A DNA stretch of 64,000 nt, taken from assembly GCA_002900995.3 (NCBI GenBank), contig CM035306.1:2948100-3012099 (forward strand). The letters run 5' to 3'. The position numbers and the translations under genes are program-made. This document shows, piece by piece, positions 1 to 64,000 of this stretch (its first letter is position 1; the number at the start of each line of letters is the position of its first letter). Below the pieces are notes generated by a model that saw nothing but the letters and a program-made list of their open reading frames with translations, was not told the DNA's origin and searched no databases. Origin of the DNA: Ganoderma boninense (Eukaryota > Basidiomycota > Agaricomycetes > Polyporales > Polyporaceae).

Positions 1-2
1 TG

Positions 3-98
3 TTTGATCTGGTCAAAAATGAGCATCCAGACACAGAGAAGGAGGTGGAATTGACTTTTGCGGCCGGCGCGAACTCGCCGGGGAGGTGGACCAGATAG
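3..98 (+). CDS. 3' end of an unidentified gene, cut by the window edge
   Basis: One frame is open from the first bases to a TAG at 96-98 and gives about 31 residues ending in SPGRWTR. The stretch is charged (KNEHPDTEKEVE) and reads like coding sequence, while the other two forward frames stop sooner. No family can be named from so short a tail, and chance openness cannot be excluded. The upstream sequence would settle it. Confidence 0.3.
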   Translation, partial: FDLVKNEHPDTEKEVELTFAAGANSPGRWTR

Positions 99-1833
99 AT
101 TTTTTATTCCCCGGCCTGCTAAAGATTGCAGGGGCACCAAATTTTGCAGAATGCTGCGTCTAGTGTTGGTTAATGCAGTATCGCTATTACAGTGGTCAAA
201 ATATGTAGTGAGGTAAACTGGTACCATTCGCTGCGAGGTCACTTTTCGGGCGCTTAACTCCCCATATCGCACCTCTCCCTGGTTCCTCCTGCTCTTCGGT
301 GCCTCTATGAAGAGTCTGTTTATGAATAGATACTACAGTCGACTACTAAGGGGAATTTTCATCATGCTTCGAAGACTCTTCAGGACTATGAGGTTGTTTT
401 GATTTGTGTTTTAATTTATTCAGTTGTTCTCACATCTACTGTATGAAAACACCGTTTATACACTAATACATACTATGAGTCATCCTCCCAGTGTGTCCAG
501 AGTTTTTCTTGGGTGGCTGGTGGGCAAGGAAAGCAGATACTCGCCCTCGAGCAGCACGGCAGCACAGGCAGTTACTGCATTAGGCAGCCGGACATGTCCG
601 GGCCGTCAGGTCCTAGGATTCAAACTCCGTCAGGTCCTGGGAGCCTCCCCACATAGGACGACTCCCTTGCCAAATGTCAAATTTTCAAAGGCCAGCCAGC
701 GATGGCCCTGCCACAGCAGCGACATTTGTGCGAGACGCGTGTAAATTTGGCTGGAAGTGACTAGAGTGCCCGGTGGGGTCCAAGTCATCCTAAATCAGAA
801 ACAAGTTACAGCGTCCGGATACAGTTAGGAGAGGCAGCTGAGGGGCAGAACGTCTAGAATCTGATGCCTTACGCCTGTGTTTGGGGACTCCTGCATAGGG
901 AACGAACGTCCATGAGACGAAAAAGACAATTCACCGTCAAGGTAAGAAGTCCGGGAAACTCGGGGTTCGGCATCGCTACTTAGCTTCGACAGGCTTCGAC
1001 TCTGAGAACTCGCGACATATCGAATTGGATCTATGCAAAAGATGCGATCGCGAGTATTTCACCTGTGACCCATATCACGACATCATCATAACAACCCCTT
1101 CTTGGGCTCAACGATAGAGAAACTGGCTATACTTCTAAGTACTTCCTAGGTACTTACTGAAGTGCACCGGAGGCCCGCCGATGTAGGAACATAGGAGCGA
1201 CGTGTAGCAACGTGCGCAGGTGATGGTGGCGTTCGTTAACCTTGCCGAGTGCCTACTTAAATGAAGAGAATGGGGCAGGGTTCGAGAGTTGCTCCTGAAC
1301 GATCGGGTCAATGAGGGTTTGACGTTGTGTAACTCGGTGCACCAAAAACAGGAGAGCCAAGCGAAATTTGTGGATGAAAGAGGAACGGAGAGACCAAGGT
1401 AAGGTGGCCCAGGGGTGGCCTAGATTTTAGTTAGATCGTCGAGGACTTCATGCTTTCAAGCCTGACCCCTGGTGATCAGTCGAGACACCGTACGGATGGT
1501 TTAGATAGGGCAATCTGTTGGTGCGGACATATCAGTCGACAAAGCTCGATAAGAAATTCTCAATACCAAGCACAAGCCAAGCAACATCAACTGGGGAGCC
1601 GGCACGTTCACGCGGTCATGTCGCCATAACTAAGCCATATTCCTTGAACGAGGCACGCACCGCCACATCTGTGCGTGCCCATACCGCAACATGATATATG
1701 CTAGTACAAGGAGATGAGCAGAACACGCAAAAGTTGTTTAGGACCGTCGTCCACAATGTGATTCACCACGTGCGGATAGCAAGCACGCACCAACAGCAGG
1801 CGAATTCGACTCTCAATTCCATCCCGACGGCGA
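99..1833. other. intergenic region, nothing recognised
   Basis: The open frames here (for example 424-744 and 1698-1928) have no recognisable domain, no consistent splice pattern and a composition like random translation. Two near-copies of a short motif, gtcaggtcctagg and gtcaggtcctggg, lie about 30 nt apart near 605-640. I see no tRNA and no transposon ends. The right part contains the 3' flank of PRP28. Confidence 0.5.
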
Positions 1834-4664
1834 TCACCCCTGGTCTTCAGCGTCTCGCTTCCTCTTCATCTCTTTCGACACCTTGTGTTGAGCAGCCTCA
1901 TGCCTCGCAAGCTCGACAGGAACTTTAGATACTGGGCTCTTGGAAATTTCTGTTAGGAGCATCAAGACAATAACGTCAGTCGGCAAAATCTCGAGGAACC
2001 GTCGAAACATGGTTACGTGCCTTGCTTGAGATCGTACCTGCGGATGCACAAGATCGCATTAGCATAGAAAGGTGCTGCGGGGTGAATACGTACATGACTT
2101 CATCGTCATCGTTCGTCAGGAACGTGATGGCCGTTCCTTGTTTGCCGGCACGACCAGTACGACCTGAAGGCAAGATAAAGACCATTTAGACACTACGCCA
2201 ATCGTGCAGTAGACTACCGATGACATACCGATACGGTGGACGTATGCCTCGATGGTGTTAGACATCTGGTAGTTGATGACCAACGTGACATCGGAGACAT
2301 CGATACCACGACCCGCAAGATCGGTAGCCACGAGGATGTCCGAATCGCCAGTACGGAGAGACTGTAAAGCAGCTTCTCGCTGTTCTTGATTCTTGCCGGA
2401 ATGGAGCGTAGCGGCACTCCACTGCGAAGGCGGTCTCGTGAGCAAGACCACGGATCAATGGTGTGGATACGCACCCCTGCTCGGTGCAGATCCTTGGCAA
2501 CCATATCTGCGGTCTTCTTTTGGTTGACGAACACGATGATCGGTGACGCAAACTGTCCGGAGTTGAGGATCTCGAGCACCCGTTGCCTGCGGGGTTATTA
2601 GGATAACGGAATATAGACGTAAAATAACAGAACCCACTTCTTCTTTTCGTCGCCGTTGACGAATTCCACTCTCTGCTCGACGGTGTCGACGGCTCTACCG
2701 GCTTCACCAATCGTGATGATCGCGGGCTTCTTGAGATACTTCTTGGCTAATCGCTCAACAGGAGGCGGCATTGTCGCGGAGAAAAGAGTGGTCACGCGAT
2801 TTCTGCCCTTTTTGATCATCGTCTCTCCGTCTACGTCCATCTGCTCACCCTGGTCCTCGCCCTCCATGGTGTCGGAGGGGAGCTTGTCGAGGATAAAGGT
2901 CAAGTCAGCCTCGAAGCCCAGGTTGACCATACGGTCTGCCTCGTCCATGACAATGTAACGACATTGCGAGAGGACGATAACGTGCCGCTCAATGACGTCC
3001 TTGAGACGACCTGGCGTGGCGATGATGATCTCTGCGCCAGCCCGCAGGTTGAACTGTTGCTCTTCCACCGAACGCTAGAAACAAAGTCAGTCAGTCTGGA
3101 AACACATGGGTGCAGTAATGAAGACGCACACCGCCAACAATAGAGACACACGTGAAGCCTAATGGACTTGCGAACTTCTTCGCCTCGGACTCAATCTGCT
3201 GCGCCAGCTCACGCGTCGGTGCGAGGATGAGAGCGTAAGGACCGAGATGTCTGTTGTCGTCGGTGAATGGCGGAAGCTTGGAGATGAATGCCAACATCGG
3301 AATGACGAAGGCAGCCGTCTTACCGGAACCTGAATATGCCCTTTGAACACTGGTCACAGTGAAAATATGGGGGCGACGAACGCACCAGTTTCCGCAATAC
3401 CGATTATGTCCCTATTTTGTAAACCAATCGGGATAGCTTGTCGCTGAATGGGTGAGGGTTCCTTGTAACCGATCTTGTCGACGACATCGAGTATTTCAAC
3501 GGGAATGGCAGATTCCCTCCAAGACCTCAAGGGATGAGGAATGTGTCCGCCTATCAACAAAATATTATGAGTGTTCAAATGGAAGAATAACAAAGCATGA
3601 ACGCCAACCTCTCGCAGCGATACTGAAGTCTTCGCGGAAGATACGCCAGTCACGCTCCTTCATCTGGTCCAAAGATTTCTCTGACCAATGCCTCTCGTCG
3701 ATGCCGGTCCTTGCAGCCCTCCTCCTCTCTAACTGATCCGCAAGCACACTTCCTTCTGCGCCGTTCTTTCGCCCAGGCACAATAGTTCCCCCAGCGTCGT
3801 CCATACCCGCAATATGTCCACGGCCAAAACCAACTTGCGCGCCCTGACGTTGACTTCCAATAGCACTTGGCGTTTCGGCATTGTACGTATCGTCTTGCTC
3901 ATCCCAGTCGAAGACGAACTTGCGGTCATTCATTTTGCGGATTTTGCGCTTCTTCTTGTCTACGCCGAGGTAACGCGAACGAATTGCCGTCAGGTCGTTA
4001 TCAGTCATGGGCGGGTCGTACGACTGGGAAGCTTCAGCAAGGGCAGAGTTGCCGTTCCCATTGGAGGAGCCAGAAGATTGGACGAGGATTGGCGCGGAAG
4101 AAGAGGTAGGGCCAGGGGGAGGGGCCTTTCCGCGGTCTGCTCGGGGGCCTGTAGGTACGCCTTGATAGGAGCTTCCTCCTCGGCGGTCTTCGTGTGGTGG
4201 TCGTCTGTCGCGGTCGCGCCTTCCGTAACGGTCGCCTCGGTCTCGGTCCCTGTCACGATCGTACCGGTCATCGTCTACACATGCGAGGTAAGCAACACAG
4301 ATAGTAAATATAAACAAAACACTCACTACGTCCGCCGCCGCCGCCGCCGCCATAGCGCGACGCACGCTCTCGCTCCCTCTCCCGAGCCCTGATCTCTTCC
4401 GCTTCCCGTTCTAAAGCCTCGCGGTCCTGCTTGGCACGGTCTTCCTTCTCTCGCTGGTCCTTGATCTCTTGCGCACGCTTTTGGATGGCGAGTTGTGCGC
4501 GCTGCTCCCTTGTGAGGAATTTGGGCTGCACAGTAATGGTCGTTCAGTGACTCAAGCCGTCCGGAAAGAACAAGAACAAGACAAACCTTCGCAGCAGCCT
4601 CCTTCTCCTCGCGTTGTTTCTGAAGCAGGGATTCGATTGAGAGGGGTTCGGCGCGCGCCGACAT
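1834..4664 (-). CDS. PRP28: DEAD-box pre-mRNA splicing helicase Prp28 (DDX23)
   Basis: ATP-dependent RNA helicase of the nucleus. Prp28 displaces U1 snRNP from the 5' splice site so that U6 can pair. The spliced protein is about 750 residues. The N-terminal 350 residues are a charged arm (KEMKRKR-like, [11 protein letters not shown], a run of Gly encoded by GCC/GCG repeats near 4331-4352, and [19 protein letters not shown]). The helicase core follows with Q-motif region [10 protein letters not shown], motif [12 protein letters not shown] (split by an intron), [15 protein letters not shown], motif II DEAD ([12 protein letters not shown]), [14 protein letters not shown] and HRIGRTGRAG. At least eight introns are needed to join these blocks. 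The start at 4664 gives [17 protein letters not shown], a typical Prp28 opening. It is divergent from the EF-hand gene at 4955 across 290 bp. Confidence 0.95.
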
Positions 4665-4954
4665 GATGGATGTTGGTCGTGACGGTCGTGAAGGCAGTGG
4701 TGGAGGTATAATGGCAAGTGCGACTCGCGGCCTCGAGTGCTTGAGGCGCCTCGCAACAGGACCCGGCTCCGCCATGGCACGTGCGCCAAAGCCACAGCGG
4801 TCGCCATATCGGGCGAACAAGGATTCGTTTATGGATCGCATTTTGTGCTTTTACCACTGCGACTCCGGGGCGCGTCTGGGTCGCCGCCACTTCCTCTACA
4901 TCCGCGCTCGCTATCATACCCCTCTCGCCGCTCTTTGTGCGCCCACAGAGCTCG

Positions 4955-5649
4955 ATGTTCAAAATGCACCGCGATATAGAGGAACTTCGAAGCGGCACCC
5001 AGTCCCCGCGCCCCGAAACACCTGAGCCGGACTCGAGGCAGGGCAGGCGGAATCCACCCGGAGCGGGCGTGCAGCTCCTGGATGACGACGGTGCTATTTC
5101 AATACAGGTGCGCGGTCACGTATGAATGGATCTGGCGGTTTAAGGTTAACACGGGGCTGTTCAGCTAGAGTCATGTCTGAAGCATATCTTTGCCAAGTAC
5201 TGCACCCCAAAAGCATCCGCACAAAAACACGGCGATTTTCTTGAGCCTCCCGAAGGCGCGTTCCTTGCACCAGACGGGCTGGATTCATGGGCGCAAGATA
5301 CAAACGGCACGCCGTTCGATGAAGCGACGAAAGAGGAGCTGCTCGAATTCATGGACGTGACCGACGATGGAGGATTGACGTTAGTTCTGCCCTTTTTATT
5401 TTCCGTGTGATAGCAATACTTATTCGTGGTCAGATTTAAGGGCTTTATGCAAGTGTACCAATTACAGACAGAGAACGACGAGGAAGAAACATGGAGAGAT
5501 CTTGTGAGCTCTTACCGACATTAACCTTCGCCACGCTATTTCCTGACTTTTTCCTTCAGTCTGCGCACGGATTTGACCGGACACTACACCTTGTGGCCAC
5601 TAGGCGAGAAGACTCTGACAGCGAGTCTCAACGTTCTATCGAATCGTAG
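4955..5649 (+). CDS. small EF-hand-like conserved fungal protein
   Basis: Four exons (4955-5107, 5165-5379, 5434-5503, 5560-5649) join in frame to give 175 residues. The first 45 residues are Pro/Arg-rich and probably disordered. The core runs CLKHIFAKYCTPK, then a stretch with DTNGTPFDEATKEELLEF and an EF-hand-like loop DVTDDGGLTFKGF, in which the usual position-12 glutamate is Gly, so calcium binding is doubtful. QLQTENDEEETWRDL follows and the end is Ser/Glu-rich. The arrangement resembles a paired EF-hand module, but I cannot name a characterised orthologue. It shares a 290-bp divergent promoter with PRP28. The start was chosen because it is the first ATG in the frame that splices cleanly into exon 2; an in-frame ATG at 4781 is possible. 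Confidence 0.7.
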
Positions 5650-5987
5650 TGAGTTACGCGCAGTAGCTTCGTTAACTGCGGCTCATCGGCGTTTGGCAGC
5701 TCATAACAGGCAATCCTTGGACGGCCAAGTCGAGTCTGAGTTGTGCATGGCGTCCTTGGCTGCTCCTCAAGCTTTAGATCGAATGTTGCGCTCTCAAGAT
5801 GGCTCCAGATGTCACATTTGCGTGCAGCTCACATGCATCTTGCCATACGCAGGCCATCGAAATCAAGATGTGGCAAACGACGATGATGAGGGACAAGAAG
5901 GTTGACACGTTTTCTGTTTACGATATACATGTACTATGATTCAGCTAAGTATTCACCATATACCCCAAACAACTACGGCTCCCTGCC
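5650..5987. other. convergent 3' flanks
   Basis: This stretch of 338 bp lies between the stops of the EF-hand-like gene and the methyltransferase on the opposite strand. It should contain both 3' UTRs. No further gene or RNA is recognised. Confidence 0.5.
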
Positions 5988-6903
5988 TCACGTCTGCAGA
6001 ATCAACTTCCATATTTCTACATCGTCCCATTCGCCCTTCTCCCATCGAGCTCCGCCCTTCATCATGGCTTTGGCAAGTCTCTTGTGAGGAACTCGTTCCA
6101 CCTTGAAGTTCCACACCTCCTTAGCTTCGGTCAACGCACGGTTCATCATCCCGGGATCCCTGCGTTCCACACATAGATAGATCGGGGGCGCGGGGGCTTC
6201 TGGAGAGGCCGAGACGGAAAGCCTAGAGACCTCGTGAAGGGAGCGCATGAGAGGCGTGACCAGCTCAGCCAAATATAATGTGTCGGATGAGACGATGAGA
6301 TCGAATGGTGGACGCAGGATTGAATTCCGATTCTCTTCTCCTGCATTTAACGGCAAGTCGCGTTGCTGCGAGGCAATAACGTTGGGGTTATTCCACAACC
6401 AGCTCTCTGGCGGTACGGTCCAGTCGAGGACCCGAACTTGGATTGCGCCGGACCCTGGAGGAAGGCTGGCGTGATTACGGGATACGTTGGGAGAAAGGAC
6501 GGCCGAGATGACATCTTGCAGGTCGGTTGCAATCACGTCCCAGCCCATGGACGCTAAGGCGAGCCTAAGAATGGTGCGAGGTAAAAGAGTGCGTCGGAGA
6601 ACATATGGGGGCGGGCGCAGGCGAGCAAAGCGGCGATCATGGCACGCACGCGGAGAGACCGATGCCGCTTCCTAGCTCGATGGCCGTATTGGGGCGGTGT
6701 GCACCGGCAGGCAGGCCGGAGGGTGAGGCTGATTTGTTTCTGAGAAGGTCGGAGAGGTACAAGGACAGGCATTGCGCGCCTAGCCAGAGGCCGGTGCCGT
6801 TGGTCGCGCCGTTGTCAAGCTGCGTGAGATGGAAGAGGTGGGTGCGGAAGGGGTACTGGAGCAATGGAATGTGCTTTGTTTCGTGCGCGGGTCGGAGGGC
6901 CAT
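5988..6903 (-). CDS. METTL21-type (family 16) protein methyltransferase
   Basis: Predicted S-adenosylmethionine-dependent methyltransferase of the seven-beta-strand lysine-methyltransferase group (METTL21/EFM-like). Two exons join at an intron of about 83 nt (near 6565-6647) to give about 270 residues. Visible marks are the W near the N-terminus (NGTGLWLGAQ), SAM motif I AIELGSGIGLSALALAS followed by WDVIATDLQD (acidic end of strand 2), and DLIVSSDTLYLAELV, the post-II region that replaces the NPPY/DPPY type motif in this family. The substrate cannot be read from sequence; yeast relatives modify translation elongation factors. The start at 6903 (MALRPAHETKHIP) is the first ATG before the conserved region. 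It is divergent from the Rho GEF with 240 bp between starts. Confidence 0.85.
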
Positions 6904-7143
6904 GGTGGGAGCTGGACGGGGACGGGCACGAGGCAGCGGGGCGGGCGCAGTGTCGCAGCCTGAGCCTGAGCGTGTGGCTTCGAGGGCGTGACATGGCGTC
7001 ACGTCACACCCATTCGAGAGACCTGCAGCTGGACCACCTGAGCAGTGCGCGCCGTCTCCACGCTCCTCCTCCCCGCAGCCTCTGCTGATTCCTTCTCTCG
7101 ACGAGCTGCCTCCACTGCGAGGTCAGCAGCTGTACGTTACCTC

Positions 7144-10100
7144 ATGAAGGCCTTCCTCACTCGTTTGAACCGCGGCCTCGCGGGCGGCAGAGAGAAAGAC
7201 AGAGAGAAGGAGGCTCAGACTCAGAAGGAAAAGATACCCCAGCTCCCTCCCCTCAAGGAATGGCCCCCCTCAGGACTGACCTCGACCCCCAACTCAATCA
7301 ACTCATTCAAACCTCTTCCAGAACTCTCCGTGCGCCCATTGCCCCCCATCGGCGAGCCGTCGTCGTCTTCCACTGAATCCTCCCTCACGACAACACCGAT
7401 CGCTGCAAATCCACCCCTGCCTGCCACCGAAACGAAGGGTAATCTTCCTGCAGCACCAGAGCTCACACACCCGCCCGTTCCTGCCTCTGAGGGGCACCAG
7501 TCGACACGCGCCGATGGCTCGACAGACTCGGCCGGCCGCAGTTCGCGCAAGACCGCGAACGGAACGAGCTCAGATGCGCAGAAGAAAGTCGCGTTCTTAT
7601 CTCCCCCTCCAACCCCAGCACCCCTCCAAGACCGCGCCCTTCCTGGCGCAGACACGCCCACGCCCACACCTACTCCAACTGTTGCGGTCAAGTCATCTGT
7701 GTCGCGTTTCCATGCAGCTCACGGCAAGGAAACGCGTGGATCGACTTCCACTGCGGCGTCATCCCGCACTGACGTTGCCTCAACGCTCAAGTCCACAAAG
7801 CCAGCTTCTACACGGACGGCTACCTCCCCTTTCTCCGTCAAGGGCTACGAGGCGTCACTACACCAGTCTTTGCGTTCGACAACTCCGTTCTCCCAGATGA
7901 GTAATACCAGCAGCCGTATACTAGCCGCACAATCCTGGAGTGAAGGTGCGGAGGAGGATCTAGTGTCCAACCTGGGACAAAGAGAACGGACTCGGCAGGA
8001 GGTCTTGTGGGAGATCGTCGCGAGCGAGGAAAGGTGCGCACTACTCAGTTCAACATTGTTGTCGCATAGTAACCTCGGTTCAGATACGTGACCGAGCTGT
8101 TGAAGATGAAGGAGACGTTTATTGAGCCCCTTCTTCACCCATACATCGCGTCCCCAGTGTCCTCACCAACTCCCATGGACATCTATGAGGACCTTATTCG
8201 GGCTGACACCCCTCGAGAATCCCTCGAGCACCTTCCTATTGCCGCCCGTTTCCTTGGTTCCCCCGACCGTTCCGACTCGCCAGCACCCATCACCGAGACC
8301 CCGCGAAAAGAAGACAACCATCCCAACATCGACGGAGAGTCCATGGATTCCGCCGAGGAGGATGAAGCTGAGGACCGAATGGGTGCGGCGTTCCACTCGT
8401 CACGGCAGAAGACCGTTACTATGTCGCTGGCGGCAAAACACAACCATCCGCGATCGCCTTACGGCACCACGGCGGCGAGGTCGGGGAAGAGCAAGTTTGG
8501 CACTTCGGTCCCTTTCCCGACCCGGTCTCATCAGTCGCTACCTCCACCGCCCCGCGCAAATCTGATGACTTCCTCCACGCATTCTCTGGGAAGGCAATCT
8601 TTCATGGCCGAAAGTCAACGCGAGTACGAGCACTCGCCTCCGTCCATGAGGACGACTGGCACAGGCACATCTCGCGTGCTTCGGAAGTTTAAGAAGAGCA
8701 GCACCGGTCCCGATACCATCGTCCATGGGGCGGTACCTCCGGCGCAGCTACCGGAAGACCTCCGGAAGTGTCTAGAGGTCATCGAGGGAGGAATTTTGGA
8801 TGGCCATATTCGCCTGAGCGAAGGCCTTCGAAAACGCTACGAGGATCAGTACCCGCTCGTCCGATCATTGGCCGACGTATTTGTGACGAACGTGAGTGTC
8901 CTGGTTAGCTAGGTTGCTTCTTCCCATACTAATCTGCCGTAGTCCCATATCCTTCACGGATACGCCACCTATGTCATGCATTTAGAACGCGCGTTGGAGC
9001 AAGTCGACAACGCCCTCTCGACGGCCAGCAAGAAGCCGAAGAAGCAGGATGCAGACCAGTGGCTCAAGATCTGCCAGTACTTGCAGAAGCTTGAGATCAC
9101 GGCATCGGAAAAGGGCGAAACCGGCCTTGCCATCTCGCTCTCGAAACCGTTCCAGCGGCTGCTCAAATATCCCCTGCTCTTCCAGAACCTCCTCTATCAC
9201 ACCGATCCCAGCACGTTCGAGTACGAGAGCACGCTCCAGATGGTTGCCGAGGTCGAGACAATCGTGCGGAGCATCGAGGACGAGAAGATCCAGAAGGAGG
9301 AGCGTGACAAGACGCGCGACGTTTTCGCACGTATCGAGAGCCTGGACAAGGTCAAGCAACTCATGGTTCCCAAGCCTTCACGCGTGCTCGTCGAGGAGCG
9401 GCCAGTCGTCGGTGTCAACCCCCTTACGGACCCGACGAGAGCAGAGTCGTCGCGATCTACTGCGTCCCCTCCCCTCTCGTCGCAAAACTCTAGGAATGTC
9501 AAGGGCAAGACATCCTTCAAGAGGCTTAGTGATGTGCTTCAGTCGGGCAGTAGCGGAATCGGGGGAAAGAAGGACTTGTGGTTAGTAGTGTTCAATGACG
9601 TCGTGCTGCGATGTCAACGAACGGGCACGACGTCGCTGCCACTGGTCTCAGGGAGTGCGAACTCGCGAGCAAATTCGCTTCCTGAACTCCAGGGGAAGGC
9701 GAAGTACGCGACGACCGGCCGGAGAGGCCCGACTACCAAGCCTCGAAACCTGTACAAGTTCTTGAAGGTGAGTTTTCTGCTCTTCCATTCGCCAGAAATG
9801 GGGCTGACTCCCAACAGATCGAGACTTGGGACATCGGCGACGTCGTGCAACCTCGGGAAGGCGTTGTCTCCATGGAAGAGTATGTTTTACGATATATGTG
9901 TGCTGCGCAGTGCTGACACTAAGATTAACGTTTTAGGGTTGCGAAGTCCCGACAACAGGTACACAACGGTGGCGTTCAACCTCGCATCGTTCCCATGCCG
10001 ACCGAAGAGGAGGAGGAAGCTGCCAATGACTCGGATGATTCTGACCGCAAGAGTAAGATGAGCTTCTCATACTGGGGTGCCGATAAGGTCACCCTCCAGA

Positions 10101-10558
10101 AGCCCATCGTCAAAGCGAGGGCTCCCGCGACGAATGGAGGCCGACGTACGGTAACACCGACGACGGCGTACGCCCGCGAGTCCTCGGCGAACGCGAAGTT
10201 CGGCACTCGCCTCAATATTCAAGACGCTCCTCATCAAGCTCCGCGCCCGGCCAGTCGGCGTACAGTTGCGACACCTGTCAATCGCAAGGTGACCCCGCAT
10301 TCCGATGAAGGCCATTCTGTTAGGGTTACCATCACTCGGGACCGTCCGACATGGGACAGCAGCACCCGCGCAACCACCACCCCTCTACCCAACAAGCGCG
10401 CCCGCAACGTATCGCAGACCAGCGCAGCCACACGCGTCACGACGACTCCCAACACAAACAAGACCCTGGCTTCTCCGGCGCCGTCCGAGGACTCTGGTGT
10501 GGGTTTCATCCGCAACATGGTCAACCAGGACCCTTCCTTGAACCGTCTCATTCCATAG
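7144..10558 (+). CDS. Rho guanine-nucleotide exchange factor (DH-PH)
   Basis: Activates a Rho-family GTPase by GDP/GTP exchange at the cell cortex. About 950-1000 residues from five exons. Residues 1-280 are Ser/Pro/Thr-rich and disordered. The Dbl-homology domain opens with RQEVLWEIVASEERYVTEL (intron from 8035) and FIEPLLHPYI. A low-complexity insert of about 200 residues follows before the rest of the domain resumes (LRKCLEVIEGG, LSEGLRKRYEDQYPLVRSL, ISLSKPFQRLLKYPLLFQNL). That last block is the signature DH helix. A PH-like region follows (KDLWLVVFNDVVLRC; LYKFLKIETWDIGDV; SFSYWGADKV), itself interrupted by Ser/Arg-rich segments. The tail is Thr/Arg-rich. An upstream in-frame ATG at 7045 would add 33 residues; I prefer 7144 because it opens directly on MKAFLTRLNRGL. 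Confidence 0.9.
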
Positions 10559-11205
10559 ATCGTGCTATGGCCGTTCATGTTCCATAACTCTTGTTCATGC
10601 ATCTTCACGCGCGTTTTTCACGCTTTCACGGATTAATTTACGACCAACTCAGTTCCATCTCTATCTCTATGATCGCACTCGCACACGGGCCGTTCTTGTC
10701 GTGCTGATATGCTGTTACATCCTTGCCGCGAATCTTCTCGTCTCATCGTCCATCGCCAATTGTTCATTGTCATTTGTCACTAAGTACCCCAGTAGTTGAC
10801 GATACCATAGCACTCCTTAGTCTCTTTATTCATCAGGCACGCGTTCCCTCTAATTATTGTCCGTCGTCCCGTCCGCTCGCTCACTTGTCGTGCTGTCCGT
10901 TTACAACTCATCGATTCCCCATTACAGCTGCATGCAGAGGCTCTCTCTCCCTCCGGATCTCCCCGCCGCTCGGTGTTCCCAGTCTTCTCCCAGAGATGCG
11001 CATATACTTATGCAGTAGGTTCCAAACTTCCAGTTACCCAGCCCTCCCGCATGGACTTCGCATGCACACACGCTCGTTCCCCGCGTCTGTCAGATTATAA
11101 TACCGTCTAGATTCCCCCTGTAGCAGTGTTACTCTTCGCAACGCTTCTATCCTTCGCGCCGTCCTCGGGTCCGCCCCGCATCCACACGCCTGCGCCCGCA
11201 GCCTC
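10559..11205. other. convergent 3' flanks
   Basis: This 647-bp gap lies between the ends of the Rho GEF and asparagine synthetase. It is pyrimidine-rich on the plus strand and holds no recognisable reading frame or RNA. Confidence 0.5.
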
Positions 11206-13703
11206 TTAGCTCTCCACATCGTACGCGGCATTGTGGATGCTGACGCTCCGGCCACTCGGGTCCGCTGAACAGCCCCAATCTCCACGCGGTATCCACCTGG
11301 CAAGAAGAACAATTGCATTCCGCGTCAGCTTCGAGCCTAGAAGAGGGATGGAGAGAGCCCAGGTCCAGGTCAACAGAACGCACCTGACGGCAGTCGCAGC
11401 CGCTGCCGGGGGGAACATGCCTGCACACGGAGGAGGTCGCGCGGCGCGCGTATGACCAGGTCAGATGACAGAATACGGTGATAAGGGCGTGGAGACTGAC
11501 TGTCGAAGACGTCGCGGATGAAGTAGGCTTCCTTGGTGTCGGGCGTGCTCTCCGGCCAGCGTTCCGCGCTCTTCGCGAACGCATCGTCGGACACGGTCGA
11601 CGCGGCGTGGTCCTTGATGCTACGGAACGATAAGGCGGGGAGAAGAGAGGTTAAGCTCCAGACTCGAGAATCACGCGGGGACGGGGAGGGTGACGAGATA
11701 GAGATGGAGTCGGGAACGCGTACCCGTCAATCCACGAGTACCCCACTCCGTCGGAGAATTGCTCCTTCTGTCGCCAGAGGATGGACTTGGGAAGATATGG
11801 CTGAATATCGGTTTAACGGTGAGCTAAACGCGCGGAGAACAGCGCCAAGTCGAAAGGCCCGCGCACCTTGCCATCTGGCGAGCAATCGAACGCTTTCCGG
11901 AGGATGTACTGGAGCTTATTTAGCGACTAGGGCAGGCGGTGATGAAGTGGTGGTACGAACCTTCTCCATCTTGGGGCGGCCATCCTTATCGACCTCTTGT
12001 GAAGAGCCTTTGGAGAACATTTTCTCCTTGGGGTCGACGTTCATGGCAACCTCCAGGAACGCCTTGTCCAAGAAGGGTACCCGGGCCTCGAGACCCCATG
12101 CCATTGTAGACCTAGATGTGATTAGTATCTTTACTTGTCTCAAACTGGCGGAGATGATATACTTGTTAGCCCGGAGACAGTCGGCAGTATGCAAGTTCTT
12201 GACACGCTTCACACACTCCTGGTGGAATGATTTTGCGTCGGGAGCGGCATGGAAGTAAAGGTACCCTGTGGAACATGTTAGATAAAGGCTCAAGCCACGA
12301 AGGGTCCGACTCCACTGACCGCCCAATATCTCATCGCTACCTTCACCACTGAGGACCATCTTGACTCCCATGGCCTTGATTTTCCGGCTGAGCAAGTACA
12401 TCGGCGTGCTGGCCCGGACCGTCGTAACGTCGTACGTCTCGAGGTGGTAGATCACATCTGGGATCGCGTCCAGGCCCTCTTGCACCGTGAAGGTATATTC
12501 GTGATGCACCGTTCCGAGATAGTGTGCCGCTTTCCGTGCCGCCAGCAGGTCGGGCGAGTTCTCCAGCCCGATGGAGAACGAGTGCAGCTGCGGCCAGGCA
12601 GTGATGGTCTCTGCGACCCACCACGCAGCTTTCGGTGAGACAAACCCCCCCGCAGGATGATGAAGAGAAACAGCACACACGCGTTTCGCCGACGCCGTCC
12701 TCTCCGGGGGTGGGAGGCCCACTCCGCGCCTCCTGCAACCTGCGTCTCCTTGCCTCCGCCTGGGCCTGCGCGACCTTCTCCGTCTCGCGCGCGGCGATGG
12801 ACGCGATGAGGCTGCTGTCCAGCCCGCCGCTCAGGAGCACGCCGTACGGGACCTCGGACATGAGCCGTTTCCTGACTGCATCCTCGAGCGTCTCGCGCAG
12901 CCGCTTGAGGTCTACGGGCGTGTCGGGGATCGTGGCGTCGGGGCCGTCGGCGTCGCCCTTCCACCACGAGGGCTCGAAGTAGCGCGTGGTGGACTGGTCG
13001 CGCGAGTCGTAGACGTGGCCGGGCGGGAAGGAGATGATCTTGTCGCAGAGGGTGGTGAGCGCCTTGAGCTCGGACGCGAAGAAGGTCGCGCCGGGGCGCT
13101 GTGAGTCCCAGCCCTGGTAGAGCGTCGTGATGCCGATGGGGTCGCGCGCGGCGATGACGCGCGAGGGCGTGACGGACTCGTCAAGGAGGACGAAGGAGAA
13201 CATGCCATCGAGGAGGTTGCATAGCTCCTTGTCGTACTCTTGGTACTTCAGGTGGCGCGCACAAAGTGAGCACGCGAGTCAGTGGGTGGCAGGATTCATG
13301 TTGGGCGTGAGGGCCGGACGACGACGTACGAGGGGAATTATAACCTCGCAATCTGAGTGGGTCTTGAACTTGTAGGTGTTTTTTAGCTTGGAGCGCAGCT
13401 TGATGTGGTTGTAGATCTCGCCGTTGACGGCGAGGATGATCTTGCCATCGGTGCTCACGAGAGGCTGGGCGCCAGTGTCTGCGAATTTGACCATAAGGTT
13501 TCCCGTACTACTGGTGGTTGCGCTTACTGCTACTCACCGACACCAACAATGGCAAGACGTTCGTGTGCGAGAATGGATTGCTTGCCGCTATAACATCCCG
13601 ACCAGTCAGGACCGCGGTGGCGGATTTTCTTGGCGCAAGCGAGGAGCTTAGGCCGTTCGGCACTAGGGTTATCGATGCCGTGTGCGATGACGATTCCGCA
13701 CAT
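11206..13703 (-). CDS. asparagine synthetase, glutamine-hydrolysing
   Basis: Makes asparagine from aspartate, ATP and glutamine-derived ammonia in the cytosol. The start at 13703 gives [10 protein letters not shown], so Cys2, the glutaminase nucleophile, is exposed after Met removal. Further N-terminal marks are [11 protein letters not shown] and HERLAIVG, then [10 protein letters not shown] and [12 protein letters not shown]. The synthetase half carries the PP-loop [40 protein letters not shown] and [11 protein letters not shown]. About seven introns interrupt the gene. The C-terminus ends [20 protein letters not shown], typical of eukaryotic enzymes; the whole is roughly 600 residues. All active-site motifs are present, so it should be functional. 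Confidence 0.95.
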
Positions 13704-14251
13704 TGCGTGTATGCGGGTGGGTACTGCCGATCAAATGCTGGTGGACGAAGGCGGGCTGGGAGGTCTTGGAGGAGAGAGAGCAGCGGATTCATGACTCGAA
13801 ACGGTGACTTGGTTTATGATAATCTTCGGTCTTTAGCAGAGATTAGATCGTCGTCCTGGATCGCGGTGCATCTCCGCTATCTGCAGCCTCGGCTGCTTCC
13901 GATCTCCATTCCGAAACCTCGGACGCTCAGCAGCAGGTGCGACCACCCGACCATGAGCCTCATTTCTTCCGACAAACCAACGATAGATAGAACCTGTCCA
14001 TCAACGAGGATTTACCTTGCCTGATCATGGTGGCTGCTATAGGTCATACGAAACAGCTGACGCTCTCAGAGGGCTGGAGAAAACTCAGGCTGATGTTGAC
14101 GCAGAAGTTCTAATCTGCCCGAGAGGGGACAGAAGTTTCAAAGGCCGCCACATCATAGGAACAAATGCAAGCTGATTTGGGGTTGTGCCACTGAATATAC
14201 AAGGATCCAAGGAGTTCTTGAAGGACAAAGATTGAAAAGTAGACGCGATGT
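13704..14251. other. upstream region of asparagine synthetase and 3' flank of AKR 1
   Basis: This 548-bp stretch is presumably the asparagine synthetase promoter plus the 3' UTR of the aldo/keto reductase. No conserved element can be named with confidence. Confidence 0.45.
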
Positions 14252-15757
14252 TTAACCCCAGAGGCGGAGCATCTTGGGGTCCACAGCATCGTTGTAGCGA
14301 CCGCCTTTGATAGACGTCTTCGCGAGCAATCCATCAATCTCTGCCAGGTCGGCCTCGCTCAGCTCCACATCGCCCGATGCAATATTCTCCAGGTTGCGCT
14401 TCTTGTTCCTATGAACAAAGCTTGTGAGTATTGCGCTGAAGTACAAATATGCCATAGAAACTAACGAAGATCCAGGGATGGGCACTACGTGCGGTCCACG
14501 CGAGATGACCCAAGCGATGGCGAGCTGGCCAGGGGTAACACCCTTCCTCTCCGCGATGACTTTCACCGCGTCGACCAGAGCCATGTTGTGCTTGAAGTTC
14601 TCTTCGTCGAACCGAGTCATATGGCGGCGCATGTCACCCGCTGGATGGAATAGCAAGGTGAGCACCGACTGGTTGTGAGCAGTGACATATCCAAGACTAC
14701 TCACGGGCCAAATCAGCGGGGCTCTTGATGGTGCCAGTCAGGAAGCCTCGGCCCAGAGGCGAGTATGCGGCAACGGTGATGCCCAATTCCTTTGAAGCGG
14801 CAATGACTACAACACAGAGTGCCTTCAGTACAGTAAACCCTTCATATTTTTGCGAGTCGACATTTTACCTTTCTTGGTCTCTTCCTCGTATGACCACATG
14901 CTGACCTCGATTTCGACGGCAGTAATGGGATGGATCGCGTGAGCCTTCCTCAGAGTTGCAGCGCTGCATTCGGACATGCCGATGTGCTGGAAGTGGCCCT
15001 CGTTCTTGAGCTCAACCAGGGCCTTGATCATGTCCTCGACGGAAACGTTGGTCGGAACACGAGCAGACTCGAACAAATCCATCTTCTTGATGCCGCCAAG
15101 CTTCTCGTTGATGAATGTGACGCTCCGTCTAAGGTTCTCCACGCTGTACACAGTCGCGGTTAAAAGAGACATCTGAGGAGGCGAAACAACAATTACTCAC
15201 GAGCCATCGGCGCCCAACTTTTCGGGGGCCAATCCGCCCTGGAAAATGATGTTATGGTCCAGTCCAGAGCGGAGACGATAACGGGACAGACCTTGACGGA
15301 CAAGAAGGTCTTGTCGGCATAGTCAGGGTACTTCTGATAGAACCGAGAGAGCAGCTCAAGGTTCGCCGGGGACAAGTTGGGCCCGTAAAACTCGCCTGGT
15401 GGATCCAATGTGAGCGCTCAGGGTCTTACCAAGTGTTCTGGGATTGAACTTACCGCTGTTGAGCATCATCTTCACGCCTGGGGGCATGGAGTCGACACCC
15501 GCCTTAATGGCCTCAAATGCTTCCCCATCTGGCAGAGGAAAATTGGGGTCTCTCCAACTAAGGGAAGGTATTAGCAAGGCCAACAAACTGAGGGTGGTAA
15601 GAAATGGCATCGCACGTCATCATCATAAGTCCGTGCTAGATGAAAAGATAAGGGGTCAGATACACAGTAGTCTTGGCGGATGATGGCGAGTACATACAGC
15701 GACGATGCCGACAGTGACGTCGGTAGCGGTACCTCCGAGCTGGACAGTTTTGACCAT
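14252..15757 (-). CDS. aldo/keto reductase 1 (pyridoxal reductase-like)
   Basis: NADPH-dependent reductase with a TIM-barrel fold, closest in pattern to the yeast YPR127W / fission-yeast pyridoxal reductase group (AKR8-like). About 330 residues in roughly eight short exons: [61 protein letters not shown] (the catalytic-Tyr region of this group), [85 protein letters not shown] (NADP-binding), [20 protein letters not shown]. All exons stay in frame. A paralogue lies at 22740-24478 on the same strand, with two DUF6533 genes in between. The substrate is unknown. Confidence 0.9.
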
Positions 15758-17273
15758 TTTTGGAGTGGTGGTTCGTTAAGAGGGAGTTGTACGAGATAGG
15801 GTGGGGACGTTGGTGAGGTTGAAGGATCGACTGCAGTCTCCGGCCCGTATATAAATGATCTCATGGCTGCGATGGGAAAAAGAGCGCCACTATGAAGACC
15901 GCGTTGGATAAACGTGATCCCTGAGTGCGAACGGGCACAGTGGGTCCAAGCTGAGAGTGCGGTGTGTCTCCGGGGCTGTAACGGTAATCGCGAATTCCAA
16001 CCCGGACGAGAGGGGGAAAGTTATTGGCAAGTTGAATGCCGGGAGGACGCGTCTGCTCTGTGGATTTCCGACCGGTTGAATGGACGGATTCTGGAGACTC
16101 CGATCGGCCTCCTGACAATGGGGTTTCCACACACAGAAAGGGATGAGAACGTCTGTTAGTCAAGGCTTCGGCCCTGCTGTGGATGGACCATGTTGACGAT
16201 GGCGCTGGCCGACCAAGTGGGGTAGTGCAGCTCCTGGACAGTGGACAGCGTCCGACTCCTCGTTTTGTCAGCTTTCAACATCAGGCGCCCAGGACAAGGT
16301 TTCACTCTCGGTAAGTAATGGACTTATGTCTGCTGGGCAGTTTGACCACCCTTGTCCCCTCGCAATCGTCAGCCACAGTGCTCTCTCCTTTCGCAAACCC
16401 TGGAAGAGGTATCCACATGTAGTCTTTTTAACTTGAACCTCAAGCATTAGTTGACATGAACTTCCAATCTTCAGACCAGGCACTGGCACTCCAGCTGCCC
16501 GCGCCGTGCAGGGCTACTCGCGCCATCTGTCTTTCCACGAACGGTGTGGCAAATGGCCGGCGGCATCCATCAACCATTGCCCGTCCAGAGAATCCCTTCA
16601 AGGTAAGGCTCGATATAATCTCGCGATGGGATTCCTGCCTTTGTCACTGTTACCCACCTCGTAAGCCCCAATTCTGCCTGTCACTGTTGACTATCCATCG
16701 CCTTGTTGCACTGAATAAACCACAAGACCTATTGATGTATTTAGATCGCGTTTGGTGAAATCGCATCCTAAATCTGTCGGACAGCCCACTGTCCCCCCCC
16801 GTCTTTGCAATGACGTCGGATGCATCACTGCCGGACTCGTACGCGCCCACCCGCCAATGCGACGTACACAATCCCATCATTCTGCGCTGCCTTTCGGCGG
16901 CGACAGTCCAACAGAACAGCGCTTCTCGACACGTGCCACTTTCTCAAGGCCGCCATTGCGTTCCATTCCACATTCAAATCCACACCAGCGCGCCGTTCTC
17001 GGCAGGCCCTTCGTCGATGCCATCCACAACATGCCTTCAACCCATCCCAGGTTGGGGACGCGGTGTGCGCTGGCTAGCGGCGTCGATGCGCGGATCCATG
17101 AGACGATTAATACCACATACGTATCATGTCATCCGAGGGAGCGTTCTACCCAGGCTGTCACATCGGTGGGTGCGGCGGGCTTTTGATCCCCGTTGTGGCC
17201 TTCTCCAAGGTATTATTACATCCACATAAGCAGGCTTCTATCTCGGACGTTTTCTTCCTTCTTCTTCACGCCT
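15758..17273. other. intergenic region, nothing recognised
   Basis: About 1.5 kb between the divergent starts of AKR 1 and DUF6533 copy 1. It includes a run of eight C near 16794-16801 and several open frames without any domain. It presumably holds both promoters. I found no transposon termini, tRNA or remnant of either neighbouring family. Confidence 0.45.
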
Positions 17274-19009
17274 ATGGTCGACCCCCTTACAGTGGGCTGG
17301 TGCGTATTTAAACTCGGGGTATGCTGCAATCGGTCCATCCCTCTAACGCCATTCAACTTCAAACCAGGGTCCTGTCCTTTCGAGAGAATAATTACTTGTC
17401 TGTGGCGGCATTCAGTACGTCCATTCTCGGCTTTCCTCAGCACACCCTCTTTCACACCATACAACAGCCCTTCTGTACTATGATTTTGCCTTGACATTCA
17501 CAGATGAAGTGAATCACTTCTGGAAGTCAGCAAGCTTTTCTGTATTCTCAACCCTCTTCGTCCTGAACCGATACCTCGGTCTGATCGGGACGATCCCTAT
17601 CGTCGTCGAATACTTCGCCGACATACCTGAGACTGTGAGCGGCCCCTCTTCCTCTCCAAGGAAGCGCGATGTTGACACCCACATGTCTTCTAGTCGTACG
17701 GTCACTCCTCGCGCTAGCAGTTTGACCGTGCTTAAGCTGTCCGTTACCCCATCTACCCAGCTGCCGTCTGCTACAGTTATATCATCAAGTCTTCTCGATG
17801 GCGATACAGGGTGTTGTAGCGAGCAAGTCTTGTGTTTTCTCAGGATGCAGTGGTTTGACACGGCTTCTAGGTATGTTGATCCTTCGCACGTACGCCTTGT
17901 ATGAAAGGAACAAGGCGGTTCTTGTACTCCTCGTGATCACGTTCATCGGAGCCGCCATCGCCTGCTTGGTAAGGACCATTCTATCCGCGTCAAGCATATG
18001 ATTCCAAATCGTTTGCATCTCCAGGCCGCAATGCTACTCAACAGTCCTGCGGAGAACACTTCCAGCACTATACCTGTTCGAGATCCTCCGAACCAGTGCG
18101 ATCTCTCTCTGACTACCACGCAGTGAGTGTGTTCTGTCCCTGGGCCTCTCACAGTTGTCCCTTATCTGACTGTGGCCCAGAGCGATCCGTACGTCAGATT
18201 TCGCATTCGCACAAAGCAAGCACGTAAACTTTGATACCCTCCTCTCTCTCAATAGGCTTTTCCATTGGGTGGGGTGCAATGCTCTGGTTTGACGCCACCG
18301 TATTTCTCTTAACATTAGTCCGGGCATTGCGAACGCACAATCGACTATCGGGTGGTATCCTGGAGGTTCTACTTCGAGATGGTAAGCCGAGACCGTCGCA
18401 ACTTCCTCTTGCCGTGAAAAATTGAATGCAGGGCCAGGTACAATTTACTTCGGGTGAGTCAACTCCCATCGTGAGAGAATCCTCTTGATTCTGATCAGTT
18501 GAGACGGTAGCATCATGGTGGTTTTGAATGTTTCGAACATAATCACATTTCTGGTAAGCCCGAACACCGTGAGCGAGCACACATGGACTCACGACTGACC
18601 CCGAATTTCAGGCGGTACCGGTAGGTGCCACGGCCTATTAAGCCAAACTGCGAACATGTCTCATAAGGTCCGAACAGGTGGGTTCGAAGAAGGGGATTGA
18701 AACCACACTCGTCAACGGGTAAGCACGTGTTCCCACCTCTAACATGATCTACCTGTACCAATTTTTGACAGGTTATCAACTACCCTCGCCTCCCGTCTCT
18801 TCCTCAATCTGCGCGATCTTTCATCGCCACGCTGGCATCGTCATGAGGACGAGGAGAGTGATGTCGCAAGGCATTGGAGTTCGAACCCTGCTGTCCCGGA
18901 CATGTCGTTCTTAGTATTCGCCACTCAACCTGGCGTCTCGACTGGCTTCGATGCCACCGGAACACGAGGTGTTGGTCATCCAGATGGGCGAGATGTGCAC
19001 GAAGCTTGA
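17274..19009 (+). CDS. DUF6533 multi-pass membrane protein, copy 1
   Basis: Predicted polytopic membrane protein of unknown function, 326 residues. Exons: 17274-17299, 17368-17414, 17468-17634, 17694-17695 (two nucleotides, TC), 17761-17822, 17871-17968, 18025-18122, 18181-18188 (8 nt), 18256-18381, 18438-18453 (16 nt), 18511-18553, 18612-18620 (9 nt), 18678-18718, 18772-19009. The start MVDPLTVGW and the DUF6533 core LLYYDFALTFTDEVNHFW, STLFVLNRYLGLIG are clear. Then come LYHQVFSMAIQGVVA, LILRTYALYERNK, GWGAMLWFDATVFLLTLVRA, IMVVLNVSNIITFL and SRLFLNLRDL. About six or seven hydrophobic helices are followed by a soluble tail. The intron at 17823-17870 begins with GCAAGT, a GC-AG intron. Exon lengths match the four other copies, and the frame closes without a stop. 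Confidence 0.85.
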
Positions 19010-20819
19010 AGGACCAGGTGAGAGGACCGCCACTTTGCCACGATCTTATGAGAGGTGTAATTGCATGTCTAACCCCTGTATCCCCAGGTTCGCTGTATTG
19101 TATTTCATCAAATCCACTCCAATAATCTGGCATTCGTTCTCTTACTCTTCCACCGACCATCTGCTTCGCATTATTCCGGAAGGATCTACTTGTAATTCCG
19201 ACGTCCACGAGCAATCAACATTCCTTTCAAATGCTCCCCCGAACCGACCTACGGCTCAGCTGTGGACTATAATTACTTCAATCATCGTCACGATTCGCTC
19301 CTGTGGAGACTGATTTTCGAACCATCATCTGCCATGGAGAAAGCTAAGGTGGATAAGATGTGTTTCAGCCCTCCAGGCGTGGAACAGCTATTTCTCCTTT
19401 CATTGCGGATAGGAACAAATCTGACGGTATCATTTTACCGCCACTCGAAGGGCTTCTCCACTCATTGCGTTAGCTCAGACTTCAAGGCGAGATCACTTGG
19501 ATAGTGCATCGATATACCACATCGGCCTAGCAGGCGAGAGAAGACACCTCGAATCCTCGGGGAGCTCTGGCAGGTCGATATCTGTAAACTCCGCGAAGCC
19601 TTCTTGAGCGTCCAGATTCGGAGCGTTGCTCTGCGTGGCGTGCCAGCGTCGTCTTTGAGTTTATTCCTTCCGGCTCCTGTCAAACAAGCATGGAACCGTA
19701 CCTCGAGGCCACCGTGGCCTCTTCCCCGGATAAGTCTGTTGCGACTTCACATCGCGGTGAGCGGTTCACAGTGCTAAACCCAACGTTACGCCGCTGACTG
19801 ATTTTTGCCGAAGTCGACTGTCGATGTGAAGACGCGGGAGGCTGCTGCGAGTCCAAATCCGTCGCCCGGCGTCGCCGTCCGCCAAGGATGCTGTGGGAGA
19901 TACGGTGCCTATCAAGTACAACGTCTACTCCGCCGTCAGAGCACTGTCATTGGCGCGAGCCTGGGCGGATGATCAGCCCACGTTCATTGTGGCCTTTCCC
20001 ACACCTCGGCCGAGACGATATAGATCTTGCGTCGTGGGTATGGACCTGCCAGTCCCCCCATCTATCCTCCCCTACTATGGCTCCATGGGAAGTGAAAGAA
20101 CTCTCATTGCGCGAGCTCTACAATGCGCATTTCAGGAGCTGCGCCTTTGAAATTTGGTACATGTACTTACACCCATCTCTTGTCACAGAATATCTAATTT
20201 TCAGAGCCAAATTCTGGCTAGGAAGAGCCTCGGATGTGTTCCGGTGGTCAGAGTGCTTTTTCACCATGTAGTGAAAGAAATGATGGGGCGGTGGTCACCG
20301 CCGGTCACAACGGCATGTTCATACTCCGCCTCGGCAGTCCCGTTGAGAGCGAATCGCGGACGCTGCCTCCCATCGCGAAGCTCGCCTGTAAACTATTAAT
20401 ACTTCTCGCTTGTCACCCCGCCATCGTCTGCAGTCACGCTCTTGCTCAACATTGTTCGGTATGGTACTTTGTGGTCATCTTCCAGCAAATCGGGTAGCAC
20501 ATTTACATATATTATATGCTGTATATCTCTGCGAGGGAAATTCGAGGGCATTGGCTTGGAACTTGACCGCAGATCTGACCATCAATGCGCAGAACGATGC
20601 TTACATTGAACAGGAAAACATACCTTTGTCGAAATTCCTCAGCCCACAACGATCTACACCACTTGAAACTTCCAAGAACCAATCTCTACATTATTCATCA
20701 CCAATCTACGAAGTATGGTGCTACCAGGTAGAATACGTCAATGGATATCTCCATTTTTCACTTGCTATGGGACTTTTCACTTCCCATGGAGCCTTAGTAC
20801 GGCAGGCGTCGGCTTCTCC
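19010..20819. other. intergenic region between DUF6533 copies 1 and 2
   Basis: 1.8 kb with scattered open frames (for example 19888-20271) that show no domain and no exon pattern like the flanking genes. I looked for DUF6533 core words (YYDxALT, YHQ, MLWFD) and did not find them. A decayed gene cannot be excluded. Confidence 0.4.
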
Positions 20820-22535
20820 ATGGCTCGCTTCACGGGGGCGGTCCAGGCGGCCGCGGAGTATTGGTACGTCCTTCTTCTCATGTAGTTTATGCCATTCCTT
20901 CATAACCTGACAGGATGTCGATTCCAGGGCTTGGTCTATTCGGATGAATAATTACTTTGCGGCGGTTGGATATGGTGAGACTTGCAGTGCATACCTCTGA
21001 AACCATTGCGTTTTGAGCAGGACGATCAGCGATCTTGTTCTACGACTACACATTGACGTTCTCGACCGAGGTGGAATGCTTTTGGAAGTCGACCCACGTC
21101 TCCTTGTTCTCTGTTTTATTCGTGCTCAACCGCTACTTCGGCCTCCTGGGAGCCATCCCCACCATCTTCGAGTACTTTGGTAGCCCTTCTGAGCATGTGA
21201 GTGCTTCTGGCACACACCTCAGTGACATAACCACACTGACAAGGCGAGGGTGTAGAAGTAGCCACCATCTTTCTGCACTGCAATTATGTATCATCGAAAA
21301 GTGACTCACACAGCCATCTGTGTAGTTGTCGTAATCTCCAAACCTATCACCAAGCGTTCGCCATAGCTGGTCAAGGGATCATTGCGAGTAGGTCGGCGCT
21401 TTAGTGAGCTCTCCCCTGCCTTATGATCGCCGCTAACACGCCTGTAGTCATGCTAGTCCTCCGCACATACGCTCTGTACGAACGGAGCAGACGGATCCTG
21501 ATGCTTCTCATCGTAACGCATGTAGGAGGCGCTCTCGCTGCCTTGGTACGTACTACCCACGTCTGGTTGATGAGTGCTCGGCTGTGATGCGACTGACGGC
21601 CAGGTCGCGATGATTACCACGAAGAGCGCGACCAAAACCAAGATTTCGATGCCTTTTACTCTCCCCGAATGCGATCTTTCCCTTACCGATGCGCAGTGAG
21701 TTCATCCTCCCGCGTTTCTGTAGCTTGATTGAATCTTAGGTGTCATGGAAACAGGGGGCTTCGTGCGTTATTTCCCCATCTCTACCGCCGCCTGCAGCGG
21801 AAAATAAACCTGACGCTTCCTAGACATCGCCATCGCATGGGCCGCAATGCTGTGGTTCGACACCACGATTTTCGTATTGACGCTGGTGCGGGCATGGCAG
21901 ATGCACCGTCACATGCGGGGCGGGGTCCTCGAGACGCTATTTCGTGATGGTTAGCCGCGCTCCGTTTTCATGCTCACGTGCCCACCGTATTAATTGCATC
22001 GACATATCCTGTCCAGGGACCATTTACTATGGGTTAGTTTTTTAACCACCTTCGATTTGCCTGCCGAGATTCATGCCCGTCGCAAGAATCATGGTTGTCT
22101 CCACGGTGGGGAATATGATTACCTTCGTGGCAACGCCGGTACGCAACTCGCAGCATTACTTTCGCGAGGCTCCAATGATTTAAAGATCACGCACAGTCCG
22201 GTTCAAACCTCAAGGGCATGGAGACGACCCTTACCAATGCGTCTGTACACCGCTAACTTCCGAATATTGGACCGACAACGCTAATGTGCACTTGCAGGCT
22301 GTCGACTACGCTCACGTCGCGGGTCATCTTGAACCTCCGGGACCGGACTGCACACCATATCGGCGGAGGCAGGAACACGCGTACCCAAGTTTGGACCTCG
22401 ACCGCTGCGCAGTCCATCGTTTCCCGTGTGGTTTTCGGCAAGGAGCAGCTCAGACCTTTGGAGTCCTTCGAATTGGCTTCTAGTACAGCGGCGGGCTCCG
22501 CAACGCAGACGGGAGACCCATGGACAATGGACTAA
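20820..22535 (+). CDS. DUF6533 multi-pass membrane protein, copy 2
   Basis: 331 residues. Exons: 20820-20863, 20928-20974, 21030-21196, 21256-21257 (two nucleotides, AA), 21326-21387, 21448-21545, 21604-21695, 21755-21762 (8 nt), 21824-21949, 22017-22032 (16 nt), 22087-22138, 22197-22240, 22298-22535. The N-terminus is MARFTGAVQAAAEYW, followed by ILFYDYTLTFSTEVECFW, FVLNRYFGLLG, CRNLQTYHQAFAIAGQGIIA, MLVLRTYALYERSRR, HIAIAWAAMLWFDTTIFVL and SRVILNLRD. The exon at 22087-22138 is 52 nt, exactly 43+9: the intron that separates a 9-nt micro-exon in the four other copies has been lost precisely here. The intron after 21387 uses a normal GT donor, unlike copies 1 and 3. The start of exon 3 could also be 21021, adding three residues. 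Confidence 0.85.
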
Positions 22536-22739
22536 CACCCAGGAACTGTGATGGTCTAGCTCCGACAGGACTATCCTCTGCCATACAGCTGTCATAATAC
22601 TACACACAGATAGTTCCGAACGTTACTGCCTTATTTCTTGTATTGTACCCGTGTAGGTAGACCGTCCTCCCCCCACGCACCAAGGTCATTTATCGTCTGC
22701 CCTGGGAGACAACCGTGTAGGCGAGTTCGAGACTCCGTC

Positions 22740-24478
22740 TCATCCCCAGAGATGCAAGTGCTGCTTGATGGGGCCACCCACGTACCGCTCGCCCTTGACT
22801 TCGTTCCTGGCGAGGATGTCCGCGATTGCGTCCTGCTCCTCTTGCGTGAGCTCGATGTTGCAGGTAAGGCAGTTCTCCACGACCCGCTCCGGTTTCCTAT
22901 GGATATTCGGCGATCCAGTCAGCCGTGTAACGACCGCGCACACGCTTGGAAGCAGAGACGTACGAGGACCCCGGCAGGGGGATGACATGCGGGCCGCGGG
23001 ATGCGACCCACGCAAGCGCGAGCTGTGGGAGGGAGATCTGCTTCTTACTGGCAATCACTTTGATCTCCTCCAGGATAGCCTGGTTGTGCTTCATGGTCTG
23101 TGGCGGGCGATCAGGAAAACAAGTCCAGGACGAATTGGCGAGGAAATCTGACCTCTTCCTGGAAGCGATCGAAGGTTCGACGGAAGTCCTTCTCCGCAAG
23201 GTCGTTGGGGTTGCTGATGGTGCCGGTCAACAGCCCTCTACCCAGAGGCCTGACAGGTGCCAGCGGCGTCGGTCAGTGTAGGTGGATGCAGGCAAGGTGA
23301 CTAGTCTTACGAGTACGCGATGACAGGAATGCCAAGCTCTGCAGAAGTTGCGATCACTGCGGTATATGTTAAGTTACCGTTCAGAACGCCATCGTAAGAC
23401 CAGCTGAGTTGCTAATACGTGGTCGTGCTTACCGTTCTTGGTTTCCTCTTCGTAAGACCATAAACTAACCTCGATCTCGACAGCAGCAATCCGGTGAATC
23501 TGCAAATGCGTCTAATCAGCTCCACCGTAGGATGCGATTGACATCGGACACACCTCGTTCGCCCTGCGCAGCGTTTCAGCACGACACTCGGACATGCCGA
23601 TGTGGTCGAATTTGCCCTCGTTCTTCAGCTGGACGAGGGTCTGCATCATCTCCTCAAGCGGGACCTTAGGGTCAACGCGGGCCATCTCGAACAGGTCGAC
23701 TCTCTTCGTCCCACGAAGGCGATGACGGTGTCCAGGCTGCGGCGCAGGTTCTCCTTTCTGCCCACGTCCGTCTTCTGTGAGCTCGTCTTGCAAAAAGGAG
23801 AGGAATAGAAACCACTTACGAGCCGTCAATCATGATCGTGCCCGGCTTGGTACCTCCCTGTGAAGAGAGAGCTGGTGAGCACGTTCCATTGGTTGGCCTG
23901 TCTGGCACTAGCACCCACCTTGACGGAAAGGAAAGTCTTGTCCACATAATCCGGGTACTTCTCGTAGAACCGAGAAAGCACTTCGAGGTTCTCAGTACTA
24001 AATCTGGGCCCATAGAACTCGGCTGAAAGACGCGTCAGGAAAAGTCGGAACACCACCTTCGCAACATGAAAGGCAAATCTTACCGCTGTTTAGAAACATC
24101 TTCACCCCAGGGGGCATCAGGTCGACGCCGGCTCTAATTGCCGCGAAAACGGCCTCGTCCTCTAGCATAGTGTCTTCGGTGTGGCCGCTGTCACCATGTA
24201 TATGCATCAGTGCATACAGCGCGGGCAAAATGCATGATTAAATAAAGGCGTACGCGACTGTCATCAGGCCGTGCTGACATACGGGAACAGTGCTTAGGCG
24301 AATATTCGCCGAGAGCTTACGACCTGCGAGGGGCCGGTGGGACAGTGACGGCAAAGGCGAGTGAAGCGCCAAACCTGGTGTCGAGAGCTGGCCACGAGAT
24401 CAAAGGATGTCCTGTGATCAATGGCTGAGAGTCTCTCAGGCTGGATAGCAGGCCTGGTTCCTTCTGGGTCATCATCAT
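22740..24478 (-). CDS. aldo/keto reductase 2, paralogue of AKR 1, with an apparent frameshift
   Basis: Same family and exon plan as AKR 1: [153 protein letters not shown], then a C-terminus ending KQHLHLWG. Every junction splices in frame except near 23709-23716, where the block ending AFVG and the block starting TKRVDLF lie in different frames. One base appears to be missing inside an exon, and no intron can fit there. The N-terminus is weakly conserved (an ATG triplet at 24470-24478 is the best start; FGASLAFAVTV replaces [10 protein letters not shown]). This is either a young pseudogene or a sequencing error. Confidence 0.7.
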
Positions 24479-24893
24479 GATGGGGTTTCCGACGTTGCAG
24501 TAGGGAACTTGGAAAGAGAGGAGCGTGTTTGCTGCGGAGTTGAAGTGTCTGCAGGAGCGGTACTAGTTGTGGCAGGTTGTGGCAGAGACGACGGAGGCTG
24601 AAGTGGTGGCTAAGTATAACGCCGCGTACAAGGCAGTAGCACCGACTCGGAGCTGCGGGAAGCGCGATCGGGCACTGTGAGTCTGTGGCAGCGCAGTGCC
24701 CTGGCGTCTATTTGCCCGATCAGGCCACTTCTAGCGCCGCCAGCCAATCAGCGCGCGGGTGCACGTGGGCAGCGCGACGGGAGAGGTACTGTCGGCCAGG
24801 GTCTGAATTCACTTGGCTAAGGCTCGGTCTTTGCTGCCTTCCCCTCTCCTCGCTTGTGTTTCTCTTTCTTCTGGGGACTCCGCTCCGTGCACA
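24479..24893. other. promoter region of the syntaxin gene and AKR 2
   Basis: 415 bp between divergent starts. It is GC-rich, includes CCAATCAG (24744-24751, a CCAAT-box-like motif on the plus strand about 145 nt before the syntaxin ATG), and contains no reading frame of note. Confidence 0.4.
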
Positions 24894-26282
24894 ATGCAGC
24901 GCGACAGGCTAGCTGCCTACAGGGTCCGTTCCATCTCCTCTGTCCCCGTACACGCTCTCGGCTGACGAGCACTCCCCTTTGCCACTCCTGCAATCCAGCA
25001 GCAGCACCAGGCCCAACAGCCGGCCCATGAAATGACCACCCTCGGAGGCGGCAACGGCTACGGTGCCCCTCAATCTCCTGCCGATGGCAATGGGAGTGCT
25101 GATGCCATGGCAAATTTCTACAATCAAGTACGCACTTCTCTCGCTTCTTCCAATCGCGAACCCATACCCTATATGTACCACCCTCGCTCACAGGCTTGCT
25201 AACGATAAGATATGCGCTATTAGGTCACTGCCGTGCAAGGCGACATCGCCCTGTTCAACAACAACGTCTCTCGCATAGCCACCCTCCATTCTCGCACTCT
25301 CGAGATCACAGATGAGGCCACGAGCAGTCAGAGCTCTGCAGAACTAGACGAATTGGTCGGCAAAACTCGCCAACTGAGCAACGACTTGAAGGAGAAGATT
25401 CAGTCCCTTTCCTCCTTCCCCGTCACTCGTCCACAGGACCAGGCAATTCGCAAGAACCAGGTTCGTCCACAAGTCACTGCCTTTCCGCTCTAGAATGTCC
25501 CGCCGACCACTCGCAATGCATAGACCTCGCTTCTGCGCCAGAAGTTCGTAGAGGTCCTCCAAGCATACCAGGGTGTGGAGCGGGAATACCGTCAAAAGTA
25601 TCGGCAACGCGTCGAGCGTCAGTTCAAAATCGGTGAGCATCGCCTGCCTGCCATCCTCCGTGCACCATTCTCACACAAAGCGCAGTCAAACCGGATGCAT
25701 CCCCTGAGGAGATTGCTGCAGTAGTGAACGACACGGGCTCTGGGAATCAAATCTTCACACAAGCGGTATACAGCATTCAATTTCAACGCACTTGCCACAA
25801 GCTCACAGCGCGTCGTTAGCTTTCGACGTCAACAAGGTATGGCGAATCCCGGATAATGTATCGCGAGGTCCAGGATCGCCATCATGATATTCAAAATATT
25901 GAGCGAACGCTGGAAGAGCTAGCTCAGTTATTCAATGACGTACGTACCCCCCTTCATAGGGCATTCACCGGACGCCACCGCTGAACAGGTCCACCCTCCA
26001 AGATGTCTGTCCTGGTGGCACAACAGGACGAAGCCATTGACGTCATCCAGACGACAGCCGTTGATGTGGAGGCCAACACTCGTATTGGGTACGTGCGTAT
26101 GTCTATCCTTCTCCATCTTCCGTATTAAACACTCTTCCCGTAGTTTGCAGGAGACAGAGAAGGCCGTGGAGCACGCACGCTCTGCACGGCGCAAACGCTG
26201 GATCTGTTTCGGCATCATCGTCCTTGTCCTCGCCATCGTCGCCATCGTCCTCGGTATCGTCTTTGGTACCAAGAAGAGCTAA
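24894..26282 (+). CDS. plasma-membrane syntaxin (Sso1/2-like Qa-SNARE)
   Basis: Target-membrane SNARE for exocytosis. The spliced protein of about 310 residues starts MQRDRLAAYR, the standard opening of fungal Sso proteins; exon 1 is only 30 nt. The N-terminal three-helix Habc region is visible (FYNQVTAVQGDIALFNNNV; ELVGKTRQLSNDLKEKI; VLQAYQGVEREYRQKYRQRV, with the sequence ERQFKIVKPDAS at the linker). The SNARE helix follows (IQNIERTLEELAQLFND, MSVLVAQQDEAIDVIQ, with the zero-layer Gln). The polybasic ARRKRW leads into a C-terminal anchor (IIVLVLAIVAIVLGIVFG) and a KKS end. About seven short introns. It runs divergent from AKR 2. All expected elements are present. Confidence 0.93.
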
Positions 26283-26881
26283 CTCCGCCCACTCTACTCG
26301 CAATTTGAAGTTGACGTCCCGTCCAGACTGCTTTTGTCTGGTCATTTTTATTAAGTATCACGACCTGGACGATTCTCATGCACGAGACGCTTTCCTCCAT
26401 TGGCTCACCTGGCTTCTCGCTCCGCCAGTGCTACTTCAGCCAGGGCTCTGCGCTATGTTTGTGCTTCTGGATAACGACACGACCAGTTTCCTTGTAGTAT
26501 TATGTCTACTAGCGCGTATGCCATGTCTCCTCACTATACCACTGGCCATACTACGCTTTAATCTTTGCTCTATTGATTTCCTTAATAGACCAATCTATTA
26601 ACCGGCTTGTATCCTCTGGATTGTTTAGTATGTCATAACGACGATCGACGGATTTTGGAGCACGCACTGAACGTTGCCGGTACCACAGGACATGGCAGGC
26701 GCGCGGCATCTGCATATTCTGGGCGTCAAGCCAAAAGACAAACAGCCATGACCGGCATGAGCTCGACAACATCGACGTTCCGCCCCAACAGTCTCTTTCG
26801 TTCCATCCAGAGCGGGGACTGGAGCCACGGCTCTTTTTGGCAGGCTTCTTCGCTGCTCTACTCCCCACCACCCAAGTCACA
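26283..26881. other. intergenic, syntaxin 3' flank and kynureninase promoter
   Basis: 599 bp between two genes on the same strand. T-rich near 26440-26600, consistent with a 3' UTR. I recognise no gene or RNA. Confidence 0.45.
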
Positions 26882-28728
26882 ATGAGCGATCTCGTGCCGG
26901 ACAACTTCAAGCTCGCGCCCTCGGAGGACCCCTTGCGAGCATTCCGCGATGAGTTCATCATTCCAACCTTCCGTCAAATGAACGCGACTGCCGTCCCAGC
27001 GGAGTCCGGTACGTGCTCACAGTGGCCTAACGTCTCCGTCTGCTCGACGCTCACGCTCGCGATCGCCCGCCCTCCCGACGCCGCCGCCGCACAACCTGCG
27101 ACGCACTTCCCTCTGCCGCGGATCGTACGCCTTATGGCCGGCCGGCGGCGTCGTTGTGGATCGTAGCGGACGAGCCCTGCACGTACCTATGTGGAAACTC
27201 GCTTGGCTTGTTGCCGAGGCGCGCGAAGAAGCTCGTGCAGGAAGAGCTCGAGGTCTGGGGCACGAGGTGCGCATCCGTTCAGCCGCCTTCGCGTCTTGTC
27301 CGACGTGACGTGCAGCACACATCGGCCCTCGCTGAGCGTGCATGCGTCTGGACTCTGTAGGGCGGTGGAGGGACACTTTGACCACCCGCATGGCCGGAGC
27401 TGGATGTACATCGCGGACACCGTGCATCCGTTCTTTGCAGAGCTCGTAGGTATGTACGCCGCACTTAGCCGTGCCCTGGAAGAAGAGGATCAGCATTAAA
27501 CTTGCGCATCCTCGTATCTTTGCAGGCGCGAGCGAGTCCGAGGTCGCGTGCATGGGCACGCTGACGGCGAACCTGCACCTCATGCTCAACGCGTTCTACA
27601 AGCCCACGAAGGAGCGCTACAAGATCCTCTGCGAAGCCAGGGCGTTCCCTTCCGACCAGGCAGGCCTCTTCCCATCCATCCACTTTGACGCATAGAGTGC
27701 TCACAGGCCGCTCTCTCTCTCAGTATGCATTCGCGACCCAAGTCGCCTCGCGCGGCTTCGACCCCGCCGACGCGGTCCTCGAGCTCCACCCGCGCCCAGG
27801 CGAGCACACCCTCCGCCCGGCAGACATCCTCGCGACGATCGAGCGCGACGGCCCGCAAATCGCGCTCGTCCTCTTCTCGGGCGTCCAGTTCTACACCGGG
27901 CAGTACTTCCCGATCCCGCAGATCACCGCCGCGGCGCGCGCGCAGGGCTGCGTCTGCGGGTGGGACCTCGCGCACGCCGTCGGCAACGTGCCGCTGTCGC
28001 TGCACGCGTGGGGCGTCGACTTCGCCGTCTGGTGCACGTACAAGTACCTCAACTCGGGCCCGGGCGGCATTGGAGGCTTGTTCGTGCACGAACGCTGGGC
28101 AGACGACCTCCCCGTCGGCCAGGCGGGCTGGTGGGGCCACGACCCCGCGACGCGCTTCGACATGCCCCCGCGCTTCCGTGCGATCCGTGGGGCGCAGGGG
28201 TTCCAGCAGAGCAATCCATCTGTGCTCGCGACGGTGTCGCTCCTGGGGTCGCTGCAGGTGTTCAAGGAGGCCGGTGGTATGGAGCGGCTCCGGGCACGGT
28301 CGGAGAGGCTGACCGGGTACCTGGAGGCGTTGCTGAAGCGCAGCAGATTCTATGCGGAAGCGGGGGAGGCGTTCGAGAAGGGCAAAGACGAGGTCAAGGT
28401 GGCCATTATCACCCCTTCGGATCCTGCGGAACGCGGCGCGCAGCTCTCGCTCGTCTTCCTTCCGACTGCGCGGGGTATCATGCCGAGGGTGCTCAAGGGT
28501 CTCGAGGCTCGCGGTGTCGTGGGCGATTCGAGAAAGCCGGACGTTATCCGGCTTGCGCCCGCGCCGTTGTACAACACCTTCGAGGATGTGGAGCGAGCTG
28601 TCGAGATGTTGAATGAGGTCCTTGCAGAGGTCGAAAAGGAGGGCGTGCCACCTGCGCCCTCAGAGATCGGATCTGTGGAAGGTGCAAGTTTGGAGTCGTT
28701 GGACAAGGAAGATATTATAGATGCATAG
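26882..28728 (+). CDS. BNA5: kynureninase (L-kynurenine hydrolase)
   Basis: PLP enzyme that cleaves 3-hydroxykynurenine or kynurenine to (3-hydroxy)anthranilate and alanine in the tryptophan-to-NAD pathway. The N-terminus [20 protein letters not shown] is followed after an intron by [18 protein letters not shown] (substrate region), [29 protein letters not shown], then a long exon with [20 protein letters not shown] (WDxAH, PLP-ring aspartate) and [20 protein letters not shown], where the Lys of YKYLN forms the internal aldimine. AGWWGHD and [18 protein letters not shown] complete the active site. Five exons, roughly 490 residues, with an acidic tail beyond the usual end. It is convergent with a kynurenine-formamidase-like gene 315 bp away, so two consecutive pathway steps are adjacent. 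Confidence 0.93.
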
Positions 28729-29042
28729 CGAAGCTCGTAGCTTGTAGAAGATTGTAAAGCCAATTGTATTCAGAACTGCACGTCAGTCTATCCTATGCCC
28801 ATCTTGCCTTGTTCTACTCTGTTCTACCTATGATGCGCTCACAGCTCACCTGCCCACAGGCACCATCCTTCTGCGCCGGTTTATTGCAGCCGGCAGCTCA
28901 CTCGAGCGCACGAACGTTCCATGGACCTGTGGATACAAACTGCGATCGACATCAGTATGAAATCGGGTAAATCGTAGTGATTGACAAACCATTGTTAAAC
29001 ATATTCATACAACTGCGTCAGGCATCTTGTGCGTTAACCACT
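28729..29042. other. convergent 3' flanks of the kynurenine pair
   Basis: 314 bp between the stops of kynureninase and the formamidase-like gene. It should contain both 3' UTRs. No other feature seen. Confidence 0.5.
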
Positions 29043-29924
29043 CTACGACGTTGTGGCGTCCGTTGCGATGAAGTCGGCGACAAGACGGGGGTAGATATCT
29101 CCTCTCAGGAGCTCGTTATGACCCTCGTGCAGCTCATCAAAGTTCTTGCTAACTCTTGGCACAGATCCCTCACTATTCAAGGCAACCGCTGAAACCCCTG
29201 TGTCCGCGATGGAGGAAAGATGGGCGAACATTATCTCGCTTTGGAGCTGATCGACCAGGACATCGCCGGAGGAATGGAGAACGAACCAGCGGATGTGCTC
29301 GCCTCCGGCGCGGGAAGGGTAGGCGGCGACATTCACGTCCGGGTACCCCGAGAGATCGCCGAAGGTGTTCGCGATGAACCACTCCCTGTAGCTCGGGAAC
29401 GATCGGAGGAGGACGTCGACGTCGTAGATCCCCTCCGATATGACGACACCACGCACGGCTTGGAGAAGGTCCTGGGAGGGTGTGAGCTCCGGAAAGGGCG
29501 ACGTGAGCAGCATGGACGCTAGCATGTGTGCGGAGCAGCTATGACCTAAGAGGTAGAGCCGGGACGGGGGAAGGTCCGAGGCGGTTGGTCCACGCCATGT
29601 GGTCATGAAGTGGAGAAAACGGAGGATATCGCTGGCATGGGCGGGGTGTTGGATGGGGGTCTGCGGGGTGGTGAGGCGATAGTTGGGGACGGCGACGGGA
29701 TATCCTGTGGTCCGAAGGAGGGTACGCGCGAGGCCGGCATGCTGGGACTTGTCCTCGCTGCGGGCGCTGCGGATGAGAGTGGGCCTCGGAGGGGGCGATG
29801 CGGATACTCACCTTCGCCAGGCTCCACCGTGCACAAAGACGAGGAGTGGGGCGGTGTGTGCACCGGATGGGGCTGCGTAAAGGTCGAAGGTGTGGAGGGC
29901 GTCGGGCCCATAGGCGATCTCCAT
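29043..29924 (-). CDS. alpha/beta hydrolase, probable kynurenine formamidase
   Basis: Predicted serine hydrolase of about 275 residues in two exons. The start at 29924 gives MEIAYGPDALHTFDLY, then PLLVFVHGGAWR with the HGG oxyanion motif of the hormone-sensitive-lipase/formamidase group; an intron follows. Exon 2 has VPNYRLTTPQTPIQHPAHA, LYLLGHSCSAHMLASML (nucleophile GxSxS-like GHSCS), VVISEGIYDVDVLL, VLHSSGDVLVDQLQSEIM (acid) and LHEGHNEL (catalytic His). This pattern fits fungal N-formylkynurenine formamidase (BNA7 type), which supplies kynurenine. The assignment is strengthened by kynureninase next door, but a general esterase remains possible. Its start lies 108 bp from that of PMP3 on the other strand. 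Confidence 0.75.
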
Positions 29925-29953
29925 GGTCGTCGTCGCTTCTGACGCACGCACCC

Positions 29954-29986
29954 TGACGTCATCCCTTCCTTCCAACACCTTATAAA
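29954..29986. promoter_or_regulatory. CRE palindrome and TATA box in a 108-bp bidirectional promoter
   Basis: Between the divergent ATGs at 29924 and 30033 are a perfect 8-bp CRE, TGACGTCA (29954-29961), and TATAAA (29981-29986), the latter 47-52 nt before the PMP3 ATG and so in the right range for its core promoter. CRE sites are bound by bZIP factors of the ATF/CREB class, which control osmotic and oxidative stress genes in fungi. A stress-regulated PMP3 would fit. Whether the CRE also serves the hydrolase is inference. Confidence 0.55.
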
Positions 29987-30032
29987 CAACCGCCCTCGGC
30001 CGGGCACTCCGTACACCTTCCTCTCTTTCACC

Positions 30033-30438
30033 ATGGCTTTCACCGCGTCAGACATCTGCAAGGTCCGTCTCTCGCATTCCCTGTCTTATTTCTCCCTTGC
30101 TGATTCCCCTTCCAGATTTTGTACGTGCTCACCCTCACTGACACTCTTTGAAGTCATGACCAAACCCCGCTCTCTAGCTTTGCCATCCTGCTCCCGCCAC
30201 TAGGAGTATTCCTTGAGCGTGGTTGCGGCGCCGATCTGCTGATCAACATCCTGCTAGTGAGTCCCGCTCATGTTCCATCTTCTGCGCTCCGCTTGTTGAC
30301 CAGCTTGGTCTCACAGACAATCCTGGGTTACATGTACGCCAGCCCTTCCTTTCCTCATCCGTGTCCTGGCCTCAAGCTGACGTTTTCTTTGATAGTCCCG
30401 GAATCATCCATGCCCTTTACATCATTCTCAAGTATTAG
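30033..30438 (+). CDS. PMP3: plasma membrane proteolipid Pmp3
   Basis: Small hydrophobic protein of the PMP3/UPF0057 family that sits in the plasma membrane and influences membrane potential and salt tolerance. Five exons splice to about 57 residues: MAFTASDICKIFFAILLPPL, then GVFLERGCGADLLINILL, TILGYIPGIIHALYIILKY. Two membrane helices and the family signature (LPPLGVFLERG...; LGYIPGIIHA) are complete, and the length is normal. One internal exon is tiny (about 5 nt, ATTTT at 30117-30121), needed to keep the frame between the SDICK exon and the FAILLPP exon. TAG at 30436-30438. The upstream CRE and TATA are described separately. Confidence 0.93.
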
Positions 30439-30850
30439 CCGGGGGTGCGGTTTCGACGCACCCCATCCACCCCTCCCGCTCACGACTCCCTCATGAGTGC
30501 ATGACGGACTAGACCCTTGGATCTCTGCATGTAATATATACGCACTGTATTGATACCCCTCATGGGGCCTAATTCTTCATCTCCAACACGCCGCCCTCTC
30601 CTGTTTCCTGTTCTTGGCGTGTACGCGGCACTCGTCTTGCCTGTGAATGTTCAAAACCTTGCATGTAGCGCAGCGCACACGTTCAGAACTTCGATCGTGA
30701 GGCACGACAATTGAGTGCTACAAAGGTAAATGGATATGCTAGTGGCTACAGGCAAGGCAGTGCTCGAAGCATTCTACGGATGAAGGACAATACTCGTACA
30801 TTGCTTTCTTTCCACTTCATGCGCTTCTGTGGCGCTGGCGTGTATCCTAG
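30439..30850. other. convergent 3' flanks of PMP3 and eIF2B epsilon
   Basis: 412 bp. No gene or RNA recognised; presumably both 3' UTRs. Confidence 0.5.
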
Positions 30851-33800
30851 TCAGTCGCTCTCCTCGTTCTCGGTCTTGACTTGGGCTGCGGGGGCCGTCG
30901 GAGCAGGGCCAAGGCCAGGCTGTATGGGCGTGATTGTCTTGGCAGTAGCTTGGACCGGGGGTTCATCCTCGCCGGATACGAACTCGTCCGATTCGTCCCC
31001 ATTGTCTGAGTCCTCGGCCGTCACCTGAGCGGGCTTGGAGAGTCCAGATGCCGAAGCGGCAGGACGGGGAGGGACGAAGGAGGCGGTAGGTTTCGCAGTG
31101 GCTGGGGCGTCCTCGCTCTCGTCGCCGCTTTCGTCCTCGGAACCGTCCTCGCTGTCCTCTTCCTCGTCTTCGCTCTCTTCTTTCTTGGCTGGTGGCTTCG
31201 CTGGCGTGGGTTTCGGCTTCTCCTCCTCTTCGCTTTCCTCCTCGCTCTCTTCCTCGCTCTCGTCATCCGAGTCGAACTGCTCGATCATCTTCGCACCCAC
31301 AACCCAGCACTTCTTGAGCCCATCCAGGAGCGGCGAGCCCGGCTTCACGCCCTCGCCCTTGGCGGCCGTCGATGCATGCCACGCACGTATGTCGTCCTCT
31401 TCAACCAAGTCTTGCTGGTACAGCTGCGCAAGCACCTGTGCAAACAGCGGCTGTCGCGGCCCGGCTCCCGCGCAGTGGTACTGGAGGACCTCGACAGTCT
31501 CTACAGGGTCCACCCCGCCAATCTTGTCGATGAGCGGGCCCCACCGCTTGACCATCTTCGCGATCTCTAGCCGCTGCGCGGCCGCGTCCCCGGGCACAAG
31601 CGGGACCCGATCGACGATCGCGCCCACGACCGCCTCGCGCACGCGGCGCAGCGGCACGTTCGACGCCATGCGCAGCGTCTTGAGCTCAACGGCCGCGTTC
31701 TCCACGGAATGGCCCTCCGCAAACGCGCGCTCAAGCGACTGGGCCACTTCGGAGCGGAACTCGGTCTCGGCAGCGGCGGAAGACAGTGTGTGAATGGCGG
31801 AGGTATGCGCGGAGGGGTCGGCGGTCGATGAGAGGGAGAGGGATGGGCCAGAAGCAGAGGTGGCGGAAGAGATGCGAGAGAGGGAGTGCATGCCCGATGA
31901 GAAGTCAGACTCGGTTTCGGTCTCGGAGGCAGAGGTTGTTGAGCCAGCATCCGAAAGCTCGAGGTCGGAAGCAGTATCGCCTGTGAAGCACATCAGTTTA
32001 TGTGAAGCTAACTGTATGTGTCTTGTCAACAAACCTATCCTCATGAGCCTCTGGTTGTGATATGACTCTCGCTCGTCAAGCTCTTCCTCGTCATCTGGTG
32101 AAGGAGGCGGCCAGACCAAGGCATTAGAGTCTTTACCCACTATGTGAGCAGCGTCCTCTTGGTCTGCGCACAATCGTCGTCAAAACACGGCATATCCGCA
32201 AGAAGGCCAAGACAGACGCGTACGAGCTTCGACCTCCTCCAACTCTGAATCGCTCTCCTCGTCGTCACCGTCAGACCCGTCTTCCTCCCTGGATGGCCGC
32301 ACTTCTCGCCTCTTCGAAACGCGCTCGAACTTCCGCAGCTTCGCATTCGCCCCGATGGCAACGCCATCCGCGATAAGACACCCTCTTGGTACCCTGGCGC
32401 CGTCTCCTAGCGTGACGCGCGCCCCGATGATGCTGCCTTCAACGACAGCGCCCGCACCAACATGCGTGTCATCAAATATGTAGGCATCTCGCAGGACCGC
32501 ACCAGGACCGATGGTACAGCGCTGGCCGATGACGGAGGCATGCACCGAAGCGTTGGCGGAGATGACAGTATGCGAGCCTATGAGCGTATTGTTGCCGATC
32601 TTGCATGTCCTGCATGGAAGGAGGAGCGAGGTTCGGAGATGAGCGCGCCGCGCCGGGGTCGGACAATACGGCGGACTGAGTTGCGACAGCAGAATAATAA
32701 CGTACCGTGAGAGGGAGACAGAATTGTCCTTCGCGATGTATTTGTTTCCCCGCAGGTGCTCGTAGAGATGGCCGCCGGGATGGTTGTCATCGGGGACGAG
32801 AGGGAAGGTCCATCTGGCCAGGATGTCCTTGCTGTCACATGGAGCCCTTGATTGAGCATCACGAATGCTCGAAGCACGATAGGAACGGGAAGAGGAGGGA
32901 TGGCGATATGCTCAGAACGCAATAGCGGCACGTACCTGACGGCGTCGTAACTGCGAGTATCAGCGACGCGTGCGGCGTAGCCGTCCTTCGCAACATAGCA
33001 GTGGATATTCTTCATCAGGAGGTCGGACGTGAGAACGCCGTATACAAAGTCCCTCCGAATGTCTCCGTAGTCGAAGTTATCCTGGAACAGCGAGGGCACC
33101 TGAATCGTGCACGCAGTCAATAGTGTGAAGGAGGATAACATGCATGCACGGAAGCGGGCCTGACCTCCACCGAACAGACGTCTATTGAGCAGTCAATGAG
33201 ATCGTACCGGACCTCGACTTCCGGATGCTCAGCGAGGATTTCTCGGGGGATGGTGACGTGCGACTTGGCAGGGTAGCCGACAACAGGCTCGTAGTGTAAG
33301 CATTCATGGGTATTCGGGTCCAAGACGTACACGCCAGATTCGCCCCGCGACCTGCACGAACACGCGCATCCATCTATCAGCACATTCCAAGCTCGTATCC
33401 TATCCGCGGACCAGTGAGTACCACCGCGAAACTCACCTAGTCCGGTGTGTGGCCCCGCTCTCCTTCACCACCATAGTCATGATCGCGTCCTTGTTCGTCC
33501 GCCTGCGCTCCTTGTGCACGCGCACGACCTCGTCGATCCGCACGTTGCTCACCAGGTCCCCCGTGACGAGCACGAAGTCCGATGTGATGATCTGGTGGGT
33601 GTAGATGTCGCGCATCGCGTCCCCGGGCGAGAACGTCTCCTTGGCCGTGACGATAGGCACGATCTTCAGCCCTGTACTGGGTTTCGACCATTTGGAGTCC
33701 CTGGCGTTCCAAGGCGGAGATATGGGGTGGGAGATAGTGAGGGGTGAAGGGGAGCAGGGAACGCAGGATGTGAGAAACGAGCCAGGGATGCAGACGAGGG

Positions 33801-34116
33801 CAAGAGGGATCGTACCGGATGGCGGCCTTAACCTGGTCGGCATACGATCGACAAATGACAAAAATCTCTTGCACGCCTGCGAGCGCGAGACTCTCAAATG
33901 TCCAGTCCAACAGGGTGGCGTTGCATATGGGTAATAAGCACTGAAGGGCGTAATTAGCGGTGCATAGAAATGACGGGAGGGAAAACGTACGCGGGGCTTC
34001 CCCACGGTAAGAGGCTTGAAACGTTTGTTGAAGCTGTCTGCAAGGATGACAGCCTGAAGAATGTCGTCCTCTTCCGCAATGTCTTTTTCTTTACCAGAAG
34101 AAGCTTTTGGAGGCAT
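30851..34116 (-). CDS. GCD6: translation initiation factor eIF2B, epsilon (catalytic) subunit
   Basis: Catalytic subunit of the guanine-nucleotide exchange factor for eIF2. The N-terminus MPPKASSGKEKDIAEEDDIL leads into the nucleotidyl-transferase-like domain (AVILADSFNKRFKPLT, LLDWTFESLALAGVQEIFVI, VLVTGDLVSNVRIDEV, YVLDPNTHECLHYEP, LIDCSIDVCSVEVPSLF, DNFDYGDIRRDFVYGVL). Left-handed beta-helix repeats follow (CKIGNNTLIGSHTVI, GQRCTIGPGAVLRDAYI, VGAGAVVEGSIIGARV, GDGARVPRGCLIADGVAIG). After an acidic linker comes the W2/eIF5C catalytic domain (LKTLRMASNVPLRRVREAVV, QPLFAQVLAQLYQQDLVEED, LLDGLKKCWVVGAKMIEQFD). Unusually, a low-complexity tail of about 130 residues (SEEESEEESEEEE, then Pro/Ala/Glu/Asp) extends past W2, where family members normally end soon after an acidic stretch. 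About nine introns. Confidence 0.92.
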
Positions 34117-34695
34117 GACGATGAGTTTGAGAGGTGAGGACAGTAGCGCGGCTAGCCAGATCTCAAACACCGCATGCTCAACGCTCGCCTTGTTCAAATT
34201 ATGACTCGATCGTGTCGATCAAGCCTCCCTCACGACTGGCACAGGACAACGGGCAACAAAGGAAAAACATAAAATTTCCATGAAAAGACAGTGAACCGCA
34301 CGATGCGCTCGCTTTTAGTTGAGGTTAAAGCAAGGAAACAATGATGATTACACCGAGCCATAGACACACACGCGAGCACGATCCAGTGAGATGAGATAAT
34401 GAAAGTGGGTATGAGGATATCACCTATCCAGTCGACATTAGGCTGAGCCACAGCGGATGACGGCGATGTGTAGGTATGAGGCGTAATCGTGCGGGAGGAA
34501 AGCAAAAAAGCAAAAACCACATCCGCGTCGTAAACTAGTAGTGAAAGAGCGAAAACAGATGGGAAGAAATCCACTATCATGGACGGGGCGGGGGGATGGA
34601 TACGAGAAGGGATGGGCAGAGGGATGTAGAGACATTAGGAATGGCAAGCTCGTCACGGTCGTAATAAGGTATGAAGATGATTTTCGGAACTACGC
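34117..34695. other. intergenic, eIF2B epsilon promoter and 3' flank of the A/E/P-rich gene
   Basis: 579 bp. No gene recognised. It must contain the eIF2B epsilon promoter and the 3' UTR of the upstream minus-strand gene. Confidence 0.45.
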
Positions 34696-35864
34696 CTACG
34701 CAGCAGCCGCGACAACGGGCGCGGCAGGCGGCGCCTCGACCTTGGGCTCTTCTGGCGCAACGGGTGCGGCCTCGGGAGCCTCAGCAGCTTCCTCTGCAGC
34801 AGGGTTCTCGAGGGGAGCGACAGGAGCAGGCTCCTCGATCTTCGGCGGGTTCTCCTCAACCTTAGGGGGCGTGGTGTGCTCAGCCTTGGGCTTGGGCTTG
34901 AAGAAGTCACCGACACGCGCCGACAGACGACGGCCAACCTTGGCCTTCTTCTCTTCCTTCTTTTCCTCCTTCTAAGTCGTAAGTCAGAGGCACACGCTAG
35001 CAATACCAGATGATGTAGGCGTACCTTCTCTTCCTTGGGGGCCTCTGTCTCCGCAGCGGTCTCAACGGGCGCCTCAGCAGCAGGCGCCTCCGCAGGAGCG
35101 GGTGTCTCACTACTCAACCCCGTCAAATTTTCCGCATCAAGCAAAAAATGACGCCACTTACGCCTCCTTCGCGGCCTCAGCCGGGGCCTCCTCGGTCTTG
35201 GGGGCCTCAGCAGCAGCCTCAGCAGCGGGCTCCTTGGGAGCCTCCTCAGGGGCGGGCGCAGTCTAAATGTATCAATGAACATGACAATCAACCAGATCGC
35301 TGATAGCACCATACCTCTTCCTTCTTCTCAGTCTTCTTGGCAGCCTTCTCCTTGGGCTTCTTCTCGGCCTTCTCTTTCTTGTCGCCGCCCTTGAAGGGCG
35401 CGAGGAGCTTAGCAAGGAGGGAGGGGCTCTTGGGGCGCTCCTCCTTCTTAGTCTCGGCAGCGGCCTCAGCCTGGAAGTGAATCGTTACTAACAGCGTTGA
35501 TGCGTCATAAAGTACACAACTTACGGGCTTGGCTTCCTCAGCAGCAGCAGGGGCTTCCTCAGTCTTGGGGGCCTCGGCAGAGGGCTCAGCAGCGGGCGCC
35601 TCAGCAGGAGCAACCTAAACGGCAATGAGCGAAAGGACTGAATAGAAGGGGTACACGTGAACTGACCTCCTCCTTCGCTTCCTCCTTCGGTGGCTCCTAC
35701 CCACGACATGAGGATAGGGAGTGATGGTTGTGATCAGGTGGACTTACGGCAGCAGGAGCCTCGGCAGCGGGCTCAGGCGCGGGAGTAGGCTCGGCCGCAG
35801 GAGCCTCGACAGGCTTGGTCTCCTCGACGGGGACGACGGGGGCAGCAGCAGCGGACTCGGACAT
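34696..35864 (-). CDS. Ala/Glu/Pro-rich low-complexity protein
   Basis: Unrecognised protein built almost entirely from short A-E-P-rich repeats, split by six small introns that interrupt the repeats. The start at 35864 gives MSESAAAAPVVPVEETKPVE. Two basic islands stand out: PKSPSLLAKLLAPFKGG and KVGRRLSARVGDFFKPKPK, each an amphipathic positively charged segment in an otherwise acidic disordered chain. The C-terminus is APPAAPVVAAAA before TAG at 34696-34698. The composition predicts an intrinsically disordered, probably abundant cytosolic protein. The islands could bind membrane or nucleic acid, but that is speculation. The long 1.3-kb upstream region with GA tracts suggests an actively regulated gene. 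Coding status is supported by several introns that each preserve the repeat frame. Confidence 0.7.
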
Positions 35865-37200
35865 TATTGAAGACTTAGGGGTCGTGAGCTGGAGGATGGG
35901 GTGCTACGTGGTCAGACGACGCGTCTCGAAAACGGAAGTCCGAGGACGACAAAGGGCAAGGGTGGCAGAGAATGCTCCACGGGGATGAAGAGAGGATGTG
36001 GAGGAAGGAAGACTCACAATAGTGGTATATGAGAAGAGAGCGAGGGCTCTGTGGCCTTGCTTGCTGCAGGGAAGGAGAGAGAACGAGAGAGAAAGAGAGA
36101 TAGGGAGAGAATAAGCCTGGAAGAGGGCGCCCTTCTTATCCTTAAACAGTCCGAACAAACAAGCCTAAACTAAATTTGGCGGTTTCATGTCCAGCACTTC
36201 CTAATCCGGCGACGCGTCCGTTCTGTTGTTGGACCACTCTCGATCACTGACATCAGTTTAGCCGGATAGGCTCATCCCGTGTGCGCCCTGCCCTCCCCCT
36301 CCTGCTCCCTCTCCTCTGTCTGCACGCCCGTGCCAGGGTGCCCGCCTGGGGAGCTCTGGGAAGGCGGGGACGGACTGGGACAGAGGACGGTGGGAAAGCG
36401 GTTCACAAGGTGACAAACATTGAATTGATTTGGTAGGAGCCGAAGGAAGGTGTCCAGCTCGCGTTCCGGTGGTCTAGCGACGATCGGGAATCATGTCGTG
36501 CTACGGCATGCTCCAGCCTCCTAACGGCCGGCCCTCCTCCCTCTCCCGCCCGGCGGAGCAGAACACAGGGGCGGACGCCATGCCCCCTCTGCGTCGCACG
36601 GGGAGGAATGGGGGGGGGACGGGGTGAGGGGCTGAGGAGATGGCTGGGGCGGGACTACTGGTGCTTCTGTTCTGTTCTGTTGTGGGTAAGCGTCGGAAGA
36701 GGCCATCGTCTGGACTGTGTGACTCGGCGAGAGGGAGGCGTTTCAAATTCTAATATACCAGATTTCCACGTGGAAGCGCGCGCAAACCCCGCCGAACCTG
36801 CGTCTGTTTTGGGCTACCACTTAGCCGACGCCACTACAGCCAACCCCGCGTTCCCACATGAACCAGACAAATCCTCCCGTTCTCCACATTATATTCTCTT
36901 GTCTCCTCCTCACCGTTTGCTTGCCAATCTTCCAACCTTCCAACCCTGACCAGGCGCTCGCCCCGTCTCTGTGCTCTCCGTTGTCCTCCGCCCACCTTAT
37001 TCTCCCGCACTCGTACTCAACCTACCTGCGCGCAGCGCTCGTCCGCAAGACACCGCGACCCAGCTTTTGTGAGGCACCTTGCGACATGTCTTCAAGTGCT
37101 CGTCTGGCTCGGTACTTAAATTTCTTGGTCCTCGACGCCATGGCTCTCCACTATTCCTCGCTGGCTGCTTCTCGCTCACCGCTCCAACTCACTGACTCTC
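35865..37200. other. long divergent intergenic region
   Basis: 1.3 kb between divergent genes. A GAGA-rich tract lies near 36070-36112 and a G-rich tract near 36600-36630. No supported gene: the open frames inside (for example 36608-36949) show no domain. It probably holds both promoters and long 5' UTRs. Confidence 0.45.
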
Positions 37201-38112
37201 ATGATGTCTTTCAAATCCATTCCTTGGTCTCATGTCCACCCTGAAGTGATATTACTCCCGATTTCCTTGCTGCTTTTAATTCTCGTGGCGATGTCATCTA
37301 TCCTCAAGAGTATCTACTTCTTTGAACTCGCCGCCCATGTTTCAACCTCATTCCTGCACACTGATGTCAGCGGTTCTGTCCGTTTCGGTGTCTGGGGATA
37401 TTGTTGGAGTGGCTTGGACGTATCGTAAGTACTATAATCTCCCTGCCGCCACCAGGCTTCCTGCGCATGTGTTCACTCACAATGTCCTGTTATTATGTAG
37501 ATCTATCGTGTTGAGTCACGAATTTGCCGGAGGATGCAGCCCTCGTCGTATCGGGTACAGAGTCGACCCAACCGTGGCGCAAGCTCTGCACGTGGACGAC
37601 CTCGCCGACGCAATTTCCGGTGCTCTTTCCCTCGTGCTCGGACTCCACATCCTCGGTATGTCATGAGCGTGATACGTGCGACCAACGATCTCACATGCTA
37701 TTCCTTCGCGCATTCCAGATTGCATTCTCGTTGCCATTGCCATCCTCTGCACCGTGCTCCCCCACAGATCCCTTCGTGGTATCCCCACCTCTCGTATCGC
37801 CTTCGGCTTTATCACTGGGGCATTACTCGTGACTTTCGTAATGTTTATCTTCGACTACAAATTCGGTCATATCGTTCGCGATCACATTTCTTCCGGCCAT
37901 GTCTTGCAAGTCTCTTTAGGATGTGGTGTACGTTGCAACAGTCGCCAACTTTTGTACGCTGCGTAGCTGACTGACCGACCTAGGTATGGCTGACTCTAGC
38001 GGCTTTCCTCATTCTTTTCTTTGCGTGGCTCTGGGCTTTAGCGTCCATGTACTTGCCCCAGAAGATCAAATGGAGGTATGCTATTCTGATTCTTGGCAGT
38101 GCTTACGCTTAG
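37201..38112 (+). CDS. SUR7/PalI-type four-helix membrane protein
   Basis: Predicted plasma-membrane protein of the fungal SUR7/PalI (Rim9) superfamily, which includes eisosome and pH-sensing proteins. The start MMSFKSIPWSHVHPEVILL (ATG at 37201 or 37204) runs into helix 1 (LLPISLLLLILVAMSS). The first extracellular loop has the family's Gly-Trp-Cys pattern: FGVWGYCWSG, then after an intron ending at GTTGAG, GGCSPRRIGYRVDP. Helices 2-4 are ALSLVLGLHILDCILVAIAI, IAFGFITGALLVTFVMFIF and WLTLAAFLILFFAWLWALAS. The last exon ends PQKIKWRYAILILGSAYA with TAG at 38110-38112. Four exons and a short cytosolic tail. The exact orthologue cannot be decided; PalI proteins usually have a longer tail. Confidence 0.7.
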
Positions 38113-39252
38113 TGATGCATATACTGCTTTTATCCCTCAATCGCAGTTCCAAGCCCATACAGTTTGATTCAAATCGTATGGTAGCCGTGAAATACGCGTC
38201 TTGATCTTTACAGCGAGCCGTCGTTTCTCTCGCAACCTGGAGTAACACGAACACAGACGACGCGAACATACACTCTCCCTACTCTGGCTACCTGGTCAAC
38301 GTCGTTATCTCCGCGTCGGGCTCTTGCATTCCTCTCTTGTTTCTCTGCACTCATGTATCACTAGCATTCTCTGCTTCTTCCTGTACTGTGTAGGACACCT
38401 GTGATACCCGCAAGATACCCGTACATAGCAATTCATATCGCATACATGGTCCAGTCGTTGCCTTCCTCACGGGAGATCAAACAGTCCGTTTGAATTCGCC
38501 ATCAACATCTCGATGCGTTGCCCGTGTTAAAAGATCTCAACTGCCAGCGCGATACGGGTCTCCATTTCCTGCGAGCCGCATAGATCCGGGTAAGTGGTGA
38601 GTGCGCCGGAACCGTGTGATGTCCACGGCTCCGATTTATGCAACGTGGAACTGTAGAAAACATCGGAAGGCCGGGCACAGGCGCACGCTGGCTAGCCTCA
38701 TCTACGTCGAACATGACGAGGTTCTCGCACCTGGGCCGTGGGGCTCAGCGAGACGCATCAGGATGCATCGATATCTGGCAGATTTTCGCAAGACGCATCT
38801 AACGCCGGCACACAATGACGATATGTCCCGTTGGCTGCGTCAGGCCCTGCCTAAGCCAGGATCCTGGGCGACGGTGGGGGGACCCGCGTGAGACTGCAAG
38901 GGCTCTGTGTGTGCGCACGAGCTCGAGCTGGGCGGAATGAACATCGAATCATCGAAGCAACGAAGCACCGGAGCATGGAACGTCCTCTCGAACACTCCCT
39001 CCCGACGGAACACAGCGAGAAGTCTTGGGGCTACGGCTTACGCCACCCCGCACGGAGTCGGAGTCGGAGTCCTTGACATCGTAGGGGAAGCGAAGCCCGG
39101 CTGTCTTATCACAGGGCACTAGTACTAGGGTGTACAGGTACGGCGCAATATTAGGCGTATGACAGAGGACATTGACGGTACATGTCGATACAGCATGAGA
39201 AGACGAGAGGACGATTCGAGCAACACGGCCCGGGCCACCGTCTCGCGCCCGT
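38113..39252. other. convergent 3' flanks, nothing else recognised
   Basis: 1.1 kb between the SUR7-like gene and NOP2. Open frames at 38601-38891 and 38907-39122 have no domain or splice support. The short direct repeat GGAGTCGGAGTC occurs near 39056-39070. Confidence 0.4.
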
Positions 39253-42200
39253 TCACGAGGGGGCGGCGGGGTCTCCCCCTGCCGCCACAGGGTCGGGCTT
39301 GGTCCGCGGCGGGGCCTTGCGGCTTTTTGCTTTCATACGCCTCCGCTCGTTCTCTGCGTGAATGGAAGGCGCCAGATTGGCAGCGATCAGCAACAGCATC
39401 CTGCGGCATCCCGAACCCCCGCCAAGCCTCGAGGGCAGACAAGGACAAGGGTTCGGAGGATATACAGTACAGCTCACCTTCGATGTAGGGCCGGTCCTCG
39501 TCCTCGTTGAACGGGAACGTCGGCTCGTTCATCTCGACATCCGCATCCGCACGCCCCGCACCGGCAGCTGTCCCCTCCTTGTCACTCTTCACCTTCATGC
39601 GCTTCTCGACCTTAAACTTCGCGACATAGAAGCCGTCCATATTGTGCACGTGAGGATAGAATCGACGCGTGAGGTTTAGCTTGTCACTGAAGGTCTTCCC
39701 CCGGTAGCTCGTATACCCCGGGCGCCCGAACTCGAGCCCAGTCTCGACGAGCTTTACGTTAGGCCGCTTCCGAAGCGCATAATCGACGACGGCTTCGTTC
39801 TCGTCAACAGTGACCGAACATGTTGAATAGACAAGATAACCGCCTGTCTTCGAGTCGGGGGTGACGCTGTCGATAGCGCAGAGGATCAGCTGCTTTTGGA
39901 GGTGCGAGAGGAGCGCGAAGTCGCGCTCGGACTGCGGTCAAACGCAAAGAAACATGGGACCCCGCCCCAATCTATACGTCAGCGTCGTGCGGAGACAAAG
40001 AGGAGGCAGAACGGCCGCTGCGCCGCCAGCGCACGCACCTTGTTCGTCTTGACGCTCGCATCCTTTGAGATGACACCCGTCCCGCTGCACGGCGCATCGA
40101 GCAGGACCCTGTCGAACCCGCCAATGACCTTTGGGAACTCGCGTCCGTCATAAGAGCACACCACGACGTTCTTGCAGCCCAGCCGGTGGACGTTCGCCGT
40201 TAGGCTCTTCACGCGCGCCTTGTTGGCGTCGTTGGCGAAGACGACACCGGTGTTTTGCATTAGTGCCGCCATGTGAGTAGTCTTGCCGCCTGGGGCCGAC
40301 GCCATATCCAACACGCGCTCGCCGGGCTGGGGCCCTAATGCTATCACCGGCAAGAACGACGATGCTGCTTGGAGCATGTAGTGACCCGCGAGGTATTCTG
40401 GGGTCGCACCGATTGGTACGCTGGACTCAAATACCTGCAGGCCGACGTTCGTCCATTTGCCGATGGGCTCGAGGTTTACGCCGCGGTTGATCAGCGCCTG
40501 TGCGAGGTCGCGTCGCCTTGCGCGCAAGGTGTTTGTCCGAATGGTTACGGGCCGCGGTACCTCGTTCGCCTCGAAGAACTCGATTGCCTGGGGGGCATTT
40601 GTCAGTACCTCGCAGAAAGAGTTCAAACTCAGGTGCTCAAGTCGAACTCCTGACCACACGGATGACATATGCCTGACATACATCCAAGGAGCGTGTAGCC
40701 GATGAGGCAACCACGGCACCCTGCTCCGTACTCCCCACACACATACACGTAAATCGGGGGCGAAATCCCCTGCAGTCCATGACACAAATTGAAACAACGT
40801 AATGCCGGGAGGGCCTTGGAGTTTGGAAGCAAGGTAGCGAAGCACGTACCTCGGCGACTGGAAAGAGTTGGAAAAGCTTCTCGGCGAGGAAATCGTTGTA
40901 GCCATAATAGCTTGCGATGTCAGATATGAGCTGCTGAATGTACTCGGCTCTTGACCTACGAACGTAAACAGTCAGCATGAGACATTCGCGCTTTGACAGC
41001 GAACGCAAAGCTAAGGCATCGATGTATATTAGGACTCGTTCCCCTGCCTGCTATGAGCACCATAGGCAAGGAATCGGAACGTGAATCCCGCCTAGGGAGA
41101 CGAAGGGAACATGCCATTTCAGAAAGACGGTGAAATTAACCCGTTCTGAGAGCGTTCCAAGAGCGTCAATTGCCTGCCGCAGATAGGTCGGGCAAGGATC
41201 CGGTCCCAAATGCCTGACAGATCACCTCCCTGTCTCTGCAATATGTCGGTCATTGATGTAGCACTGACGAAATCGCCTCTCTGAACACTGTAAGCACCAA
41301 ACAGCAGGGACGTAGCATACACTGTCGAGTTATACACAACGTCCCCGCTGGATTGTGTCGCGAAGGCCATGTTCGGCGCGGGAAGCCAAGAGGCACCTGA
41401 GAAGATAACTGTACTCACCTCCCTTTCGCTGCAAGTCGCTTGAAGTTGCCCAGAACCCTTACACACTCACGCATTCGCCTCTGCACCGTGTGGACATCAG
41501 GACCGCCCCTCGTCTTCTCTTCCTCCCTCTCCTCTGCTGTCGGCAAGACGAACTCTTCGCTGCCCTCCCCACCCTCGCCCTCCTCGTCCATGTCCGCATC
41601 CGCGAAGTCATCCCCGCTCTCCTCTCCCGCAAGTGCGGCCTGCTGCATTTCCTCGATGTCGAGCTCCGCCTCCCTCGCGGCTTTGGCATCCAAGGCACGT
41701 GAGCGCGCTTCAATATTCTTCATAGTAACGGGGCCGTCCTCATCGTCCCCTTCGCTTTCGTCAGAAGACGCATCGGACGCAGTGGGTATAATCTTAAGCG
41801 GACGGTCGGCTTGTTTTGACTTTTTGCTTTTTAACTTCACGGGGAGCTCATCAACCTCATCTTCGTCGTCCGAGCCAAGGTCAAGCTCCTGGGTGGGACC
41901 TCTCAAGAAGTCGTCGCTGTGGGGATAGATTAGCAGTGAACAGATGTTACGCGTTTGTTAGCAATGAACACACTCGTCTGCCACGCCATCCATATCAAAA
42001 TCGTTCAGGTCGCCATCGAGGTCGTCCTCGTCGCTGCCGTTGAATAATGACCTACAGGCAACGCAACATGAGCACCAATGCAAATATTGCATGTGAGTCC
42101 TACTCACTTGGCTTGCGTCTGCAAGTCATCATCATCCTCCACATCCTCCCAACCCTCGCTACTTCCCGCCCCCTCATCGTCCTCCTCGAACCGGGCCTGC

Positions 42201-42463
42201 TGCTTCGGCTTCTGCTTTGCCGCCTTGGCTTTGGCCGTACCTTTTGAGTCGGCCTTGTCCTTTACTTTGGTAGAAGAAGGCTTTGCAGGCCTTGCGGGGC
42301 GAGCGTCGCTCTCCTTCGCCTTTTTCGCCGGTCGCTTGCTGCTCGACTCGACATCGTCTGCTTTCCGCTTGCCGAGTTTCTTTTGGGATGGCCGTCCGGC
42401 ATTTTCTTGGACTTCAGCAAATGGCGCTGGGTCTCCTTGCTTGTTCTTTGCCCGTCTTCCCAT
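39253..42463 (-). CDS. NOP2: 25S rRNA cytosine-C5 methyltransferase Nop2 (NSUN1)
   Basis: Nucleolar methyltransferase needed for 60S ribosome assembly. The start at 42463 gives [20 protein letters not shown]; Lys-rich and acidic blocks follow ([33 protein letters not shown]). The conserved part includes [59 protein letters not shown], the SAM site [17 protein letters not shown], motif [19 protein letters not shown] with its release cysteine, and motif [20 protein letters not shown] with the catalytic cysteine. [13 protein letters not shown] follows and a Lys/Arg-rich end. Two introns are long for this genome, 40956-41418 (463 nt) and 40588-40849 (262 nt). It is divergent from the FUN14 gene across 265 bp. 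Confidence 0.93.
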
Positions 42464-42728
42464 GGCGAGAGGTGCGGAAGGAGGATGAGAGGCAAGAACT
42501 CGTGAACTCGTGCAGAGTCCGTGATCGAGCAGCGAGCAGAAATTTCAGACGCCCAGATAACAGGAACCGGTATGGCGGGCCGGACCCTAGACCGGCTACG
42601 TATGTTTGGCAATGTTGTGCGTCCGTTCGACGCGGACGGTCGATCAGCGCTCGACCTCGATTGAGGACTGCTGTATATGCGAGCCCCCGCATCGTTCTCC
42701 ACTACTCCACCCCTGCCACCTTCGCAGC

Positions 42729-43638
42729 ATGCCACCCATCATTCCAAGCTCCCTATTGACTCGGTCGCTCTGTGGCACCCTGCGCAAGGTGCCGTCTGGT
42801 AGCAGTTGCGTGTCGCGGGCAACCGTCACGAAAACATACTTTACACCAAACCGCCTTCGTGGGGGCACCCACCGTCCTTTCGTTCACCACACCTTCCATC
42901 CTTCGCTCTGCCACTGCCCGCCTCCCCCGACCATTCCTCGCCCGCAGTACCGTTCCTCTAGCGGCAGAAAGCATTCACGCGAATACTTTCACCATTTACC
43001 GCTTTATCTCATCAAACTCGGTGCCTGTGGTGCCCTTCTCTCTGTCACTTTCCTTGCCGCGCCCGTTATCTACTGCGATTGTACGTGTTACAGCGTTCTT
43101 CTCGTCGTGTTGCACCGTGCTTACTTCCATTGTCGATACATTGCAGCGACTTCTAAGAGTGCGTCTCCTGTAAATGTCACCCCTACCAAACCTCAAGCTC
43201 AAGAAACACCACCATCCACCCCTGCCCTTCCCCCTCCTCCCCAGTCCAGCGTGAACCTCTATGAGTTGACCTTCGGCACTGTTTGCGGAGTCTGTGCCGG
43301 AGTCTTCGTGAAGAAGGGCGCGAAGCTCGTCGCCTTCGCCCTCGGAGGGGTCTTTGTCCTTCTCCAGGTGAGGCCTCAGGGCGCCAGTGCAGTCAGGGGC
43401 AGATTATCTGATAATCTCATGTGCGCAGTACCTGGGTTCGCTGTCCATCGTGCGTGTGGACTGGAACCGTGCCGGAAGTCGCTTTGAAAACCTTTTCTAC
43501 ACAAAAGACGCGTTGGGCGTATCGCGGCCACCCAATGTCGCCTCGCTCTTCCGCTGGCTCTTCAACTTCCTCACAGCCGACTTCCAGCCACGGGCATCAT
43601 TCGTCGCAGGCTTTGCGCTTGGGCTTAGGGTGGGCTAG
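42729..43638 (+). CDS. FUN14-family mitochondrial membrane protein
   Basis: FUN14/FUNDC-like protein of the mitochondrial outer membrane, about 250 residues. The N-terminus (MPPIIPSSLLTRSLCGTLRK) is Arg-rich without acids, like a mitochondrial targeting region; a first hydrophobic segment GACGALLSVTFLAAPVIYC follows. After an intron and a Pro/Thr linker comes the conserved domain: SVNLYELTFGTVCGVCAGVF, VKKGAKLVAFALGGVFVLLQ, then YLGSLSIVRVDWNRAGSRFE, LFRWLFNFLTADFQPRASFV, AGFALGLRVG at the C-terminus. Gly-rich packed helices are typical of the family. Stop at 43636-43638. The N-terminal frame was chosen over an alternative frame from 42772 because it supplies the hydrophobic segment and splices in phase. 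Confidence 0.8.
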
Positions 43639-43884
43639 TGATTGATGTCCTCGGCGATAGTGCATTTGCGACGTACTGTATATGCGAGTCCACCCCCGAC
43701 GTCCGTGTGTAAGATTATAGTAGAATCAAGACGACTGTCTTCTGGACGTCGACGCTGTTGTACATGGGTGATGGTACATCCGTTAGTTCCGTCTACTGCT
43801 CAATGGAAGTCAATGGACCGGCTAAAAGAACCAGATGATCAGCAGAAGGTCGATCATGTCGCGGACACGAAACAAACATCGCGA

Positions 43885-44418
43885 TCAGTCGTCCACCAAA
43901 GCCTTGACCTGAGAGATAAGCTCCTTGTTCTCCTCCCCACGCACGAACCCCGTCCGCCCCTCCTGAATGTACCCGAACAGCTCCTGCAACACCGGAGGCA
44001 GCGTCTGGTGGTCGCCCACCGCGTTCTGTAGTTGCGTCTTCTCCGGGTCCCAGCTTTGAACGCTCGTCTGCCTGATGTCCCCGTCGCTGGACGCCTTTGC
44101 GAACAGCCTGTCGATCTTCTGGCTCGTGCGGGCGTGTGCGACACGCCAGGCATTCATGAACGAGCCGGTGTCGGGCAGGCGGGTCGCCTCCTGTGCGAGC
44201 GCCGCGAGGGCGGCAAAATCCTGAGGCTGAGGCTGCAGAACGAGACCCCGAGCGTCGATCGCGACGTCAGGTTGGAAAAGCGCCATCGTGAACCCTTCCG
44301 GGTCCACGGGGGCGTTGAGGAGGACGGCAAAGATGAAGGCATCCTTCGTGGGCGTGAAGTCCGGGGATGGATGCGGTATGGCACGGGCGTGCCAGCCCTG
44401 GGCAGACGCGGCGGACAT
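43885..44418 (-). CDS. unknown short protein
   Basis: Single-exon frame of 177 residues from MSAASAQGWHARAIPHPSPD to SQVKALVDD. Regular use of all residue types, a hydrophobic block KDAFIFAVLLNAPVDPEGFT and a helical middle (QDFAALAALAQEATRLP) make it look coding. No family recognised. The same frame stays open upstream to 44769 and would add a strongly hydrophobic segment, RPLLFLIAALVGSYLLFFHP, so the true start may be further up, perhaps behind an intron; that version would be a single-pass membrane protein. It is convergent with the FUN14 gene, 246 bp apart. Confidence 0.55.
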   Translation of the reverse strand: MSAASAQGWHARAIPHPSPDFTPTKDAFIFAVLLNAPVDPEGFTMALFQPDVAIDARGLVLQPQPQDFAALAALAQEATRLPDTGSFMNAWRVAHARTSQKIDRLFAKASSDGDIRQTSVQSWDPEKTQLQNAVGDHQTLPPVLQELFGYIQEGRTGFVRGEENKELISQVKALVDD

Positions 44419-46037
44419 GGGGCGTTGGGGGCTGAGGAGGGCGAAAAGGCTGTAGGACGACCTGAGGGTCCCGGGAGGGTGGAAGAAGAGAAGATATGAG
44501 CCGACAAGGGCTGCGATGAGGAAGAGGAGCGGTCTGGTGGGTGAAGGAGCCAGCTTGATCCCTATTGGTGCTGGGAGCGTTATCTGATTCTGCGTGGTAA
44601 CAGACGTGGGGAGGTCGTCAGCGGGCAGGACGTCGAGGCTGTAGCAGAGGTGTGGGTGGCGGAAAGCAGAGGCCAAGCAGACCGAGCAATTCGGCGCATG
44701 GCCAGTGCCCGATGCGATGAACGGAAGCATACGGAGGTCTCGACCGATGGAAATGTTACCATACCGCACTCCTCCGCACTCACACTACCCTTTTCGTTAT
44801 GGCGTAGAATGGCAGTACTCACTGTTGATTGTACATCCGCTATTCGCGTGTGGTTATGTATCGTCCTGCAGCTGACAGAGAGTGGCGCACAGATGGCCGT
44901 GTAGGCGCTCGGATGTCACTGAACAGACGCTGGAACTGCTTGTTGCCAAAAGTCCGAAGATCTGCCAGAGCCAGCTGTGCCCCTCCGCCGGTGCGCACCC
45001 ATCCTCGTCCCTTGATCCCAGGAGAGCTCTGCGAATTATCTCCTCAGAGGGACATATGCAGCCCTAACTTGCAGATCGTCTCACGAAAATCCTCCAGCCG
45101 ACGGCCGGCAGCCCGCTCGCAGGTGTCGGAGATGCTTCGTACATATGGTTTATTTGATCTTGCTCAATCATGTCGCCAATGCGGCAGCACTTTGTCTGCA
45201 GCTGGACTCAATGCCTTCTCGTGCATACGAGGCCTCTCCCACAGGCTTCACGCTCATGGCGAGTTCTATCATCCACTGTCATGTCCAAGAAGGCCTCTGA
45301 CTCACGGATCTAAGTTCTCCAGCAGCGCCCCCGCGGTTCGGCTGGCGTCCCTAACGACACAGTGGCAGATGCTCCCTCACGAACCCGCCAGTGGCCACAT
45401 TCCGCATCGCTGCTTCCGCAAATCACCCGGAAACCCCGCAATGTGCTCATCTTTTGGTGGCGAGTCTGAGATGCAAAGACTAGTCGTATTTTAGAGCGGT
45501 TATCTAAGACACAGACAGAGCTCAGCCATCTCTGCCAGATCATGTGGGTGCGATGGAGGTGCAGCACAAGGACGTTTGCACCACTACCCATCGTGCAGCA
45601 CCGCATTCGGATGCTCCACCTGACTTGGACTCGCTTGCCATTGCTCTGCCATTGCTCGGAAGACGAGTTGACGCCGTATGTGACATGTGACGCCCGCCCT
45701 CCTGCGCCTCCAACGTTACTCCGTCGCTCGTAGCTGTGCGAAGGCACTGGCTGTCAGCGAGCGGCCGCTCGAGTTGCACCTCTCTACTTACACAGCGCAC
45801 TGGCGCATGCTACGGACGATGGCGTAAGCTTTCGTATGAACATCCGCTCCTTCCGTGTCGAGATGAAGATATCATCCGATCGCGGCCCCCACATCAACGA
45901 GGATCCGTTGCGCGCCCGCTTGGCATATCATCTCCCGGACGACATTTATGTAGGTTCCAAATCTCGCGTATGTACGTCGGCCGATCGACAACCCACTCCC
46001 TCCCATTTCCTCCCAATCTGGGGGCGGTCGCCTTCAA
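44419..46037. other. intergenic region before DUF6533 copy 3
   Basis: 1.6 kb. The longest frame (44829-45494, plus strand) reads as Arg/Ser/Cys-rich random sequence. No repeat family, tRNA or relic of the neighbours found. The part up to about 44770 may include the true 5' end of the unknown gene described before it. Confidence 0.4.
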
Positions 46038-47750
46038 ATGTCCTCGGTAGTGTCGCAATCCGTCCGGGATGCGGCAGAGTATTGGTGAGGTCGCTCGCTC
46101 CTGTCATTCTTGTCTCGCTTATAACCTTGTTTGATCCTGTAGGGCTTCGACTGTACGGACAAACAGCTACGTAACGGCGGTGGCCTTCAGTAGGTCGTGT
46201 GCTCGTTGGCCACCACAATGAGCGCTAATGCAGTTCCACCCACAGCGATCCTGTACTACGACTTTGCCCTCACGGCGGTCTCGGAAATTGAGTTCTTCTG
46301 GACCTCCGCCAACTGGTCTATCATCTCAGTGCTGTTCGTTGTCAATCGCTACCTTGGACTTGTTGGGACTGTGCCACTGGCTTTCGAATACTTTGGCACG
46401 CCGTCAGAACATGTGAAATCTTTTCTAGCTGTGTCTTGTGACGGTGGCTGATACATCTTAATCCTAGACGTAAATAATCCTGTCGAGGTGATTCGGGCCC
46501 GAGCTGACCGCATCTTCTAATGTAGATGCCGCCAGTTGCAGACATACCACCAAGCGTTCGCGATAGCAACTCAAGCCACCGTAGCCAGCGAGTTCTTTCC
46601 ATCTGACATCCGCGATTGAAATAACGTCTCACCTCGCTCACCTAGTAATGTTGGTGATCCGCACGTACGCGTTGTATGATCGAAGCAAGCGCATTCTTGC
46701 GGTGCTCATTGTCACACATGTGGGAGGCGCGATCGGTTGTCTTGTATGGCACTTCCTTCGTTCGATGCTCCTCGCTAATTTTTGTGCAGGTCGCCATGCT
46801 TACCACCAAAAGCCCGGATGTCACCAACATTCCGTTGCCCTTTACCCCTTCCCAATGTGACCTCTCTCTCACCAACGCACAGTATGTAATTTGTTGTTTC
46901 CTTCGATGCATCCGGCGCTGACACCACGAAATCCAGAGGCCTGCGTACGTGATAAAGTACGAGCGAGGGAGGAATCCTGGCTGATATTTTCGTCTCAAGA
47001 TATCGCTTTTGCATGGATTGCGATGCTTTGGTTCGATTCAACCATTTTTACGCTCACGCTGGTTCAAACTATTCGGATGCGGCGCTACTTCCCAGGCGGC
47101 ATCCTGGAAAAGTTACTTCGAGACGGTAAGCCCCCTTGTTCTCCCGGATAAATGAGGCACTGATCTCAACGGCCGATAACCAGGCACAATTTACTTTGGG
47201 TGAGTGTAGCAAATGCCTCTCGAAGTTGTCTAAAAACTGAGCCGCGCGTTCTTGCAGAATCATGGTGGCATCAAATGTCTCAAATATCGTCACGTTCCTG
47301 GTATGCTCACATCCTATACCCTCTTCGAGCCACGGCATACTCATGACAATTCTGCACCTAGGCTACCCCGGTACGGCCTGTTTAGCATGATGACTCCCAA
47401 AGTCCTGACGTCTTTATCTCCACAAGTCCGGATCCAACCTCAAGGGCTTGGAAACGACACTCACCAACGTGTAAGTGTGATCCTAAGCCTGAACGGGATA
47501 CCGTCTTACGGTTCTATATTCCAGACTATCAACAACACTCACTTCGCGCCTGATTCTTAATCTCCGAGATCCTACCTTGAGGCGGCCGCGAAGGGCAAGC
47601 GAGACCCAATCCGCCACCGCCCTGACTTCCACAGCCGCACCACCAACGAGCTCGTACATAATGTCGACTCGATATACCATCACGCACATTGAAACGGATG
47701 GCGTGTTTACTAACACAGAAGAAGTCAGCGCAGGGTCGACGATGGTATAA
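46038..47750 (+). CDS. DUF6533 multi-pass membrane protein, copy 3
   Basis: 328 residues. Exons: 46038-46084, 46143-46189, 46246-46412, 46468-46469 (two nucleotides, AC), 46526-46587, 46646-46743, 46790-46881, 46937-46944 (8 nt), 47000-47125, 47184-47199 (16 nt), 47258-47300, 47362-47370 (9 nt), 47427-47470, 47525-47750. N-terminus MSSVVSQSVRDAAEYW, then ILYYDFALTAVSEIEFFW, FVVNRYLGLVG, CRQLQTYHQAFAIATQAT, MLVIRTYALYDRSKR, HIAFAWIAMLWFDSTIFTL, IMVASNVSNIVTFL and SRLILNLRDP. The soluble tail ends EEVSAGSTMV. The intron 46588-46645 starts GCGAGT, a GC-AG intron at the same site as in copy 1. The ATG at 46218 is inside an intron and is not the start. Confidence 0.85.
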
Positions 47751-49814
47751 GGTAGAGAATGGTGGGGTGCTGGGCATCCTGCAACATTGTTGTATGAGTA
47801 ATGACCTAGGTGGGTCTTAACTCCGTCCCGTGCGTACGCCCAGATGAGATTTGACGGTGATACTCTGGAGCCAACTGTAATAATATGTGTAATATAGTAA
47901 GTCAACGTGCCTCTTCCGACATCGCCGCTGCTGACAATCTTCGCTGTCAGTCTAATTCCATCCTGCCGCGTCGTTCTGCCACGGGCAGGACCACTTCTTG
48001 GGCGTTTCCATTGGACAGCGGGCGGTCTTACCGTAGCAACCTCTGCAGGCGGAAACATCGTGCCACCGGTTGATGCGAATATTTGTCTCTGCGGTTTAGA
48101 CTCGTGTTACCTACCGGTCCCGGTTTTGAAGCCACGTCCTGACCCAAGAATGGACTGCACTGGCTCGCAATACTGGCTTTCGCTATTGGCGTCGTGTTGG
48201 AAACCTGTTCGAATGCGTTCGAGGCTAATTGCCTGAACCTGTGCAGCGTCTTACCATCGTGTCCTCCCATCCACACGACTCTCGGACGTATTTCCATACC
48301 TGGCGATGGCGATCGATCGTCGCTGTCGAGGAAAGCCTCAAGCTTAAGGTGCGTAGCGCATTTCTTCCGCATATGACCAGAGGGGCCTGACCACCTTCAA
48401 TCGACACGCTTGTGCTCTCCCCGGCGAACCATGCACCCCTTGCACGGAGGACAGTCGTGTTCCCGACCTTGTGCATGACGGCTATAAATGTCGAACTCTT
48501 ATCCGACATCTCCTGGGCTCCCACCAGCGGCTATATTCGGGCTTATCTTCCGGTGTGGGAAGGCTTCAAATCTTCGTCGAGGAACGCGAGGTTTGTGCAG
48601 CCTCATTAAGTGGGGGGACTCGGCTGGGAGACATGTAAGTCCCGAAGCGATTGCACTCCGATGGTCGACCTGCATACCGGGCTATTCGTGACGTTGGCCT
48701 CGAGGCCGATGCTCGACCCTCGACACTCCGGCTGCAGGTAGGGGCCAGGATGGTATCGTCGTGTCGCCGACGACGGGGCATCGACGACGCCTAGTACTTT
48801 CCTTAGCTGAACATCCGGGCTATTGAGAGCGACCAATTGTGAGTCTTTGGCTCTCGTCGTACAGTTAGTAAGTTCCCCGCATCTCCCTCTATCAGCCTCG
48901 CTAATTGCTTAGTCTACACGTCGTGCGGCACGCCATAGTCCTCCTAGAGGTGCCACTTTCACAGGAACAGCTGATGTCAAGTGAAGGAGATCCCGCCATA
49001 CAATCGAACCTGCCACTCTAGCAAGCTAATCGAGGGCACGATGCGATGGCGAATCTCTTGCGGCAGCTGTCCTTCTTTTTAATGGTCATCCGCAAATTTC
49101 ACCGAAGCTCTTCATCCTTCCTGACATGTCTGGTCGGCTGACCCTACAGATTATATACATCCGGCATCTATCATCGAACATCTCGGGCCCGGCTCTGAAG
49201 AACCTTTTCATTCCAGGTCAGGTACGCCCGAAGATGAACTCCGACAGCTGCCTTTACCCATGGTCACCCCGCTCTACGTTCACACTGGCAGTTGGTCGGC
49301 AGCTGCTGTAACACAGACACATCTGACACGATGAGGCCCGAGTATGGTGAGCCCTCCATCCACCGGGCCGCCTACAGGTACCGTCATCTCTTTGCCTCGA
49401 AGGAGTTTTGACATGCGAATGGGAGTAATCGAGCATATTTCAGGCTATGGGAATAAGGTACGTCGACCGACAGCCCATGCGTTCTGCCAAGGACAAGTAA
49501 GCTCCGATAGCGGTCACCAGTGAGCATATACTCGTTCTTGTTCCAGGTGTTCTAACTACTTGGGGTTGTTCTTCTCCACGCTGGCCGTGTGGCCCTTCCC
49601 CACATGCATAGAGTGCATGTCGAATGAAAGTCAAGTAGGCTACTCAGCCTATCCACCCGCCTTCACTTCCCGCTCATCAATAGGACCTGGCCAATTGTGG
49701 ACAATGTCCATATGCCGATCACGTCTACACTCTCGACCCAGGCGCGTGGATCTTCCAGGAGTGGAGCAGTTATAACATTGGCGCTAGCCATAAGGAACCC
49801 CCACAAGCTCCAAG
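47751..49814. other. intergenic region between DUF6533 copies 3 and 4
   Basis: 2.1 kb, nothing recognised. Many short frames, none with DUF6533 words or any domain. A decayed gene is possible but not supported. Confidence 0.4.
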
Positions 49815-51526
49815 ATGACCGTCTCAGAGGTCTCAGCGGAGAATTTGTGCGTCATCATCCCCCACTCGATGCTTTCCGCAGACTGATATTGATGCATGTC
49901 TGTTACTAGCGTTTCGTCTATCCGGTTCGACACCTGCATCACGCTCGCAGCATTCAGTGAGTCCCATCTGCGACTACTTCATCTCCCCGGACGATGGCGA
50001 CTCTGTCTCGACAGCTCTGCTGTATTATGATTACGCCCTTACGGTCACGTCCGAGATTGAGTGGTACTGGAGCCCGCCTTCGCCGTCTGCACCCTTCATC
50101 CTGTTCACGGTCAGCCGGTATTTCGGTCTATTGGGACCGATCCCGGTATTTCTGGAGTATTTTGGAGGGCTCCCCGAACACGTGAGTATTGCGATCTTTC
50201 CCTTTTTTTTTGAAAAAAGGAATGGAACGCTGATTACCTCCATAGCTGTGCGTGAATGCCTGCGACGGAATGCTGGCTAGATCTCATCCTACTTTGGACC
50301 TTCAGATGTCGCGAAATACAAGTGTATCACCAAGTGTATGCGATGGCTAGCCAGGCGGTTGTCGCTGGTATGTTCCCCTCTACTCCCTACGGGCGCATAA
50401 TTTATCTAGAGACAGTATTATTAATCCTGAGGACTTATGCCCTATACAACTGCAACAAACGGGTGCTTGCGTTGCTGATTTGTATGTTCATCGGAGGAGC
50501 CGTTCAAAGCGTGGTGAGTTTCACTTGGCGCTACGTTTTCCTAATGCCCCAACGCCTCACGTAACATTGTCTAGTCGGCGGTGTTGACCAGTGAGAGCCC
50601 TTTGTCAACGGACATTGCCTTGAACTTTCCGTTCACGGAATGCAATGTTTCGCTTAACGGAAACCAGTGGGTTCATCTGTCTCTCTTCCTGCGAATTTTG
50701 TTTCAATATCTTGTGTAGGGGTGTCCGTCAGTGGTTTCCACCCCTTTCCCACTCTTGAGTGACCAATTCTGTCTTCAGATTTAGCCCTTGCATGGAGTGC
50801 AATGCTATGGTTCGACACGTCGATCTTCGCCTTGACGTTCTACAAGGCAATTCAGGTGCGGCATGACATGCCTGGAACTTTGTTGGTGACAATGTTCCGT
50901 GATGGTAAGTTAGGTGCGACACCTTATCCAGGGAGGAAATACTCAACCTCCTTGTTAGGGACGATCTATTATGGGTGGGCCCACTTCAAGTTGGCCGTCA
51001 GCCGTCTCTCACAGTGAATTGGCCCCGTAGCATCCTCATCGTCGTCAACACTCTTAACATTATCACATTCCTGGTGAGTACCTTTAGTGCGGGCCTAGAA
51101 CAGCGATGGAAGTTCAAAACTTTTCCAGATTGTGCCAGTAGGTCGCCTCGTTGGATTATCAGACTTTCCAGAAGACTGACGTCACCAGTCCGGTGATCCA
51201 CTCAAAGGAACAGCGACGACATTGACGAACGTGTAAGTGGCTCAATGTACCATGAATATTGGATTTATCTTCCAAAACATGGACGTCCTCTTAGGCTCTC
51301 GGTGACGTTGACTTCGCGCCTGATGTTGAACCTGCGCGATCCGAGCATCCAGGTTCGCAGGGCACGTGGCGGCTGCACTCAACGGCTAGAATGGTGGTCT
51401 ACTGCGCAGTTCAGTTCAAAGATCATGTCTTTTCGACGTTCCACGATGTTCAGCGATACGATGGTGACGGAGGAGCCGCGGGGAGGGTCGACAGAGGCTC
51501 AATGCATGGTTATCGAGGGGGTATGA
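49815..51526 (+). CDS. DUF6533 multi-pass membrane protein, copy 4
   Basis: 325 residues. Exons: 49815-49846, 49910-49956, 50015-50181, 50246-50247 (two nucleotides, CT), 50306-50367, 50416-50513, 50575-50666, 50719-50726 (8 nt), 50779-50904, 50959-50974 (16 nt), 51031-51073, 51129-51137 (9 nt), 51189-51232, 51295-51526. N-terminus MTVSEVSAENF, then LLYYDYALTVTSEIEWYW, FTVSRYFGLLG (the usual Asn of LNRY is Ser), CREIQVYHQVYAMASQAVVA, LILRTYALYNCNKR, HLALAWSAMLWFDTSIFAL, ILIVVNTLNIITFL, SRLMLNLRDP. The tail is Arg- and Thr-rich. All introns are GT-AG. The first of the two introns around the 2-nt exon carries an eight-T run followed by six A. Confidence 0.85.
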
Positions 51527-52351
51527 CTTCGGGGTCTTGAACAAGTGAGAGCAGGCATTTCAAAGCCGTCGATGTTGCCCTTCTTACTGACCTGTTGACT
51601 AGACAATCATGAGTTATGTATCCGTCATCCAAGTTGCCACTTAACATAACTGCAGATCCTGTACAAAAAGTCTTCCTACAATCAACCTTAGGGATTTCAC
51701 TTTGCGCTTCAAGCCTTTTCACCGTGCTTTGACCGTGCTTCTCGTTCTGTGGAAATGTGAGATGCGCAGAAGGAGCGTAGTTTGCATGTGGTGCTGCTGC
51801 ACGAAGCATCGGGCCTCGGATTTACCGACGTCCGAATGTGGCGATGCCCACACGTGGACGTGGGAGGCGAGGAGGACGAGGCTCGCAGCAGCTCGCTTAT
51901 ATGTACCCAGAAACACTTCTTCAAAGCACGAGTCAGGCGGGCTGCACGGCGGTGGGATGTTCAGTCAGGTGGGTGCTCCCCGAAGCGGTTTCAAGTCCGT
52001 CTAGGAGCCTAAAAACGGAGCCCAGGATGGAAATAGCGGTACCACACTCTCACCCAGCAGTCTGGGACTCAACGTAACAGTCCGTTTCGATTCATTGCCG
52101 TCAGAACCGAGGGATTTTGTCCTGGGAACGGCAACGATCTCACGGAGCGAAGGCCGTGACTGCTAGGTCGCCGACCCGTTCCTCGCGCGATACTGTCCGG
52201 CTCCTGAAGCTTCCGTGGATCCGCGGTACATTCTAGCGGCGACCTGGCGAAGTCGCGAGGGACGAATAAAATCCAGCTGTCCTCGTCGAAAACAGTGGTC
52301 GTCTTTCCCTCAGCCCCATGGACAACCCCCCACGCGCCTCGTCGAGCAGCC
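51527..52351. other. intergenic region between DUF6533 copies 4 and 5
   Basis: 825 bp. No gene recognised. It holds the 3' UTR of copy 4 and the promoter of copy 5. Confidence 0.45.
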
Positions 52352-54071
52352 ATGGACTCCGAGCAGCCTTCAGTCGCGACATTGTACGTCTAGCATTCTG
52401 CAATTTCAATGTCCATTTACTGAAAGAAAAACTGGTAGAGCCGCTTCAATCCGACTGAACAACATGTTGGCTATCATCGCGTGGAGTGAGTTCAGACCCA
52501 CGTGTTTGGGTTGAATATGTCGGCGCTCACACTCCACCAAGCTATATTACTCTACGATTATTGCCTCACTCTAGGCATCGAGATCGAGTACTTCTGGAAG
52601 AGAGCCAGGCTTTCCGCAGTGTCGACACTCTTCGTGCTCAATCGATATCTCACGTTGCTGGGACAAATTCCTATAATCGTCGAATACTTCGTGATTCTGC
52701 CTCCAATGGTGAGCAAGCTAATACCTATACCTATAGCAGAAACCCACTGACATTCACAATGCGTTAGCGGTTCGTTGATCCACATGACAGCCAACGTACC
52801 GTCCATTAACAAACGTAAAATCTGTTTAGCTGTCGACAACTGCAGAGGTATCACCAGTTTTACGCAGTTCTCAACCAAACAATAGTCGGTCGTACGTGCT
52901 GTCCTTTGGTTCTCCTTTATGACTCCCAACCCTTCCTCAGTCATCCTCATTTTCCGAACCTATGCCCTCTACAATCGGAACAAGAATGTGATGATAGGAC
53001 TCGTGACGTTGGGTTTAGCTCTGGTGGCCGTGAGTTCACCAAGATCTTGAGCCTTTTCCGCTTTCCGACGCTCTTTTAGGTGACCTTGATCGCTGGGAAC
53101 GCGAAAACCACAGTCTTTACCTCTAATGCACAATATGACGAGCCTTCGGCCGTCGGGTGCAACCACTCCTTAACGACGGAACAGTAAGCCCTCATTTGTT
53201 CATGAAAATCGTTGGAGCCTCACGAATATGCAGAGGTCTTCGTAAGAACCCAGTGCGATCAATCCGTTGCCCCGGAAAGTAATCTGTTGTTATAGGCAAT
53301 GCCGTCGGGTGGATCGCCATGCTCTGTATGGACACGACGATATTCATTCTCACACTCGCCAAGACCATCCGTGTGTGCAGTCACATGAACCACGGGGTAC
53401 AGAGGGTTCTATTTCGTGACGGTGAGCGTTCGCAAGTCCCCGCTGAGCCACCCAGGTTATTGATATTTTCTCAGGTGTTGTCTACTATGGGTATGTTCAT
53501 TCGAAAGTGAGACTATTAACCAGAAGATTGACACGGTGGTTAGCGTCCTGGTCACAGTGAATGCAATTAATCTCCTTACATTTATGGTGAGCTCTTGGAC
53601 TGGGACGCGATGTTTTTCACCTGCGCTAACTGATGCCCATGTAGGGACCTCATGTAAGTTATCGCATCTCCACCATGCGCTATTCCTGACCTTCTGTAGA
53701 TTGACGACACTGCAAGGGGAATGGGAACCACCATAACAAACGCGTGAGCCACGATGCTGTCCATCAAAATGCTCGCTTGCGATCACTGACAGGTTGCGGT
53801 TCCGTTGTGCAGCCTTTCCACAACGCTGATTTCCCGCATCTGCCTCAACCTCCGCGACCCAGGACTGCACTGCAGCGGCGATGGGCGCAGGACTGATGGC
53901 TTGTGGACTCCAGCGGACTCGACCACTACCACGACGGCCGGGAGGAACACCAGCCTGATGCCCAGCTTCGCTCAATATCCGGGGGCCATGACGCAGACGG
54001 TCGGGAGCGACATCGTCATCGTCTCAGTATCCCACGAGTCCACGCCGCACGATGGGCCAAATCGAGCGTGA
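52352..54071 (+). CDS. DUF6533 multi-pass membrane protein, copy 5
   Basis: 335 residues. Exons: 52352-52383, 52439-52485, 52542-52708, 52768-52769 (two nucleotides, CG), 52830-52891, 52941-53029, 53080-53183, 53234-53241 (8 nt), 53296-53421, 53475-53490 (16 nt), 53544-53586, 53645-53653 (9 nt), 53700-53743, 53813-54071. N-terminus MDSEQPSVATLAASIRLNNM, then ILLYDYCLTLGIEIEYFW, FVLNRYLTLLG, CRQLQRYHQFYAVLNQTIV, LIFRTYALYNRNKN, GWIAMLCMDTTIFILTLAK (WFD is replaced by CMD), VVYYG, SRICLNLRDPG. It is the most divergent copy: its sixth and seventh exons differ in length (89 and 104 nt), yet the frame still closes. The tail ends TPHDGPNRA. Confidence 0.85.
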
Positions 54072-54604
54072 AACCTTGAGCCATTTTACCTATTTACTTA
54101 CCATCAGGGGAACCAGTTCATCTCGGGCGGTTCGGAGATGGTGCGCCTAGATTTTTTGATGGACGGTTGCTGACTGCTAACCGCTTGGCTCCGGCCCAGG
54201 GTCGAAACAATGTCCCTCTCAGCCCTGTCGTCGGCCGCCGTCACTTTGCATTGCGGCAGTTCCACCCGTTCCGCCGATCGCATACATACATACCACTACT
54301 GGGGGAGACCAGGGACGATTGGCGTCCATACTGGCCCCGAGCTCGCAACCCACGGACATTCGACTCGTCACATTCATTGTACTCTAGAAGCAACTATAGC
54401 ACGGACATTATTGTTGGTAGAGTACCCTTACTTGACAAGCACTTGTGGATTGTCGGATAGTCATCAAACCCCTCGTTTTTCAAAGAGGCACTCGTGGCGA
54501 CGTAAACGCATACTTGATCCCATCCATTGTGCAATGGCGAGGTCGACCTAAATATGATTGTGGAATGAGAAGGCTGACGAAAGGTGCGACGATTGACCTC
54601 GGAC
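54072..54604. other. intergenic, copy 5 3' flank
   Basis: 533 bp with no recognised gene. Its right edge meets possible remnants of the BTB-like pseudogene on the minus strand. Confidence 0.4.
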
Positions 54605-55590
54605 TCACCTGTTCCAGCATCCGATCCTCGCCGCGGCATACCGCTGCAAAACTGCTCCCATCCAGTAGACGTTAAATGTATCCTCCGCCGTCCACTGCCA
54701 CACAACCGGGATGCTCCCCTCGAAAGCCGTCGAAAGGCCTCGGCTTAGGTTTTGTCCACTTGAGTACAAGGTGGTAGATTGACCCATTCGATAACGAGAT
54801 CACGAACGGCGACTCCAAGCAGTCCTGCAGAAGCTTCGATCGGGAAGAGCGGTCCCTGAGCGCGTCTCCGCGGTCTTGAGATGGCACTCAAGTCACTCCG
54901 GCGACGAGGCGGTGGACAGTGTCGCGGGGTACATAGCATGTGCAGCAACTGCGCCATGCAGGACAACGCCGTGTCGCGGCGGAAGGCCGCGCGAAGCTTG
55001 AAGTCCGCGGATGCGGCGGCACGGCGGCCTATGCGTACGGAAGGAGGCGGTGGTAAGTACGACAGGTTGCCGATGGTCTCCATCTTGGGTTCGTACTTAG
55101 AGCGTGGCGCGGTTCCTGGTGTTGTGTCCCTGGATCGGCCATCGCGCGCAAGCGAGGGCCTCGTCTTTCCAGCCATTCTCTACCGCGTAGAAGTAGAAGG
55201 CGAGTGGCTTCTTGGCGATGATATTCGACGACGCAGAAGCCAACGTGAGATGCGCTGGCGCGAGGCGCTGGTCTATTCTCGTCCTGAAATCGGAGCATTG
55301 TAAGTAGAAGACAGCCATCGCTGAGGACGGTACGGAGGCACGACAAGGCACTCACTTGAGGATCGACGAGGGGATGAAGAACGCGGGATATGGTAAGTGT
55401 CTTCGACAACGTATACTAAAGCAGCAGCAGGGTCATGAAGCTGAGGGACGGTCTTGCAAAAAGGCAAAGCCTATCGAGAGGATAACGAGGTGCACTAAGT
55501 TCAATGAGGTGCACGTACGAATTGATGCTTGCGGCTTCGAATAACAGCGCCTGCATCGACCGGTCGAAAGACGGCACTGTCGCCGAGGGC
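54605..55590 (-). pseudogene. decayed BTB/POZ-like protein gene
   Basis: On the minus strand, short blocks in the order and style of agaricomycete BTB-domain proteins appear but do not form one frame. They are FRPVDAGAVIRS near 55530-55575 (compare the DADVVIRSxD opening), PAFFIPSSIL near 55365-55395, a good block TRIDQRLAPAHL and FYFYAVENGWKDEALACAR within 55140-55305, and TYHRLLPYA near 55030-55055. An in-frame TAA follows the third block at about 55107, the YHRLL block lies in another frame, and the middle of the BTB fold (HKxILxxxSPxFxxMF) is missing. This fits a truncated, frameshifted relic. The match is by eye to a variable family, so the identity is uncertain. Confidence 0.3.
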
Positions 55591-56157
55591 ATTCCATTCA
55601 GCTCCGTTCGTACGTGAAATGCAGAGGTTCTCAGTCATGCTATCTCTAGGGAGGTAGAATGGACACCCCGTTGTCAGTTCACTGAATGCGTCTCCATGCG
55701 ATGGGAACGCACCAAGGTAATCGCCTGTTGCGGTCCCGCCGGTGAGGATTGCGAGAGCCCCAGTGAAGATTGCGAGAAGCTTCGATTTGTGACCGTGGAT
55801 TGTTAGTGGTGTCGAAATGAGAAAAAAAACGACCGGCAACACGAGAACTGGCACAAAGTCGCGATTAACTGGCCTAAGGGTATTGTCTTCGGACGTTGGA
55901 AGGCTTTGCTCGACCACGTTATGATATAATTACAATCAAAAGGTACATTGCGCCATAGTGCTGACGGAGATGCGGAGGTCATCAAGAAGTCGTCAGTCGG
56001 CGTCGTGGAGGTCCAGATTCGAGCTCAGGTCGCGCGCATCCGTGTCACGCCGGCAGCGGGGAAGACGCGGTGGTCACGCCTCTGACGCGTGGCGTCACAG
56101 CCTCTGAATCGCTCCACCTGGAGTTGGAAACGGCGGCCGACTCTAAAGCATACCAAG
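55591..56157. other. upstream region of the proton channel gene
   Basis: 567 bp. A minus-strand frame (to 55917) has two hydrophobic stretches but no other support. It presumably holds the promoter of the proton channel gene. Confidence 0.4.
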
Positions 56158-57007
56158 ATGTCCGAACAGGACCCTCTTCTTCCTACTGCTAACGCCCCCG
56201 ATGCTGAGAGCCATCTGGTGTCCCAGTCAACGGCCCACGGCACCCGCTACCAGCGTGCCAAAGCCCGCACCGCAGAGTTCCTCGAGTCCGACCCTCTCCA
56301 TTACCTCGTCATAACCCTCGTCCGTATCTCCTCTTTCCCCCACTAACCACACGCCCGGCGCACGCACGCTGACAAGCGCGCCCATTCCAGGTCCTCGTCG
56401 ACTCCGCGTGCGTCCTCGCAGACCTCGCCTACACCTTCCTCTCCCAGGACTGCACCCCCATCGAGGGGCCCGACGCGCCGTGGTGGCTCGACGCCCTCGC
56501 GCACGTCTCGCTCGCCATCACCACCCTCTTCCTCGTCGAAATCCCCGCGTCCATCTGGGCGCTCGGCGCGCGCAAGTTCAACCCCTTCAGCGGCGAGCCC
56601 CACGCCGCGCTCCACTTCTTCGACGCCCTCGTCATCCTCACCACCTTCGTCCTCGAGGTCGTCCTCCGCGGCCGCGAGAGGGAGCTCGCATCCCTCCTCG
56701 TCGTGCTCCGGCTCTGGCGCCTCGTCAAATTGGTACAAGGTCAGTTGGAAGCGGTCTGGCTCGCAACCGCTATCGACTGCGGCGGTGTTGTGGCGCACAT
56801 GGACTGACCCTTTTGTTGTCGCCAGGGATCGCAGTCAGCGCGGGGGAGCTCGAGGAGGAGCAAGCGAGCGCGCTCGCGGACACGCGCCAGGAATTGAAAC
56901 AGGCGTTGTTGTCTCTCCAAGCGACCCGCGCCGAAAACAAGCAGCTACGCGCTCGCTTGTCACGCTACGAAGGCGACGAAGATGGTCAAGCTCACGACGA
57001 ACTTTAA
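56158..57007 (+). CDS. voltage-gated proton channel (Hv1 type)
   Basis: Four-helix voltage-sensor protein that conducts protons out of the cell. Three exons (56158-56319, 56391-56739, 56826-57007) give 230 residues. N-terminal cytosolic MSEQDPLLPTANAPDAESHL; S1 VLVDSACVLADLAYTFL with the selectivity-filter-type Asp; S2 HVSLAITTLFLVEIPASIWA with an acidic counter-charge; S3 HFFDALVILTTFVLEVVL with Asp; S4 LLVVLRLWRLVKLVQGI with basic residues every third position (R-LW-R-LV-K), the Hv1 signature RxWRxxK/R. There is no separate pore domain, so it is not a cation channel. The C-terminus is a heptad-like coiled coil (EELEEEQASALADTRQEL, then LQATRAENKQLRARL), as used for dimerisation in animal Hv1. 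Confidence 0.9.
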
Positions 57008-57517
57008 CGAATATCTTCTTATTGTTACCCTATTGATGTGTGCCTGTACTGTAGTATGTAGGCGCAGTAGACGGACGTTTGACAGACATGGTTTGTAAGT
57101 CGCTTGTGATTTTGCTTGAGATACATTAGGTAGGATGTGCAATCCATGTGCTATGTACAAGGGTGGTGGTAGCTAGCTACAGATCGTTCATGAAGCACAA
57201 TGTTCTCGTCACTACATGGACGTCGGGAAATATACCCCTCTAATCGATACAGTCCGTGTGGGTGGTGGCTACGCTATGAATACAGTTGGTAGATCCTGAA
57301 AAGAAAAGAAAAATGGAGGGGATGCAAGCAATCCGATGAGAGAAGACGGTCGTACGTCGGCTAGCGATGTGGGGTCGTGAGCATTGTCAGTGTCTGTCCC
57401 TGTCAGTGTCCAGGTGGAGGGCACAATGTCTCAAACGTAAACGTCAAAAAGCGACGCAAGCGTCCAGTATCCAGCCCACCTCGAGGTGGGATCAGAAGTA
57501 AAAGGGGAGGAGAGTCA
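57008..57517. other. convergent 3' flanks
   Basis: 510 bp between the proton channel and the MARVEL-like gene. No feature recognised. Confidence 0.5.
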
Positions 57518-58979
57518 TCACACGGACGACGTCTCGCTGCCCGCGCGCACCCACTGCGAGCGTCGCGTCTTCGCCACGGGCAGGTCGGGGTCCACGACGT
57601 CCTCGGGGAACATCCCGTACGACACCGGCCGCGATGCGTCGCCCACAGGGACCACCGCGTCGCGCTCCAAGTCGATGTAGAACGTCCCCGTTGGCGAGTG
57701 CGACGGCGCAGGCGCGCCGACTACGTGCGCCCTCTGCGGGACGGCGGGCACGGGTGGGGGAGAGGACACCGTCGTCTGGCTCCACACGGACTTCAGCTTG
57801 AGTGGCCGGAGCGGGCGCACGGGCGGGAGGTTGAGGTTGCTGATGGAGAACCGGGCCGGGGACGCGAAGGGCGCGTCGACGCCGCGGCGCGGAGAGGAAC
57901 GTTTCGCCCAGTTCGGGCGCACGCTCTCGCGACACTGGTTGGGCGCGATGGACGGTGGACGCGAGTTCGCGAAGAGGAGGCTTGTCCACGTGGTCCGGCG
58001 GTCACTGGGTGGAGGCGGGGGAATGGAGCTGCGGTGGCTCTTGCGGGACGGCCGCATAGAGGACGGGGGTGCGCCAGAGTAGCGAGGGAGTTCGGACTTT
58101 GGAGAAGGGGGAAGGTTCTTGGCGTGCTGCTCGAAGATGGGGGTCGGGTAGTGGAATGACATGCGCTTGATCTCGACCACCTCAGGGTCAGGCATCACCT
58201 TGACCGGACGGGGCGTGTACGGGAGTGAGTTGGAAGGGCCGACGAACCATTGGATGGCGCATACAGACGACGACCAGACGTCCGGGATGACGCTCATGTG
58301 CGTGATTGCGGTCGTGAATAGCGAGAAGGAATACAGGACCACTGCGAAAGACATTAACATCCGGCCTCATGCCAAAATGAAGACAATGACGTACAGATCA
58401 TGCAGGAGATCCATGAGAGAGCAACGACAATTGACGAGGAGGCGCATGCAAGGATGCTGACGCCTTGGCAGAGGACAGGAGGACCGTTGGCCGTGACGGC
58501 CAAGGAGCTTGCCAGCTGCAGAGCCGACAAGACACCGGTCCATGCGCACTCTGAGCGCACCTGATCGACAAACTTGATCGAAAACCGCGTCGAAGCGAGG
58601 CTCCTGCGACATGGTACCGTATAAGACAAAACCCCACGCACACCATCATGAGGTAGACTCACAGAGCCAAGAGGGCAATGAGGAGACATGAGTTGAACAC
58701 TACGAAAGTAGGAGAGCCCAACACTGTGGGGACATTGAGTCGAAGCCCGTAGACTGAAACTGGGTTCCACTCACCATGAACCTCCAACTGCTTCAGAACC
58801 GTCAAGTTCCATGCCGCAAACCCAATAGTGAGGACATTAACATAGACTAAGATACCTGTGGGGACACATGAGGAGAGCACATCAGGCGCAAAATGCTCAG
58901 TAGACATACCGAAGAGGACGAGACGGAGGACGAGGAACGGGTTCCGCAACTCGTAGGACGGAGGAATGCCTGCAAACAT
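57518..58979 (-). CDS. MARVEL-like four-helix membrane protein with a Pro/Ser-rich tail
   Basis: Predicted polytopic protein of about 370 residues. The start at 58979 gives MFAGIPPSYELRNPFLVLRL, then LVYVNVLTIGFAAWNLTVL, SPTFVVFNSCLLIALLAL, WTGVLSALQLASSLAVT, IVVALSWISCMI and, after an intron, LYSFSLFTTAITHMSVIPDV. The YELRNPFLxLR opening and four spaced helices resemble MARVEL/SUR7-like proteins common in basidiomycetes. The second half is a disordered cytosolic tail rich in Pro, Ser and Arg (SIPPPPPSDRRTTW; ARFSISNLNLPPVRPLRPLK) and ends SETSSV. No catalytic motif. Function unknown; a cortical or vesicle membrane role is a guess. About five introns. Confidence 0.7.
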
Positions 58980-59776
58980 TATGGCCGGTGTTGACAGCAG
59001 CAAGAGAGTAGACTAGAGTTTGTCGTAGAGACAGCACGAGCAAGGAGCGCGTCGAATGGGTCGTAGGATGGAGGCGTCTGGGCCTTTAGGCAAACAGGAC
59101 ACACAGGCGGATGAATCGAAGGAACGTCGAGGCCTGAGTGCAGAAAACAACAGGATAGCGTGTAGCGTGTAGCGGCGTGCGGCGGGGCCAGGAGCGACAA
59201 ACGACGAGTCGGGCAAGGCCTTTAAAGGTGCAGGAGGTAATGCAGTATGCCAGCCAAGGGAAAATGGAGGAGCTTGCGGAGTAGATCTGAAGCAGTCTGA
59301 AGACCGCCGGGGCCACAAAGGAAAGAGACAGTGTACATGCTTGCTTTTAATGAGGTGGCATAGCGGAAGACGTAACACGGGGAGGACAATGGGCTCACCC
59401 GAGAACAATAACTGCCTCCCAAAGCGGGTGGGGATCGCGAAGCGCGCGTCCTCGTTCCTTGTATTTCGGGAAGCGGCCGGGTGGGCGGGGATTCACATCA
59501 TGTCGGGCAGAAGCCATTCAGACGAGCGTGGGTGATCTCCGCAGTTGACAGTGAGGAACAAGAATGGATTGGACTTGACGGATGGCACGTAAGGACTGCA
59601 GTATGATGTACTTAGTTGAAGTCGCGGTCTGCGCTAGTGTGCGCTGCGCGCGACAGGCAAGCGCCCTCGACGGCATCTCCGGACCTTGTCAATGCGCCGA
59701 CATTGCCGCCCCACCCGCGAGTTGAGCAATATGCAAAATCCTGGTCAGGACATCGTTCCCCTCTCCAAGCTCTAAT
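58980..59776. other. intergenic, upstream of U6 and of the MARVEL-like gene
   Basis: 797 bp. No gene. ATGCAAAAT (59731-59739), an octamer-like word, lies about 45 nt before the U6 5' end. No TATA at the usual -30 position was found. Confidence 0.4.
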
Positions 59777-59800
59777 GTCCCCTTCGGGGTGACATACGAA

Positions 59801-59831
<31 letters not shown>

Positions 59832-59896
59832 GGCCCCTGCACAAGGATGACACGCTTTCCCGGAGTGGTAGACCTACGGGTCTCAATATTTATTTT
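59777..59896 (+). ncRNA. U6 spliceosomal snRNA
   Basis: Catalytic snRNA of the spliceosome, transcribed by RNA polymerase III. The 5' stem-loop GTCCCCTTCGGGGTGAC has a UUCG tetraloop. The invariant core follows: AAATTGGAACGATACAGAGA with the ACAGAGA box that pairs with the 5' splice site, AGATTAGCATGGCCCCTGC with the AGC triad and U4-pairing region, and ACAAGGATGACACGC, the internal stem-loop. After this the sequence leaves the usual short tail and contains a small hairpin (AGACCTACGGGTCT) before an AT-rich end (ATATTTATTTT), so the 3' end is uncertain by about 20 nt. Promoter elements are not clear. Confidence 0.93.
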
Positions 59897-60007
59897 CGTC
59901 GACGCAACCACCACCCGGGCCGACCTCAGCTTGCGTGCGCTGACACGCACACAGATGTACACCCGTCATACTCACCGCCTCGACGTTGAACGTTGGCCCC
60001 TGCACTC

Positions 60008-61545
60008 ATGTCGTCCCTCTCCCGCCTTGCGCATTCAGGATGGAATCTCGTCCACAATTTACTCACCAACCCCCGTTATTTTGGCACACTCGCGACCCTG
60101 GTAGTCTTCGGTGACGCGACCCTCACGCAGCTCATCATACGCTTCGTACGATGTCAGCAAGTCCATCCTCCCCTAATATGGCCGACTTGACGCGAACCCT
60201 GCAGACACGGAGATCGACTGGGAGACATATATGCACCAGCTGGAGCTGTATCTCAAGGGTGAGCGAGACTATGCTCTCATCACAGGACCAACTGGACCAA
60301 TAGTGTGCGTGTTTAGTTCCTTCCGCCTCGTGAATACGCCTCTCAAGCTAGGGTCACTGGCAGGTACCCTGCGGGCCATGTGTACATCCACCAACTCTTA
60401 TACACTCTGACGGACTGGGGGCAAAACCTCTGGAAGGGCCAGCAAATCTACGGTGCACTATATCTCGCTACCCTCGCTTTGACGGCGGCCATCTACAAAC
60501 AAGCTGGAGGAGTGCCGAACTGGATCCTGCTGCTCCTTCCCCTCAGCAAGCGGCTACACTCCATCTATGTTCTCCGTCTGTTCAACGATTGTTGGGCGGT
60601 TGCGGGGGCGCAGGCCGCGATCCTTGCCTTCGCGCATGGCTGCGACACACTGGGTATCCTTCTGCTTGGGTAAGTCGTGTGGTATCTCAATGCCGCGTTG
60701 CGCCTCTCATGCGGTTTGGCACAGTTCTGGATTATCAGTCAAGATGTCAGTTTTGCTCTATGTCCCCGGCCTCCTTGTCATCCTCTTCAAGCGTCGTGGC
60801 CTCGCCTCCACCTTGTCTTACATGCTCGCGCTCGTCTCGACGCAAGGACTTGTCGGCCTGCCCTTCCTTCTCGAGTACTCACGTTCATACCTCAAATTCT
60901 CGTACGAACTGGGGAGAGTGTTCCTGTTCAAGTGGACCGTGAATTGGCGTTTTCTCGGCGAGGATCTCTTCCTCAGCTCGACATGGGCCAAGGGACTCTT
61001 CGCTGCGCATCTCGGCACCTTGGGGCTGTTCGGGCTTTTCAAGTGGTGCCAACGCGATGGCGGAGTGTGGACCGTGCTGAGGAGAGGTCTTGCTCAACCC
61101 CGGCGATCTTCCGCAGTAGCGCCAGTAACAGCGGACTGTGAGTATTTCGCGATGCTCAGCTACGTCTATCCCAGACTCTGACCACTTAGTAGATGTTGTC
61201 ACTGTCCTCTACACCTCAAACCTAATCGGGATCCTTTTCGCGCGGTCTCTCCACTATCAGTTCTACTCATGGTATGCCATGCAACTTCCGTTCCTGGCAT
61301 GGAGGACCAAATACCCTGTCGTCGTCCGGTACGTTTCCCCGTATTTATTCTCCGTTGGTAACGGTGTCTGACCATCTCCCAGACTTTTACTCCTACTCGG
61401 GATTGAGTACGCCTGGAACGTATTCCCCTCGACGAATCTTTCTTCCGCGATCCTCGTGGCTTCGAACGCCGCACTCCTCCTGGGCATTTGGTTTGGATAC
61501 CCCGAGGGCAAGGTCAAGCCTCGCTTATTGTCGAAAGTCGAATAG
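60008..61545 (+). CDS. ALG3: ALG3, Dol-P-Man:Man5GlcNAc2-PP-Dol alpha-1,3-mannosyltransferase
   Basis: ER-lumenal mannosyltransferase that adds the first lumenal mannose to the N-glycan precursor. About 410 residues in about six exons. [19 protein letters not shown], then [20 protein letters not shown] (exons join at CGAT / AC), [18 protein letters not shown] and the family signature [20 protein letters not shown]. Multiple membrane segments follow: [54 protein letters not shown] (the conserved [10 protein letters not shown] block), [35 protein letters not shown] and a final helix pair. The end [11 protein letters not shown] stops at 61543-61545. The start at 60008 is the first ATG; it lies 112 nt after the U6 gene. 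Confidence 0.93.
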
Positions 61546-61710
61546 ATGATCTATGGCACGTAATATATTGTACATTGCACCTATTCATACACATTGTGAA
61601 AACAGTCTAAAGCATAGCTCTATCCCATACCAATCTTTCCAGGCTGCAGTCCAATATCAAGATTCCAAGATTAGGCTTGCGCAAGCCTATGCATAGCGCA
61701 CATTCCAAGC

Positions 61711-63515
61711 TTAGACCCTAGCCTTCCATTGCCTCCACAGGACCAAGGCTGCGAAGCAGGCCAGCAAAGACGTCCCAATGCTGATGCCGAACGTGGACCG
61801 CCAGCACTTCACGCCCTCGCAGGCGGCCTCACCGGGAGCCACGTGGTGGGAGGCGATGAACGCATACAAGTACGAGAACACCGTGGTGCCGACGAACGCG
61901 GCGTATGAGATGTAGCCGAAGTTGCGCCCGAGGTGGTTCAGGCCCCAAATCGACGACAAGATACCAGGCCTACAGTGAACACAAACCACGCCGTCAGCTC
62001 GCTCACGCACAGACATAGAGGCGTGAAATGCACGTACAGAATCGTGAACGTCGAGCCGTACGCGATACCGGTACCGACGCTTAGCGGCCACACCGACTCC
62101 TGCGTCCGCACACCGAGCTCGAGCCACCCGAAGGTCACTGCGAGCAGGAGCGACGTCCCGAGCATAAACACGACCCTGCTCGTGTACCGCTTGCGCGAGA
62201 ACGCCCAGACGCCGTTAAGCCGGGAGGCGACGGGCGCGACGGCGTCCGCAACGGGGCCGACGATCAGGCGCGAGATGGTGTTGAAGAAGGACAGAAGGCG
62301 GACTTGGCTCGAGACGTTGGCAGTCGTGTTTCCTCCCGCAGAGCTCGGCGGCAGGGAGAGTACGATGGTGCCGAGGTTCGAGACGACCATCTCGGCCTAG
62401 ATAGGAAGTGCGTTAGTATTCGCAGCCAACACGTTCCGCGTAGGCGCGGATGCGTACCGCGCCGACGATGAGCACCATCCAGAAGGACAGAATCCAGAAG
62501 TACGGGTCCCGGAAGAGGTCGAGGGTGCTGCCTTCCTGGGGCTCCTCCACCGGCACGAGGTGGACGTTTGCAGGATTCGTAGGGCCGTCTTCAGAATCGA
62601 CAGCGCCCGCCCCTGCAAGAAGAGGCTCCTCTTCGGCCGCGTGGACTACGGCCTCCGAGTCAGCGTCGACGGCCTTCGCCTGCTCGGTTGTGCCGTTCAT
62701 CATGTGCTGGTTTGCTCGGAAGATCGCGGCGGTGACTATGTGGATCGAGCCGGCCACCACAGCGAGCCATGTGAAGTACCTGGGGACGTCGAGAGTCTGG
62801 CCGGGGACCGTGAAGACCTTGGACGCCACAAGCGACAAGAACAACGGCGAGAGTCCAAAAATGGACATGCTCGTCCCAGAGGCGACCCCGATATACTGCG
62901 GGAATGACTTGGTTGCAGCGAATAGGAGCGAGAAGTACCTGTAGCGTTAAAGGTTAGCGCGGTGAGACGTTCGTTACGAAATGGATAGACGCACGAGCAG
63001 GCGGTCGCGAGACCGATCATTACAAAGTACAGCACGAGCCGGTGGAAGAGAGTGTCGGAAGCAACCACAGCATCTGGCGGAGCTTGTGCTACATCTCTGG
63101 CAAAGAGGCCGAACCCGAGGGAGTACAGGATGGCTGCGGCGAACGAGCATGACCATGCACCGTAACGGTCAATTGCTGTTCCAACGATTGCTGCGCAGGG
63201 GTACTGCCCAGCCATTCCACTGCATGACGCGGTCAGGTCCCGTCCAACCTAGGCTCGTGAAAACGGATGGTCTAGCTCACGCCAATGCAATTGTTGTCAA
63301 CTGTGGCTGGGTGAGCTTGAGATGCTCCACGAGCGCTGGTGCAATGAGGGGGAAGCTATAAACGCCTCCGCCGCATATCCTGAAGGTGAAAGGTAAGCAT
63401 TAGTTGAGGGTTTAAGGAAGAGAGATTGAGTGCGATATACGAACGCATTCGCAGCAACTGCGCAACATGTTAGGATGGACCGTATGTTGTTCGCATAGCC
63501 TGCAGCAACGCGCAT
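61711..63515 (-). CDS. major facilitator transporter, MCH1/nodulin-like
   Basis: Twelve-helix transporter of about 500 residues, in the group of fungal probable transporter MCH1 and plant nodulin-like proteins. The start at 63515 gives MRVAAGYANNIRSILTCCAV; exons continue ICGGGVYSFPLIAPALVEHL, LTQPQLTTIALAGMAGQYPC (the TxxQ-L and GMAGQY pattern of the group), GIDRYG-like TAIDRYGAWS, KSFPQYIGVASGTSMSIFGL, then a long hydrophilic central loop (DADSEAVVHAAEEEPLLAGA). The second half has DLFRDPYFWILSFWMVLIVG, FFNTISRLIVGPVADAVAP, SVGTGIAYGSTFTIL, SIWGLNHLGRNFGYISYAAF. It ends VLWRQWKARV. The name implies monocarboxylate transport, but MCH1 itself lacks a proven substrate. At least six introns. 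Confidence 0.85.
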
Positions 63516-64000
63516 CTCCGCACGCAGTTCGAGCCACCGCTCGTCGAACCAGAAGAGATGAAGGTTACAGAGAAAGCAACAGAATGTCCTTCACGAGCCC
63601 GTGAACCAGATGTCCAGTGGGCTCAGGCGGGTGAGCGTGTTATGGCTGAGGGGAGGACAGGAGATGAAACCTGTCTGACAGCTCTGTGTCTTGCCCCACG
63701 GGCGGCCCGGCCTTCTCCCTGGTCGCCGGGGTACTCACGGTACTGTAAGACAGCGTTGTTCAAGCCGTTGTGTCCGGGACTATGCTCCCTGTCCTTCCCC
63801 ACTCTTTCTCCTCGTAAGTATTTGACTCCATTGACCGTCGGGTTTTGTTCTGTTATGTCCCTACCAAGACCTAGGCCCCTTCCGCTGCTCTTTCCGCCAA
63901 TGACAGTCTTTGACGGATGGTCTTGGCTAGCGCTGGGCGCGACGGCGCCTCCATCAATGGCGGAGATGGGCGGTGGAGATTGCATTCGTTTGGTCTCGCT
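63516..64000. other. upstream region of the transporter gene, possible small frame
   Basis: A minus-strand frame of 120 codons (63985-63623) begins MQSPPPISAIDGG. It is low-complexity, has no domain and no splice support, and lies where the transporter promoter should be. I do not call it a gene. Confidence 0.3.

What the first reader, a model, noticed from the sequence alone, without database searches (positions are those of the whole stretch)
17635..52829. A two-nucleotide exon conserved in all five DUF6533 genes
At the homologous position each copy has a phase-0 exon end, an intron of 55-64 nt, AG, two nucleotides, GT, a second intron of 56-68 nt, then an exon starting with one base plus TGY CGN. 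The two-base exons are TC (17694-17695), AA (21256-21257), AC (46468-46469), CT (50246-50247) and CG (52768-52769). The exon before is 167 nt and the one after is 62 nt in all five. Only with the two bases kept does the protein stay in frame into the shared block CRxLQxYHQ and on to the stop codon; total coding lengths are then 981, 996, 987, 978 and 1008 nt, all multiples of three. The bases differ between copies, so what is conserved is position and length. A single-nucleotide exon is known in Arabidopsis APC11, and paired introns spliced in sequence (stwintrons) are known in fungi; a 2-nt exon kept through a fungal gene family would be new to me.
Basis: partly seen in the sequence, partly recalled or inferred. 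Interest (0 to 1): 0.93.

Follow-up and report, generated by a model that had tools for sequence, protein, structure and literature searches.

The report
Two-letter exons in fungal membrane-protein genes
Genes of a large family of membrane proteins in a Ganoderma-like fungus appear to contain exons only two DNA letters long, with position and length kept while the letters change, so they should be an unusually good natural test of how cells find almost invisible exons.

Summary
Confirmed, and wider than reported. All five window genes have the 2-nt exon at the stated coordinates; a general protein-to-genome aligner, given an intron-free homologue and no rule for micro-exons, finds each. Coding totals 981, 996, 987, 978 and 1008 nt are right. 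The arrangement is on the best path in 60 of 75 DUF6533 loci read in this genome, against 16 of 360 shuffled controls; 76 of 150 listed hits were not read. Paralogues with the first intron only (L050, L055), second only (L043) and neither (L024) exist. A second 2-nt exon lies downstream in 59 of the 75 loci, 51 having both; in the window genes it is 8 nt. Many public protein models differ at the junction, probably through annotation error. No RNA reads for this genome were available; RNA support is indirect. Exons of 1 nt are known; a family with two base-variable 2-nt exons per gene was not found in our full-text searches. Likely mechanism: two ordinary introns, 2 nt apart, removed one after the other.

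The parts
17468..17634 (+). gene 1, exon before the 2-nt exon (167 nt, phase-0 end)
17635..17693 (+). gene 1, intron 1 of the pair (59 nt)
17694..17695 (+). gene 1, 2-nt exon TC (codon TCC, Ser)
17696..17760 (+). gene 1, intron 2 of the pair (65 nt)
17761..17822 (+). gene 1, following 62-nt exon starting C TGC CGT; the next intron starts GC
18181..18188 (+). gene 1, 8-nt exon at the place of the family's second 2-nt exon
21030..21196 (+). gene 2, exon before (167 nt)
21256..21257 (+). gene 2, 2-nt exon AA (codon AAT, Asn), introns of 59 and 68 nt
21326..21387 (+). gene 2, following 62-nt exon
21755..21762 (+). gene 2, 8-nt exon
46246..46412 (+). gene 3, exon before (167 nt)
46468..46469 (+). 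gene 3, 2-nt exon AC (codon ACA, Thr), introns of 55 and 56 nt
46526..46587 (+). gene 3, following 62-nt exon; the next intron starts GC
46937..46944 (+). gene 3, 8-nt exon
50015..50181 (+). gene 4, exon before (167 nt)
50246..50247 (+). gene 4, 2-nt exon CT (codon CTA, Leu), introns of 64 and 58 nt
50306..50367 (+). gene 4, following 62-nt exon
50719..50726 (+). gene 4, 8-nt exon
52542..52708 (+). gene 5, exon before (167 nt)
   Evidence: another path
52768..52769 (+). gene 5, 2-nt exon CG (codon CGC, Arg), introns of 59 and 60 nt
   Evidence: another path
52830..52891 (+). gene 5, following 62-nt exon
53234..53241 (+). gene 5, 8-nt exon

Best explanation
A genuine coding exon of two nucleotides sits between two ordinary short U2-type introns. 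The introns lie 2 nt apart within one codon (phase 0, then phase 2), just before a conserved Cys codon of DUF6533 membrane proteins. Shown on sequence: the anatomy, its conservation across paralogues, and paralogues that lack one or both introns. Inferred: two splice sites 2 nt apart cannot both be engaged at once, so the introns are removed one after the other by intron definition. Intron 1, with the stronger donor, probably goes first; the two exonic bases then serve as positions -2 and -1 of the U1 site of intron 2. Selection keeps position and length (frame) and partly AG (donor pairing), while the residue itself is fairly free. Most paralogues read outside the window's branch have a second 2-nt exon further downstream, lying across two codons.
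For: Spliced alignment with a reference from another species gives exactly these exons in all five genes. 60 of 75 loci have the 2-nt exon on the optimal path; shuffled controls 16 of 360. Scan blind to the frame of the middle exon: 45 of 65 choose 2 nt. Intron-loss states: L050 and its near-duplicate L055 keep only intron 1 and have a 64-nt exon (2+62) starting ACG TGC; L043 keeps only intron 2; L024 has neither and reads TCC TGC. Intron-free ORFs on short contigs have one residue there (P0116, P0061, P0047). Median pairwise identity of the exon 3-5 proteins of the 60 loci is 0.32, so the arrangement is old. Donor 2 is weaker than donor 1 in 49 of 60. Donor 2 is weakest when the 2-nt exon is AG (median 2.98 against 6.91, p 7e-6; one random member per 29 clusters, median one-sided p 0.0011, 90th percentile 0.0054), as expected if the two bases pair with U1. 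Second site: 59 of 75 loci, controls 14 of 295.
Against: No RNA reads from this genome were seen. The short-contig ORF P0116 has no close match here (best-scoring exon match 56% identity, highest 62% over 37 residues). The aligner is given a homologous protein, so residue count is part of its input; only one search is largely free of that. 31 of 360 shuffles scored as well as the real sequence. 15 of 75 loci are not of this form on the optimal path: L024, L043, L050 and L055 are the intron-loss forms; for L014, L041, L045 and L065 the blind scan puts 2 nt first (for L045 with a different upstream donor); for L028, L029 and L068 it is possible but not first; L001, L011 (no 2-nt path, best is zero-length), L033 and L067 are unresolved or damaged. 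Loop length before the Cys varies between paralogues (20-23 residues in six checked), so L024 and L043 do not by themselves fix the residue count; only L050 and L055 do. A simpler donor test (-1 G against +5 G) was not significant (p 0.088; 0.63 with one per cluster). The order of splicing is inference.
Confidence: 0.92

Rival explanations
1. One long intron (98-157 nt) with a shifted, in-frame donor or acceptor; the AG-NN-GT inside it is not used.
For: A phase-2 donor-like GT or GC within -16..+29 nt of the exon end exists in 50 of 60 loci, with the commonest offset (-10) shared by 21 of the 50; another in-frame acceptor exists in 12 of 60. For gene 5 one alignment took another path.
Against: The alternative donor is as strong as the conserved one in only 1 of 60 loci, the alternative acceptor in 3 of 60. 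Offsets are spread over 12 values; the shared -10 lies, by eye, in the codons of a common Met-Ser pair and would delete three residues and part of a fourth that L050 and L055 and P0116 keep.
Confidence: 0.04
2. A complex intron of stwintron or recursive (zero-length exon) type: the inner AG-NN-GT is a stepping site and nothing is kept in the mRNA.
For: When the 2-nt exon is AG, the sequence AGAG|GT also offers an AG directly before GT; a zero-length path exists in 41 of 60 loci. L011 has no 2-nt path and its best one is zero-length.
Against: Keeping 0 nt shifts the frame into the conserved following exon. Half of the 2-nt exons (30 of 60) are not AG. Both introns have intact splice sites of their own, so neither interrupts the other.
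Confidence: 0.02
3. The 2-nt exon is real but its inclusion is regulated: skipping or retention makes unproductive mRNA and sets expression. (Not exclusive of the best explanation.)
For: In silico, a stop appears before the end of about exon 6 in 30 of 60 loci when the 2-nt exon is skipped, 49 of 60 when intron 1 is retained and 55 of 60 when intron 2 is retained. Donor 2 is weak.
Against: No expression data; intron retention brings stops by chance in most genes.
Confidence: 0.12
4. The two introns are removed in the order intron 2 first, intron 1 second. (A variant of the best explanation.)
For: Not excluded by sequence; the acceptor of intron 1 stays usable after intron 2 is gone.
Against: Donor 2 is the weaker donor in 49 of 60 loci, which would favour early removal of intron 1.
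Confidence: 0.3

Closest known systems
1-nt exon of Fusarium CYP621A P450 genes (PMC12940212, parts 1 and 2 of 3 read)
   Same: Fungal sub-codon exon between two short introns, inferred from frame and homologues, supported there by reads; gene models broken at the site
   Different: 1 nt, one orthologous group, same base in all; here 2 nt, dozens of paralogues in one genome, bases vary, and a second site in most genes read
1-nt exons of plant APC11 and VPS55 (PMC4674806, PMC8831610; passages read)
   Same: Conserved ultra-short exon; intronless relatives carry the base inside a larger exon; missed by annotation
   Different: One or a few copies per genome; 1 nt; plants; proved on RNA
Stwintrons of ascomycete fungi (PMC6616335 passages; PMC9024468 search listing only)
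   Same: Consecutive U2 splicing reactions forced by closeness of splice signals; intron definition
   Different: There one intron interrupts a splice signal of another; here both introns are complete and two coding bases lie between
Recursive splice sites with zero-length exons (PMC5126111, search listing only; details recalled)
   Same: AG next to GT as a stepwise splicing point
   Different: Long introns and no coding bases there; here short introns and two retained bases

Membership tests
Ultra-short (1-3 nt) coding exon | Flanked by AG upstream and GT or GC downstream with intron-sized sequence on both sides | tested here: met
   60 of 75 loci on the optimal path; introns 49-82 and 46-83 nt
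Ultra-short (1-3 nt) coding exon | Needed for the reading frame; relatives lacking an intron carry the bases within a larger exon | tested here: met
   L050, L055 (2+62 = 64-nt exon), L043 (AG at the end of the upstream exon), L024 (no boundary)
Ultra-short (1-3 nt) coding exon | Present in mRNA of the gene itself | not testable with these tools
   No reads for this genome; intron-free ORFs of relatives agree
Stwintron | An internal intron interrupts donor, branch point or acceptor of an external intron | tested here: not met
   Both introns have complete GT/GC and AG; the frame requires the two bases
Recursive splice site (zero-length exon) | No base retained between the two steps | tested here: not met
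   Frame, and L050/L055, require two bases; L011 is the one locus without a 2-nt path
DUF6533 (PF20151) | Pfam match above the curated cut-off | tested here: met
   Gene 3 protein 41.2 bits against a cut-off of 24.1; P0116 55.1; P0061 33.2; genes 1, 2, 3 and 5 also hit exon-wise, gene 4 is not among its 150 rows
G-protein-coupled-receptor-like fold | Significant structural match to solved 7-helix receptors | tested here: inconclusive
   Helical model of P0116; 1 of 871 Foldseek matches at E <= 0.001; the 50 rows shown are all receptors, TM-scores by query 0.28-0.39

The most novel reading that the evidence does not exclude
A whole family of helical membrane-protein genes, probably over a hundred in one fungal genome, carries two separate 2-nt exons per gene in most members. 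Both are constitutively included by obligatory consecutive splicing; position and length are fixed while the bases drift. The 75 loci read hold 119 such exons at the two sites (60 and 59); extrapolated to the 150 listed hits that is over two hundred sub-codon exons in one genome, far more than in any case I found in print.
Probability: 0.78. Interest if true: 0.9.

Novelty: new variant of a known kind. Interest (0 to 1): 0.83.

Why it matters
Exons below 3 nt leave no room for exon definition, and how the spliceosome finds them is open. The cases I read about are single genes or groups of orthologues. Here one genome offers dozens of natural replicates at two sites, with variable bases, variable donor strength and natural absence of either intron. 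Order of splicing, donor compensation and the lower size limit can therefore be tested statistically from ordinary RNA-seq. It also means that public protein models of this family probably often err at these junctions, and that read aligners and gene finders should allow 2-nt exons.

Tried and rejected
Stwintron and zero-length (recursive) readings were rejected on frame and on L050/L055. Single-intron readings were tested on 60 loci and rejected as the general case. The short-contig ORF P0116 was tested as a transcript of a gene in this genome; no close match was found. The -1 G / +5 G donor test was not significant; the AG-versus-other comparison was. At the second site the 2-nt exon is mostly AT or TG (36 of 59), so the AG rule of site 1 does not hold there. 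L001, L011, L033 and L067 remained unresolved.
Full report
Setting. The window lies in an unnamed 55.6 Mb genome of 74 contigs. The closest database protein to gene 3 (46038-47750) is from Ganoderma sinense (90% identity), so this is a Ganoderma or close kin (inference). The genes are DUF6533 (PF20151) genes. The genome has 150 scored hits to this 46-residue domain out of 191 candidates, a lower bound. I read 75 loci: L001-L070, mostly the best-scoring hits, and the five window genes (four of them among the 150 rows). 76 listed hits were not read, so the sample is not random.

The observation. I wrote a general protein-to-genome aligner (BLOSUM62, simple donor, acceptor and branch-point weights of my own choosing, GT or GC donors, AG acceptors, no special rule for small exons). 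I gave it P0061, a 303-residue ORF on a 1362-base contig. In all five genes its best path contains the 2-nt exon at the stated place, with 167 nt before and 62 nt after. The full models are 981, 996, 987, 978 and 1008 nt, each with one stop at the end. Gene 3 has 14 exons of 47, 47, 167, 2, 62, 98, 92, 8, 126, 16, 43, 9, 44 and 226 nt. With gene 3's protein as reference, genes 1, 2 and 4 again give the 2-nt exon, but gene 5 takes a path with exons of 149 and 26 nt and none of 2 nt. So gene 5 is the least certain of the five.

How far it extends. In 60 of 75 loci the optimal path is exon 3, 2 nt, next exon; the next exon is 62 nt in 55 of these, 65 in 2, and 44, 41 or 66 in one each. When the middle of the intervening sequence was shuffled (dinucleotides kept, terminal splice signals kept), 16 of 360 runs gave a 2-nt exon at that place, and 31 of 360 scored at least as well as the real sequence. 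A separate scan fixed only the end of exon 3 (phase 0) and the start of the Cys exon and allowed middle-exon sizes 0-39. It put 2 nt first in 45 of 65 scorable loci; the next most frequent size was 0 nt (4 loci). A 2-nt path exists in 64 of 65. The exon 3-5 proteins of the 60 loci have a median pairwise identity of 0.32 and form 29 clusters at 50%.

Natural intron losses. The non-conforming loci are strong evidence. L050 and its near-duplicate L055 (one event) keep intron 1 but not intron 2; their next exon is 64 nt (2+62) and starts ACG TGC, so exactly one codon lies between intron 1 and the Cys. L043, a distant family member, keeps only intron 2: its exon ends GAA AG and the next starts A TGC. 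L024 has neither intron and reads GAG TCC TGC. So there are two separable intron positions, two bases apart. The loop before the Cys varies in length (20-23 residues in six loci), so L024 and L043, which lack the first boundary, do not fix the residue count. Which intron is older is not settled.

Other proteins. Of 255 database proteins from three searches, 80 have exactly one residue at the junction, 55 an insertion and 28 a deletion. A further 76 lack the following exon in the alignment, 15 lack the preceding one, and one is borderline. Some of the 80 are probably alignment noise. Several insertions begin VS or R plus Y or C, as read-through of GTGAGY, AG|GTAY or AG|GTGY would give. I take this as gene-model error, not as variation; it was not proved. 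Intron-free ORFs on short contigs, P0116 (MSAQ-I-C), P0061 (DGE-Q-C) and P0047 (SSD-Q-C), have one residue. Their source tag 'lgn' I read as Logan assemblies of sequencing runs (recalled). Because genes of this kind have a dozen or so introns, I infer that these are transcripts, but no tool says so.

A second 2-nt exon. Extending the alignments showed, in 59 of 75 loci, another 2-nt exon between an exon of about 89 nt (phase-2 end in all 59) and, usually, one of about 130-165 nt. It is the last base of one codon plus the first of the next. All 59 are among the 66 loci of P0116 type; 51 loci have both 2-nt exons. Shuffled controls: 14 of 295 gave 2 nt, and 10 of 295 scored at least as well as the real sequence. 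Even L024 and L055 have it. In the five window genes and two relatives (L041, L065) the exon at this place is 8 nt; L049 has 5 nt. Flanking introns are 47-83 and 47-80 nt.

Mechanism. At site 1 the exon is AG in 30, GG in 11, GC in 5, GA in 4, and others in 10 of 60; the residue is Ser in 29, Gly in 11, Ala in 5, and nine other kinds in the remaining 15. The donor that follows it is weaker than the donor of intron 1 in 49 of 60 (medians 4.39 and 7.48). It is weakest when the 2-nt exon is AG (median 2.98 against 6.91, p 7e-6). Taking one random member per cluster the median one-sided p is 0.0011. A simpler test of -1 G against +5 G was not significant (p 0.088; 0.63 with one per cluster). The pattern fits the two bases acting as the exonic half of a U1 site. 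Two splice sites 2 nt apart cannot both be occupied (established reasoning; for stwintrons PMC6616335, passages read, likewise infers consecutive reactions and intron definition). Removal must therefore be sequential. That intron 1 goes first is inference.

The protein. The AlphaFold2 model of P0116 (mean pLDDT 74.7; 187 of 401 residues at 90 or more; residues 278-401 below 50) is helical, with seven or so membrane-length helices. The site 1 residue (83) precedes C84, invariant in the 51 aligned sequences, at the start of helix 81-97; nearly invariant C153 lies at a strand pair; site 2 falls, by eye, near residues 166-167, early in helix 161-192. The 50 Foldseek rows shown are all receptors, but the match is weak (best E 7.7e-4, TM by query 0.28-0.39). 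A receptor function is a guess.

Known background. One-nucleotide exons are reported in Arabidopsis APC11 (PMC4674806, passages), in plant APC11 and VPS55 (PMC8831610, passages) and in Fusarium CYP621A (PMC12940212, parts 1 and 2 of 3 read). [quoted passage not shown] it mentions an 8-nt exon in a Phanerochaete P450. A 2026 review (PMC13149111, passages) puts microexons at typically 3-15 nt. Full-text searches for two-nucleotide or 2-bp exons, stwintrons, micro-exons with Agaricomycetes, Coprinopsis, Basidiomycota or fungi, related terms and DUF6533 listed no report of this case; only open-licence papers are held. The two DUF6533 papers (PMC10949477, PMC8955403; passages found by term) showed nothing on micro-exons.

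Verdict. The exon is real to a high probability on comparative grounds; direct RNA proof is missing. It is a new and much larger variant of a known kind.

Noticed in passing
59 of 75 loci, e.g. L002, L006, L008, L013, L023: A second 2-nt exon downstream of the first, lying across two codons, after an exon of about 89 nt; in the window genes the exon at this place is 8 nt.
   Followed up: yes
46038-47750 and homologous places of the other four genes: Further very small exons in the same genes: 8 nt, 16 nt and 9 nt; gene 2 has a 52-nt exon in place of the 43- and 9-nt pair.
   Followed up: partly
L023, L035 (intron 2); L018 (intron 1, by eye); 17823 and 46588 (intron after the 62-nt exon): GC-AG introns beside or near the micro-exon.
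   Followed up: no
G000 contigs C1 (about 1.00-1.21 Mb), C8, C5, C12: DUF6533 hits are numerous and clustered, 150 listed in one genome.
   Followed up: no
L011: Has AG directly followed by GT at site 1 (no 2-nt path) although it has a site 2 2-nt exon; splicing route unclear.
   Followed up: partly
L033, L001: Distant members whose structure around site 1 could not be resolved.
   Followed up: partly
P0001-P0255: Public gene models of DUF6533 proteins often differ at this junction, e.g. the Ganoderma sinense orthologue P0001 lacks the residues around the Cys.
   Followed up: yes
P0116 model, residues 84 and 153: Helical membrane-protein model with an invariant Cys at the start of helix 81-97 and a nearly invariant one at a strand pair, resembling the conserved disulphide of many receptors (recalled); Foldseek support is weak.
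   Followed up: partly
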